DNA of 64,000 bases from Terebella lapidaria (lineage: Eukaryota > Annelida > Polychaeta > Terebellida > Terebellidae), in NCBI GenBank assembly GCA_949152475.1, contig OX424568.1, positions 11,197,667 through 11,261,666 of the forward strand, read 5' to 3'. Each line of letters opens with the position of its first letter. The first letter of the stretch is position 1. This document shows, piece by piece, positions 1 to 64,000 of the stretch. The translations under genes were made by a program, and so were the position numbers. The notes below the pieces were generated by a model. It made no database searches, was not told the origin of the DNA, and saw only the letters and a list, made by a program, of their open reading frames with translations.

Positions 1-1050
1 TCACGATATTCACATTTAATGAGAGATAAATGCTACGTGTTCTTTTCTGTTAAGTATATGTATGGTATGGGACAGAAATTGTCTGTCATTACTTGTCATT
101 GAAATACATATGTTGAAACATACAGAATCATCTCGTTTTTCGAGACAGTAAATGCTCACTCTTTCCAAAACACCTGATGTCAACTCCATATCAGTTAAAA
201 TGTTCTTTAGATCAGAACCTAATGTGTTTTGGAACATACAAATTTTGTAATAATCATATGGTCCCAGGATAAGTTGTTATTCTATTGTGCTACTTGGTTA
301 CGGTTCAACTGATTACCCAGTTTCTTCGAAGATATTCAAAGGGTGTATGAACACAATCACCTGGGGGTGTTATTGAATAATAAGATGTCTCGGAAGCACC
401 ATGTTCAAACTCGGATTGATGAATGTGCAGCCTCACAACTAAAACACATAATTGCAATGCATCATTATATTTAAGGCTTCACGTCAGGAGTTGTTTTCTG
501 GCTTAGAGATACAGGCGCACAAAAAGCAGGAGAATATTCCTTAAACTGTAATTAACATTTAATGATTTCAAAGAGAAAATACTGCCAGCCAACATTCTCA
601 GTTGTGTAAGTGGAAACCGAAATACATGAAATTATGTTTTGTTTTAATGGAATGTGAGCAGGTGTATTGTTTCACATTTTATCTCCCAACGAACGGAGCT
701 CATCATTCCAGCAACAACAAAAAAGACTAGTGAAACTAAAGCACGTCATATGGAAAGATAATGTTTCCATGTTGGTCTCTAATGTATTAAGACCACAGAA
801 ACGAGAGCACTGTTTCAGACCATATCGTTGGCCACCATTCCTTGCACTATCAATTTAAACAGGTGTTGCCTATCGACATGCCGACAAGAAAACATGTTTC
901 TCCAGAGAGATAGCCATTTCGTTTAGGTATACATGGTGCTTGGCGGCTCTGTAATGAGAATCGCTGCTAACCGTCCATGAACTGGCAGACGCATTAGGTT
1001 AATATCTACTCGATCTATGTTTGAACGAACGTGTATCCCATTCAGTAAAC
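1..1050 (+). repeat. Macro-repeat copy 1, left part
   Basis: This begins inside a roughly 7 kb direct repeat. Positions 1-240 recur at 32711-32931 and 45365-45600, 275-470 recurs around 37418-38530 and 46935-47050, and 670-1050 recurs at 38760-39142 and 47250-47596. The similarity is high, with only scattered substitutions. It ends abruptly at GTAAAC (1045-1050), where a 24.3 kb insertion begins; in the other two copies this sequence runs straight into GAAGTTTGTACG. Short ORFs here are not preserved between copies, so I see no coding function. Confidence 0.9.
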
Positions 1051-1080
1051 AGTCAGGAACACTGGGTTTTACAGTAAGCC
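1045..1080 (+). repeat. Left TSD and terminal inverted repeat of the giant element
   Basis: GTAAAC at 1045-1050 is the target duplication. AGGAACACTGGG at 1055 starts the inverted repeat, which continues to 1080. AGTC (1051-1054) lies between duplication and repeat and has no counterpart at the right end. The inner half contains TTTTACAGTAA, itself nearly palindromic and related to the internal AGTAAA motifs. Confidence 0.8.
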
Positions 1081-1460
1081 GAAGTTGACTGCTACGAGTA
1101 AAAAAAAAATCAAGTAAAAAAAATTATTTACCTACCAGCGTTGACAAAAGTTGCAGTAAATTTTTTTTTACTGCAAGGAGTAAAAAATGTTGGAAATTGG
1201 TCAACTTTGGTGATCGTTTTCATGATGAAGGAACATCCTGAGACACTAAATATTTCGCACAGATGTACCCATGTACATAATAAATCAACACGCAAAGGGG
1301 TACTATGGGGTATCGTGGGGTATCCAGTGTGACGCCGCCTGAAAACAGTGTTTTTTGCCGGTCTGTGCAGAGACATTTTGTTTTGCTTTCCGACATTGCC
1401 GACAGGTGGCAGGAGCATCGCTGTGGTTAGTTTACTCTGACAAGTCAATTTATTTTTACC
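1081..1460. repeat. Left subterminal zone with GTTGAC-N7-AGTAAA motifs
   Basis: Directly inside the left inverted repeat is GTTGAC-TGCTACG-AGTAAA (1084-1102), followed by poly-A-rich sequence, a TTTAC-TGCAAGG-AGTAAA variant (1167-1184) and a reverse-orientation copy TTTACT-CTGACAA-GTCAA (1431-1448). The last is nearly the complement of the motif at the right end (25321-25339). The arms GTTKACT and AGTAAAC make each motif a spaced palindrome, the shape of a dimer binding site. A role as transposase-binding subterminal repeats is inference. Confidence 0.6.
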
Positions 1461-1949
1461 GAGTGTCGTGGATTTTGGGAGACGGCTGTGCGTAAAAACT
1501 TTGTTACTCGTAACCGTTCATCGAAATCTGGACAGGAGCTTGTTATTTATACGCATCGATATTTCAAGGACATGAGAGGAGACGCTTGTTTGTCTTTGCA
1601 CTGCATTACCTGTCAAATTCCAACGTCTCTACCTCTGATTTATGGCGTTTGTGCAGCCCTGTATACAAGTATGTGCGTATCTGTGGCTTTGAGCATAGCA
1701 AGACGGTAACTGTATTTTGGAAATGAATGTAACTATCATACCAATGGGGGTATGTTATGTTTTTGAATTAGCAAATGCTGTCGAGATAAATATATACACC
1801 AGTGTTGTCTTTTGTTTCTCTATTTTTTTGTTAAGATGCATGTGCTGCCGTTGCTGCGAGCGCTTACCCACGTGGGTCATGGACTGGTCGAAAAAGCAAA
1901 TATCATATTATTGCTCTTCACCATGTTCACACGCGCCATGCATGTGATA
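1461..1949. other. Unassigned segment of the giant element
   Basis: No gene, RNA or recognisable repeat is seen. Two short ORFs (73 and 76 codons) have no recognisable domain and look like chance. Confidence 0.5.
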
Positions 1950-2700
1950 ACTATTATTAAGTGACAAAAGTATACATGATATATTATAATTATAGACTTG
2001 AAAGCACCATGAATATATCAAAGTTACCGTGGTTTGCTAAAAAGTGCACATATACATCGGGCAGTGGTGGTTTGCCGTCCATGCCTAATGTATTTGTGCA
2101 CCTTTTTTTTAAATCGTTGACGTGTGCAAGTAAACTATGTTTGACTTATCGCAGTAACTAATTTTAGTTGACGTGCAGACGTGAAAAAAAGTTTTGCTCT
2201 GAAAGTTGTCTATTGCCATACAAGGGGGTAAAATTAAAAAACGATCAGGTTTTAGATATACATACAATGTATAGGCCTACATCATCATGATAATGTACAT
2301 TTATATATTTATCTAGCTGATACAACATGAACAATGAACACCGATATGCTGTGGGTCATGGACTGGTGGGAAAAGCAATGTTCATGTTGCTCTTTAATCA
2401 TGTTAATTAACACGCCAGGGATAACTTAGCCACATGAAGTATATTATAATAATATACTTAAAAGCACGATAAACGTATCAAGGTTACCATGGTTAATTGA
2501 AAAGTGCATATATACATCGAGCAGTGGTGGCTTACCGGCCCTGCCTGATGTATTTGTGCACCTTTTTTTTAATTCGTTGACGTGTGCAAGTAAACTATGT
2601 TTGACTTATCGCAGTAACTAATTTTAGTTGACGTGCAAACGTAAAAAAAGTTTTGCTCTGATAGGTGTATATTGCCATACACGGGGTGTAATGCAAAAAG
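1950..2700 (+). repeat. Tandem pair of about 460-bp units
   Basis: Two units align end to end: each runs from a GATATATTATAAT-like start through an AAAGTGCATATATACATCG-like stretch and a TTTGTGCACC plus T-run to GTTGACGTGTGCAAGTAAAC and TTGACTTATCGCAGTAAC. The paired motifs lie at 2116-2158 and 2576-2618, giving a period of 460 bp. Diverged relatives follow at 4560-5520. No coding potential is seen. Confidence 0.75.
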
Positions 2701-2754
2701 GTCAGGTTTTAGTAAAAAGAAGATCAGGTTTTAGACACACATATACATGTAGGC

Positions 2755-2830
2755 CTACATCATACATCATCATCATCATCATCATCCCCCTCATCCGCAT
2801 CATCATCACCCTCATCATCATCATCATCAT
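2755..2830. repeat. (CAT)n microsatellite
   Basis: Imperfect CAT/CCT trinucleotide runs. The Ile- and Met-rich ORFs across this stretch on both strands are artefacts of the microsatellite. Confidence 0.9.
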
Positions 2831-3015
2831 GTACATGTATATATTTATGGACCTAATACCGATAGATATGATTATGATGAGGACAATATAAAACACCCAA
2901 TATGAATAACTGTTGGAATAGAATTAAAGTCCTTTCAAACAGTTGTAGCACAATCCACACTGGTATCAGTGACAGACACTGAAATACTATATCGTAGTTG
3001 TTTGTACTACATACA

Positions 3016-4393
3016 TACTGTAAAACCAGAAATGTTTGCGAGGTATTTATTTCGCGAATAAAGAAAAATATCGCCAAATGTAAGCCTCGCCAAATATTTC
3101 TATGTCATCCACATCGGCGACATCAAGAAAAGACTCAGAATCAAGTAGCATCAGCAGCGTGTGAAATGGACATCAGCCCGAGGCGGGTAAAAATGTCATC
3201 TGGCCAGTAACTCACGAAATTTGCACGCCCGACAGGCGGGTAACGAATTTCAACGAATTAACTGGAATTAGAATGACGAGATATTGAACATTTAATGAAC
3301 ATTTAGATTACACAGCGAATTTTCTCTGTGTTGGATTGTTGTTCTGTAGTTAGTGATTCAACCAAATTTAGTAGATTTTAAATAGTACTAGCATTCGACA
3401 TAACCCTTGCTTGGGAATCAAAGCAAACATAACCCTATTGTTTGTGGTAATTCTTTGCCTGGCTATTGGTCTGCAACTCAAATGTAGGCCTACCATTCCT
3501 AGCACTCCCTGTCCCGACAATGCGCGGCCCTGTACATGACTTGAATGCACATTACTATAATTGCACATAAATGTAACAAACTTACTTACACACGGACCAT
3601 TGCATTATATTCTGCATCAGCCTCCCCATTCCACTGGATCCCCCCCCCCCCACTTCACGCACAGCATGTGTACAAACCACCCTCCCATTCAATCGATCTC
3701 CTCCACCCCTTCTGTCTATCCTGAATCACTCAGCCATGTGCAGAGATAGCTATATATAGACCGGTTTTAGGAAAATTCAGGTGATGTCACTGGTTGAGCG
3801 GGGTGTAGGAGGGAGATGTGCGGAGGAGATGGTTTGAGGGCATTTCGTATGCTCATATATGTGAAATTTCACAAGCAATACTAGCACTAATATACAATAA
3901 CAATTATGATGGACGTTAAGTATTGTATGTCTGCGTTATCGGGGTGGGGGATGGGGGTCAGTGTGGAAGGGATGAGGAGATTAGACTCCAGCAAAAATGT
4001 ACATCAAATACATGTACTAGTACCTTGTTTTTGACAATACAATTTAGTGTTTAGTATGTCATGTCTTGTGTTTTTAATCTGACATGATCTGAGGAGCACA
4101 AATCCTGTATCATTATGATTTGTGGATTCAGAATAAAAGATGACATGGGTTACCAAGATAGCATCCGGGCTAGTAGCTGTCAAAAGCCATCAGATCAGTA
4201 CATTGTAAAGCTCACTGTACTACATATACTTGTTGGTTTTAGTTATTCATATTATTGTTTTGAAGACAAATACTGTAATGTGGACAATGAACATTTCAAT
4301 TTGTTTGGTTGATTGAAACACAAAAATAAGTCCCCGCCAAATTGGATTGTCTGAGAAAACGGCAAAATTTAGACATTTATGGTTTTACACGTA
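3016..4393. mobile_element. Putative MITE-like element with TACTGTAAAACC ends
   Basis: The left end reads TACTGTAAAACCAGAAATGT and the right end, reverse complemented, reads TACGTGTAAAACCATAAATG, giving imperfect inverted repeats of about 20 bp with TA at the ends. The left end is followed by TTTCGCGAATAAAG, a composition common in Tc1/mariner-type MITEs of marine invertebrates. The interior is non-coding and includes a C-run near 3640 and a G-rich tract near 3950. No empty site exists in the window, so the boundaries are provisional. Confidence 0.4.
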
Positions 4394-4559
4394 TTGCTCT
4401 ATATACGTGTACCCAATGTACATGTATTGAGGGAAGGTCAATGAACTCCAAGTACAAGACCTTTTTGCATTTTAGGACATATTTTGACGTCTGACATTTC
4501 CTGATGACTACAACGTGTATAATAGAATGTGTATATATCAATATACTGGCGTTAATAAT

Positions 4560-5520
4560 CGATAAACAGCCAGGATATACCCATGTATGTGGCACTTTTG
4601 AATAACAAATTGCCTGATGTCAGCGTTAGCCAAACGAACCACAAGTGATCCACAAACATTATAACCAAAAGTGCATGAAAAGTGCATGATGCATCATGTG
4701 ATATTGACATGAATGGTGGCTGACACCCATGTCTGGTGTGCGTGTGGAATTTTTTTTTTGACAAAGTTCACGTGTTCAAGTAAAAATTATTTTACTCTGA
4801 TTGTAATTGACGCACATGCGTAAAGAAATTTTTACTCAATAACTACTGTTGTACTACATGAGCGGTGAACTTGTGCACACGTGAGCAATGAGGTTGCGTG
4901 TTTACTTTGTGTGTATCTTGGGTATGTTGCTAGAAGATATGGACGGGATTTAAATTGTTGCAGTACCATACCATCTTGGATTTATCCACAGAGATTAAGG
5001 TACCCCCCCCCCACCCTCTCGGCAATTACTGATAACTATCATAGAAAATATAAAGAACGTTTTACAACATGTATGCCTATTCTATGTCGTTCCAAACGTC
5101 TACAGACACACTATCACAAACCACTGCTAAATAAAACAGCAAAATTATATGGGATTTCAGATAAATCGTGTATGCACACACGAAACATACCAAGTATACA
5201 TGCTTCATCTTGTTTATTGATTGTGCTAGTGAGCAAGCACTGCTACGTGGTAGCCCATGCAGAAGATCAAATGTGTAATGTTTGAGCAATCCATGCCCTT
5301 CATGTCACCCACATATATATTATTCCAACAAATACATACTAATAGTCAAGTTTACGTGGAACGTGCACACATTATTACACAGGGATGGCTTACCCCCTGC
5401 TGTTTGGTGTTTTTGTGTAGTTTATTATTTTTAAAAAAAGAATTTACGTGTTCAAGTAAACAATGTTTGACTTGTCACAGTAACCATTTACTCCAATTTT
5501 TGTTTTCATACATCTGACAG
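4560..5520 (+). repeat. Diverged copies of the 460-bp family
   Basis: Two further units are recognisable from GATGGCTTACCCC-like text, T-runs and the motif pairs GTTCAC-GTGTTCA-AGTAAA (4766-4784), TTTAC-GTGTTCA-AGTAAA (5442-5460) and TTGAC-TTGTCAC-AGTAAC (5466-5483). A 134-codon ORF at 4881-5285 crosses this region but shows no domain and is not conserved in the sister units. Confidence 0.5.
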
Positions 5521-6299
5521 AATTGTGCACAAGCAACATGAGCTTCATTATGAGGATGTATGCATCCATGGTATCATTGGTATGTTGCTGGAATATCGAT
5601 GATGACGACCACAGAAAGTATAATGACACTTAAGTATATGATACAAGTAATCATGGTAATAAGCAAGCACTACCCCGTGATAACCAATGGTAACCAATGC
5701 AACATTTGACGAGGACTCCCTGCCCCTCACGTGAGACCCACAAATAAGATCCCAACGGTTAACATGGTTACACGTAGTACCCGGATTTATCTACATGGTA
5801 GGAACAAACATTGCATTTTTAGGTTACCGGACCTATGGTCCGATAACCTATTGGCATGGCGTTGCGTCCGTCGTCCGTCCGTCCGTCCGTCCGTCGTCCG
5901 TTCACATTTTTATCTTTAAAGTATATGATCGAATCTTTCTGAAATTTTGCACAAAAATACCTAAAAATATTTCAAGGAAAGGTTTTTTTTTGTTTTTCGA
6001 TTTTCGCATTTTTTTCAAAATGGCGGCCGTTTTCGACGAAAAATGCCTGATTTTGGACTTTGGCGGCCATTTTCTCAAAAACTGTTCAGTAACTTTTTTT
6101 CTTTTTGATACACAACACTCCTCATATGTACTCCTGTGATGTGTATAAGTTTCGTTGCGCTTGAATCGCTCGAAGTGGGCCATTTTGGGCCAAACTTGGC
6201 CCAAATGGGACTTTCCCATGTTAAATTTTCCTATGCTTTATAATGGGACACATTATGCCTTATATCTCACTTAATATTGAGATTAGAGACTAGGAATCA

Positions 6300-6338
<39 letters not shown>

Positions 6339-6782
6339 ATACTGACGTAACCCTGTAAGGGAACTTGCCTTACCACCATCCGACCAACTTTGGTCCGCGA
6401 TATATTGGTGGCGCGTCGCCGCAGTGCAGCGCCTGGCATATTTTTGGTACCCGTGTATGTATGTAGTGTATGGACGGGATTTTCTGGTGTACTGCATTGA
6501 TGGGTATTTGTAGCGCGGCCCATGACAGATCCGGGTACGCCTAGTGAACTAGGTTTCTGCCCCTTCACCACCGCCGATACACCGAGTGCAGCTGTCTACA
6601 ATGTATCACCTGGTCACCATATTAGTGTCCGCTCCAGGCCGACGGACTGAGAAGTGAGGGGTAACCCTTGATCCGCTGAGTGAATTTTGATCGCCGAGAG
6701 CGGGGCTCGAACCCGCCAACGACGAACATTGAATTCCCTTCAGCAGCGGACGAACGACTTAGTGCGTTGCGCCACGGCGCAA
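6300..6782 (-). mobile_element. tRNA-derived SINE with (CAAT)n tail
   Basis: On the minus strand the element begins near 6780 with a tRNA-like head: an A-box-like TGGCGCAACGCACTAAG, then a B-box GGGTTCGAGCCCC (about 6703-6716), the two pol III promoter elements of a tRNA gene. A unique body of roughly 350 bp follows, ending in a tetranucleotide tail (6301-6339). It interrupts the first tandem monomer of element A. A functional tRNA is unlikely because no acceptor stem with anticodon arm can be closed cleanly. The partner LINE is not evident from the tail. Confidence 0.7.
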
Positions 6783-7844
6783 TATAATATTGTGGACATA
6801 TAGGAAATGATATATGCTGAATATTCTCGTGACCTTGAGTTTGACCTCTGACCTCAGTTTCAAGGTCAAAGAACAAAATGGCTAACATCTCGCTTATTAT
6901 CGACTTTACAGCTTAGAAATCAATTGTGGACATATAAGAAATGATATATACCGAATATTCTGATGACCTCGAATTTGACCTTTGACCTCATTTTCAAGGT
7001 CACAGGACAAAATGGCTAATATCTCACTTCTTATCGACTTTACAGCTTAGGAATCAATTATGAACATATAGGAAATGATATATGCAGATTATTGTCATGA
7101 CCTTGAATTTGACCTTCGACCTCATTTTCAAGGTCACGGGACAAAATGGCTAATATCTCACTTATTATCAATTTTACAGCTTAGTGATCAATTGTGGACA
7201 TGTAGGAAATGATATATGCTGAATATTCACGTGACCTTGAATTTGACCTTTGACCTCATTTTCAAGGTCACGGGACAAAATGGCTAATATCTCGCTTATT
7301 ATCGACTTTACAGCTTAGGAATCAAATATGGACATACAGGAAAGGATATACGCTGAATATTCTGATGACCTCAAATTTGAACTTTGACCTTATTTTCAAG
7401 GTCATAGCACAAAATTGCTAATATCTCGCTTATTATCGACTTTACGGCTTAGGAATCAATTGTGAACATATAGGAAATGATATATGCTGAATATTCTCGT
7501 GACCTTGAATTTGACCTTTGACCTCATTTCCAAGGTCACAGAACAAAATTGCTAATATCTCGCTTATTATCGACTTTACGGCTCAGGAATCAATTGTGAA
7601 CATATAGGAAATGATATATGCTGAATATTCTCGTGACCTTGAATTTGACCTTTGACCTCATTTTCAAGGTCACAGGACAAAATGGCCAATATCTTGCTTA
7701 TTAGCGACTTTGCAGCTTAGGAATCAATTGTGAACATATAGGAAATGATATATGCTGAATATTCTAGTGACCTTGAATTTGACCCTTGACCTAAATTTCA
7801 AGGTTAATCATTTTATTTTCAAGGTCAGAATACAAAATGGCTTA

Positions 7845-8049
7845 CTGTGAACCCGTTAATGTTCGCTACCCTTTTATTTTGCGGATTTCGCGTTTTTAAC
7901 AAAATAGCGAACTTTAATGGATCGCAAACTTTAAAAGTTCCATTGAAATTGATGAAAAAATAAACAAAACACGAACTTAAATGGTTAGCGAACAGTTAAT
8001 ATTTCAAAAACGCGAACTTTAATGGGAGCAAACATAAATGGGTTTACAG
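7845..8049. mobile_element. 205-bp MITE with TA target duplication
   Basis: Terminal repeats CTGTGAACCC and, at the right, GGGTTTACAG are flanked by TA (7843-7844, 8050-8051). The inner repeats continue as GTTAATGTTCGCT versus ATTTATGTTTGCT. It sits inside GGCTAATATCTCGC of the 134-bp monomer, whose uninterrupted form in neighbouring monomers confirms the ends. The TA duplication suggests Tc1/mariner-type mobilisation. It has no coding capacity. Confidence 0.8.
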
Positions 8050-8210
8050 TATATCTCGCTTATTATCAAATTTACAGCTTAGGGGTCCATAGTGAACATA
8101 TAGGAAATGATGTATGCTGAATATTTTGGTGATCTAGAATTTGACCTTTGATCTCATTTTCAAGGTCAGAGAACAAAATGGCTAATATGTCGCTTATTAT
8201 CATCTTTACA

Positions 8211-8746
8211 TCTGCCCCTGATGACGCCAGTGTGTCTTTGGATAAACTATTTGGTCGGGCTTTGTTTCTATTGCAAAATGTTGTATTTTACCTTTCTTAT
8301 TGGCATCATCAGAATTTGATTGTATTGGTGGTAATAGATTGATACTTACATTTGTACCACTGAGTCGGTGTCACTGCTGGCGGACGTTAAATCTGTCCCC
8401 GAGGATACCATCAGCTCAGTAGCCTTCGGGCTTGTGATTGGGTACTTTTGTACTTGTCATGTATCTATTCCATGGGGTTAGATTCGGATTTCTAAATTAT
8501 TTTCATAGGTTGTTGGGCAGTTGTATACTAATCCCTGGTGGTAATAGATTGATACTTACATCCATCTGGTGTACAGTAGAAACAACTACATTTAACACAT
8601 TGTCTGCCCCTGAAGACGCCAGTGTGTCTTTGGATAAACTATTTGGTCGGGCTTTGTTTGTTTCTATTGCAAAATGTAGTATTTTACGTTTCTTATTGGC
8701 ATCATCAAAATCTGATTGTATTGGTGGTAATAGATTGATACTTACA
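8211..8746 (+). mobile_element. Family X insertion (about 1.5 units)
   Basis: Flanked by TTTACA (8205-8210 and 8747-8752) and inserted into the CTTTACAGC of a 134-bp monomer. Contains CTGATGACGCCAGTGTGTC, TTGGTCGGGCTTTGTTTCTA, ATTGGCATCATCA and ends GGTAATAGATTGATACTTAC. The first block recurs in the 3' part, so the copy holds more than one unit. The 3' end matches other family X copies while the 5' start differs, as in 5'-truncated retroposons. Confidence 0.65.
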
Positions 8747-9042
8747 TTTACAGCATAGGAATCAATTGCGAATATAGAGGAATGATATATACTGAATATC
8801 TTCATAACCTTGAACTTGAACTTTGACCTCATTTTCAAGGTCACATCACAGAATTGCTAATGTCTCACTTATTATCGACTTTACAGCTTAGGAATTTATT
8901 GTGGACATACTAGAAGTGATATATTTGTTGAAAATTTCATGACCTTGAATTTATCAGTGACTTTATTTTCAAGGTCACTGGACAAAAGGCTAATATCTAA
9001 AATGTATATTGTCCGGTAACCTTTCTTAGCCCTTGGGCTAAT

Positions 9043-9569
9043 TTTTTGGAATGGAACACACGTTCAATTTAGTGGACAATTATATTTCTTGTGATAATCA
9101 ATTATAGGCCTAATGATGAGTTTATCAGTCGTACAAAATGATAATCATATATAAAAAGAACGAATAGTGTGTAATATAAAATACATTTTCCTATCATAAC
9201 CAGTTGCCATTCCGGATCTTAAATCCAGGTCGGAATGAAATTACCCACTAAATTGAACATGTAATCCCTTAGGATCTGTAGATTGTATGAAAGCGGCACA
9301 TGTACATGTACACATCGGTTGATGCTTGTTTTACTCATACCTTTGGTCAAAACTGACTCGTGCCAGTAAGAATGATTTAACTTTAGCAGTACCTTCATCG
9401 GAGAGATTATTTTTCAGTTTCTCACGTGCCACTGTAAAATCAATTACTGGCAACCTGTATCCAGTATAATTTGTGTACATGTATATATTGCTGAGAAATG
9501 CTTACAATTCAAGTCATGCTGTTCAACAGACACGAACTGGTGCATAAAAATTTAGTATGCCCAGCTTGT
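9043..9569. other. Unassigned spacer in the giant element
   Basis: AT-rich sequence with no ORF, RNA or repeat that I can recognise. AGTGGACAAT near 9071 and ACCCACTAAATTGAAC near 9241 form a weak inverted pair. Confidence 0.4.
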
Positions 9570-12500
9570 GTTGTGACTAGGTGCAGAATCCGACAGCTGA
9601 GAATACAATGAATATATGACATCATTAGCATTTATAGAGCCGCGATGAATACAAATCATAACAATGGTACATTGACTAGCAATATCATGAAGATAGAACA
9701 CAAAAGTTGAATTACTACCTTCAGAATAAGATTCACATTTGCTGTAAGTGTACACCATATCCCATGGTTTGATGAATATGTACAGGAATCGTTCATCGTA
9801 ATTGGTTATCATGGTAGTTATAGCCAGTATAATCTTTCCCTAAGATAACTTGTTGACGTGTGTAAGTGAACAATGTTTGACTCTCACAGTAACAATGTTG
9901 TATCGACGTATAGACGAAGAAATTTCTTCACAAAAAGAGGTACGACTCATGGATCATGTACACAGGATATGACACTATATGCACACGTACATACGACATT
10001 ATTGGACATATGGAAACAGAAATAAGGGGCATGAAAATGATAGGCATGCATGTTGATTGTTGAGTTTGATACACGTACATGTAAATTCTCTAAGTAAAGA
10101 ATGAAATATTTTTTATTGCTCAAGTGCCGAGACAGTATTATCATGATAAGTGGACAGATGGGAAAAAGTATGAGGTACCTTGCATCATATGTATCATGAG
10201 ATCATGCACATCGGGATAGGTGGTACCGGTATACACAAGGTTTATTCACTTACAGCAGTAAATTAAATTACACTGCCACTAGTCAATAAATTGTGCCATA
10301 CATATACATGTAACTACTAACGATGGTAAGAGGACTCATGGCTATACAAACTCAGTTTTGTATCATCACACCCACACATACACACATTTTAGATTTATAA
10401 TTGAGAGCAATCCGTGGAATATTCATACTTTACAGGCATCATTAGTTTTCAAAAATGATTTAAAGCTCGGTCTTCGAACCTTTTCAACGTAGACATATGT
10501 CAATAAGATGTTAAGTACGTATAGTTCCAATATGTCAAGCACATCATACATGTCACAAAGCAATTTTGTTTTGTACGGCACACTTGATTGACAATCAATA
10601 GCCCAAAATCTAATTATACCAGGAAATAGCATCTTTGATAATTCACACCTTTTTGAATAGGTCACAGACAGCAATTAGTTCCACGTGCTAATCACCCCTG
10701 ACATTGACAAATATAAAAGATTTAAAAACAATAATTGAACATTGCCTATGTATTTTATATTAGCATAACATCTATCATGCAAGTATACCTCGTAATTTAC
10801 ATTCAGACTCCGTCAGCTGAGAATACAATGAATATATAGCATCATTAGAATGTGTCGAGCCGAGATGAATACAAATCATGACAATGGTAACAGGACATTG
10901 ATTAGCAATATCATGAGAATAGAACACAAAAGTTGAATTACTACCTTCAGAATAAGATAAGGTAGTTATAGCCAGTATAATCTTTCCCTAAGATAACTTG
11001 TTGACCTGTGTAAGTAAACAATGTTTGACTTCTCACTGTAACAATGTTGTATCGACGTATAAAGGAAGAAATTTCTTCACAAAAAGAGGTACGACTCAGG
11101 GATCATGTACACACGATATGACACTATATGTACACGTACAGACGACATTATTGGACATAAAGAAACAGAAACAAGGGGCATGAAAATGATAGGCATGCAT
11201 GTTGATTGTTGAGTTTGATACACGTACATGTAAATTCTCCAAGTAAAGAACAATTTTTTTTTTATTGCTCAGGTGCCAAGTCAGTATTAGCATGATCTGT
11301 GGAAAGATGAAAAAAAAGTATGAGGTACCTTGAATCATATGTATCATGAGATCATGCACATCGGGATAGGTGGTACCGGTATACACAAGGTTTATTTACT
11401 TACAGCAGTGAATTAAATTACACTGCCACTAGTCAATAAATTGTGCCATACATATACATCTAACTACTAACTATGGTAAGAGGACTCATGGCTAAACAAA
11501 CTCAGTTTTGTATCATCACACCCACACATACACACATTTTATATTATATCGTTGAGAGCAATCCTTGGAATATTCATACCTTACAGGCATCATTAGTTTT
11601 CAAAAATGATTTAAAGCTCGGTCTTCGAACCTTTTCAACGAAGACATATGTCAATGAGATGTTAAGTACGTATAGTTCCAATATGTCAAGCACATCATAC
11701 ATGTCACAAAGCAATTTTGTTTTGTACGGCACACTTGATTGACAATCAATAGCCCAAAATCTAATTATACCAGGAAATAGCATCTTTGATAATTCACACC
11801 TTTTTGAATAGGTCACAGACAGCAATTAGTTCCACGAGCTAATCACCCCTGACATTGACAAATATAAAAGATTTAAAAACAATAATTGAACATTGCCTAT
11901 GTATTTTATATTAGCATAACATCTATCATGCAAGTATACCTCGTAATTTACATTCAGACTCCGTCAGCTGAGAATACAATGAATATATAGCATCATTAGA
12001 ATGTGTCGAGCCGAGATGAATACAAATCATGACAATGGTAACAAGACATTGATTAGCAATATCATGAAAATAGAACACAAAAGTTGAATTACTACCTTCA
12101 GAATAAGATAAGGTAGTTTTAGCCAGTATAATCTTTCCCTAAGATTACTTGTTGACGTGTGTACGTAAACAATGTTTGACTTCTCACTGTAACAATGTTG
12201 TATCGACGACGAAATTTTTTCACAAAAAGAGGTACGAATCATGGATCATGTACACACGATATGACACTATATGTACACGTACAGACGACATTATTGGACA
12301 TATAGAAACAGAAACAAGGGGCATGAAAATGATAGGCATGCATGTTGATTGTTGAGTTTGATACACGTACATGTAAATTCTTCAAGTAAAGAATGATTTT
12401 TTTTTATTGCTCAGGTGCCAAGACAGTATTAACATGATATGTGGAAAGATGAAAAAAGTATGAGGTACCTTGCATCATATGTATCATGAGATCATGCACA

Positions 12501-13011
12501 TCGGAAAGGTGGTACCGGTATACACAAGGTTTATTTACTTACAGCAGTAAATTAAATAACACTGCCACTAGTCAATAGATTGTGCCATACATATACATCT
12601 AACTAGTAACTATGGTAAGAGGACTCATGGCTATACAAACTCAGTTTTGTATCATCACACCCACACATACACACATTTTATATTATATCGTTGAGAGCAA
12701 TCCGTGGAATATTCATACCTTACAGGCATCATTAGTTTTCAAATATGATTTAAAGCTCAGTCTTCGAACCTTTGCAAAGTAGACATATGTCAATAAGATG
12801 TTACGTACGTATCGTTCCAATATGTCAAGCACATCATATATGTCTCAAAGCAATTTTGTTTTGTACGGCACACTTGATTGACAATTAATAGCCCAAAATC
12901 TAATTATACCAGGAAATAACATCTTTGATAATTCACACCTTTTTGAATTGGTCACAGACAGCAATTAGTTCCACGTGCTAATCACCTCTGACAGTGACAA
13001 ATATAAAAGAT
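9570..13011 (+). repeat. Tandem array of about 1150-bp units (three units)
   Basis: Units start near 9585, 10805 and 11955 (CAGCTGAGAATACAATGAAT) and carry GTTGACGTGTGTAAGTAAAC-type motifs at about 9850, 10999 and 12150, a GGTACCGGTATACACAAGG block, CAGCAGTAAATTAAATTACA and an ACACACA tract. Units two and three differ by only a few per cent, so amplification is recent. An 83-codon minus-strand ORF appears in two units (10423-10674, 11574-11825) but has no recognisable domain and is a by-product of the duplication. Confidence 0.8.
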
Positions 13012-14214
13012 TTAAGATGGTGAAACCCTGCCGATTGTTGGCAGTAAATTTCACGACTTTAGTACCGCATACAAAATCTGAGCATTTGTCATAAAACTTC
13101 TGGTAGTCCGAAGTGACTTTTTGCAGTTGGAGGGAATAGAGGAGTCATTTTCTTGTTTTAGAAAAATACAATCTTCGACCTGAAACGTCTGGATCATTCC
13201 GGATCATAACGATAAAGTTGGTACATCCGTTCTCAATATGAACCACGTAATCTTTAGAATACATCGACTTTTTACATAGTGGAGCAGTCAGTGTCTATGA
13301 GCCGAGAATTACTTTTTGAATATACCGCCTACATTTGTCACAAAATGCCCGACTGTCTTTGACACATTTACGAGGTGCGCCATTTTCAAAATATCACGTG
13401 GATTTGGACAACACACAGACTTGAAATATCATCTATTATTTTGATGATTTTCAAAGAATAGCTGACTTACTTGGGATTGGTACATCGTAGACTCCATAAC
13501 GAGCTATCCAAAGCCATGTGACGATGCGTTTTCCCCCGTAAAATTGAGTCTGAACATCGGCTACTTTCAACGTCAGGTGCCTCGAAATCGTGTTTACATA
13601 TTTCCGAGGTCAAAGTTTAATGTATCCTTACGCGAGACTTATCTTTGGTCATGTCGATTCTGGTAATCTGTATAATCCATTGATCACACCAAATAATCCA
13701 CTTTCTGAATACTGAACGGGACTACGGCAGAAAATGTTCGCAGTACGACACATTACATGTGTTTTGTGATATCAATTGGTAGCGGTCATCCTCGGAATAT
13801 TTCCTTCGGTTGTGAAGACCATATTTTGCGACTATGAGATTCGGTAGCTTCGTCCCCAAATGTTTTCCCGTGGGGCACCAACAGTCCCATGTGTTATGCA
13901 TGTATATCGGCATATGACGGAGGTAATCCCAGAAATATGTACATAATCAAGACATATTAGTTCATAGACAAAGAATTGTTGTAGATCGGGGAATGACAAA
14001 CACTGAAAACCATGTTTCCAGACGATAACTGACATATCGCTCACCACGTGAGTTTGTATTCGCTCCGGTGAGAAAGCCGTTGAAATCCGTGAACAGGGTT
14101 TTGAGTTCAATGTGAAGAGCAATACTCACTAGCTGCTCAAGTCCAGTCTCGGTCAGTGATCGCATGGAACCACACGGAAAATCGTCGAGCACATGTCCTG
14201 GGGCGGATTATTAA

Positions 14215-15964
14215 CCCTCTATCAACCCTTCTTGCACATTGGGAGTTCATTTTCACAAATAGGTAATATATTACTATATTTGTTCAGGTACGTACACGTA
14301 ATTTAAACATTCTGTAATTGAAGCCCCGTCTCTATCAACACTGATCAAGTATCTATGAGTACATATTCCATAAGTTCGTGGTTGAATACATCTCGATAAC
14401 AAAATGAAACTGTATGTAGATGTATATCTATATATGTATGTCGAGAAATTTAAATCAGGTGCCCTGATTGAATTTAAATCAGGTGCCCTGATTGGCACAA
14501 GTATATGAGGTGATTATCAGTAAGCAGCTATATGAGTTATTCATATCACCAACATATATATATTTCTCTAAATCAAAAAGTTTACTTGATTGTAATATTT
14601 CAGTGATCAATTCAAGGCAATATGATTGGTATCAGCAACAGAATAGAGTGCCATCTGACAAATCCATCATCTCATATTTTTCTGACTCCAGATGACTCCA
14701 TATGTTGCTGACAACTCCACACCACTTTCCTGACAGCTCAGCCAGAAGACAACACAACCAGAAGCTCCATAAATCCTGGTTCAAGTCTCAATCAGAAGAC
14801 AGGCAATAGCAGCTCCACACCACTTGACTGATCCCCCAATGACAGGCACCCAGGAGCAATCATTCAGTTGGCCAACAATATGGATGTCAAAGCATAACAA
14901 CAACTTGTGTTTTAAAATTTGCACCAATATATACACGTATATTAAAACAATATAGATATAAATTCAAATTAAGTGCATGTTGGATCTGTGATTCTGAAAA
15001 ACCTGTACAGAATTGCACACCACCATTTTGGGTATTGTCACTATAAGACAATTGGATATCTTATACAACAGCAATTTGGGGATTCAATGGCCAATTAATA
15101 ATATTTCCATATTTTATATTTGAATGGATAAAGTGGCCAACACATTGTATGTATCAAAAATTTGTTATTGATACACATGTGTAGGTCAGAAATACATTAT
15201 GAAGATTTGAATGGCAGTGTATCAAGTGGCCATGTGCAATATTGTTTGCCAATTATGATAAATTCATAATCTTTTTGATTGGTATTATATTTGATATATT
15301 TTGTTCTTGTTTACCTTCCATGTACAAACTTTGTAAGATGAACATATGGATAAGGAGTATACTACGAAATACACTATTTATTCATGACATTCCTTGTCTG
15401 GTATGTTTGATATCATACCTGTGATCCATGTATGTCAAAAGATGAAGTGCTCCAATTCATAACTCATGAATCGTACTAATAAAATGCTACCACTGTGTGA
15501 ATTTCACATCAATTATGTTGACACAACCAATGTGCAATAATGATACATTAATGTCACATGTAATCATGATGACAATGAATCAAAAGCCTGATGATATTTA
15601 CATTTACATGTCATTGGGATCAGGATGTATCCTGTATCTATCTTGAGGTTTGTGTTCTTTGTATGCACAGACACAAGCATCATGCACAATAGGGTCAGTG
15701 AATACATACATGTACTGTTAGTTATTTGATGAACACAGAGTGTTATGAATTATGCCAAATACAAGAAGATGTTACTTCCCCAGAAGTTTTAAACTTATAA
15801 CTGTCACTTCGGAAATACGGGTTATTATTTGCATTGATCAGGTGAATAGAGTAGTGTCATGGTCCAATGCACACAGAAGCCCTAGCATGTAGCCAGTGTG
15901 AAGTGTGCACAATGGAGCATATGATATTGAAGTCTCCCTCTCACTGTGGCAGTGTCTTGAAGGG
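14215..15964. mobile_element. Possible nested TTAA element
   Basis: TTAA at 14211-14214 is followed by CCCTCTATC, and CTTGAAGGG precedes TTAA at 15965-15968, so both ends read TTAACCCT from outside. The inverted identity stops after about four bases. The interior has no recognisable coding sequence and includes a 24-bp perfect tandem duplication at 14447-14494. No empty site is available, so this is tentative. Confidence 0.3.
14447..14494. repeat. 24-bp perfect tandem duplication
   Basis: The unit AATTTAAATCAGGTGCCCTG plus ATTG occurs twice head to tail. Such a clean two-copy duplication suggests recent slippage or fill-in. Confidence 0.85.
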
Positions 15965-16356
15965 TTAAAAAGTAGTGCCTGTGCTGGCCACTTGGGAAAA
16001 TTTTCAGTTATCAATAAATGTCTGAACTTCAAAAATCATTTGTGATGCAATGGACTTGAATTTCAAAAAAATATTTCTCGGCTCATAAACTAGCATATGT
16101 AGTAATGCTCAGAAAAATACTTAGAACATTCGTAATCGACTTTTTCCACAAGAACGGATGTCCCGAAATTTTGGTAGTCAATTTCACCAATTTTAACATA
16201 AGATGCATAATAACTGCGCGTAAAATGCTTTAAATTAGTTATTAACATAATAATATAACATTTATGTGAAATATGTGTTCATTTCTTCAAGAAAAAACAT
16301 TTTCAAAAATATTCAGTGCGCATCACTGACTAAAATATGGCGAGGGTAACAACCCC

Positions 16357-17690
16357 TTAAAAACAATAATTGAACATTGCCTATGTAATTCATATTAGCA
16401 TAACATCTATCATGCAAGTATACCTCGTAATTTACATGAATATATAGCATCATTAGCATGTGTAGAGCCAAAACGAATACAAATCATGACAATGGTAACA
16501 GGACATGGATTAGCAATATCATGAAGATAGAGCACAAAAGTTTAATTACTACCTTCAGAATAAGATCCACATTTGCTGTAAGTGTACACCATATATCATG
16601 GTTTGATGAATATGTACAGGAATCGGTCATCGTAATTGGTTATCATGGTATTTATAACCTGTATATTCTTTCCCTAAGATAACTTGTTGACGTGTGTAAG
16701 TAAACCATGTTTGACTTCTCACAGTAACAATGTTGTATCGACGTATAGACGAAGAAATTTCTTCACAAAAAGAGGTATGACTCATGGATCATGCACACAC
16801 GATATGACACTGTATGTACACCTATAGACGACATTATTGGACATATGGAAACAGAAATAAGGGGCATGAAAAGGATAGGCATGCATGTTGATTGTTGAGT
16901 TTGATTTTTTACATTTACATTTACACATACATGTAAATTCTCCAAGTAAAGAATTATTTTTTTATTGCTCATATGCCAAGACAGTATTAGCATGATTAGT
17001 GGAAAGATGAAAAAATGTATGAGGTACCTTGCATCATATGTATCATGAGATCATGCACATCGGTTTATTTACTTACAGCAGTAAATTAAATTACACTGCC
17101 ACTAGTCAACAAATTGTGCCATGCATATACATGTAACTAATAACCATGGTAAGAGGACTCATGTATATACAAACTCAGTTTTGTATCATCACACCCACAC
17201 ATATATATACACACACACACACCAACACACGCTGTAACTTGGAACAATCAGAGATTTTAAAATTTTATTTTGTTAACCATTTTATTTTGTTATTGGTCCC
17301 AACTGTTTCAGTTGGGACCAATATGAAAAAAAAACATAGTTTGACATGAAATAAAAATGGCAATATATCACATACACTAGGTACATGTCACACAAATTGG
17401 TATACAACAAGCAGTCAACTGTTCAACACAGTTCAAATTTCAGTGATATTATATCGTTGAGAGCAAGCCGTGGAATATTCATACCTTACAGGCATCATTG
17501 GTTTTCAAAAATGATTTAAAGCTCGGTCTTCGAACCTTTTCAAAGTAGACATATGTCAATAAGATGCTAAGTACGTATAGTCCCAATATGTCAAGCACAT
17601 CATATATTTCACAAAGCAAATAATTCAACATTGTCTATGTATTTTATATTAGCATAACATCTATCATGCAAGTATACCTCGTAATTTACA
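16357..17690 (+). repeat. Fourth, diverged 1150-bp unit
   Basis: After the TTAA insertion the repeat resumes at AAAACAATAATTGAACATTG and continues into a further unit with GTTGACGTGTGTAAGTAAAC (about 16686), CAGCAGTAAATTAAATTACA (about 17076) and the CATTGGTTTTCAAAAATGAT block (about 17490). It lacks GGTACCGGTATACACAAGG and has extra sequence at 17240-17450, including the hairpin at 17292-17322. Confidence 0.7.
17292..17322. repeat. Perfect 14-bp-arm hairpin
   Basis: ATTGGTCCCAACTG, a TTT loop and CAGTTGGGACCAAT form a perfect stem-loop within the fourth 1150-bp unit. Sister units lack it, so it arrived with an insertion at about 17240-17450. It could be the terminus of another Helitron-like element; no partner end is seen. 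Confidence 0.8.
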
Positions 17691-18520
17691 TTAAAACTGA
17701 TGTGCTTGACTTTTATTTACTTTCAGCAGTAAATTGAATTACACTGCCAACAGTATTGTGCGTTTATGGTGCATGGCATGGCATGAACTCTCATGTTATT
17801 CACCTACATCAGTGAATTAAATTACACTGTCAACAGTCAATAATTCGTAATGTGTGTCTTATAGTATAGTATAGTTTTCCAGCCATAGATACTCTTATTT
17901 CCATCGGTACCGTTACTTGGAACTCGAGAGTGAATATAACAAATGAAAATAAATTTAAATGTCGCCCTACAGTCCTACACCTGTGCTTTTTCACTGGATG
18001 CTGTAATATACTATTATTGTATCCCCCAGAGCAAAGTTTCGCAGATACTATGGATTTGTCTCCGCCGCGCCGCCGTGTCCGCGTCAACCGTAGATAATTT
18101 CTTGTGAACTCTCTACAGGTTGCAAATCTTAACCGATTCTAATAATTTTTTATACAGACACATCTTGTGGTAAGATCCCGACACCAATCGGTCTTGGTTG
18201 ATTGACTTGCAACACATTTCATGCTATAATTAGCCTGTTTAACACACATGGCTTGTGAATGCTCTATGGGTGGGAGTTTTTGATGCATGATGACGGAATC
18301 ACAGAGGCACGATAAGAGAAACTGTCCCACGTAGAATGTTGCTTTTTCAGAATGATCAAGTAAACATTAATTAGTTAACAAACTAACTTATTACGTCCAT
18401 TAAAATACCACTTGGACACCTGTGTTCACTCCAATACCGTGTACTATGAAAGCAAATGCCACTGGATTCTTGTTCAGAGTACAGAACTGATGTTTTTTGG
18501 TGAAAACAGAACAATATTAC
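17691..18520. other. Spacer with a probable truncated Helitron-like fragment
   Basis: 17700-17850 holds two more CAGCAGTAAATTGAATTACA-type blocks. From about 18018, GTATCCCCCAGAGCAAAGTT and GCAGATACTATGG make a short palindromic start followed by a CCGCCGCGCCGCCGTG stretch, the arrangement of a 5' end of the HINE type, but no tandem core or 3' end follows. No coding sequence is seen. Confidence 0.4.
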
Positions 18521-19050
18521 CGAATAAGTTAACATTAATTTTACTAGTTAAGTCTATTATTGACCGCAATAAAAATGGTTAAGACGAGAAATATTTATTA
18601 TTGAGCTCAACAAAGTAAAGGTTTTGTCCAGTAGAGATTTCACGGGTGTAACCGAATAAGTTAACATTATTTTTACTAGTTAAGTCTATTATTGACCACA
18701 ATAAAAATGGTTAAGACGAGAAATATTTATTATTGAGCTCAACAAAGTAAAGGTTTTGTCCAGTAGAGATTTCACGGGTGTTACCAAATAATTTAACATT
18801 GTTTTTACTAGTTAAGTCTATTATTGACCATAATAAACAATAGTTGAGACGAGAAATATTTATTATTGGGCTCAACAAAGTAAAGGTTTCGTCTAGTAGA
18901 GATTTCATGGGTGTAACCGAATAAGTTAACATTATTTTTACTACATGTAGTAAAGTCTATTATTGACAACAGTAAAATTAGTTAGGACAAGAAACATTCA
19001 TTATTGGGGTCAACGAGGTAGAAATTTGATGGTTGTAATAATGGTCATAT
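18521..19050 (+). repeat. 132-bp tandem array, four units
   Basis: Units begin at CGAATAAGTTAACATT (18521, 18653, about 18784, 18918) and contain TTTTTACTAGTTAAGTCTAT, GACGAGAAATATTTATTATT and TCAACAAAGTAAAGGTTTTG. Units one and two are nearly identical; the last is diverged. Tandem reading creates a duplicated short minus-strand ORF of no evident meaning. Confidence 0.85.
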
Positions 19051-21159
19051 TATGAAAGGAGTTAACATCAATTTTTGCTTGTTGAGTCTGTTAATAGTTT
19101 ATGGGTCGACAGGGATGATAGGGCTATGGGGAAACACCTCAGCGGTCGTCAGCGCCTGGAGTTCGTCTCGTTTATTATTCTATTACTTTATTATTAACAT
19201 TTTAATTTTTTGCTGGCCTACCCCGGTGTGTGGAATTTTTTTAAACATTTGAACTAGCAAATTGGACTGACTGTATATCATAAGCAAATACGAGCTGTCT
19301 CTATCAAATTATGATGTTAACAATGATTTTCTTGGCTCCCTCAGTTAAACAAGATGCATTTTCCGTCATTATCCAGCAAACACAATGTTATAACAACAAA
19401 ATAAATTGAATTTGTTAAACTTAAAAAGTACTCCATACTTTTTTTGTGATTCATAGTCATGTACACAAGTTATCACTTCACAGCAGGCAAAATACAAATA
19501 TCCCCACAACTATATGTTCATCTTGTTAAGCAAAATATTTGTTTCATTATTACTACGATATATAGATTCCAAAATTTCTATGGGTCAAACATGTAATTTC
19601 GATCCCTTGCATGTTATCGAAACACTTATCAACTTGTCAAGGGTTAGTGTGAAGCAAGCCTGTTGACCCAGGATCCCCCATCTTCACAATGGGGATGCAT
19701 ACGCATTCATCAGGTGGGGTAATCAACAAAATGGCCAACATCTTAAGTATGTGTTAGTATTACAGTAAAACGTGTGGCATAGCACACCTCAATCTCCATG
19801 TCATCTCATCTAACAAGCATAGATGAGTTTTTTTTTATATCTGGTATTTCAGAAAAAATACTCCCTCGAGGTTAACCGGAAAGTCAAATTGAGGTTTCAT
19901 TGTGTGCCCTACACCATAATGTACATGTGTAACTAGTAAAGTAAACCAGCCTAATTTTGGACCCCACCAGAACTCGTATATTTCAGCATATTTCGATGAA
20001 TGTTCATGCAATGTGCCTGTCACTCATATACTGGCATCACTCAATGTATTGAAAATGTGTTCAGGATAATGCTTTTCATTGCTCACATGTACACCATTGT
20101 TTTTTTATCTTGATTTTTCTTGAAGAACAAAGTTCATTGTACATAATCAGGCATCCCGATTGTAAATGCTCGCTCCCCATGTGGCTGAATACTGTGAAGC
20201 CTGGTCAGTCAGCACCAGATGTCAAGATTTTTGGGTGTCTTTTTGGGAATTAGAATTTTTCCCTCACCTTCACCCATGCAGATGATGACTCCACATGCAG
20301 CTGAATACTGTGAGACCTGGTGAGCCTGCACCAGAAAACACTGATGCTGGGGCCTACTGTTACAAAGAAAGGTTACTGTATTCACTGACTGACTGTGCTT
20401 GTGCCTGAGAACCCTGTCAGCCAGCCTAATAGCAGTGACTTGTATAACACTGGGGAGTCACTTGTATTATATTATCAGAATAATGTTTTTCATTGTCAGT
20501 TTGTACAATTTTTAATGATCATCGCGACATGCTCATGATAATGTCTTTTCATGCACCATATCTGTCACTGTATCATGGATAATTCATGAGCTTCATTCAT
20601 ATACTGCAATATAGTTTTAAATGTGTAAATATTTCCAAATTGGTTATCAACATGTTGAAAAAATAAACACCATTGTCACTGACATTTTCAAGTGTTTCTA
20701 TGATTGTTGTATTGTCTCTTTTACTGTTAAGTGAACACCTCCAGCTAGGGACAACTCTCAGTTAATGAACATATTTTCTCAAGCCCAACCCATCTTTTAA
20801 CATTGTGATGCCCTTCTGATTAGTGAACACTTTTAACATTCTTTGCTTGGGTCAAAAAGGCATTCATTCACGAGAGGTTTGACTGCAGCATAGTTACACA
20901 CATTGTGATCCAACTCTATCACCGTGACAAGCTCAATTTTTTTTACCAGTCGAAATTTTCAGAGAAAAATTTGTTTGCAGATTAATTATTGTCATTTTAC
21001 CAAATATGGCAAACAAACCATTTTTGATGGGTATTGCTGTTAGATATGCAGATGCTGTTGGTCGTCTTTCTTTACTCATTGTTACTGGTTGCAGTGAAAA
21101 TTTCGAACAACAACAACAAATGATAATCTGGTCATAGCATGTCAATTACCGGTATGACT
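19051..21159. other. Unassigned 2.1 kb of the giant element
   Basis: AT-rich with no recognisable gene. A 44-bp direct repeat (CATGTGGCTGAATACTGTGA about 20178; CATGCAGCTGAATACTGTGA about 20293) lies 115 bp apart, and GTGAACAC blocks recur at 20731-20850. GTTACTGGTTGCAGTGAAA near 21082 may be a degenerate copy of the element's motif. Confidence 0.4.
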
Positions 21160-21724
21160 AATGCCTTGCCAGCTCCACCACTGTTTCAAGCAAACATTTA
21201 TTTACTCGTAGCAGTGAACTTTTATATAAAAACATACTGGCCATAGTAGAAATAACATGACCAGTATGGTTATTTTTATCATTAGTATTATTGTTGGCTA
21301 ACAACGAACATATACCTGTAGTAGGGTACTAGTATGTGAATACTTCTTTCAGCACGAAGTGGGCTTGCCAGCTCTACCACTGTTTCAAGCTAAAATTTAT
21401 TCACCCGTAGCAGTCAACTTTTATAAAAAAAATTTACCATACTGGCCATAGTAGAAATTATATGACCAGTATGGTTATTTTGATTATTTAGGGCATTTCG
21501 GCACGAAACATTCTAGTTTTTTTTTCTTTTACTTTTGCCGTTTTGGTTTCCGCCCCATACTTTGTGAATGCTTGAACGGATCTTTTCCAAATTTTCATCA
21601 GTGTTCAGAAATATTACGTGGAAGACCCCTATTGTTTTGGAGTAGGTGTAAAAAAAATTTACGGCCTACATAAAATAGGTCCCACACACAAGTATTACTA
21701 GGAAATGTTGTCCAGTGGGACAAT

Positions 21725-21860
21725 ATTCTCAGTAATATATATCAGACGGATCTAATTCCCCAGGAAAACATGTCCAGGGACATATTTATATCCCTGGACA
21801 TATGTCCCTGGACATGTTTTCCTGGGGAATTAGGTCCGTCTGATATATATTACTGAGAAT
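21725..21860. repeat. 136-bp near-perfect palindrome
   Basis: ATTCTCAGTAATATATATCA starts the left arm and its complement ends the right arm; both arms contain CCCCAGGAAAACATGTCCAG. One mismatch is visible over about 55 bp. A third, partial direct copy of the arm follows at 21890-21950. Confidence 0.9.
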
Positions 21861-22219
21861 ATTCCTAGGAAATGTTGTCCAGTGGGACAATATTCTCAGT
21901 AATATATATCAGATGGACCTAATTCCCCAGGAAAACATGTCCAGGGACATATTTCCCCGACACTCATGTCCAGCAGACTATTTTCCCAAGGAATATATGT
22001 CCGGGGGGCCCTAAAATTCATGGGACATATGTTCCATTTACACCTGCCCCGGGGTTTGTGAGGTTCGTGAGGATGAAATCAAGGATAGATTTTTAGACTT
22101 GGTTTCCAATCGATTACGCAAAAAGTATTCATGCAATGGCTGCAGAACTTTGCATGGAGGTTCAAATACCACCAGGGAAGAACCCTTTTGATTTGGGGAT
22201 CAAGCCGTCAAATGATTTT

Positions 22220-23480
22220 TGACCAAGAGCTCGGAACCAATATCTTGGGTATCTTGGGTTGAGATGACCCCTGGTGTCAATTTTTTTTTCGCGGACTCGA
22301 CACTTCTGTTTGGCCGTATCTCGAAAACGGTGCTTCGTAGAGTGAAATGGAGCTGAGTTTCGGCCTCCTGGCATCTGGCAAACTAGTCTAGGGGGTATTT
22401 TTGATCGAGACGACCCCTGGTGTAGGTTTCTTTTTTTGCCAGCTCGGCACTTTCTGATTGCCTGTTTCTCGGAAACGGTGTGTCTCAGAGCAAAACGGAG
22501 CTCAATTTCAGTCCACTGGCACTAGACAAATTAAACTAGGGTATCTTGGGTCGAGACGACTCCTGGTGTCCATTTTTTTTTCTACGATTCGGCTTTTTCT
22601 GTTTGGCCATATCTCGGAAACGGTGCATCGTAGAGCAAAACTTATTTTTGGCCTCCTGGCACTATACAAACACCCTGGTGTCGAATTTCTTTCCCGACTA
22701 GGCACCTACTGTTTGGCCGTATCTTGGAAACGGTGCGTCACAGAGCGAAACGGAGATTAATTTCGGCCTTATGGCACTAGACTTGGATTGGCCTAGGGGG
22801 TATCTCGGGTAGAGATGACCCCTGGTGTCAATTTTTTTCCCCGACTCGGCACTTCCTGTTTGGCTGTATCTCGCAAACGGTGCATCGTAGAGCGAAATGG
22901 AGCTTAATATCGGTCACCTGGGACTAGACAAACTAGTCTAGCGGGTATCCTGGGTCGAGATGACCCCTGGTATCGATTTTTTTCTCTGACTCGACACTTC
23001 TTGTTTGGCTGTTTCTCGGAAACGGTGCTTTGTAGAGCAAATTGGAGCTTAATTTCGGCCTGTTGGCATTAGACAAGACAACCTCTGGTGTCGATTTTTT
23101 TTTTCTCTGACTCGGCACTTCCTGTTTGGCTGTATCTTGAAAAAGGTGCTTCGTAGAGCGAAACAGAGCTTCATTTGGCTTTCTGGCAATAGACAAACTA
23201 GTCTAGGGGAACGGTGTGAATATTGGGTCGAGACGACCCCTGGTGTCAAATTTTCTTCCCGATTCAATATCTTCAATATCTCAGAAACGGTCCATCGTAG
23301 AGCAAAACGGGCGTTATTTTCAGAATCATTGCCCAAGACAAGCATATATAAAGGGTATCAGGGATGAACTCTGACCTTGACCTGAATTTTTCTGTTAATT
23401 TGGTATTCATTTTCGTTGATATCTCAGTAACGGTGTGTTGTAAAGCAGAATGGACATTCGACACAAAGATGAATACGGGG
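22220..23480 (+). repeat. Tandem core of element B, about nine units
   Basis: Units of 110-148 bp repeat TCTCGGAAACGGTGC followed by CGTAGAGCGAAACGGAGCTT, ACTAGACAAACTAGTCTAG, CGAGACGACCCCTGGTGTC and CGGCACTTCCTGTTTGG. Starts fall near 22317, 22462, 22605, 22714, 22864, 23005, 23126, 23274 and 23418. CTAGACAAACTAGTCTAG contains an inverted CTAG pair. ORFs of up to 100 codons on both strands follow the repeat and are not genes. Confidence 0.85.
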
Positions 23481-25139
23481 TTTGTCAGTTAAACTTTAAC
23501 CACTGATGTTTTCTGTCATCATGGTTCTAGACAAGGTCGCTTAGGTGTATGTTAGGTAGGAATAGAGCTTCTTACGAAATGCCCCAAGGCATCTTTAGGC
23601 CTTGACGTCTAGTTATTGATATTAATGGCTAACAACAAACATATACGTGTAGTAGGGGGTATTAGTATGTGAATACTATTAACTCCATTCAGCATCAAAT
23701 CGGCTTGCCAGCTCTACCACTGTTTCAAGCAAAAATTTATGCACTCGTGGCAGTCAACTTTTATATATAAAAAAACCCCATAATGGCCATTGTAGAAATA
23801 CTATGACTAGTACGGTTATTTTGATATTATTATATATTATTACACATATACGTCTAGTAGGATACTAGTATGTGAATACTGTTAACTTCATTCAGCATAA
23901 AATGGGCTTGCCAGCTCTACCACTGTTTCAAGCAAAATTTTATTTACTTGTAGCATTCAACTTTTATAAAAAAAAAAATTGCCATACTGGCCATAGTAGA
24001 AATACTATGACCAGTCTGGTTATTTTGATTATTATTATTATTGTTGGCTAACAACAAACATATACCTGTAGTAGGGTACTAGTATGTGAATACTGTCAAC
24101 TTCATTCAGCATAAACTGGCCTTGTCAGGTCTACCAATGTTTCAAGCAAAAATTGATTTACTTGTAACAGTCAACTTTTATAAAAAAAAAATTGCCATAC
24201 CGGCCATAGTAGAAATACTATGACCAGTATGGTTATTTTTATTATCATTATTGTTGTTGGCTAACAACAAACATTTACCTGTAGTAGAGTACTAGTATGT
24301 GAATACAGTGAAGCAGTCAACTTCATTCAGCATAAAATGGCAAAGTCAGCCCTACCACTGTTTCCGGCAAAAATTTATTTACTCGTAGCAGTCAACTTTT
24401 ATAAAACAAATTACCATACTGGCCATAGTAGAAATACTATGGCCAGTATGGTTATTTTGATTATTATCATTGTTGGCTAACAAAAAACATATACCTGTAG
24501 TAGGGTACTACTATGTGAATACTGTTAACTTCATTCAGCATAAAATGGGAAAGTCAGCCCTACCACTGTTTCAGGCAAAAATTTATTTACTCGTAGCAGT
24601 CAACTTTTATAAAACAAATTACCATACTGGCCATAGTAGAAATAATATGGCCAGTATGGTTATTTTGATTATTATTATTATTGTTGTTGGCTAACAACAA
24701 ACATATATACCTGTAGTAGGGTACTAGTATGTGAATACTGTTAACTTCATTCAGCACAAAGTGGGCTTGCCAGCTCTATCACTGTTTCAAGCAAAAATTT
24801 ATTTACTCGTAGCAGTCAACTTTCATACAAAAATTTTACCATACTGGCCATGGTAGAAATACTATGGCCAGTATGGTTATTTATATTATTATTATTGTTG
24901 TTGTTGGCTAACAACAAACATATATGTGGAGTGGGGTACTAGTATGTGAAAACTTCGTTCGGCATAAAATGGGAAAGTCAGCCCTACCACTGTTTCAAGC
25001 AACAATTTATTTACTTGCAGCAGTCCCCTTTTTAAAAAAAAAAAATAACCGCACTGGCCATAGTAGGAATACTACGGCCAGTGTGGTTGTCTTGATCATA
25101 ATTATATTGTTACCGGTGAACTATAAGAAATAATATACA

Positions 25140-25367
25140 ACAGTTGACTTGAATTGACTTATAGCAGTCAATTTATTTTTACTCATGTATAATGCATTCC
25201 ATTGTGCACTACACTGCCCCTGGTGGCAGTGGCCAACACCATGACTAATTTCAGTTTATGGTGTCACAATCTCAAGTGCTGCCGCCTAGTGGCTGACCAC
25301 CTGCTGCAGTAAAAAAAATTGTTGACTTGACAGAGTAAAAAAAAGTTGATGTATTGAGGTAAATGCT
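25140..25367. repeat. Right subterminal zone of the giant element
   Basis: Holds AGTTGACTTGAATTGACTTA, then GCAGTCAATTTATTTTTACTC, a non-repetitive GCCACTAGGCGG-type stretch on the complement, and GTTGAC-TTGACAG-AGTAAA at 25321-25339, in the same orientation as the left-end motif. Motif placement just inside both inverted repeats resembles transposase-binding subterminal repeats. Confidence 0.55.
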
Positions 25368-25399
25368 GGTTTACTGTAAAACCTAGTGTTCCTGTAAAC
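25368..25399 (-). repeat. Right terminal inverted repeat and TSD of the giant element
   Basis: GGTTTACTGTAAAACCTAGT to CCT at 25393 is the complement of the left repeat, 24 of 26 positions matching. GTAAAC (25394-25399) is the second target copy, after which macro-repeat sequence GAAGTTTGTACG resumes. Confidence 0.8.
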
Positions 25400-26128
25400 G
25401 AAGTTTGTACGATAGACTCCCGAAATCCATTTAGTCAGTGGTCCCGAAGATGATTTGAGAGTTACTACAACATAAACGTCTCGTTGATGGATCAGCTTTG
25501 ATATACATGTATGTATGTCAACCTATTACCGCTTATAACAAGATTTTGATGATGACAATGAAAAACCTAGCATCCCACACTTTCCGAATAGAAACAAAGC
25601 CCAACCAAATTTTTATATCTTTATATCTGAAGCCACACTGGCGTCATCAGTTATGATAGGAACACCAAAACAGAAAAAAAAATCGGACACACTGCTTTAT
25701 CAAGGACATTTCAATGATAGTTTACCGACCTCACTGATTGGCTATTCATACCTTTATGGACCATAATCATATTCCATAACATTACTTGACTTGGGGTGCA
25801 CCAGGAATGGTCTTCAATTTAAATTATTCTGATCACTGGTCAGTAAGGGGACGAGTATCTTGCAAAATGTAAATTCTATAATATTTGGAATATGGTCAAT
25901 TTAATGTTGTTATAAAAGTCACTTGGAACGAAAGAATTTTCAGCAATCTGCAATTTCAGAGAAACACTCGAGAGAAACCACGATTGATTATGATAATGAA
26001 GATAAATGTTCAGTCATTGACACGAGCAAACGACCCAGTCAATAATCGGGCAAGCAATCTGGTGCGAATCCCTTCAACTGTTTATATTTGTCAACCAATT
26101 TGTGGCTGGTTAGATGTCGACAGACACA

Positions 26129-26421
26129 GTGATGTTTTCAATTTTTCCATAGTCAATTTCCCTTTTCTAAGCAGCAACATTCCTATGTCACCGGCATATG
26201 GTGTGTTTGTTTCTCAACTTATACGCTATTCCAGAGCTAGTTGCAAATATGAGGACTTTGTCTATCGAAGTGCCCAGCTAGTCTCTAAACTGCTACGACA
26301 AGGATATGTTTTACCAAGACTTATCGCTGCGTTTAAGAAATTCTATGGACGTCATCATGATCTGGTTGATAAATACAGCAAATCCATGTCTGCCATGCAA
26401 CTAGATCTATTTTCATGTTAA
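26129..26421 (+). pseudogene. C-terminal fragment of a retroelement reverse-transcriptase protein
   Basis: About 97 residues are open to a stop at 26421. Key features are NFSIVNFPFLSSNIP, then PAYGVFVSQLIRYSR, then YEDFVYRSAQLVSKLL and FKKFYGRHHDLVDKY. I recognise this as the tail downstream of the RT domain in a retroelement protein common in marine invertebrates. The PAYGV-SQLIRY block recalls the post-RT region of Penelope-like elements, but the clade is not certain. The upstream 81 codons of the same open frame (from 25885) belong to the macro-repeat and are not part of the protein. Truncated, so non-functional. Confidence 0.7.
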
Positions 26422-26660
26422 TTTTGGGGAATTCATGACGGGTGCCACTAGTGGGGCAGGAAATGCTCACTCTTTCCGGAACACCTGATTTCACCTCCTG
26501 ATGGCCATTTACGGGGGTTCATGAGTTTCCCTGTCATTTTTGTTTTCTCTCACTTCGTATGCCTGATATGACTTTCTGTCCCCGGACTATGAGATTGGAT
26601 AACGGACCCTGTTTTGTTTGCTCGGAATACTTGATACTGGGTATTGATTCCACGTCTATT
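26129..26660 (+). mobile_element. 5'-truncated retroelement copy with 3' UTR
   Basis: Inserted in GACAGACACAAAAATTC (intact at 39866 and 48348) with an ACACA duplication (26124-26128, 26661-26665). It holds the last 97 codons of a reverse-transcriptase-type polyprotein, then a 3' UTR with CATGACGGGTGCCACTAGTG, CACTCTTTCCGGAACACCTG and an end at CCACGTCTATT with no poly-A. Two shorter copies share the same 3' end (56541-56872 and 43258-43319). The staggered 5' ends and fixed 3' end indicate target-primed reverse transcription. Confidence 0.8.
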
Positions 26661-27751
26661 ACACAAAAATTCATCGGCCTTAATTACTGATCGAGCCAGG
26701 TTCTGAACCCAAGCAGTTTGTCACCTTCAATTTGTCTGCGCATGACCTACATCACCCCCTGTCTTCGTTAATTTTCCTGGCGATTCTAGTTATTAAGCTA
26801 TAAATTAATTTGAGAAGCCCAGAGTGACAGCTCCGAAGACGATGTGTCATTCTTGAAGTGCAGTATTATTACAAAAGCAGGAAATTGTGTGCCACTTTTT
26901 TGTTTGCAATCCGTGGGTGATTTCTTTTATCGATCACTTCTGTGCACTAAATATATGTAGCCGACAGTTGATCTGTCAGAACTATCAGACTATTTCACGC
27001 GGCTATTCATAATGTAAATTTTCATGCTATAAACTTCAGAGATTCTGTCAGAAGACACATGGTTTCGAGCCATACGAGTACGATAGACTCGTACTCGTAT
27101 GGAGTAAGCAATAGCGTTCTGAAATTACCCCATTATTCATTTGATTATCAGAAAAAGCCTCGCAGTTGTAAGTAAATCATGCAAATCCGGAATACGATAT
27201 CCTTGTAGATAGATAATAATACTTCATTACTTGGTAGCAAACGGTTGTGATATAAATTAGATGATTTTGTTCCCGGGTCCAACATTCGCATTAACCTGAC
27301 GAACAATTTTGTAAAAAGACAAAGAGACAGTGTGAATGATTGTTGTCTGTTTGCACGAATGTCAGTTTGTCTGATAGATTCCCGCAGTACATTCACCCAA
27401 TGGTTCTCAAGATGAATTGACAGTGACATCACATGACTTTAGGATTACATCATCCATCGTCTTAAATTCAGTTCACTCTGATCAATAGTCAGAAATGGGA
27501 TCAGTATCTTGCAATAGACAATTGATATATTTGAGATACTACAAACTTATTGTTGTTATAGAAACATGTTAGAAAATCATTCGCAGCAGCCGAAGAATAT
27601 ATATCAATTTGTGATTTCCGATATTCAGCAACAATTTAAACATTGGGGATAAAAAGGTGATTGATTTATGATAATGAGGATTTATGTTCAATCGTCTAAA
27701 CTCGCAATCGACCCATTCAATCATCGGGCAAGCAATCTGGTGCGAATCATT

Positions 27752-28485
27752 ACCTACATTCATACCACTGAGTCGGTGTCACTGCTGGCGAACGTTAAAT
27801 CTGTCCCCGAGGATACCATCAACTCAGTAGCCTTCTGGCTATTGATTAGGTACTTATGTACTTGTCATATATCTGTTCCATGGGGTTTGTTTCGGATTTC
27901 TAAAATATGTTCATAGGTTGTTAGGCAGTTGTATACTAATTCCATCAGGTGTGCAGTAGAAACAACTACATTTAACACACTGTCTGCCCCTTATGACGCC
28001 AGTGTGTCTTTGGATAAACTATTCGGTCGGGCTTTGTTTCTATTGCAAAATGTTGTATTTTACGTTTGTTATTGGCATCATCAAAATCTACTGTATTTGT
28101 GATAATAGATTGATACCTACATTCATACCACTGAGTCAGTGTCACTGCTGGCGGACGTTAAATCTGTCCCCGAGGATACCATCAACTCAGTAGGCTTCTG
28201 GCTATTGATTAGGTACTTATGTATTTGTCATATATCTGTTCCATGGGGTTTGTTTCGAATTTCTAAAATATGTTCATAGGTTGTTGGGCAGTTTTATACT
28301 AATTCCATCAGGTGTGCAGTAGAAACAACTACATTTAACACACTGTCTGCCCCTGATGACGCCAGTGTGTCTTTGGATAAACTATTTGGTCGGGCTTTGT
28401 TTCTATTGCAAAATGTTGTATTTTACGTTTGTTATTGGCATCATCAAAATCTACTGTATTTGTGGTAATAGATTGATACCTACAT
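27752..28485 (+). mobile_element. Family X insertion, two tandem units
   Basis: Inserted at GAATCATT/CTAAATATTC, intact in copy 2 at about 40900, with TCATT duplicated (27747-27751, 28486-28490). Two units of about 370 bp run from ATACCACTGAGTCGGTGTCA through TCTGTCCCCGAGGATACCAT, GATGACGCCAGTGTGTCTTT and ATTGGCATCATCAAAATCTA to GGTAATAGATTGATACCTAC. The first unit has CTTATGACG where others have CTGATGACG. No coding content. Confidence 0.8.
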
Positions 28486-31400
28486 TCATTCTAAATATTC
28501 ATTTTCGTCCACCAATTTGAAACTGGACGTCGACAGCCACGAGTATCGAGTCAGGCTCTAAACCAAGGCAGTTTGTCACCATCAATTTGCTAGGCGTATT
28601 GTTTCTATTTCATGGTAGATTCTAGAAATGAATTTCACGCTAATAATAATTTGTGAAACTCAGAATGAGAGTTCAAAGGAAGACACGGCAATCTTAGAAT
28701 GCAGCGTCATCACAAAAACGCCCAGGAAATTGTGTAATTCTTGTTTTATTTGAATTGGGTGGGTGGTTTCTTGCAGCTTCCTTTGTGTACATCATGTAGG
28801 TCTCCCGACAGCAGTTAACCCGTCAAAACTATCAAAATATTCTACTACGCTATCAAAATCCCAATTGTTATGAACTTCAGAGTTTCTATCAGAAAATAAC
28901 AATTTCAGGCCATATGAGTGTATATGTGAGCGATTCCATTCTGCAATTCCAACATTATCCATTTTATTATCAGAAATCGCCTCGCAGTTGTAAGTAAATC
29001 GTGGAATAATGGAGGACGAAAGTTTTTTTAGATTAGATAATAAAACTTTATCACTTGGCCACGAATGTGGGCGATACATTTAAGACAATTTCGTTGCCAG
29101 ATCCAGTATTCATATTTTCACTATATTTATCGGGGAGTGTACCAGTAAGATCAGCAATCCAAAACCAGATCATTTCATTGTAGTGCTGCACGAAAGCTCG
29201 GATATGGCTGCTTATCTATTGCACAAAAATGCTTCTCGGATACACTTTGCATTATATGAATAATGTAGACGTTGATGTAAACTGAGTGCATGTTTTGGTA
29301 ACTTTGAATAACTAATTATAGTAAAATGAAAGCAATTTTTCCTGTTACAACTTATATTGGCGTTAATTCACCTTTATATTGGATCATGCAAGTTTAGCAA
29401 AATAACGCAGGTCCATTCAGTCCATATCATTAATCCTCAACAAAACAGAAACGCTGGCACTGTTAGATGCATTCTGAAGTATGCATACTGGCAGCTTTTC
29501 AGATTCCCAGCGAGCTATCGGTATCCCTTGTGCATGCTCTCTCACTCAAAGTGTGTGACCATTGTGGTCTGGTGGGCCGTATCCTCACTGTGGCATCTGC
29601 CAGTTCCAAACGGTGTTGCGCTGCAGAAAGTCTGCGGGCAATCTTGCCAACTATTGTGGCTTTGGAATGGCAGCACCGAAAGGCAAATAGCCAACATACC
29701 AAGGCACAAGTGTAGCAGCAACAGCTTGGATGGCGATCTGGAATAAAGGAAGGAGCTCAAACAATCTTGTAATCATTTTTGATGATATCACATTGGTTTG
29801 TGAGATATTGATAAAATATGCATCAATAAGGCACACCATCTCTTTGTGTATACTATAATTGCGCGAGTTGCCAATATTGCGATCGTTTCGGAGATATGGA
29901 GAAAATATGTGTCAATAACCGCACGACTAAAACACGTAATTGCAATGCATCACTGTACTTCATGAAAGCCAGATTAGAAAGTTGGAGTGGAAATTTACAC
30001 CACATAAAATGGTAGAATGTTCATTGAATTGCAATTTAATAATTTGCCAGACAATATTATCAGAAATGTAGGTGGAAATGGAATGAGAACTTAATGCACG
30101 GGGACATACATGGAAGTATGTTTCATTTAATAACATGTGAGAACACGTGTATCATTTCACTCACATTTTTTCTCCACTCGAATGGAGCTCATTCTTTGAT
30201 GAACACAAAAGGCAGGCCACTGTAACTGAAGTATGTCAGATGGACAGACAATATCCCATATATATTTTGCTCTCTAGAGTCACAATAATGAGAGCAATAT
30301 TCAAACCCATATCAGTAGCCATCAATCCTTGAACTATCAATGTGAACATGTTTTGCCTATTGCATGCCAACAGAGAAGAGATGTTTCGCTACTGGGATTC
30401 CATCTTCATTTTGGTATACAAAGTGCTTAGCACCTCTGAAATGAGAATCGCTGCTAACCGCCCTTGAACTGACAGAAGCATTGGCTTCATTTCTACTCGA
30501 TCCATGCATACTATTTTATTTGGATTAGGTGAGTGATTTCTTGTAGCTTTCAAATTTGTTCACTGAATTCATCATGTAGATCACCCGACAGCCGCTGGCA
30601 AGGCTGGCCTATCAAGACTGTAAAAAAACCGTATTTACTTGGCTATGTTCATATTATAAACTTTAGCCATACGAGTGTATATGTGAGCAATTTCATTCTT
30701 TAAATACCCACATTATTCATTTGTTTATCAGAAAATGCCTCGCAGTTTAAGTGAATCATGTGATTCCTAAGGACGAAGATCTTGTAGATTAGATAATAAA
30801 AGTTTACTACTTGGCCGCAAATGGAGGCAATATATTTTAGACAATGTTGTTGCCGGATCCAATATTCGGATTTCCATTATATTTATGGGGGATTGTATTA
30901 TTAAGAGCATAAATATGTTCACACTAAAAACCTAGAGATGGCTACTGTCAGAAAAACAGTCGTAGTGACTCAAACCATATAACGGAAGAGAGCACGTGGC
31001 CGGTACAAATATCCGCTTAGTTGTTACTACATTTGCCTTAATGAGCTGAAGCAATTAATTCGCTAGATTTTCTGAAAAATAAATTTGACTACCAAAAGAC
31101 AGTAACGATGTTCACAAAAGACATAGGACTATTGCATAGCCAAATATTTGGTCAAGATTTGAAAAAAAAGTGTATCAATGTTGTAGTGTTATACACAAGG
31201 CTATTAACTAGCAATTGTGATTTATATTTGCTGGGATGTTCTGTGGAGTAAAAATCGAGTTAAAATAAAAGCTTGAAGTGGGGACCGGTCTCACATGCTC
31301 TGTTATTTTATAATGATAATAGGCATAATATCCACAACTTCACATGGCACTAGTGACATGAGTTGCGTGAGGCCGGACTATTAATCGCTCAGTTTTGTAT

Positions 31401-32710
31401 TTCGTGTTACAAACTTGACACATACATTGTGACCAATGCAGCGAATGTGGCTTTGGAGATTTGATTGCAAATGAACCACGCAATCTGATATTTTACTATC
31501 TAAGGCACAAACATGTGAAATTGGACGTTATAGTTGGGGAAAATATGTGTTCAAGTATCGTGATGCTTCATTTGTTATCCATATGTACATTGTCTACAAA
31601 ATACACTTGACACCAATGGAACCACAATGATAGAACGGTAGATACATGTAATCGTATGCAAATTATACTGTTCGTTCCTTGATCAGAACATAATACCTGT
31701 ACTGAAACCACCCAGGTATATTTTCTCTTGAATATAATGCAATACTGATTCCAGTTTCGTTCGATGAAGGAACCGCGTACTTTTTAAAGATATGTATACA
31801 GCTTCCATGTAAACATACAACGTTTACATCAATGAGATGCAATAAGGAAAACCGTTCAATGCCCAGTTATATTGGTTTATGGTAATAATCTAGACAGGAG
31901 GTGTTGTCGTTCGAGTTGTGCAAATATTTGGAGATACTTGGTAAACTGACACGCATAATAATGTCAATGCTGTTAAATTTAAAGTAGAGAATGAATTGGA
32001 AATTATTTCTTAACTAGATATTGAAATATATGAAACAAGCAGCACAGATGTTCCACACAAACTCATATCCGATATCCGCTTTGTCGAGCACTGTTCAACA
32101 AACCTGTCCTACAGTTGGCCCAAGTCCACTTCATCTTGCAATCTTCCATCTCAGACAGACCAACTTCTACCTAGGGTATTTTTTTAATCCACATTGAAGT
32201 TTTTAATATTGACCGATAATTGTTGGGGGGGGGGGGGGCGGTGTCAGGTTTGTGTGTCTACAAACAAACCAATTTGCCTTCAAGTCATCTAATTGTCGAA
32301 GCCGACTCTGAAATAAGGATTTGACCGGATGAATTCAAACCATGAGATATGGAAGAACGAGCTAATATCTTATTCACTCCAATTATGGTGACTTCCTTGT
32401 CCCTATGAATTTATTTTTACTTATATCAGAAAAGCGCAATTGGTTCCCCTGTGTACATTAACACATTAGTTTGTACATATCAATTCCCGTGCACGTTCCA
32501 GTGAAACATGTAAAGGGGTACATTGTCCCCCGAGACCATCTATTAAAGATAATGGCAGCTAGAAAGAAAGTACAGAATATTACTGTAATTGTGAATAGAG
32601 TCAGCGTGAATTCTTGTATTCTTGTCAACGTGGCGTGCATAACTTACACATTGTGGTCTCTACTGGTGGTAAAATATGCATAATTATTGCTTTGTTTTGT
32701 AAAAACGATG

Positions 32711-32931
32711 TCACGATATTCACACTCAGTGAGAGATAAATGCTACGTGTTCTTTTCTGTTAAGTATATGTATGGTACGGGACAGAAATTGTCTGTCATT
32801 TCTTTTCATTGAAATACATATGTTGAAACATACAGAATCTTCTCGTTTTTCCAGACAGGAAATGCTCACTCTTTCCAAAACACCTGATGTCAACTCCATA
32901 TCAGTTAAAATGTTCTTTAGATCAGAACCTA
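32711..32931 (+). repeat. Macro-repeat copy 2, left part
   Basis: Matches 1-221 with few differences and is cut at GATCAGAACCTA by the LINE. The sequence resumes at CCTAATGTG (37362). Confidence 0.9.
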
Positions 32932-32933
32932 CC

Positions 32934-33614
32934 ATGACAACGCATGATCAGGCTCAAAGACTTGTTAACGAAGGACTAGGGCTGGACTTTGAAGTTGTGC
33001 GTTCCAAGAGACTTGATAACAGGGATGGTAGACCTGGTATTCTAAAGACTGAACTGGCAACACAGACACAGAAAGTCGCCTTGTTACGTGAAAAAACAAA
33101 CCTGGAAAACTCGGCAACGTACAGCAAGGTCTACATACGCTCATCACAGTCGCACGAGGAAAGAGTTGCGCAGAATAATATCATAACAGTATGTGACGCT
33201 GTCCCAGAACTTCGGGACAGATTTCGCTTCGCTGGCAACGGGAGGTTGGTCGAGAAGTACACAACGGAGAAGCACAGAGGTGACCCAGACCCTCACATGT
33301 CATCCCCGTCTTACGGAGAGGGAGCACGACGCAGGCAAAATGAGGCACCGAAGCTGTCTAGGTTTCGTGATACCAGTCGGACTGAACCTGATCCACCAGG
33401 ACCTCCAGATATTCACGACCGTATCCAGTTTCCGCCCATGAATGTTGGTTACCCCGGTGGGGAAACCGACAACCCATATGCCAGAGTGCTACAGACAACA
33501 AGCCAGACGAACCCGATGATGACCCCAAGCACCTACATGAACCAGCAGTACCCCGTGACCCCAAGGCCTACGCTACGACATCCAGTACCGCGTGTTTTGT
33601 ACAACGCAGCATAG
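32934..33614 (+). pseudogene. LINE ORF1 C-terminal part (nucleic-acid-binding protein)
   Basis: 226 codons from ATG 32934, two bases inside the element. An upstream ATG at 32772 is in frame but lies in the flanking repeat, so it is not the native start. Residues about 22-85 (RSKRLDNRDGRPG, VALLREKTNL, YSKVYIRSSQSHEERVAQN, RFAGNGRLV) match the RRM-like/C-terminal module of LINE ORF1 proteins, in which RP and R-containing helices bind RNA. The rest is Pro-, Thr- and Ser-rich. The usual amino-terminal coiled coil is absent, consistent with 5' truncation. Confidence 0.65.
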
Positions 33615-33653
33615 GATGGACTCCAGTCTCATGAGGATGTGATACGCCTAGCG

Positions 33654-36600
33654 ATGTGGAACATAAATGGGTGGACTGATTATAATTACCAGTTAAGATA
33701 TCAAACTATTGTACAGTCAAATATTGATATAATATGTTTGTGTGAGACTCATTTAAAGATTGATGAACAAATTACTGTTGACAAGTAAACATGGTTTGGG
33801 AATAATAGGCACAGATTACATAAAAATGCACGAAAAGGATCTGGTGGTGTCGGATTTCTCGTGAAAAGTGCTATTTTGGAAAATTTTGATGTCAATATTG
33901 ACAAGTCTGTAGATAGTATTATGAAAATTTCATTGTACCATAAACATACATCATACCAGTTGGTTATTTTTTGGTGCTATGTACCACCTAGCAATTCTAC
34001 AAGAGGTAGAAATTCTCACGATATATTTTCTTACTTGTCCAGTCATATTTATGTTGATATAACTGAAGCTGATGCTATATTTGTATGTGGAGACTTCAAT
34101 GGAAGGATTGGTAATTTGTCGGAAGTGATATTTGATGTAGATAACAGTATACCCGACAGAGTAGTTGTTGATGAAACTAAAAATGCACAGGGAGAAGAAT
34201 TTATTGATTTCTTGCAAGAAATGAACATGTGTGTTTTGAATGGTCGGTTTGTAAATGACAATTTCACATGCATATCCAAAAAGGGCAGATCTGTCGTAGA
34301 CTACATATGTGTACCTCATGATCAAGTGATTCACTGTACAAATTTCAACGTGTGTACCGTTACTGATTTAATTAGCAAATTTAATATGCAACAAATGGTC
34401 TCAGATGTGTGTAGACCTCCAGATCATTCTGTGATTGTTGTGGATGTTGAGATTGACAGGAGTGGCCACCTAAGAGTACCTCGCCCAGTTTTTAGTAAAC
34501 AATGTAATACATGTAGTAAACATGATAATAGAGAACATATCAGTGCGAGTGACAAGCGTAGAAAGTATGATGTAAGAAATATACCAGAAAATTTCATGGC
34601 TAATATAAACTGGCGTGACGAGGTTAATAAAGTTATTGACAGATTAGAAAGGGAAATATTACATCAAGGTGACATAGATATTTTGTATAAATCACTCTGT
34701 ACCTGTGTATTTGTAGAAATGGACCAACATCCAATACAATTATAAGGATGTTGGTGTCCATTGTCGAAAGCAATTCAAATCATACAAACCATATGATTGG
34801 AATCAGCAATTAACAATATACTGGAAGGATATGTCAGGTAAAGAGAAAGTGTATCTTACCGCAAAGAAAAATGGTACTGTGAAAATGTGGTTGAACAGAA
34901 AAAGGAAAGAATTTATATCTGCTAGGAATACTTTTGATAAATACCTGAGAAAATGTCAAAGAGATTACAGAAAAGAACAAATCACCAATATTGAAGCTGT
35001 ATGTACGGATGACCCTAAGAAATTTTGGAATTATATTAAAAATCTTGGCCCATCCAAAGATGGAAAAATTCCTGACTCAGTTAGATGTGGTGATAGCGTA
35101 TTTAGTGATCCAAATATTGTACACAGGGAGTGGTCCAAGGCCTTTGAAGAATTATATAATCCTATTCCTTGTAACCATGATGCATCCTTCGTAAAAAATG
35201 CCACAAACTTTGTAAATGATTATGAAATATCAATGACAGGTAGCAATGAAATAATCAATTCAGAGATCACATTCAATGAAGTTGTTAGTACAATTAAAAA
35301 ACTCAAATGTAAAAAAGCTGTTGGTATTGATTGTATTCCTAATGAGGTAATAAAATGTCCAGGTATATACTTTGCAATGTATAAATTGTTTAAAACAGTA
35401 TTTGAAACTGGTGTGGTGCCTTCAGTGTGGCAACGTGCTATTGTAAATCCTATTCCAAAGGGGTCTAGTAAAGATCCACATGTACCATTAAATTATAGGG
35501 GAATATCTTTGCTGTCGTGTGTATCTAAAGTTTATACATCTATCCTTAATAACAGAATTGTGCAGTTCTGTGATGAAACAAATATATTGGTGGAGGAGCA
35601 AAATGGTTTTCGAAAGGGAAGATCATGTTTGGATCATGTGTTTACCTTATCTAGTGTTATACGAAATCGACAGAAAAATAATCTAAATACCTTTTGTGCT
35701 TTTATCGATATAGAAAAGGCATTCGATTGTATTGATCGGACTTTGTTATTCTATAGGTTATTGTTATATAATATTGATGGGAAGTGTTACAAATCTGTTA
35801 AATCATTATACAATAACACAACAGCATGTGTGAGGATAAATAATAATTGTGGTACCTGGTTCAACACCACTTCTGGTGTGCGTCAAGGTGATTGTTTGTC
35901 GCCGACCTTATTTAGTTTGTATATTAACGGTTTAGCACAAGAAGTTAAAGCTTTGAATCAGGAGGTAAAATTCTGCGATCAAGATTTATCAATTTTATTG
36001 TATGCAGACGATATTGTACTGCTTGCTGAAAATGAAGAATATTTACAAAATATGTTGAACTGTATGTACAGGTGGTGCTTTAAATGGAAACTGAAGTTAA
36101 ATATTGGAAAATCTAATGTTGTACATTTCAGGCCGAAATGAAAAGCTCGAACAGAGATTGAATTTCATTATGGTAGTACTACTATAGATATATCTGACAG
36201 ATATAAATATCTTGGTATATTTTTTTATGAATTTCTTACTTTTGAATATTGTGCGAAAATTTTATCTGATTCGGCGGGTAGAGCCTTAGGTGGTGTGATT
36301 TATAAACATCGTGATTTGAAGGATATCGGTTTCAAAACATACCAGAAAATGTACTTTACAGCAGTGTGTTCAATTAGTGACTATGGTGCTGAAATATGGG
36401 GTTTTAGAAAATTCAAATTTGATGATAATGTTCAGAATCGAGCAATGCGTTACTTTTTGGGTGTTCATAAGTTTGCTCCCATAGCAGGTTTGGCTGGTGA
36501 TGTTGGTTGGCTCACATCCAAGTACAGAAAATATATATGTATGTTGCGTTTTTGGAATAGAATGGTGACTATGAATGAAGATAGGTTGGTCAAAAAAATA

Positions 36601-37188
36601 TTTAATATTGACTATACATTGTGTAGCAAAAATTGGTGCAATGACGTTAAAACTGTTTTTAACTTACTTTGTATGGATGTTGTATTTGAGGAGAAGCGTA
36701 TTTGTCGTATTGATGAAGTTAGGGAAATATTAATGCAAATAAATGAAGAAGAATGGCTAGGTGACGTGTCAAATAAACCAAAGTTACGTACCTATAAATT
36801 ATTTAAATCTACACTATCTACTGAAGACTATTTAAATTATTACATGCAGAAACGTAACCGTTCTTTGTTAGCCCAGTTCATATTAGGTATATTGCCAATA
36901 GAAATAGAAACAGGAAGGTTTAAAAATGTCCCCCTAAATGAAAGATTATGTAAAATTTGTGATATGGCAGAAGTGGAAGATGAGTATCATTTAGTAATGT
37001 CTTGCCCAGCCTATTGTAAATTCAGAAAAAAACTTTTTTCTAATGCAGTGAATCTTATGTCCCACTTTGAACAGTACAACGACCAAGACAAATTTGTAAA
37101 ACTTGCTTCATCATGTCAGAAATATTTATCTATATACCTGTGTGAATGTATGAAACATAGAAATGATTTAATATGTAATGCATCGTGA
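33654..37188 (+). pseudogene. LINE ORF2: endonuclease, reverse transcriptase, zinc-knuckle tail
   Basis: Starts MWNINGW at 33654, 39 bp after ORF1. The endonuclease shows CETH (residues 30-33, catalytic Glu), GSGGVGF, YVPPSNS, GDFN (146-149), GRSVVDY and PDHS (256-259). TAA at 33786 breaks it, and a frameshift near 34720-34745 separates it from the RT frame. The RT frame has PIPKGSSKDP, NYRGISLLSC, GFRKGRSCLDH, FIDIEKAFD (from 35701), GVRQGDCLSPTLF, catalytic YADD (36001-36012) and WKLKLNIGKS. TGA at 36139 interrupts; the same frame then continues to 37188 with a C-X2-C-X9-H-X4-C knuckle (36949-37005) in CKICDMAEVEDEYHLVMSC. Without the breaks the order is canonical for EN-RT LINEs. Confidence 0.9.
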
Positions 37189-37496
37189 TGTTATTTGCAA
37201 AAAAAATACCCTGTCACATTTGCAATATATATAATTTTGTAGTGACTGATAAGCCCTGTGAGGCTGGGAGTACTATGTTTTTTTTGTATTTTGTACTGTG
37301 ATGATGTTTACGTTATGATGTGCTCTGGTCACTCTAATAAACGATAGAAATCTAATCTAATCCTAATGTGTTTCGGAACATACAAATTTTGTAATAATCA
37401 TTTGGTACCAGGATAAGTTATTATTCTATTGGGCTACTTGGTTACGGTTCAACTGATTACCCAGTTTCTTCCAACACCGATATTCAAAGGATGTAT

Positions 37497-37620
37497 GGCC
37501 CAAGTATCATACACTGCGTCTTCCTCTATATTCAATAAGGATTAAAAAGGTGATAGACGATTAAATTGCATTCATTCAGTGGACGAGTAGTATTAAGGCG
37601 CAGTGTATGATACTTGGGCC
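37497..37620. mobile_element. 124-bp MITE, 22-bp perfect TIR, 8-bp TSD
   Basis: The termini GGCCCAAGTATCATACACTG plus CG are perfect inverted repeats. GGATGTAT flanks both sides (37489-37496, 37621-37628), and copy 1 has the single GGTGTAT (about 349). An 8-bp duplication is typical of hAT or P-type transposases. The interior is non-coding. Confidence 0.9.
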
Positions 37621-37653
37621 GGATGTATGAACACAATCACCTGGGGGTGTTAT

Positions 37654-38470
37654 GTATAGGATAATCGGTGAAGTGGAGCGACTCTGGAAAATAATCGACG
37701 AGCCGAAGGCGAGTCTATTATTTTCCAGAGACGCGACACTGAACCGATTATCTGACTTACTTCTCGGTTCCCCCTCAACTCAACTAAATCTCCGCCGGCA
37801 TATGCACCTGCGAGTAGTGATCTGCGTGTACAACTATACCGTCACACTTCAACAATGTTAGGAAACAGAGGGCGATACTGTCTGAATTTGTGATTAACTT
37901 TGTCACCATTATTATATCTTGAGAATAGAAGTACATGTCCACTTGCTGTTCTCGTAATTTTCAACGATATACAACACGGTATTTACCAAATTTTGCTAAC
38001 TGATGCCTGCTTCTAATGAATGGTTTGCATGATAATGATGAATATATATCAATCACGGATTATGAATGGATCATGAATACAAATATGGTTTTAGATTCCC
38101 GACTATGCCCGCTGCTTGTGCTACCACCTTTCAGTGTCTTGGTGAATTAGAATTGGGACTCGACAGTAACACCACATTTATTGTTCACCTTCTCATCTAC
38201 ATTATATTGGCCTCGGCCAAGGTTCCTTGGCTCCAAACGAATTAGGTTTCGGCAATGATGAAAACGACTCGATAGTACGCAAACAAACGCGTCTTGTTTG
38301 AGCAGATGCAGTTTTTGCACTGGCGGTTGCTGTTTAGCACGCAGTAGATTATATTGCAGTAGATTATTGGAAAGAATAATCTACTGCAATATTCTACCGG
38401 GATCTGTCTTCCAGTAGATTCTGAAAAATAATCCACTGCAAAGAACAATAGAACCGTGGACTAATGAATC
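37654..38470. mobile_element. Hairpin-rich insertion, about 0.8 kb
   Basis: Absent from copies 1 and 3 (GTGTTAT/..ATAAGATGTCTCGG). The left 95 bp folds into a long stem (37660-37752): GATAATCGGT, CTCTGGAAAATAAT and ATTATTTTCCAGAG, ACCGATTATC. The right part has a second stem around TTGCAGTAGATTATT/AATAATCTACTGCAA (38357-38394). The ends do not show clear terminal repeats or a duplication, so the class is unknown. No coding content. Confidence 0.6.
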
Positions 38471-41400
38471 ATAAGATGTCTCGGAAGCACCATGTTCAAA
38501 CTCGGATTGATAAATGTGCAGCCTCACAACTAAAACGCGTAATTGCAATGCATCATCATATTTAAGGCTTCACGTCAGGAGTTGTTTTCTGACTTAGAGA
38601 TACGGGCGCACAGAAATAGAGAATACTCTTTGAACTCTAATTAAAATTTAATGATTTGAAAGAGAAAGTACTGCCAGCCAACATTCTCAGCTGTGTGAGT
38701 GGAAACTGAAATACATGAAATTATTTTTTTGTTTTAATGGAATGTGAGCAGGTGTAGTGTTTCACATCTTATCTCCCAACGAACGGAGCTCATTATTCCA
38801 GCAACAACAACAAAAAAACACTAGTGAAACTAAAGCACGTCAGGTGGACAGATAATGTTTCCATTTTGGATTCTAATGTATTAAGACCACAGAAACGAGA
38901 GCACTGTTTCAGACCAGACGTTGGCCATCATTCCTTGTACTATCAATTTAAACAGGTGTTGCCTATCGACATGCCGACAAGAAAACATGTTTCTCCAGAG
39001 GGATACCCATTTCGTTTAGGTATACATGGTGCTTGGCGGCTCTGTAATGAGAATCGCTGCTAACCGTCCATGAACTGGCAGACGCATTAGGTTAATATCT
39101 ACTCGATCTATGTTTGAACGAACGTGTATCCCATTCAGTAAACGAAGTTTGTACGATAGACTCCCGAAATCCATTCAGTCAGTGGTCCCGAAGATGATTT
39201 GAGAGTTACTACAACATAAACGTCTCGTTGATGGATCAGCTTTGATATACATGTATGTATGTCAACCTATTACCGCTTATAACAAGATTTTGATGATGAC
39301 AATGAAAAACCTAGCATCCCACACTTTCCGAATAGAAACAAAGCCCAACCAAATTTTTATATCTTTATATCTGAAGCCACACTGGCGTCATCAGTTATGT
39401 TAGGAACACCAAAACAGAAAAAAAAATCGGACACACTGCTTTATCAAGGACATTTCAATGATAGTTTACCGACCTCACTGATTGGCTATTCATACATTTA
39501 TGGACCATAATCATATTCCATAACATTACTTGACTTAGGGTGCACCAGGAATGGTCTTCAATTTAAATTATTCTGATCACTGGTCAGTAAGGGGACGCGT
39601 ATCTTGCAAAATGTAAATTCTATAATATTTGGAATATGGTCAACTTAATGTTGTTATAAAAGTCACTTGGAACGAAAGAATTTTCAGCAATCTGCAATTT
39701 CAGAGAAACACTCGAGAGAAACCATGATTGTTTATGATAATGAAGATAAATGTTCAGTCATTGACACGAGCAAACGACCCAGTCAATAATCGGGCGAGCA
39801 ATCTGGTGCGAATCCCTTCAACTGTTTATATTTGTCAACCAATTTGTGGCTGGTTAGATGTCGACAGACACAAAAATTCACCGGCCTTAATTACTGATCG
39901 AGCCAGGTTCTGAACCCAAGCAGTTTGTCACCTTCAATTTGTCTGCGCATGACCTACATCATCCCCTGTCTTCGTTAATTTTCCTGGCGATTCTAGTTAT
40001 TAAGCTATAAATTAATTTGAGAAGCCCAGAGTGACAGCTCCGAAGACGATGTGTCATTCTTGAAGTGCAGTATTATTACAAAAGCAGGAAATTGTGTGCC
40101 ACTTTTTTGTTTGCAATCCGTGGGTGATTTCTTTTATCGATCACTTCTGTGCACTAAATATATGTAGCCGACAGTTGATCTGTCAGAACTTCAGAGATTC
40201 TGTCAGAAGACACATGGTTTCGAGCCATACGAGTACGATAGACTCGTACTCGTATGGAGTAAGCAATAGCGTTCTGAAATTACCCCATTATTCATTTGAT
40301 TATCAGAAAAAGCCTCGCAGTTGTAAGTAAATCATGCAATACCGGAATACGATATCCTTGTAGATAGATAATAATACTTCATTACTTGGTAGCAAACGGT
40401 TGTGATATATTTTAGATGATTTTGTTTCCGGGTCCAACATTCGCATTAACCTGACGAACAATTTTGTAAAAAGACAAAGAGACAGTGTGAATGATTGTTG
40501 TCTGTTTGCACGAATGTCAGTTTGTCTGATAGATTCCCGCAGTACATTCACCCAATGGTTCTCAAGATGAATTGACAGTGACATCACATGACTTTAGGAT
40601 TACATCATCCATCGTCTTAAATTCAGTTCACTCTGATCAATAGTCAGAAATGGGATCAGTATCTTGCAATAGACAATTGATATATTTGAGATACTACAAA
40701 CTTATTGTTGTTATAGAAACATGTTAGAAAATCATTCGCAGCAGCCAAAGAATATTTATCAATTTGTGATTTCCGATATTCAGCAACAATTTAAACATTG
40801 GGGATAAAAAGGTGATTGATTTATGATAAGGAGGATTTATGTTCAATCGTCTAAACTCGCAATCGACCCATTCAATCATCGGGCAAGCAATCTGGTGTGA
40901 ATCATTCTAAATATTCATTTTCGTCCACCAATTTGAAACTGGACGTCGACAGCCACGAGTATCGAGTCAGGCTCTAAACCAAGGCAGTTAGTCACCATCA
41001 ATTTGCTAGGCGTATTGTTTCTATTTCATGGTAGATTCTAGAAATGAATTTCACGCTAAGAATAATTTGAGAAACTCAGAATGAGAGTTCAAAGGAAGAC
41101 ACGGCAATCTTAGAAAGCAGCGTCATCACAAAAAAGCCCAGGAAATTGTGTAATTCTTGTTTTATTTGAATTGGGTGGGTGGTTTCTTGCAGCTTCCTTT
41201 GTGTACATCACGTAGGTCTCCCGACAGCAGTTAACCCGTCAAAACTATCAAAATATTCTACTACGCTATCAAAATCCCAATTTTCATGTTATGAACTTCA
41301 TAGTTTCTATCAGAAAATAACAATTTCAGGCCATATGAGTGTATATGTGAGTGATTCCATTCTGCAATTCCAACATTATCCATTTTATTATCAGAAATCG

Positions 41401-43257
41401 CCTCGCAGTTGTAAGTAAATCGTGGAATAATGGAGGACGAAAGTTTTTTTAGATTAGATAATAAAACTTTATCACTTGGCCACGAATGTGGGCGATACAT
41501 TTAAGACAATTTCGTTGCCAGATCCACTATTCATATTTTCACTATATTTATCGAGGAGTGTACCAGTAAGATCAGCAATCCAAAACCAGATCATTTCATT
41601 GTAGTTCTGCACGAAAGCTCGGATATACCTGCTTATCTATGGAACAAAAATGCTTCTCGGATACACTTTGCATTATATGAATAATGTAGACATTGATGTA
41701 AACTGAGTGCATGTTTTGGTAACTTTGAATAACTAATTATAGTAAAATGAAAGCAATTTTTCCTGTTACAACTTATATTGGCGTTAATTCACCTTTATAT
41801 CGGATCATGCAAGTTTAGCAAAATAACGCAGGTCCATTCAGTCCATATCATTAATCCTCAACAAAACAGAAACGCTGGCACTGTTAGATGCATTCTGAAG
41901 TATGCATACTGGCAGCTTTTCACATTCCCAGCGAGCTATCGGTATCCCTTGTGCATGCTCTCTCACTCAAAGTGTGTGACCATTGTGGTGGTGGGCCGTA
42001 TCCTCACTGTGGCATCTGCCAGTTCCAAACGGTGTTGCGCTGCAGAAAGTCTGCGGGCAATCTTGCCAACTATTGTGGCTTTGGAATGGCAGCACCGAAA
42101 GGCAAATAGCCAACATACCAAGGCACAAGTGTAGCAGCAACAGCTTGGATGGCGATCTGGAATAAAGTAAGGAGCTCAAACAATCTTGTAATCATTTTTG
42201 ATGATATCACATTGGTTTGTGAGATATTGATAAAATATGCATCAATAAGGCACACCATCTCTTTGTGTATACTATAATTGCGTGAGTTGCCAATATTGCG
42301 ATCGTTTCGGAGATATGGAGAAAATATGTGTCAATAACCGCACGACTAAAACACGTAATTGCAATGCATCACTGTACTTCATGAAAGCCAAATTAGAAAG
42401 TTGGAGTGGAAATTTACACCACATAAAATGGTAGAATGTTCATTGAATTGCAATTTAATAATTTGCCTGACGATATTATCAGAAATGTAGGTGGAAATGG
42501 AATGAGAACTTAATGCACGGGGACATACATGGAAGTATGTTTCATTTAATAACATGTGAGAACACGTGTATCATTTCACTCACATTTTTTCTCCACTCGA
42601 ATGGAGCTCATTCTTTGACAAACACAAAAGGCAGGCCACTGTAACTGAAGTATGTCAGATGGACAGACAATATCCCTTGTATATTTTGCTCTCTGGAGTC
42701 ACAATGCGAGCAATATTTAAACCCATATCATTAGCCATAATTCCTCGCACTATCAATTCGAACATGATTGCCTATTGCATGCCATCAAGAGAAAGATGTT
42801 TCGCTACTGGGATTCCATCTTCATTTTGGTATACAAAGTGCTTAGCGCCTCTGAAATGAGAATCGCTGCTAACCGCCCTTGAACTGACAGGAGCATTGGG
42901 TTCATTTCTACTCGATCCATGCACGAATGTGGAATCCCGTTAAACGAAATTTGTTTGATAGATTCCCGCAGTCCGTTTAGCCAATGGTTCCCAAGATGAA
43001 TCGAGAGTTTTTTTTTATGGCGAAATATATAGATGCATACAACGTAAACGTTTTGACTGGTCTCATAAAGTGAAAACATCAAATCAGATTATTATGAGAT
43101 ACTATGCTTTATCAAGGACATTTCTTTGAGGATGGTCAAGGATAGTGTAGCAACATCAATCATTGGTTGATGTAGTAACGTTGATATAGTAACCGTAGTA
43201 GTAATCGTAGGCTAATGTACTTGATTCATTTTTATAATTTCACACGAATTTAAACTT

Positions 43258-43319
43258 ATAACGGACCCTATTTTGTTCACTCGGAATACTTAATACTGGG
43301 TATTGATGCTATGTCTATT
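43258..43319 (+). mobile_element. 62-bp 3' tip of the truncated retroelement family
   Basis: ACGGACCCTATTTTGTTCAC through TACTGGGTATTGATGCTATG to TCTATT matches the last 62 bp of the copies ending at 26660 and 56872, with about seven differences. It abuts ATTCACTCTGATCAATAG of the macro-repeat, so it is an extreme 5' truncation. Confidence 0.75.
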
Positions 43320-45364
43320 AATTCACTCTGATCAATAGTCCAAAATGGGAAAATCTTGTACGATGGAGTAACTCAAAATAGGAAATTGATATATTACCAA
43401 CTTATTGTTGTTATAGAAACATACTAGAAAACCATGTGATGGAGTTGAGAATATTCAGCAATTTGCGATTTCCGATATTCAACCACGATTTAAACATTCT
43501 GGGGAAAAAGATGCTTGATTTTTTATAATGAAGATATATATGTTAAATCGTAATGAACCCATTCTATCACCGGGTAAGCAATCTGGTATTGATTGCTTTA
43601 AGTGTTTATATTTGTCCACCAAGTTGCAGCTGCATAATGTCGACAGCCCCATTATTTAGCACCCTTAATTACCGATCTAGCCAGACTCTAAACCCAGGCA
43701 GTTTGTCACCATGAATTCGCCAGACGTCTTCATTTTAATTTCCTGATAGGTTTTAGTTTTTAGCTTAAGCTCAAAATAATCTCAGAAGCTCAGAATGACA
43801 TTTAAAAGGAAGAAAGGATAGTCTTGAAGTGCTGCGTTATTACGAAAAAATACATACGAAATTAGTGTCACTATTTTATTTGAATTAAGTGAGTGGTTTC
43901 TGGCAGCTTTCAAATTTGTTCGCTGAATACATAATGTAGATCACCTCACAGCAGCTGGCCTGTCAAAACTATGACGACTAAGTATTTACTTGGCTGTGTT
44001 CATATTATAAACTTTAGAGTTTATGTAAAAAAAATATGACAGTTTCTAGCCATACGAGTGTATTTGTGAGCAATTTCATTCTTAAATTAGCCACATTAGC
44101 CACATTATTTATTTGTTTATCAGAAAATGCCTCGCAGTTGGAAGTGAATCATGTTAGATTAGATAACATGTTAGATTAGATAACAAAAGTTTATTACTTG
44201 GCCGCAGATGGGGGCAATATATTTTAGACAATGTTGTTGCCGGATCCAATATTCGGATTTCCACTATATTTATGAGGGTTTGTATTAGTAAGACCAGGAA
44301 TACATATACTGAAACCACCCAAATATATTTTCTCATGAATATAATGCAATACTGATTCCAGTTTCGTTTCAGAAAGGAACCACGTACTTTATTAAGATAT
44401 GTATTAAGATATGTATCCAGCTTTCATGTAAACATACAATGTTTACATGAATGAGATGCAATAAGGAAAACCGTTCAATGGCCAATATATTCAGAACAAA
44501 TGCGTGTCTGCTGTGTTCCAAGGACATGTTATATTGGTTTATGTTAATAATCTGGACAGGAGGTGTTATCATTCGAGTTGTGCAAATATTTGGAGATACT
44601 TTGTAAATTGACACGCATACTGATGCCAATGCTGATTAAATTTAAGGCAGATAATTATTCCGAAATTATTTCATAAATAGGTATTGAAATATATGAAACA
44701 TGTAACACAGATGTTTCACATGAAATCATATCCGATATCCCCTTTGTCGAGCACTGACCAACAAACCTGTCCCTCAGTTGGCTCAAGTCAACTTCACATT
44801 GCAATCTTCCATTTCAGACAGACCAACCTCCACGTAGGGTATTTTTAAATCCACATTGGAGTTCTTAATTTCGCCCATTGACCGATAATTGTTGGGGCGG
44901 TGTCAGGTTTGTGTGTCTACAAACAAACCAATTTGCCTTGAAGTCATCTAATTGTCGAGGCCGACTCTGAAATAAAGATTTGACCGGGTGAATTGAGAGC
45001 ATGAGATATGGCAGAATGAGACATAATCTTATTCACTTCAATTATGGTGACTTCCTTGTCCCTATGAATTTATGTTTACTTACATCAGAAATTGGACCCC
45101 CTGTGTACACTAACACATTAGTTTGTACATATCAATTCTCGTGCATGTTCCAGTGAAACATGTAAAGGGGTACATTGTCCCCCGAGATCATCCATTAAAG
45201 ATAATGGCAGCTAGGAAGGATGTAAGGAATATTACTCTAATTGTGAATAGAGTCAGCGAGAATTCTTGTATTCTTGTCAACGTGGCGTGCACATCTTACA
45301 CAACGTGGTCTCTACTGGTGATAAAATATGCATAATTATTGCTTTGTTTTTTGTAAAAACGATG

Positions 45365-48300
45365 TCACGATATTCACATTTAATGAGAGATAAATGTTAC
45401 GTGTTCTTTTCTGTTAAGTACATATATGGTACGGGACAGAAATTGTCTGTCATTTCTTGTCGTTGAAATACATATGTTGAAACATACAGAATGCTCTCGT
45501 TTTTCGAGACAGGAAATACTCACTCTTTCCAAAACACCTGATGTCAACTCCATCTCAGTTAAAACGTTCTTTAGATCAGAATATAATGTGTTCCGGAACA
45601 TACACATTTTGTAATAATCGTTTGGTCCCAGGATAAGTTATTACCCTCGCCCCGATAGGGGCATTTGGGTCTGTCCGTCTGTTTGTCTGTCTGTCTGTCC
45701 GCGCACATAACCTCCTCAAAATTTGTCAAAATCAGATAAAAACGGTCGCCATGGCAACGGAAAAAGTGAAAATCACATCATTGGCTCTAACTCCGGTTCT
45801 ATTTGATAATAATTTTTCCAACTATTTTAGTATTTTTCTCTGGCCAATTCCCGACCGTATGGTGTACGACCAATGGTCGATCGACGAGAACTCTCCATTG
45901 TCGCCCGATGTCGAAAAATTGGGGGTCACGATTACGATTTTTTGTGCCAACGACGTTTCAGTGGAATTGTCTGCGCTCATCATTCGAAGGGAAACGGTCC
46001 GATCGATCTGAAATTTATAGGGCTGGAGTGCTATGGAAGTCGCTCGGTCCCGTTCGAATTCTGTCAAAATTGGATAAAAACGGTTGTCATGGCAACGGGA
46101 AAAAATCACATAGTTGGCTATAACTCTGGTTCTAATAAATATTAAATTTTCAACCTAATTTTTGTATTTTGCTTTAGCCAATTCCCGATCATATGGCGTA
46201 CAACCGATGGTTTCAAAACCAAAACTCTCAATTATCGCCCAACGTCGAAAATTTGGGGGTCACGATTTTATTACTTGTGAGTGTTCTGAGATTCGAGACC
46301 ACATTGTGAAGCCAGTGTTTAAGTCGTTTTCGTTATGAGATGTGTCTTGATAATAGAAACATTACGGTGAAATTTTACAGCTCAATATTGGACGACTAGG
46401 TCAAGGTCACAGAAGAGGTCAAAATCGAAAAGTTGCAATGACTCCGTTTATATTCATGATTAATTTTCCCTAAAAATTTTGTAATTTTCTGTGGTCAATT
46501 CTCCATCATTTGCTATATTACCAATGGTCGTAGGATCAAAATTCCCCATTATCGCCCAAGGTCGAGAATGTATAAGGGTCATCAGCTGAAATTACCAGTT
46601 CGTAATATTCCAAGTAGTAATAATTCAGAAACCACTGAAGATATTCAATAGAATATTTTAGGCGGTATAAATCTGAGTGAGACTGCAAATTTTGGAAGGT
46701 CAGTGTCAAGGATTCAGGAAGTGGTCGAGAATATGGTCAACTTAAATAGAGGGATTGCAGGAACTACTTTTATTAATCATTAATCTTACCATGACTTTGG
46801 TATTTTTCTATGGCCAATTCCTGACCATTGGATAAATGACCAATTGTCATATGACCAAGATCCCCGATTATCAGCTTTACGTTTGATGACTAAATCTGAA
46901 GGGCGAGGGTCTGCAATCTCTGATTGTCTCCTTATTCTATTGTGCTACTTGGTTACGGTTAAGATATCTCGGAAGCACCATTTTCAAACTCGGATTGATA
47001 AATGTGCAGCCTCACAACTAAAACACGTAATTGTAATGCATCATTATATTTAAGGCTTCACGTCAGGATTTTTTTCTGGCATAGAGATACAGGCGCACAA
47101 AAAGCAGGAGAATACTCCTTGAACTGTAATTAAAATTTATTGATTTGAAAGAGAAAATACTGCCAGCCAACATTCCCAGTTGTGGAAGTGGAAACCGAAA
47201 TACATGAAATTATGTTTTGTTTTAATGGAATGTGAGCAGGTGTATTGATTCACATTCTGTCTCCCGGAGCTCATTATTCCAGCAACAACAAAAAACACTA
47301 GTGAAAATAAAGCACCTCAGATGGACAGATAATATTTTCAATTTGGTCTCTAACGTATTAAAACCACAGAAAAGAGAGCACTGTTTCAGACCATATCGTT
47401 GGCCATCATTCCTTGCACTATCAATTTAAACAGGTGTTGCTTATCGACATGCCGACAAGAAAACATGTTTCTCTAGAGGGATACCCATTTCGTTTAGGTA
47501 TACATGGTGCTTAGCGGCTCTGTAATGAGAATCGCTGCTTAGGGTAATATCTTCTCGATCTATAATTGAACGAACGTGAATCTCATTCAATAAACGAAGT
47601 TTGTACGATAGATTCCCGAAATTCATTTAGTCAGTGGTCCCGAGGTTGATTTGAGAGTTACTACAACATAAACGTTTCGTTGATGGATCAGAGCTTTGAT
47701 ATACATGTATGTATGTCAACCTATTACCGCTTATAACAAGATTTTGATTATGACAATAGAAAACCCAACAACATCCCACACTTTCGGAATAGAAACAAAG
47801 CCCAACCAAATGTTTATATCTGAAGCCACGCTGGCGTCATCAGGTATGTTAGGAACACCAAAACAGAAAAAAAATCGGACACTATGCTTTATCAAGGACA
47901 TTTCAATTGTGATAGTGAATGATAGTTTACCGACATCACAGTTTGGCTAGTAGTTACTATACATCTAAGAACCAGAATCATATTCCATAACATCATTTGA
48001 CTTAAAGATTGCACCAGGAATGGTCTTCAATTTAAATTATCCTGATCACTGGTCAGAAAGGGGACGAGTATCTTGCAATATGTAATTTCTATAATATTTG
48101 GAATATGGTCAATTTAATGTTGTTATAAAAATATGTGGTAAACTTTTTTGCTGCAACGAAAGAATTTTCAGCAGTCTGCAATTTCAGAGAAACACTCGAG
48201 AGAAACCATGATTGATTATGATAATGAAGATTAATGTTCAGTCGTTGACACGAGCAAACGACCCATTCAATAACCGGGCAAGCAATCTGGTGCGAATCCC

Positions 48301-49200
48301 TTCAACTGTTTATATTTGTCAACCAAATTGGTGGCTGGTTAGATGACGACAGACACAAAAATTTACCGGCCTTAATTTCTGATCGAGCCAGGTTCTGAAC
48401 CCAAGCAGTTTGTCAACTTCAATTTGTCTGCGCATGGCCTAAATCATTCCCTGCCTTCGTTTATTTTTCTGGCGGATTCTAGTTATTAAGCTGTAAATTA
48501 TGTTGAGAAGCCCAGAGTGAGAGCTCCAAGGACGATGAGTCATTCTTGATGTGCAGCATTATTACAAAAGCAGGAAATTGTGTGCCACTTTTTTATTTGC
48601 AATCCGTGGGTGATTTCTTTTATCGTTCACTTTTGTGCACTAAATATACGTAGATCATTCGACGACAGTAGATCTGTCAGAACTATCTAACTATTTTACG
48701 AGGCCATTCAAAATGTCAATTGTCATGCTATAAACTCAGAGATTCTGTCAGAAGACACATGGTTTCGAGCCATACGAGTGTATGTGAGCGATAGCGTTTT
48801 GAAATTACCATATGATTCATTTAACTCTCAGGAAAAGCCTCGCAGTTGTAAGTAAATCATGCAACACCGGAATACGATATCCTTGTGGATAGATAATACA
48901 TCATTACTTGGAAGCAAACGGTTGCGATATACTTTCGATGATTTTGTTTCCGGGTCCAATATCCGCATTTCCCTGATGAACAATGTTGCTATTGTGAAAA
49001 GACAAAGAGACAGTGTGAATTATAATTGTTGTCTTGCCAGCTTGGTGTGCAGAATACTGTGTCTTCTCATGTGGCTTCCTAAAAGCAATGCCAGTGATGA
49101 TGAACTCGGTACATAATTCTACTAGTATTTTGTTACACGATACAACAATATTCACGCTCAATGAGAGATAACCGATGTTGTTTCTGGCAAAATTGGCACG
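45365..49200 (+). repeat. Macro-repeat copy 3 (short, diverged)
   Basis: Starts like position 1 and follows copies 1 and 2 through the first submonomer (to about 49120), then passes directly into ACGATACAACAATATTCACG, a diverged start-of-unit block, so submonomers two and three are missing. It contains a Helitron-like insertion (45642-46933). It has the uninterrupted sites for the giant element (47590), the truncated retroelement (48350) and the LINE (45580). Confidence 0.8.
45642..46933 (+). mobile_element. Helitron-like non-autonomous element C, copy 1
   Basis: Starts TTACCCTCGCCCCGATAGGG, has a (CTGT)n microsatellite (45668-45700) and two core units of about 335 bp, and ends with the complementary GGGCGAGGGTC, a GCAATC-tct-GATTG hairpin and CTCCT. 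The empty site GATAAGTTATTATTCTATTG in copy 2 shows insertion with no target duplication, the mark of rolling-circle transposons. Core units carry GTCGCCATGGCAAC (45745) and GTTGTCATGGCAAC (46083). ORFs here have no recognisable domain. Confidence 0.8.
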
Positions 49201-50304
49201 TAATAATATTTACATTTCATTGTTTTTCATTGGAATAGAGAGCACAAAAATATGACGACCGTCTCGAATCGAGTGTAACTATTCAGGTCTAAAATTGGCA
49301 ATGGGTGAGTCCTGAACTGGGGAGGGGGGGTGATCAGGTCTTCATGGTGGGTACCAAACGTGAAGCAGGGATGCTCATTCATCGCACAACACTTGGTGCT
49401 ACCTCCTCATTATCGAGTCAATTTAGGCATTTCTGATAAGAAAGTGAAGTGTCTTTCTGGAGTAACAAATCTCATAACTCGGCCACACTACAAGTAATTC
49501 TCGGAAAGTACTTAAAAACGTATCGTACTAATTGGATAGTTTCAAGGAATGTCCATGACCAATGGAGGGAGACGTACGGCAGTGTTTTTGTGCACCATGA
49601 CCTGCAGTAAATATTGCTATACCGTTATTTTTGAGCACGTTCTCTCGAAAATGACCGCGAGTAAATAGTAAACCTCTGTTAACGCTCTCAACAACCAGAA
49701 AGGTAATTCTATGGTCCTCCATAACCGAGTGTTACTCTCAGCCTGTGACCACACGAGCAAGTGCAAATCACTTGACAATGTTATTTGACACTCATGCTAC
49801 TGAGTATGATAAATAAATATCAATCGCTACCTAGAAATGACTTTACGACTGTTGTTAGTACTTAGCAAATTTAACTCAAGTATTATTATGGCTTATTATT
49901 ACCACTTACGACGGAATGTATCATGGTGGCATGATACATGAAAGTATACAAACTATAGCTTCATCTACACCAAATATGGAATAAGATCATGACATAGTCA
50001 TCAACCCACCAACATCATGGCATAGTAAAGAGTGAGGAAACGCAATAAAATTGTGTTTATTCTTTGACATCAAGATCTACACACTTCAGACGTACGTTTT
50101 CGACAGGCGTTTACTAGCGGTATTGCTAATACAATACTCAACAGTGTCGGCTTCACGATTCGGCATCACCGTCCCCATGTCTGACGGGACTTTCGCGTGC
50201 GAACATTGAGAATGACAATTAGTATGGGGTATAATTGTACTTGTACTTGATATGTTTCAGTAGTTTATCGTTAGGAAAACATGTGGTTTATTGGCATCAG
50301 GTAA
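49201..50304. other. Unassigned spacer
   Basis: No gene, RNA or repeat recognised. A G-run lies near 49323. A 64-codon ORF at 49528-49722 has no recognisable domain. Confidence 0.5.
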
Positions 50305-52050
50305 TTACCCTCGCCCCGATAGGGGCAGAGGGTAATGTAATTGGGTCTGTCCGTTTGTATGTCTGTTTGTTTGTTTGTCTGTCTGTCCGCGCGCATAACT
50401 TGAAAACAAATGGTCCGATCTACCTGAAATTCATAGGAATGAAGCAGTATCACCGTGGCTCGGTCCTCCTCATTTTCTGTCAGAATCGAATAAAAAGTGT
50501 TGCCATGGCAACGAAAAATGTGAAAATCACATATTTGGCTATAATTCTAGTTCTAATCAGTATTAATTTTTCCAACTAATTTTGTAGTTTTCTCTGGCCA
50601 ATTCCCGATCCTTTGGTGTACGACCGATGGTCGTACGACGAAAAGTCTCCATTATCGCCCAATGTCGAAAAATTGGGGGTCACGATTTTGGTTATTTTTG
50701 GCCAGCGACGTTTCAGTGCAAATTTCTGTGCTCATAACTCAAAGGCAAACGGTCCGATCGATTCGAAATTTATTGGGCTGGAGTGCTATGATAGTGGCTC
50801 AATCCATTTCAAATTTTGCCAAAATCGGGTGAAAACGGTTGCCATGGCAACGGAAAAAATAAAATCACATAATTGGCTCTAACTCCGGTTCTACTTGATA
50901 TTAATTTTTCCAACTATTTTTGTATTTTTCTTTGGCCAATTCCCGATCGTGTGGTCTACGATTGATGGTCGTACGACGAAAAGTCTCCATTATCGCCCAA
51001 TGTCGAAAAACTGGGGGTCACGATTTCGGTTATTTTTGGCCAGCGACGTTTCAGTGCAAATGTCTGCGCTCATAACTCAAAGGCAAACGGTCCGATCGAT
51101 TTGAAATTTATAAGGCTGGAGTGCTATGGTAGTGGCTCAGTCCCTTTCAAATTTTGCCAAAATCGGGTGAAAACGGTTGCCATGGAAACGGAAAAAAGAA
51201 AATCACATAATTGGCTATAACTCCGGTTCTAATCAATATTACATTTTCAACCTATTTTTGTATTTTTCTTTGGCCAATTCCCAATCGTATGGCGTACAAC
51301 CGATGGTCTTAAGACAAAAACTCTCAATTATCGCCTCAGGTCGAAAATTTGGGGTCACGATTCTATGACTTGTGAGTGTTCTGAGATTCGAGACCATATT
51401 GTGAAGCCAGTTATCAATCTATTTAAACCGTTTTCGTTCATAAAATGTGCCTTGATAATATAAACATTACGGTGAAATTTTACAGTTTAATATTGAACTA
51501 TGAGGCCAAGGTCACAGAAGAGGTCAAAATCGAAAAGTTGCAATAACTCCGTTTATATACATGATTAATTTTTCCTAATATTTTTGTATTTTTCTGTGAT
51601 CAATTCTCCATCATTTGCTATATGACCAATGGTCGTACGATCAAAATTCCCCATTATCGCCCAAGGTCGAGAATGTAAGGGTCATCAGCTGAAATTACCG
51701 ATTCATAATATTACAAGTAGTAATAATTCAGAAACCACTGAAGATATTCAATAGAATATTTTACGCAATATAAATCTGGGTGAGTCTGCAAAGTTTGGAA
51801 AGTTAGTGTCAAGAATTCATTCTGTGGTCGAGAATGTGGTCAAAATAGAGAAATCGCAGGAACTCTACTTTTATAAATGATTAATTCTCCCATGATTTTT
51901 CTATAGCTAATTACCGACCATTTGATATATGACCAATTGTCGTATGACCATAATCCCTGATTATCGCCCACATTGAAAATACAAAGGTTATTAGCTTTAA
52001 TTTTAATGACTAAATCTGAAGGGCGAGGGTCTGCAATCTCTGATTGTCTC
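50305..52050 (+). mobile_element. Helitron-like non-autonomous element C, copy 2 (longer)
   Basis: Same start as the copy at 45642, but with an added palindromic GGGGCAGAGGGTAA giving a full terminal hairpin, then (TGTT/CTGT)n and three core units of 338 bp. X-box palindromes GTTGCCATGGCAAC occur at 50499 and 50838 and a variant at 51176. Ends GGGCGAGGGTC, GCAATCTCTGATTGTCTC. The downstream 51380-52030 part parallels 46275-46915 of copy 1. Confidence 0.8.
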
Positions 52051-53265
52051 GTTGTACCTGTAAAGATGTACTTGACACCAGGACAGGCTTATGTAGGACA
52101 GGATTATGACGGAGCTATTACCAATAGCAGAGTTTTCAGATGTGAGTAAAAATTGTAAGAAGCAGAAACTGGAGCAAATATTTCGGGTACAATTCTATTC
52201 CCATGCACGTTCACTGGAACGTGTAAAGCATATAATTTGCGTCCCCAGAGGACAACCACGACAGGGATTGAGATAAAGATGTGAAAGTTATATTACAGAA
52301 ATACATGGTGATAGCGTGAGTTGTAATATGTGCGAGTTCAGAATCCCACAGGACTCGGTCGGTGTCTTCTCAGGAAGCCAGTTTGAGGTGCAAGTAACAC
52401 TGGTGGTGAATGTGATGGGTTAGTATCAAACCGTGATCACATTGCTCAAATCCCCACCGAGATATGCCTCAAGTTTTGCTTTGTTTATGTTTTCCAATGA
52501 ACTTGTGACATGGTTTTGGTGGCCTGTCATTTTTCTCGCAAGTTACCTGAAACTCAAGGGGTACTGATCAACCTATTAGCACCAAGACAACAAAAATGTG
52601 TTGATGTCTTTGAAAGATCTGAAGCAAATGCGGACCAAATAGTGCAGGTTCTTAGCAAAAAAAATGTTCACATTGTGATAAAAGCATGAAACTTTGCAGA
52701 GGGGTAGCGTATCACTCACTGATCAATATAAGCTAGGGAGCCATTCTCAAGGCTTATTTTCGAACATAGTACTGATTATTACTACTGTTTCTGGAGACCC
52801 TTCGCTGGCAAATATGGTTTTCTGGGCCGTTTTAAAAATGGCTGCCGTTGAAAACTCTGAAATCATGTTTTGGGTTATATCTCAGCTTCTGTTGCAGGTA
52901 GAGACATGGTTTTGGTGTCCATACCTATGTTTTTGATACTGGAGAATCCAATTTTATCAATACTGAGTACCTGTGACTGTTGATTGCTTCAGAATTACGA
53001 ATGGCTGACAATGAAGCTGGCGAAAAGCACATTTCCAACCATGGTGCGACTAATATAAGTAGAAATCCTAAAAGAGGGCAGATTGATAGTAAGAGCAGTT
53101 CCATTCCCACATATCAAGCTCAAAAGACAAGAATCAATTTACAGAATTAGTGCCAAGGTGGATTCGTTTGAATTCCTGGATGCATGACTCGATGATGAAT
53201 GCGATGCTCGTTTGTGGTCTCTGGAAATATTGCATTTTCCTGACATTTACCTAGTAATGTGTAAG
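52051..53265. other. Unassigned spacer, possibly old repeat cores
   Basis: No gene recognised. ATGGTTTTGGTGG (52512) and ATGGTTTTGGTGT (52907) blocks and a GTTTTAAAAATGGCTGCCGT stretch resemble worn tandem monomers of Helitron-like cores. Short ORFs show no domain. Confidence 0.4.
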
Positions 53266-53269
53266 TAAC

Positions 53270-53455
53270 AATCTATTACCACCAATACAGCTAAATCTTG
53301 ATGATTCCAATAACAAACGTAAAGTACAACATTTTGCAATAGAAACAAAGCCCGACCAATAGTTTATCAAACGACACACTGGCGTCATCAGGGGCAGACA
53401 GTGTGTTAGATGTAGTTGTTTCTACTGTACACCTGGTGGAATTAGCCTACTAAAA
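53270..53455 (-). repeat. Family X fragment
   Basis: On the minus strand reads CATCAGGGGCAGACAGTGTG-type sequence back to AATCTATTACCACCAATAC at its 3' end. The single partial unit begins at the GTACACCTGGTGGAATTAG block. Confidence 0.7.
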
Positions 53456-54485
53456 AATATGGTGAAAAATACAAATGAACTAGTATTTAGGGTCTGCAGA
53501 AGCCAACATTATCAGTTGTGCATGGAATGCAACAGTTTTTACTTCATAGAAATCAAATCCAAGATGGCCCTCACGGCCAACAGATAATTTCTGAATTTAA
53601 GCAAGGTCTCTGCATATAAATTACCAGTAATGATAAAACTAAACAATCCAAAAATAGACCAGTACGGATCCTGTAATTTCCCTTCTACTGCATTGGAATC
53701 ACCATAGAATGCCATTTAAGATCACTTCTACCACGTGTTTGTTGATCTTATCAGCTGCCATTAACATGGGAAATACCTCTGCCTCAACAACCATGCATCA
53801 GTTTTGTTCTGCGTGGCAAATGGAGCATGTTCATTGTTGATTAGTTTCCGGTTGACACAGGAGTTGCCTCTTATGTATGATACAGCAATGACATGTGATT
53901 TGTTTGTCCAGAACGATATGACAGTTACTTGAAACCAATGCAGTACCTCAAGATAAATGTTCCATGCCAATGATAGCTTTGACCTCTAGTCTCAAGAATG
54001 ATTACACGGCAAATTTGGAATGGCATTTACATGTATACATTCCAAGTTAGACCTTTTTGCAAAATTGACCAGGGTTTGTGCAATGACATTTGACATCAAG
54101 AACAAAGACATCCCTGACACAAGATATTGTGGTTAACATTGGAAAATTATCGCCGTCTTTCTCATTCCATCCGTGCCCTGTAGGGTTTTGAACAACCACT
54201 AGTGGTTAATGGGCTCTCTAGTCCCTGCGCATACGAGGTTACGAGGTCCATGTTGATATCATAAATAAATGTTGATATCATAAATAAATAGATTCAATGA
54301 AGTACAGCTCACAGACCAAATGTATCATCACAGACCAATTGCATCGTCTCAGCTCAGATGATACTAACATATGAAGGAGGACGCGCTGTCAGATCCAGTG
54401 AATGCATGAAATAGGATCATGAATTTATCACTGATGACATAAACGTTGCCCTTGTAGGACTGAAGCTTCTCTTTCACAAGATCAG
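53456..54485. other. Unassigned spacer
   Basis: No gene or repeat recognised apart from a short ATAAATGTTGATATCATAAA direct repeat near 54258-54290. Confidence 0.5.
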
Positions 54486-54489
54486 TCAT

Positions 54490-55345
54490 ATGTATGTATC
54501 AACCTATTACCGCTGATAACCAAATTTTGATGATGCCAATAAAAAAACTTAATATCAAAAACATTCAGAATAGAAACAAAGCCCGACCAAACATTCATAT
54601 CTGAAGCCACACTGGCGTCATCAGGGGCAGACAGTGTGTAATTATAGTTGTTTCTACTGTGCACCAGATGGAATTAGTGTACAACTGCCCAGCAACTTAT
54701 CAAAACAATTTGAAATCCGAAACAAACCCCGTGAAATAGGTGTATGACAAGTACATAAGTACCCAATCACAAGCCAAAAGGCTACTGAGTTGATGGTGTC
54801 CTCGGGGACAGAATTAACGTCCACCAGCAGTGAAACCGGCTCAGTGGTAGAAATGTATGTATCAACCTATTACCGCTGATAACCAAATTTTGATGATACC
54901 AATAAAACACTTAATATCAAAAACATTCAGAATAGAAACAAAGCCCGACCAAACATTCATATCTGAAGCCACACTGGTGTCATCAGGGGCAGACAGTGTG
55001 TAATTATAGTTGTTTCTACTGTGCACCAGATGGAATTAGTGTACAACTGCCCAACAACTTATCAAAACAATTTAGAAATCCGAAACAAACCCCGTGAAAT
55101 AGGTGTATGACAAGTACATAAGTACCCAATCACAAGCCAAAAGGCTACTGAGTTGATGGTATCCTCGGGGACAGAATTAACGTCCACCAGCAGTGACACC
55201 GGCTCAGTGATAGAAATGTATGTATCAACCTATTACCGCTGATAACCGAATTTTGATGATGCCAATAAAAAACTTAATATCAAAAACATTCAGAATAGAG
55301 ACAAAGCCCGACCAAACATTCATATCTGAAGCCACACTGTATATG
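54490..55345 (-). repeat. Family X tandem array, 363-bp units
   Basis: Two full units and a part-unit with exact 363-bp spacing (AACCTATTACCGCTGATAAC at 54501, 54864 and 55227). Each unit contains TTTTGATGATGCCAATAAAA, GAAACAAAGCCCGACC, TCTGAAGCCACACTGGCGTC, CATCAGGGGCAGACAGTGTG and CTCGGGGACAGAATTAACGT. A TATGTATGTATC-like tail marks the 3' end on the minus strand. Few differences separate the units, so the array is young. Confidence 0.85.
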
Positions 55346-56540
55346 TAATGAATTCCTGAAACAAGTGAATTTGGAAATCTAAAACAACACATATGAAATA
55401 GGTATGTAATACTATTACAATAAAAATTTATAAAACATTACTTTCCATTTCACTGTTGACTTCACGTATTCCAATTGGCATGTGACCTCTTACCCGATAA
55501 CAATCATGGTACAGAAAAATGTCTATCTTAGCATTCCTTGTAAACCAGGTCTTCACATGAGAAGACCGACAGGAAAGTGTCCGTGTATCGATGTCCTGGT
55601 TCGCAATCTGGGTCCTTTGTAATCAGGTGCACCTCATTGTGCACTATCAATATTCTGTTTTACTGGACCAAATCCGTGCAAACAAATTGCGAAATTATTC
55701 TAACCATGATAAGCTGTTAACGATGCTTAGAAACGCCGCTGTTCATGTATGAGAACACTGACAGGTCACTCCAGCAAATACTCAAGTAGGAAGGGTCCAT
55801 GTAGATAATACGGGATCTAAATATAACGTAAAGCTGATTGTCCGTGGCCGTGGTAAAGGGTAGCATTGTAGTTTATCACCTAATCTCATTGTGTTCACAT
55901 GTTGAAACACATCGTGGCGAAACCATCCCAGTGCACTAAATAATACTTAGTGCAGACATAGTCCTTCGATGTCTTCTATGGAAATATGAACGAACGTATC
56001 TCTTATTTAACTATAAAAAGCTACTGTAATTCCAATAATTGCCTAATGTTAGCATGTCACTTATGAAAATATTTATGGCAAAAATGTCTGAACACCTATC
56101 ATATGGGGTTCAATAATATCGCGTGTACAATTCGTTGCGCTATACATTCTACAAAATATAGCCACCCTGAAGGTTCAATTATACGAGAGATAACCTGATA
56201 TTGCCGAAAGAAATGAAGGGCATTCATTTCAAATAAGAATCGTGGAATAAGATAAAGGTACAGTCGTTTGATAAATGTGGTGCACAGCAGACGTTTTGCT
56301 CATTTTCAAAGAAATTGAATTTTGTTCACTTTAGGGCGTATTAGACCTGACTGATATTTCATAAGTATTAGTCTGGAAGTTGTTTTCTGCACGACGATAT
56401 TTGGTATCTTTATTAATACACAACTGGCACCTGAACACAAAACCTACGAATATATCTATATTGACAGTCTATGCACATTTGATTCACGATCATTTTCGTG
56501 TCATGTGATTTTTCTGTTGATGGGTTTCGGAAGTAGTCAT
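55346..56540. other. Unassigned spacer
   Basis: AT-rich with no ORF above the noise level and no recognised repeat. Confidence 0.5.
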
Positions 56541-56872
56541 GCTACTTAAGAAATTCTTGGACGTTATCATGATCTGGTTGATAAATACAGCAAATCCATG
56601 TCTGCCATGCAACTAGATCTATTTTCATGTTAATTTTGGGGAATTCATGACGGGTGCCACTAGTGGGGCATGAAATGCTCACTCTTTCCGGAACACCTGA
56701 TTTCACCTCCTAATGGCCATTTTTGGGGGTTCATGAGTTTCCCTGTCATTTTTGTTTTCTCTCACTTCGTATGCCTGATATGACTTTCTGTCCCCGGACT
56801 ATGAGATTGGGTAACGGACCCTGTTTTGTTTGCTCGGAATACTTGATACTGGGTATTGATTCCACGTCTATT
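56541..56872 (+). mobile_element. Second 5'-truncated retroelement copy
   Basis: From TTAAGAAATTCT (about 56545) it matches the copy at 26129-26660 to the shared end CCACGTCTATT with few differences. It keeps the last 30 codons or so of the RT protein tail and the whole 3' UTR. The flanks differ entirely from the other copy, so this is an independent insertion. A target duplication is not clear. Confidence 0.85.
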
Positions 56873-57037
56873 AATCATAAAACTTCTCAATAACATGCAA
56901 TCGGTTATAATTACATCTTCCAGACGTGAAATCTTGCATGTGTTGGCAGTGTCTCAGTAAGCGAAGGTTGAGAGGATATGAATATATGTAAGAAATATGA
57001 ATATCAACAATACCCTGCATTCCTACTTGTGTATTTA

Positions 57038-58165
57038 ATTGTGGTGATTCTCTGTGACAGCTCTGGCCCCAGTGCGAATCTGTGTCCAGGACGAATTTGC
57101 CATTGTAGACTGGCAAAACTAGCACTAGCTGTGACAACTCTGATGCTAGTGTTGCCAGTCAAAAATGGCAAATTCGACATGGACACCGATTCCTCTGACA
57201 TCGCACTGGGGGCGGAGCTGTCACAAATACAAGTTAACAGAGAAAGAAGCATCTCCTACGCCAGCTGCTTGCTGACACCCATCCAGTGTCGTTATTGCAC
57301 GACATGGACACAACATGAATGGAAAATCCATTCAGACCAGGGACGTAATTTTGAAGCATCACTGTTTCAGGAACTCTGCTCCTGGCTATCACCAAAACCA
57401 GGGCAACTCCCTACAAACCCTGTTCTAATGTTCAGGTAGAACGCTATAACACCACCGTGTTACAGACGATCAGGTGCTGCCTCTCCATGGCAATTCGCGG
57501 TACAGTAAACCGTAGCACGAGCTTCACACCCAACTTTATGATGTTGCGGGGGAGAGATCTCCATTCCTGGAGACCTGCTAGGTATCACATCATTGAACAA
57601 CAAAGGCGACTCGAGATCTCACAATCTTCAGAAAACAATCTTCAAAAACAATCTATCAGCGGGATAGATTGAAAACTGCACATGCCATGGCCTGAGAGTC
57701 ACTGGACAGCTCCCAAATAATCATGAGGCGCTATTTTGACCAAACTCCACGGAAACGTGGGCGATATTGTGTACAAGGTCGACTCACTCAACAAGTGGGA
57801 GTGAGCCAGGAGTTAAAACCTGTCTATCTGGTCACGAGCGTGTTGTCTCCCGTTGTCTGTCAGATCACTGATTGGCTGAAACAGCAAGTGGTACATTATG
57901 ATAACTCTGAAGACATCTATGTGGATTTGACAAAAACGACACTCCCTGTTCCAAGCAGAGATTGCAACTGAACAAGTAACCGCTATGGGCGTCGAATAGG
58001 CTGAGGAAAACGGGGAGTTGGGGCTGACGGAACTCTTTGCTGAGTCAGAAGAAATAGTTGCAATCAAAGACGGTGCGAGCAGCTCCAAGGTGAACCTGAA
58101 TGTTCCCTGTGTGTCAAGCGGGAGACGAGTCACACTTTAACACCTGCAGGATTATGTCTCCTACT
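57038..58165 (+). mobile_element. Ty3/gypsy LTR-retrotransposon pol fossil
   Basis: A decayed 3' part of pol. Recognisable pieces in order are an RNase H stretch (FDMDTDSSDIALGAELSQIQ, about 57172-57231, then a YASCLLTPIQ block), an integrase core stretch (HSDQGRNFEASLFQELC, about 57336-57386; IRGTVNRSTSFTPNFMMLRG, about 57490) and an integrase C-terminal stretch (QQVGVSQELKPVYLVTSVLS, QQVVHYDN, about 57795-57905). It has several breaks and is not functional. No LTRs or gag are seen in the window, so it is old or truncated. The RNase H part also occurs as an inverted copy just upstream (57040-57137). Confidence 0.75.
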
Positions 58166-58289
58166 AATTAAGTTACGTGACTCATTTCTGGCTAAGCCCA
58201 GTTGGTTCCATACTAACCTATTTAAGGCAAATTACAATTAACAAGTTCTTACTCAGCAAATAATAACGGTAACGGAAATTGTGTTCTTA

Positions 58290-59052
58290 GCCATGTGTCG
58301 TTCATGACCAAAATCACGTTCTTAACTGTGCTGGGTGTTGAGAGAGAGGACTTCGTCCTTGACTACGATGAAGCAGCATTGACGGCATGTGGCATGTGGG
58401 CCGCACCAGGAGCCACCATCCCTGATCGTTGCGGATTTCCTGCGTCAAGTTCTGCCACCTCAGCCACTGGCCCGAGCACGTCAACAACTGTATGTACAGG
58501 GAGGAACACAATTCAGCGCCGAGGAGGACCTTGCATCACAAGCCGAAACCCAAGCCAGAGCAGGCACCGGGCCAGACCTTTCGCGTCCCATGGCCTGCGC
58601 GAATGACGATGTGGTGGGATGATCGTCGTATGCTCACGAAGTAGGAGTCACGGGCACCGAGCCAGATCTTTCGCTTCTGGTAGTCTGCAAGAGCATGCAG
58701 CATTCGGCGTGCAGGGAAGCACACGAAGCACAACGGAATTTTGTCGAATGAGCGACACTGTGAGTGGACTAGTCTGGTGCGTGGGGTGATTCAGTTCCTG
58801 ATCCCAGTGCTGGGATTGGAGACCGAAGAGGACATCCTCCCTTCGGCGTCTCCAGGAGACTGTACCCCGTGGAACGGCTGTGCCTCAACCATGCAGGCTC
58901 TGTTCATGCACGCCTTCGAGTGTGCTCAAAACCAACAGGCTTTAGAACCAGACTGCCGATGGATACCTAGGGATGTATTCACTGTGAATAGTCAATTGTC
59001 AGCCACTCGTACTGGGCGGTTGCCTCCACACTGTTACCAATGGAGACCTTAC
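58290..59052 (+). other. Possible decayed coding region downstream of the gypsy fossil
   Basis: GC content rises relative to the surroundings and parts look protein-like: KFCHLSHWPEHVNN with CMYREEH (58429 frame) and WTSLVRGVIQFLIPVLGLET (about 58754). The family is not identified. It could be an additional ORF of the same element or an unrelated gene remnant. It is treated as a fossil; no intact frame spans it. Confidence 0.35.
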
Positions 59053-59054
59053 TG

Positions 59055-59540
59055 ATAGGGATGGCCAATGTGGCCATACCCCCAAAAATGACTCTGACGT
59101 AACGCCGTTCTCTTAAATCCAATAATGACGTTACGCCGTAGCCTAATTTGACCCCGTACTCTCGATTTCAATAATGACGTTACGTCGTAACATATTTTGT
59201 CCCTCATTTATCCTAATTTCCTTTGTAGCTGACTATGTAACGACGTTACGCCGAACTGTAAACGTGCATTCGGGTCGATTTAGGATACGACGTGATGTCG
59301 GTATACAATTTTAGCGCACGGCGTCACATCGTAATCAGAAATGGCATCAATTATATGACAATACATGTATATATTACAACGTTAAGGCGTTACTGAAAGT
59401 CATAGTGCGGTGTTGCGTCGTGGTAAAGTTAGTCAATTTAGGTTAACGTACGACGTAACGTTGTTGTTGAGTTTTTTTTTTTCAAAAACGACCTTACGCT
59501 GTAATCATTTTTGGGGTATGACCCTATTGGCCAACCATAC
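59055..59540. mobile_element. Inverted-repeat element packed with ACGTTACGNCGTA motifs
   Basis: The ends match in inverted orientation: left TGGCCATACCCCCAAAAATG, right complement GGGTCATACCCCAAAAATGA, both preceded by GGCCAAT. Inside are about ten degenerate copies of TGACGTTACGCCGTA or its complement (59097, 59130, 59174, 59240, 59287, 59317, 59380, 59410, 59449, 59488), in both orientations. TGACGTAA resembles an ATF/CREB-type site. No ORF. It looks like a MITE-class element; no target duplication was resolved. Confidence 0.6.
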
Positions 59541-59999
59541 GCGTATGTATACATTCACAGTAAGGCGCGCAGAGTTTGTCCATCGTGATAACGGCAATAA
59601 ACAGTGATCCAGGCATATCCAGGCTCGCGCTTTTTACGGAAGACAATTAGTGCCATGGAATGAATATATTTGTAATATTTTGGCGTCGGCCTGACCAGTT
59701 GATTGTCATGTGCATTTTCCTTTATGGTGTATGTTATCAAACTTATTTTGATATTAGTAAATGAAGAAATCTCAAACCCGCGGGGTGATTTTGATTTTAA
59801 CAATTTTATTTTACCAATTCCACTAGGATTCAGGATATTCCATGAAAAATCCGAATTTCATACACGATACACGGACATACGAAGTGACACTTCCGCCGTG
59901 ACCATTTTGACACGGGCACGCTCGATAAGTTAGGCCTACTCGAGCACACGGGCGGGATATACACAATTCACTCTTACTACTGAGGACTGAATGTAGAAA
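59541..59999. other. Unassigned spacer
   Basis: No gene or repeat recognised. ORFs of 64-82 codons on both strands overlap each other and show no domain. Confidence 0.5.
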
Positions 60000-60870
60000 G
60001 TAACCTATTACCAACAATTCAACCAGATTTTGATGATGTCAATGGCAAACCTAAATTACATCGTTCTTTAAAAGTAAGGCCTAAAAAATAAATTTTCTGA
60101 TCCTCGTCCTCCTATTTTTTCAAAACTGGGTAAGGAGGGCCTTTTTTTATTTTTCATTTTTCTTTCTTATTTTGCCAAAAATACGGTCCTCAGCTCAAGA
60201 GAAAAACTGGGTAGGGAAGCACTTTTTATTTTTTATTTTTGGTGGGACGACATTTCACCCATATGAAAATAAATTTGATTTATTGATTGATTAAAAAAAA
60301 CACTTGCGCACCGACGCATTCAAGCCCAAATAAATCGAGCCTTTAGAATTAAAATCATGTGCAACACATGACTTTAATGGATTCATTTCTAGAGGCTTGA
60401 TTTATTTGGGTTTGAAACCTCTTGGCCGGGCATCTTGGCACTACTGGTGCATGAGGAATATAGTAAATCAATTCTTGCTCACAATTTTATAATACATACA
60501 CGTAACCACATAGAATAAATGTTTTTGAAAACTGGTAGCATTTGTCTCATTTGGCGGAGAGAGAAAACAAGGAGGTAAGTTAAATATATGCCTAGTTGCA
60601 TGCTGTGATTCGGTGTCTCGATCATTCACTATCCTCAAAATATGGGCGGGAACATTTTTTTATTTTTTATTTGAGAATCGCAAATAAAAAAATCCGGGAG
60701 GCTGCTTTTGAACACAGGCGGGCGGGGACGAGAAACAGAAAATTATTTTTTTAGGCCTAACAAGGCCCGACAAGATATTCACATCCCAATCCACATCAGG
60801 GACAGACAGTGTGTAAAAATATCGGTGTTTTTACTATACACTTCCTAGAATTAGTATACAAAGATTGATT
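60000..60870 (-). repeat. Family X fragment split by an insertion
   Basis: AACCTATTACCAACAATTCA and TTTTGATGATGTCAATG (60003-60049) and GGCCCGACAAGATATTCACA, CATCAGGGACAGACAGTGTG (60765-60815) are the two halves of one worn family X unit, separated by the element at 60075-60760. Confidence 0.65.
60075..60760. mobile_element. 0.69 kb element with TTAGGCCTAAAA inverted ends
   Basis: The left end TAAGGCCTAAAAAATAAATT and onward TTCTGATCCTCGTCC matches the complement of the right end (TTAGGCCTAAAAAAATAATT, TTCTGTTTCTCGTCC). The interior contains an inverted repeat at 60319-60416 (CAAGCCCAAATAAAT and ATTTATTTGGGTTTG arms) and T-rich runs. No coding content. Its insertion into a family X unit supports the boundaries. 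Confidence 0.65.
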
Positions 60871-61180
60871 ATTATATTGCAATATTGTGTTCAGACGTTT
60901 TTATTTACTTCACCGACAATGCAATGAGTCGAGCTTTAGAAGGTGATAGGAACCCGATTAAAGATATCCACAACATGTCACAAAATACCAGGCAGTATAT
61001 ACATACGCTGCTTAAACAAAATATTCGCACCCGAATACGCCACATTCTTCAAATAGTGGAGCAAAAACCAACCAAAAAGGCCTCTAGAAAGTGAAAAGGT
61101 GCAACATAAAAATTAACAGTGAGTGTCATATACCAAACGAAGCTGAAAAGCCCCAGGAGTACGAATCTGACTATATTAAG
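60871..61180 (+). other. Short spacer with an unrecognised 69-codon ORF
   Basis: The ORF at 60885-61094 (containing RNPIKDIHNMSQNTRQYIHT and IRTRIRHILQIV) is lysine- and arginine-rich at its end. I recognise no domain, and there is no supporting promoter or splice evidence. Confidence 0.2.
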
Positions 61181-62395
61181 TTCAATTCAATTCAATTCAA
61201 TTCGTTTTTATTCAACACAACATCCAACATTACAAGTATGGTTAATACAATAAAATTGAAATAATTGTGTTGAAAGGAGAATGCAAGAAGCGAAAGCTTG
61301 TACAAGGCATTCCCCAATAACAATAATAATAATAATATAAGAATTACCCAAATTATGATACATTATACTTCAGAAAGTAGTAATGTACAACACAGTAACT
61401 TGAGGAAAAAATAAAAAATAAAGAATATATGTCAATCTTGTGCTTGTACTGGATTATAATCTGAAATGTATTTTGCTTTTAGACAAGTTTTGAATCTGGT
61501 AATATGTCTAATGCTACGAAGTTCTTCATTTATATCATTCCATAACTTAACACCTTTTACACTTAATGCCATTGATCTGAACTTGGTTCTACAATATTTA
61601 ACACTAAAATTCCCTTTTAGATTTGATCTTGTATTATGAGAGTGAATTGAATTTGACTCTAGAAAAAATATTTGAATGTTAGGGGGTAACAGGTGATTTT
61701 TAGCTTGATAAACAATTAGAAGCGTTTTCAAGTTTACTATATCTTTAAATTTCAATAACTTGTATTTGAAAAAAATTGCATCTGTGTGTTCCCTATAGTG
61801 AGCTTTATCAACCAACCTAACTGCCTGTTTCTGTAACTTTATAATATTAAGTAAGCTAGTTTCATAAGTGTTTCCCCAAATCTCTGAAGCATAATTTAAA
61901 TAAGGCAAAACTAGGGTACAATAAAGCGTATGAAGACTTGAGCTATCTAGTATGTGTTTTACTCTGTACAAAATGGAAATATTTTTAGCTAAATTTTTAC
62001 ATACTGAATTTATTTGTACATTCCACTTTAAATTTTTATCAACATGAACTCCCAAAAACTTTGTAACTTGGACTTGTTCTATATTTACACCATCTATTTT
62101 TACAGCATTGTTGTTAAATACCTTTGTATCATTTTTGAATACCATGAAGTTAGTTTTTGTACATTAAGTGAAAGTTTGTTCAGTTTAAACCAAATATTAA
62201 TAAATTCCAATTCTTCATTTAATATTGCAAATGCACTGTTGATATTTTATGAGTATAAAATATATTGGTATCATCAGCAAACAATATGAATTTAATTTTA
62301 CTAGATACATTGGCCAAATCATTTATGTAAAGTAAAAAAAGCAACGGTCCTAGAATTGAGCCTTGTGGAATACCACATACATGTCCACGAAGTTT
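61181..62395 (-). mobile_element. 5'-truncated LINE (CR1/jockey-like), minus strand
   Basis: The 3' half of a second non-LTR element. On the minus strand it starts at the VCGIPQGSILGP block (about 62385) and includes FADD (62270-62281), then the post-RT region, a stop at 61432, a 3' UTR with AATAAA near 61207-61212 and a (TTGAA)n tail (61181-61203). The tail and the RT motif style GIPQGSILGPLLF differ from the LINE at 32932 (GVRQGDCLSPTLF), so these are two different clades. It is truncated and frameshifted, hence inactive. Confidence 0.85.
61432..62395 (-). pseudogene. LINE reverse transcriptase thumb and C-terminal region
   Basis: The open 237-codon stretch 61432-62145 reads FLGVHVDKNLKWNVQINSV, LYCTLVLPYLNYASEIWGN, LQKQAVRLV, HTDAIFFKYKLL, NTRS, KLWNDINEEL and FKTCLKAKY, the standard post-RT region of CR1/jockey-type LINEs. 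Upstream, GIPQGSILGPLLFLLYINDL and LFADDTNIF are readable to about 62240, after which two frameshifts (one in the LNEELEFINIWFKLNKLSLN stretch's flanks, one just before 62145) disconnect the parts. Confidence 0.85.
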
Positions 62396-62424
62396 GCGAA
62401 AGTGTTACAATTTCCACAATTTGC

Positions 62425-62956
62425 GTTACCATGGCAACTAGTTGTGAATTTTTATCCATATCTGAAAGATAGCCAAATACTTCGCAATAAATTATTTTTA
62501 CATCACAAACACAAATGAATCATATATTTTGATACCATGACATGTAGTTTACGAAAATATGATCGAAATTGATTTGTGCCTTTTAATCCGTTGCCATGGC
62601 AACCAACTGATTTTGAAAAATATCAAAATTTTCGCTTATTATGTGCAATTCTTAGCACTAAATACGAAATTCAATATAATTTTTAGTTAATATATATCAG
62701 AGACAGGATTATAAATGTTATTTCATGGATAATTCGAGATAAATCTAAAAGGTCGTTGCCATGGAATACGTATGATAAATAAAGACACTGGGATCATGGA
62801 TTTTCATGAAATTTCAGTGACTAATACGTTAATATGTCATTCGACATTTGGCATACATATCATGTGAAAACAGGCTCATTCAACACAAATAATGCACATA
62901 TGAATTGATGAAACATTACTAAGCATGGTCAGAACTTGACTGGTTGCCATGGCAAC
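62425..62956 (+). repeat. Tandem array with RFX X-box-type palindromes
   Basis: GTTACCATGGCAAC (62425), GTTGCCATGGCAAC (62590), GTTGCCATGGAATAC (62755) and GTTGCCATGGCAAC (62943) are spaced 165, 165 and 188 bp. The intervening text is diverged but includes repeated CATATATT/ATACATATCATG and TTCATGAAATTT elements. GTTGCCATGGCAAC is a perfect palindromic X-box of the kind bound by RFX factors; use as such is inference. Confidence 0.7.
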
Positions 62957-63593
62957 CGATACTGTATTTTTGTAGAACAGTATATTTTCCATGAAATTTT
63001 GTTTCATTGACCATAGATAGACATCCGATGTGAAAAAAGTGAACTAATGGGATGCTAATGTCATGACTTATTCCACGAAGCTTTCAAAATGTGCACAGAA
63101 AGCTGTTAATGAATGATATTATCCATAGAAACGGCCGCCATTACACTTAAATCTTGAATCATCCATAACTCGAAATCTGCTTGTGATAGGGCCATGATGT
63201 TAGTGTCGATTCCTAGGTTTTCATGGTCATATTTTTCAAAAACAGTGGTTGAAAGATGATAAATACTGTAGTTTTCATTCGAGAAATGTGACCTACTGTG
63301 TACATCTGATAACATAGTGCTGGTCACTGTGCAATACTCAATAATATCCATGTCAAAAAACATGAGGAATGTTGTGAATCTGAAACATGTTTTATTATCT
63401 ATGTTTCTGTTGTAAATACGTTATTTAAATAAATTTCCGTGTATACATCATGTAAACGATAGCATTCGCACACACTCCAATCACCCAGAGGGATAATACG
63501 AATATCAGCATCAAGTGGTCAGGCCACTGGTATTGTAAAGAACATTGGCAACGATATCTCAACTCACATCTGATCATGAATTTTCATTGGCAA
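62957..63593. other. 3' flank of the edge gene
   Basis: No gene is recognised. TTTATT at 63391-63396 is AATAAA on the minus strand, about 200 bp beyond the stop codon of the edge gene, and could be its poly(A) signal. A worn X-box monomer may extend to about 63135. Confidence 0.4.
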
Positions 63594-64000
63594 TTACAGT
63601 GACGAATTCGCGGTGTTACAACAACTGTTGTTCATGTCCATTGAGTCATGGCATGTGCATGCCATTGTACAAGGCTGATTATTCTCAGAGCATGTGCATC
63701 CATCTGTACAACTGCCTGCGCACTTGCACACAAGACTGTTCAGCAGTTCTGGTGCCGCTATGCCTTGACTCATCATCTGTGGCATCACCACTTTGGTACT
63801 GTTGTCCACGGTGTAGCCGAGTTGCACTGGGTGTGGGGTTTCCATAATTGGTAACAAGGCTTGACGCCATATCAGGAGTTGGTAGACTGCACGTTTGAGA
63901 TGAAGGAAGAAACTGTCATCTGTGGGTGGCAACTTTTTTGCCAGAACTGTGCCATCGTTTACCATGTGCAGTCTCAATTTGTTGAGGGACTTGACATCTC
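63594..64000 (-). CDS. Cys-rich C-terminus of an uncharacterised protein, partial at the window edge
   Basis: The frame is open from the right edge (residues DVKSLNK precede the first usable codon) to a stop at 63594, about 135 residues. Visible blocks are KLRLHM, LPPTDDSFFLHLKRAVYQLL, WRQALLP and a Cys-rich tail with Cys spaced C-X-C-X3-C-X3-C-X-C-X6-C-X3-C-X-C (CKCAGSCTDGCTCSENNQPC and onward). The combination of LPPT, HLKRA-YQ and a CXC-like tail is one I associate with uncharacterised invertebrate proteins that recur in many copies; the tail would suit zinc binding. No intron is evident in this part. It may be host or mobile-element derived. Confidence 0.6.
   Translation of the reverse strand, partial: DVKSLNKLRLHMVNDGTVLAKKLPPTDDSFFLHLKRAVYQLLIWRQALLPIMETPHPVQLGYTVDNSTKVVMPQMMSQGIAAPELLNSLVCKCAGSCTDGCTCSENNQPCTMACTCHDSMDMNNSCCNTANSSL

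Follow-up and report, generated by a model that had tools for sequence, protein, structure and literature searches.

Non-autonomous DNA transposons are usually short and are produced by internal deletion. Against this scale, a 2023 paper described cases reaching 2.2 kb as far above the typical size (PMC10849321). The giant DNA transposons reported from Ectocarpus (KDZ, EnSpm, and Sola-1) exceed 10 kb and extend to more than 30 kb, and some of the families described there have no transposase and are termed presumably entirely non-autonomous (PMC12477816). This report is the near precedent of the present case; no giant gene-less TIR family was found by title in the open-licence literature. With 200 + 150 bp of its end sequence, Tol2, which belongs to hAT, was reported to move a length of 66 kb and, in an additional test, one of 120 kb (PMC2768751). 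Hermes, also a hAT element, is described as preferring nTnnnnAn targets; its left end carries a quasi-palindromic repeat pair at bases 11–27, and about 220 bp of each end is required (PMC10368747). hAT groups with 5-bp duplications exist as well, namely hAT5 (Kapitonov and Jurka 2007, as cited in PMC12730594).

The window, which is the whole 64,000-nucleotide stretch of Terebella lapidaria DNA analysed here, contains one of at least 37 giant same-ended elements dispersed over many contigs of the genome. Its boundaries are as follows.

1050..25393, + strand: whole element, with a present length of 24,344 bp, recognised by an empty site in two macro-repeat copies and by the same ends at 36 other loci
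1045..1049, + strand: left target-site duplication GTAAA
25394..25398, + strand: right target-site duplication GTAAA
1050..1080, + strand: left terminal inverted repeat, beginning with CAGTC, its inner half an imperfect palindrome by eye
25368..25393, - strand: right terminal inverted repeat, without the outermost GACTG present in the 36 other paired copies

Within the window, the left flank (371–1050) aligns with 38462–39143 at 93.6% over 685 columns, and the right flank (25394–26128) with 39138–39872 at 98.8% over 735 columns. A third copy of the macro-repeat (46960–48357) is likewise uninterrupted. These alignments bear out the initial annotation, which took the uninterrupted sister copies as the empty site. 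GTAAAC occurs twice around the element (1045–1050 and 25394–25399) and once at the empty site (39138–39143), and had been read as a 6-bp duplication. Comparison with the 36 other members places the true terminus at CAGTC on both ends and the true duplication at 5 bp; hence, the window element starts at 1050 and its duplication is GTAAA. The duplication is real but one base shorter than claimed, GTAAAC being GTAAA plus the first C of the element. The count of 24 matches among 26 positions was likewise confirmed for the inverted repeats (1055–1080 versus 25368–25393), but the full repeat is about 31 bp, the right end being five bases short; among paired copies, the window copy alone has lost these last five bases, GACTG. 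That the insertion is younger than the macro-repeat duplication, as previously proposed, fits the two uninterrupted copies and the small distance to a sister element, copy A; array homogenisation remains an alternative.

Genome searches returned 40 left and 39 right ends, and 37 of the left ends have a facing right end within 100 kb. The 37 pairs measure 13.1–62.1 kb with a median of 21.6 kb and amount to about 0.9 Mb. Facing pairs always a few hundred bases long, which the initial annotation had set as a refuting result, were the opposite of what was seen: none is below 13 kb, a statement that covers pairs detected with 81–116 bp of end sequence, a query blind to short elements sharing only the 31-bp TIR. 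One inverted repeat, CAGTCAGGAACAC, makes up the outermost 13 bp on either side of all 36 non-window pairs; when a 14th base is included, identity holds for 36 left ends and 35 right ends. All 36 are flanked by an exact target-site duplication outside the termini, 5 bp long in 35 and 6 bp in one. Chance was rejected as the source of these duplications, at a nominal probability near 10^-104 that disregards the choice of borders made after the data were seen. Uninterrupted targets for eight of the 36 other insertions are present within the window (BLAST), seven covering most of both flanks and one (C4:28) doing so weakly. Many copies have a terminal inverted repeat at either end, and the duplication is of fixed length; both are marks of TIR-type cut-and-paste elements. 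The findings support the window insert as a real transposed unit. In contrast, the length bound of MITEs (below about 1–2 kb) lies far under the shortest of the 37 pairs.

The targets follow N-T-N-A-N: of 35, 31 have T as their second base and 29 have A as their fourth. The lone 6-bp duplication, CTATAA, retains the T in second and the A in second-to-last place. By analogy with the 8-bp hAT rule, extended to hAT5, this pattern may be regarded as a hAT-like rule in its 5-bp form. The hAT terminal pattern has G at the fifth base, whereas that base is C (CAGTC) at both ends of the 36 pairs; therefore, we do not file the family as a member of hAT5 but only as hAT5-like in its working. With this qualification, we consider it probable that this giant, apparently non-autonomous DNA transposon family is cut and pasted by a hAT5-like transposase acting in trans.

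The genome contains at least 149 hAT domains (PF05699 dimer domain; 150 of 273 candidates scored). None of the 149 listed lies inside any of the 37 elements, and six-frame Pfam translation of the window copy revealed no such domain. No TIR match of 14 bp with up to two mismatches lies within about 1.5 kb of the 10 best hAT domains or within 1 kb downstream of six further ones. One match with three mismatches near a hAT domain, in L103, is taken as chance. Thus, at 16 of the 149 listed hAT places, examined by position, neither a transposase gene with CAGTCAGGAACACT ends nor any other coding relative with the same ends, as envisaged by the initial annotation, was found. These results leave some room for a giant non-autonomous TIR transposon driven by another or undescribed superfamily with 5-bp duplications, for example one like Transib/RAG, for which such duplications are typical. 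We regard this driver as unlikely: Transib/RAG ends need CAC and the termini here read CAGTC, and T in second and A in second-to-last place is the rule of hAT (PMC10368747).

The interior was compared with six mapped relatives and comprises the following parts.

1084..1102, + strand: subterminal motif GTTGACTGCTACGAGTAAA, 34 bp from the left end
1051..5815, + strand: left core with no gene detected, present in all six mapped relatives save internal gaps
5816..9041, + strand: nested insert, Helentron-like, with a 134-bp tandem array, at this position only in A among the six mapped relatives
9045..13011, + strand: core in which a 1.15-kb direct repeat occurs about three times, a number that varies among relatives
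13012..16360, + strand: nested insert with TTAA at both sides, missing from all six fully mapped relatives
16361..23625, + strand: right core, which varies from copy to copy, with 132-bp and 145-bp tandem arrays
23626..25105, + strand: right subterminal array of about seven 208-bp units, carrying the GTTGACTGCTACGAGTAAA motif inverted

The inverted motif occurs in the right subterminal array at three exact sites and three with two or three mismatches, and twice more at 21201 and 21400; the array also has palindromes, the longest arms being 18 bp. The earlier description of the element as made of satellites is only partly true. Sequence related to the first nested insert occurs elsewhere in the relative F. 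L111 and L112 were dismissed as diverged relatives of the core, as they share only a module of about 0.8 kb at 78–80% and belong to another repeat family.

Superimposing the copies reveals 0.82% substitutions between the window element and copy A over 19,722 bases. The nested insert at 5816–9041 occupies the same position in both and must therefore have entered ahead of the last move. Between copies B and F, divergence in substitutions is 1.05% over 15,359 bases, and both have a 1.3-kb segment missing from the window copy. The sister copies in each comparison are on different contigs. Similarity is lower in the tandem-array regions than outside them; the array at the right of A, for instance, matches that of the window copy at 92.7% with gaps. 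The small sister divergence and the common internal inserts show that units of about 18–21 kb moved whole. Of the two routes left open by the initial annotation, movement as a whole is therefore the main one, and growth occurred only as an addition, through nested insertions. That a short element instead grew in place by satellite expansion, with the other large copies arising in the same way or as segmental duplications, is highly improbable. Nested inserts and variable tandem arrays do alter length between copies, and a C9 pair whose flanks are identical over the 59 and 55 bp compared looks like a tandem segmental duplication; but the core is collinear, with most long blocks 90–99% alike, although the flanks are unrelated and the duplications differ. 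In addition, 34 of the 37 paired elements match a 401-bp core probe at about 2.1–4.7 kb from their left end, and no short ancestor is among the 37 pairs.

The absence of a long ORF was upheld, stop-to-stop frames in 1051–25393 reaching at most 138 aa. Six-frame Pfam searches of this interval (E up to 0.1) gave no match over curated cut-offs; below them are MINDY_DUB (E=0.0078) and DUF5473 in the window copy, and DUF5063, SH3b_P2, DUF4899, and PuR_N in the nested Helentron-like insert. Rfam gave no match at gathering scores in 1–26000. In a codon test, gaps were passed over, and a stretch was admitted if it had 45 codons or more and stayed open both in the window copy and in each relative aligned to it, two relatives being the minimum; the 108 stretches so chosen gave a median dN/dS of 0.9. 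Indels of 1 and 2 bp predominate, with a small excess at 6 over 5. Three of the eight lowest values (0.12–0.36) cluster on the + strand in different frames, with silent/changing sites of 5/3 at 21923–22093, 4/2 at 22089–22259, and 10/8 at 22346–22522. This cluster (21923–22522) is taken as noise, a short exon being an alternative. A hidden gene in the window copy was rejected: all Pfam matches stay below the cut-offs, and there is little to indicate coding constraint. Frames of at least 140 aa occur in the six relatives five times in copy A and once (198 aa) in F. The former sit in segments unmatched in the window copy and, by eye from the first 60 residues, look like nested retrotransposons; the latter lies in satellite-related sequence. 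The examined family members, with no gene detected, thus appear from their sequence to be non-autonomous.

Polinton/Maverick elements have TIRs of at least 100 bp, a 6-bp TSD, and genes for polymerase B, integrase, and capsid. They resemble the present family in size range and in having a TIR and a TSD, and large TIR-bounded elements are known; a formerly coding self-synthesising unit of 15–25 kb that lost its genes is nevertheless highly improbable. Domains of a polymerase, integrase, ATPase, or capsid are absent above cut-off from the six-frame Pfam scans of the window copy, the TIR is about 31 bp rather than hundreds, 35 of 36 duplications are 5 bp rather than 6 bp long, and the seven mapped copies, 0.8–5.8% apart, are too young for separate decay. 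An assembly artefact at 1050 or 25394, to which macro-repeats and satellites are prone, has a negligible chance, as the junction shows an exact duplication and the same ends recur at 36 further loci.

Under the favoured hAT5-like cut and paste, the transposase would be produced elsewhere in the genome and would recognise the subterminal motifs as well as the terminal inverted repeat and the palindrome in its inner half. The element would be cut out and pasted into a target with a 5-bp stagger in hAT fashion. Interior length would be irrelevant to the enzyme, and the interior could grow by nested insertions and tandem-array change and shrink by deletion. The lack of short versions is a point for which this mechanism does not account. 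It is conceivable, if rather doubtful, that great length is a property of the family, i.e. that these are obligately giant gene-less DNA transposons whose non-coding interior acts in cis, for instance in end spacing, replication, or chromatin behaviour. Internally deleted short forms would then fail to spread, and the family would be the DNA-transposon counterpart of LARDs. With all 37 detected pairs above 13 kb, a young family, and no gene detected in the examined copies, two questions become testable: whether the transposase is indifferent to length, as for Tol2 in the laboratory, and whether the interior has a function in cis. The family carries satellite arrays and other transposons as passengers and could easily be mis-annotated as scattered unrelated repeats.

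Compared with known systems, the family is like MITEs and other non-autonomous TIR elements in being gene-less, bounded by TIR and TSD, multi-copy, and presumably moved in trans, but it is ten to a hundred times longer. LARDs, as described in PMC6431247, also have an interior that need not code and move in trans, but lie between LTRs, move through RNA, and rarely exceed 10 kb in total. Among large units, ToxhAT (14 kb) is named a hAT-type transposon but is fungal and gene-carrying. Teratorn (180 kb, medaka) is a giant animal DNA transposon but gene-rich, being a piggyBac-like element fused to a virus. The virus is a herpesvirus. hAT5 shares the 5-bp duplications (PMC12730594), the short TIR, the subterminal motifs, and, by analogy with Hermes, the T/A target rule, whereas the mapped copies here are without detected transposase and lengths run to 13–62 kb. 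The Ectocarpus elements, as reported, are closest in giant size and in nested insertions fixed in several copies, which hence moved whole after being hit; they differ in belonging to a brown alga and to other superfamilies and in having transposase remains or accessory genes (PMC12477816), while the Terebella lapidaria family has no gene detected and a 5-bp N-T-N-A-N duplication. Giant size itself being already known from the brown alga (PMC12477816), the advance lies in the apparently gene-less, hAT-like form.

The first 81 bp of the giant element (window copy) have at least 40 genome matches on 14 contigs at 90-99% identity (40 of 42 candidates scored), and the last 116 bp have at least 39 (39 candidates); both counts are lower bounds, and the search passed over very common words. 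Of the 40 left ends, 37 have a facing right end no more than 100 kb away on their contig, and three left and two right ends are unpaired. These 37 paired elements constitute a family, including the window copy (window at C15:11197667-11261666 of the 761.6-Mb, 438-contig assembly). They are 13.1-62.1 kb long with a median of 21.6 kb (lengths good to ~1 bp), and are split 20 to 17 between the two strands. None of the 37 falls below 13 kb, the 81-116-bp probes being blind to short elements having only the 31-bp TIR. Two giant copies about 30 kb apart (C9:27707352-27733099 and C9:27737716-27763609) do not differ in the 59 and 55 bp of flank that were compared, and on this basis probably represent a tandem segmental duplication. 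A diverged member at C11:39638554 (minus strand) is 86-90% alike across the first 1.4 kb and carries two CAGTCAGGAAC-like ends, one 31 bp outside the other, possibly from insertion beside or into a relative. The features of the window are as follows.

1050-25393: giant element, inside a macro-repeat
5816-9041: nested insert, Helentron-like
13012-16360: nested insert, TTAA-flanked
27751-28489 and 54490-55339: oppositely oriented stretches of a 363-bp tandem repeat, outside the element; a target for two giant copies, and related to part of the first nested insert (8211-8748)
33789-37188: long frames resembling, by eye, non-LTR retrotransposon endonuclease and reverse transcriptase
38462-39872 and 46960-48357: uninterrupted macro-repeat copies

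The 36 non-window pairs were read at both borders, on the left across 59 bp of flanking sequence and 40 bp of the element and on the right across about 55 and 45 bp, respectively. In every pair, the left end carries CAGTCAGGAACACT and the right end GTGTTCCTGACTG, with AGTGTTCCTGACTG at the right end of 35, and an exact duplication sits outside the ends of every one, being 5 bp in 35 and 6 bp (CTATAA) in one. These termini refine the boundaries in the initial annotation. Its GTAAAC is the window copy's GTAAA duplication plus the first C of the element, which starts one base earlier, at 1050 instead of 1051. The proposed empty site holds: both uninterrupted macro-repeat copies have it, and the flanks join exactly onto the copy at 38462-39872 minus one GTAAAC; the third macro-repeat copy (46960-48357) has ATAAAC there. 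The inverted repeats lie where they had been placed, with 24 of 26 positions matching. GACTG is missing from the window copy's right end, either deleted later or lost through an imprecise event.

We inspected 35 targets (window included, one of the two C9 duplicates and the 6-bp case omitted). T occupies position 2 in 31 (nominal p 2e-12) and A occupies position 4 in 29 (nominal p 3e-10), with weaker base preferences directly upstream. Relatives C and D (C4:27209136 and C2:51366697; L016 and L019), two of six relatives designated A-F, lie in opposite orientation and one base apart at a single site of a Helentron-like repeat, to which window 6236-6244 is related; two other giant copies have one site in the 363-bp satellite in common. 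The predicted empty sites of eight of the 36 insertions are uninterrupted in this window's repeats, that of D with 100% identity along 109 bp. Seven of these matches cover most of both flanks, and the eighth is a weak one, covering 53 of 109 bp (C4:28).

Relatives A-F, read end to end in stretches, are collinear with the window copy across much of their length, with gaps and array differences. Substitution distances to the window copy, gaps excluded and over 7.8-19.7 kb each, are 0.82% (A), 2.71% (E), 2.84% (C), 3.04% (D), 4.92% (F), and 4.99% (B). The arrays are less similar, e.g., A's right-hand array is 92.7% alike with gaps. A and the window copy occupy separate contigs and differ in their duplications (CTTAG and GTAAA), yet both carry the nested insert 5816-9041 at the corresponding position. 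Hence, the unit moved whole with its passenger already aboard. B and F (duplications CTATAA and TGTAT) differ by 1.05% across 15.4 kb and have in common a 1.3-kb segment absent from the window copy; D has extra sequence near that place. The insert 13012-16360 is absent from all six relatives, so the unit probably measured about 21 kb at its last move. In the insert 5816-9041, a 134-bp tandem array is accompanied by a 3' hairpin (TTAGCCC-TT-GGGCTAA) and by the subterminal inverted repeats GGTTACCGGAC/GTCCGGTAACC; these features suggest a non-autonomous Helentron (HINE), with an insertion point between T and T. Oysters have satellite-bearing Helentrons (PMC7492417), a precedent for this insert and not for the giant element. 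The ends of 13012-16360 are not clearly inverted; it is possibly a piggyBac- or Kolobok-type passenger.

A 401-bp core probe has at least 40 genome matches (40 of 53 candidates scored). Of these, 34 are inside paired elements, with the left end about 2.1-4.7 kb away, one is in the copy belonging to an unpaired left end, and five are elsewhere at 82-83%; three of the 37 paired elements have no match among those listed. This distribution indicates that the probed part of the core belongs to the family itself. About 0.8 kb of the core (3015-3862) recurs at 78-80% in another dispersed repeat, whose two loci on C3 and C1 (L111 and L112) are 99% alike over 1.6 kb.

As initially annotated, the insert has no long ORF, the longest stop-to-stop frame being 138 aa. 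Six frames of 1051-25393 (stops as X) gave no Pfam match over the cut-off, and Rfam found nothing. Across 108 stretches that stay open in the aligned copies, dN/dS has a median of 0.9. Among indels, lengths of 1 and 2 bp predominate. Three adjacent short open stretches in different frames at 21923-22522 have dN/dS of 0.12-0.24 on 32 changes in total, where the GC content is higher (47.5% at 22001-23000); the low values are probably noise, although a short exon may be present. The longer frames of A are in segments not matching the window copy; by eye, these segments look like nested retrotransposons. None of 149 listed hAT domains is inside the 37 paired intervals. The window copy is without a recognizable gene. 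The interiors read are its own and those of A-F; for the other 30 (46-kb and 62-kb ones included), the negative covers just the listed hAT domains.

Gene-less DNA transposons are normally short and born by internal deletion; all 37 detected pairs are giant. Short forms may exist that escaped the 81-116-bp probes and common-word skipping; the length may be neutral in a young family whose short forms are still to arise; or the interior sequence may matter.

A partner transposase gene was not found, which counts against a hAT reading, and the fifth base of the family's ends is unlike that of the hAT terminal pattern. For these two reasons, we do not file the family as a hAT5 member. The 5-bp duplication and the N-T-N-A-N target nevertheless fit a hAT-like scheme that would be shortened to a 5-bp target, and we infer an enzyme of this class that acts in trans and is indifferent to element length. 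Hermes prefers nTnnnnAn (PMC10368747), and hAT5 is recorded for hAT groups with 5-bp duplications (PMC12730594). The end layout is also hAT-like: the TIR's inner half forms an imperfect palindrome, like the STR1-STR2 repeats of Hermes at bases 11-27 (PMC10368747), and the right-hand 208-bp array contains inverted copies of a 19-bp motif that lies 34 bp from the left end. Tol2 moved 66 kb and, in another test, 120 kb, using ends of 200 and 150 bp (PMC2768751); by analogy, a hAT enzyme could move 13-62 kb.

No giant gene-less TIR family was found by title in the literature searched. Passages of a giant-transposon review gave no match for a hAT mention and put LARDs below about 10 kb (PMC6431247). 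For MITE-like elements, 2.2 kb was deemed much larger than typical in a 2023 beetle paper (PMC10849321), and non-autonomous elements are usually smaller in a bivalve survey (PMC10294476). The nearest precedent is the giant KDZ, EnSpm, and Sola-1 elements of Ectocarpus, which span >10 to >30 kb and whose copies have fixed nested insertions in common; several giant families there are without transposase and termed presumably entirely non-autonomous, but differ in carrying other genes (PMC12477816).
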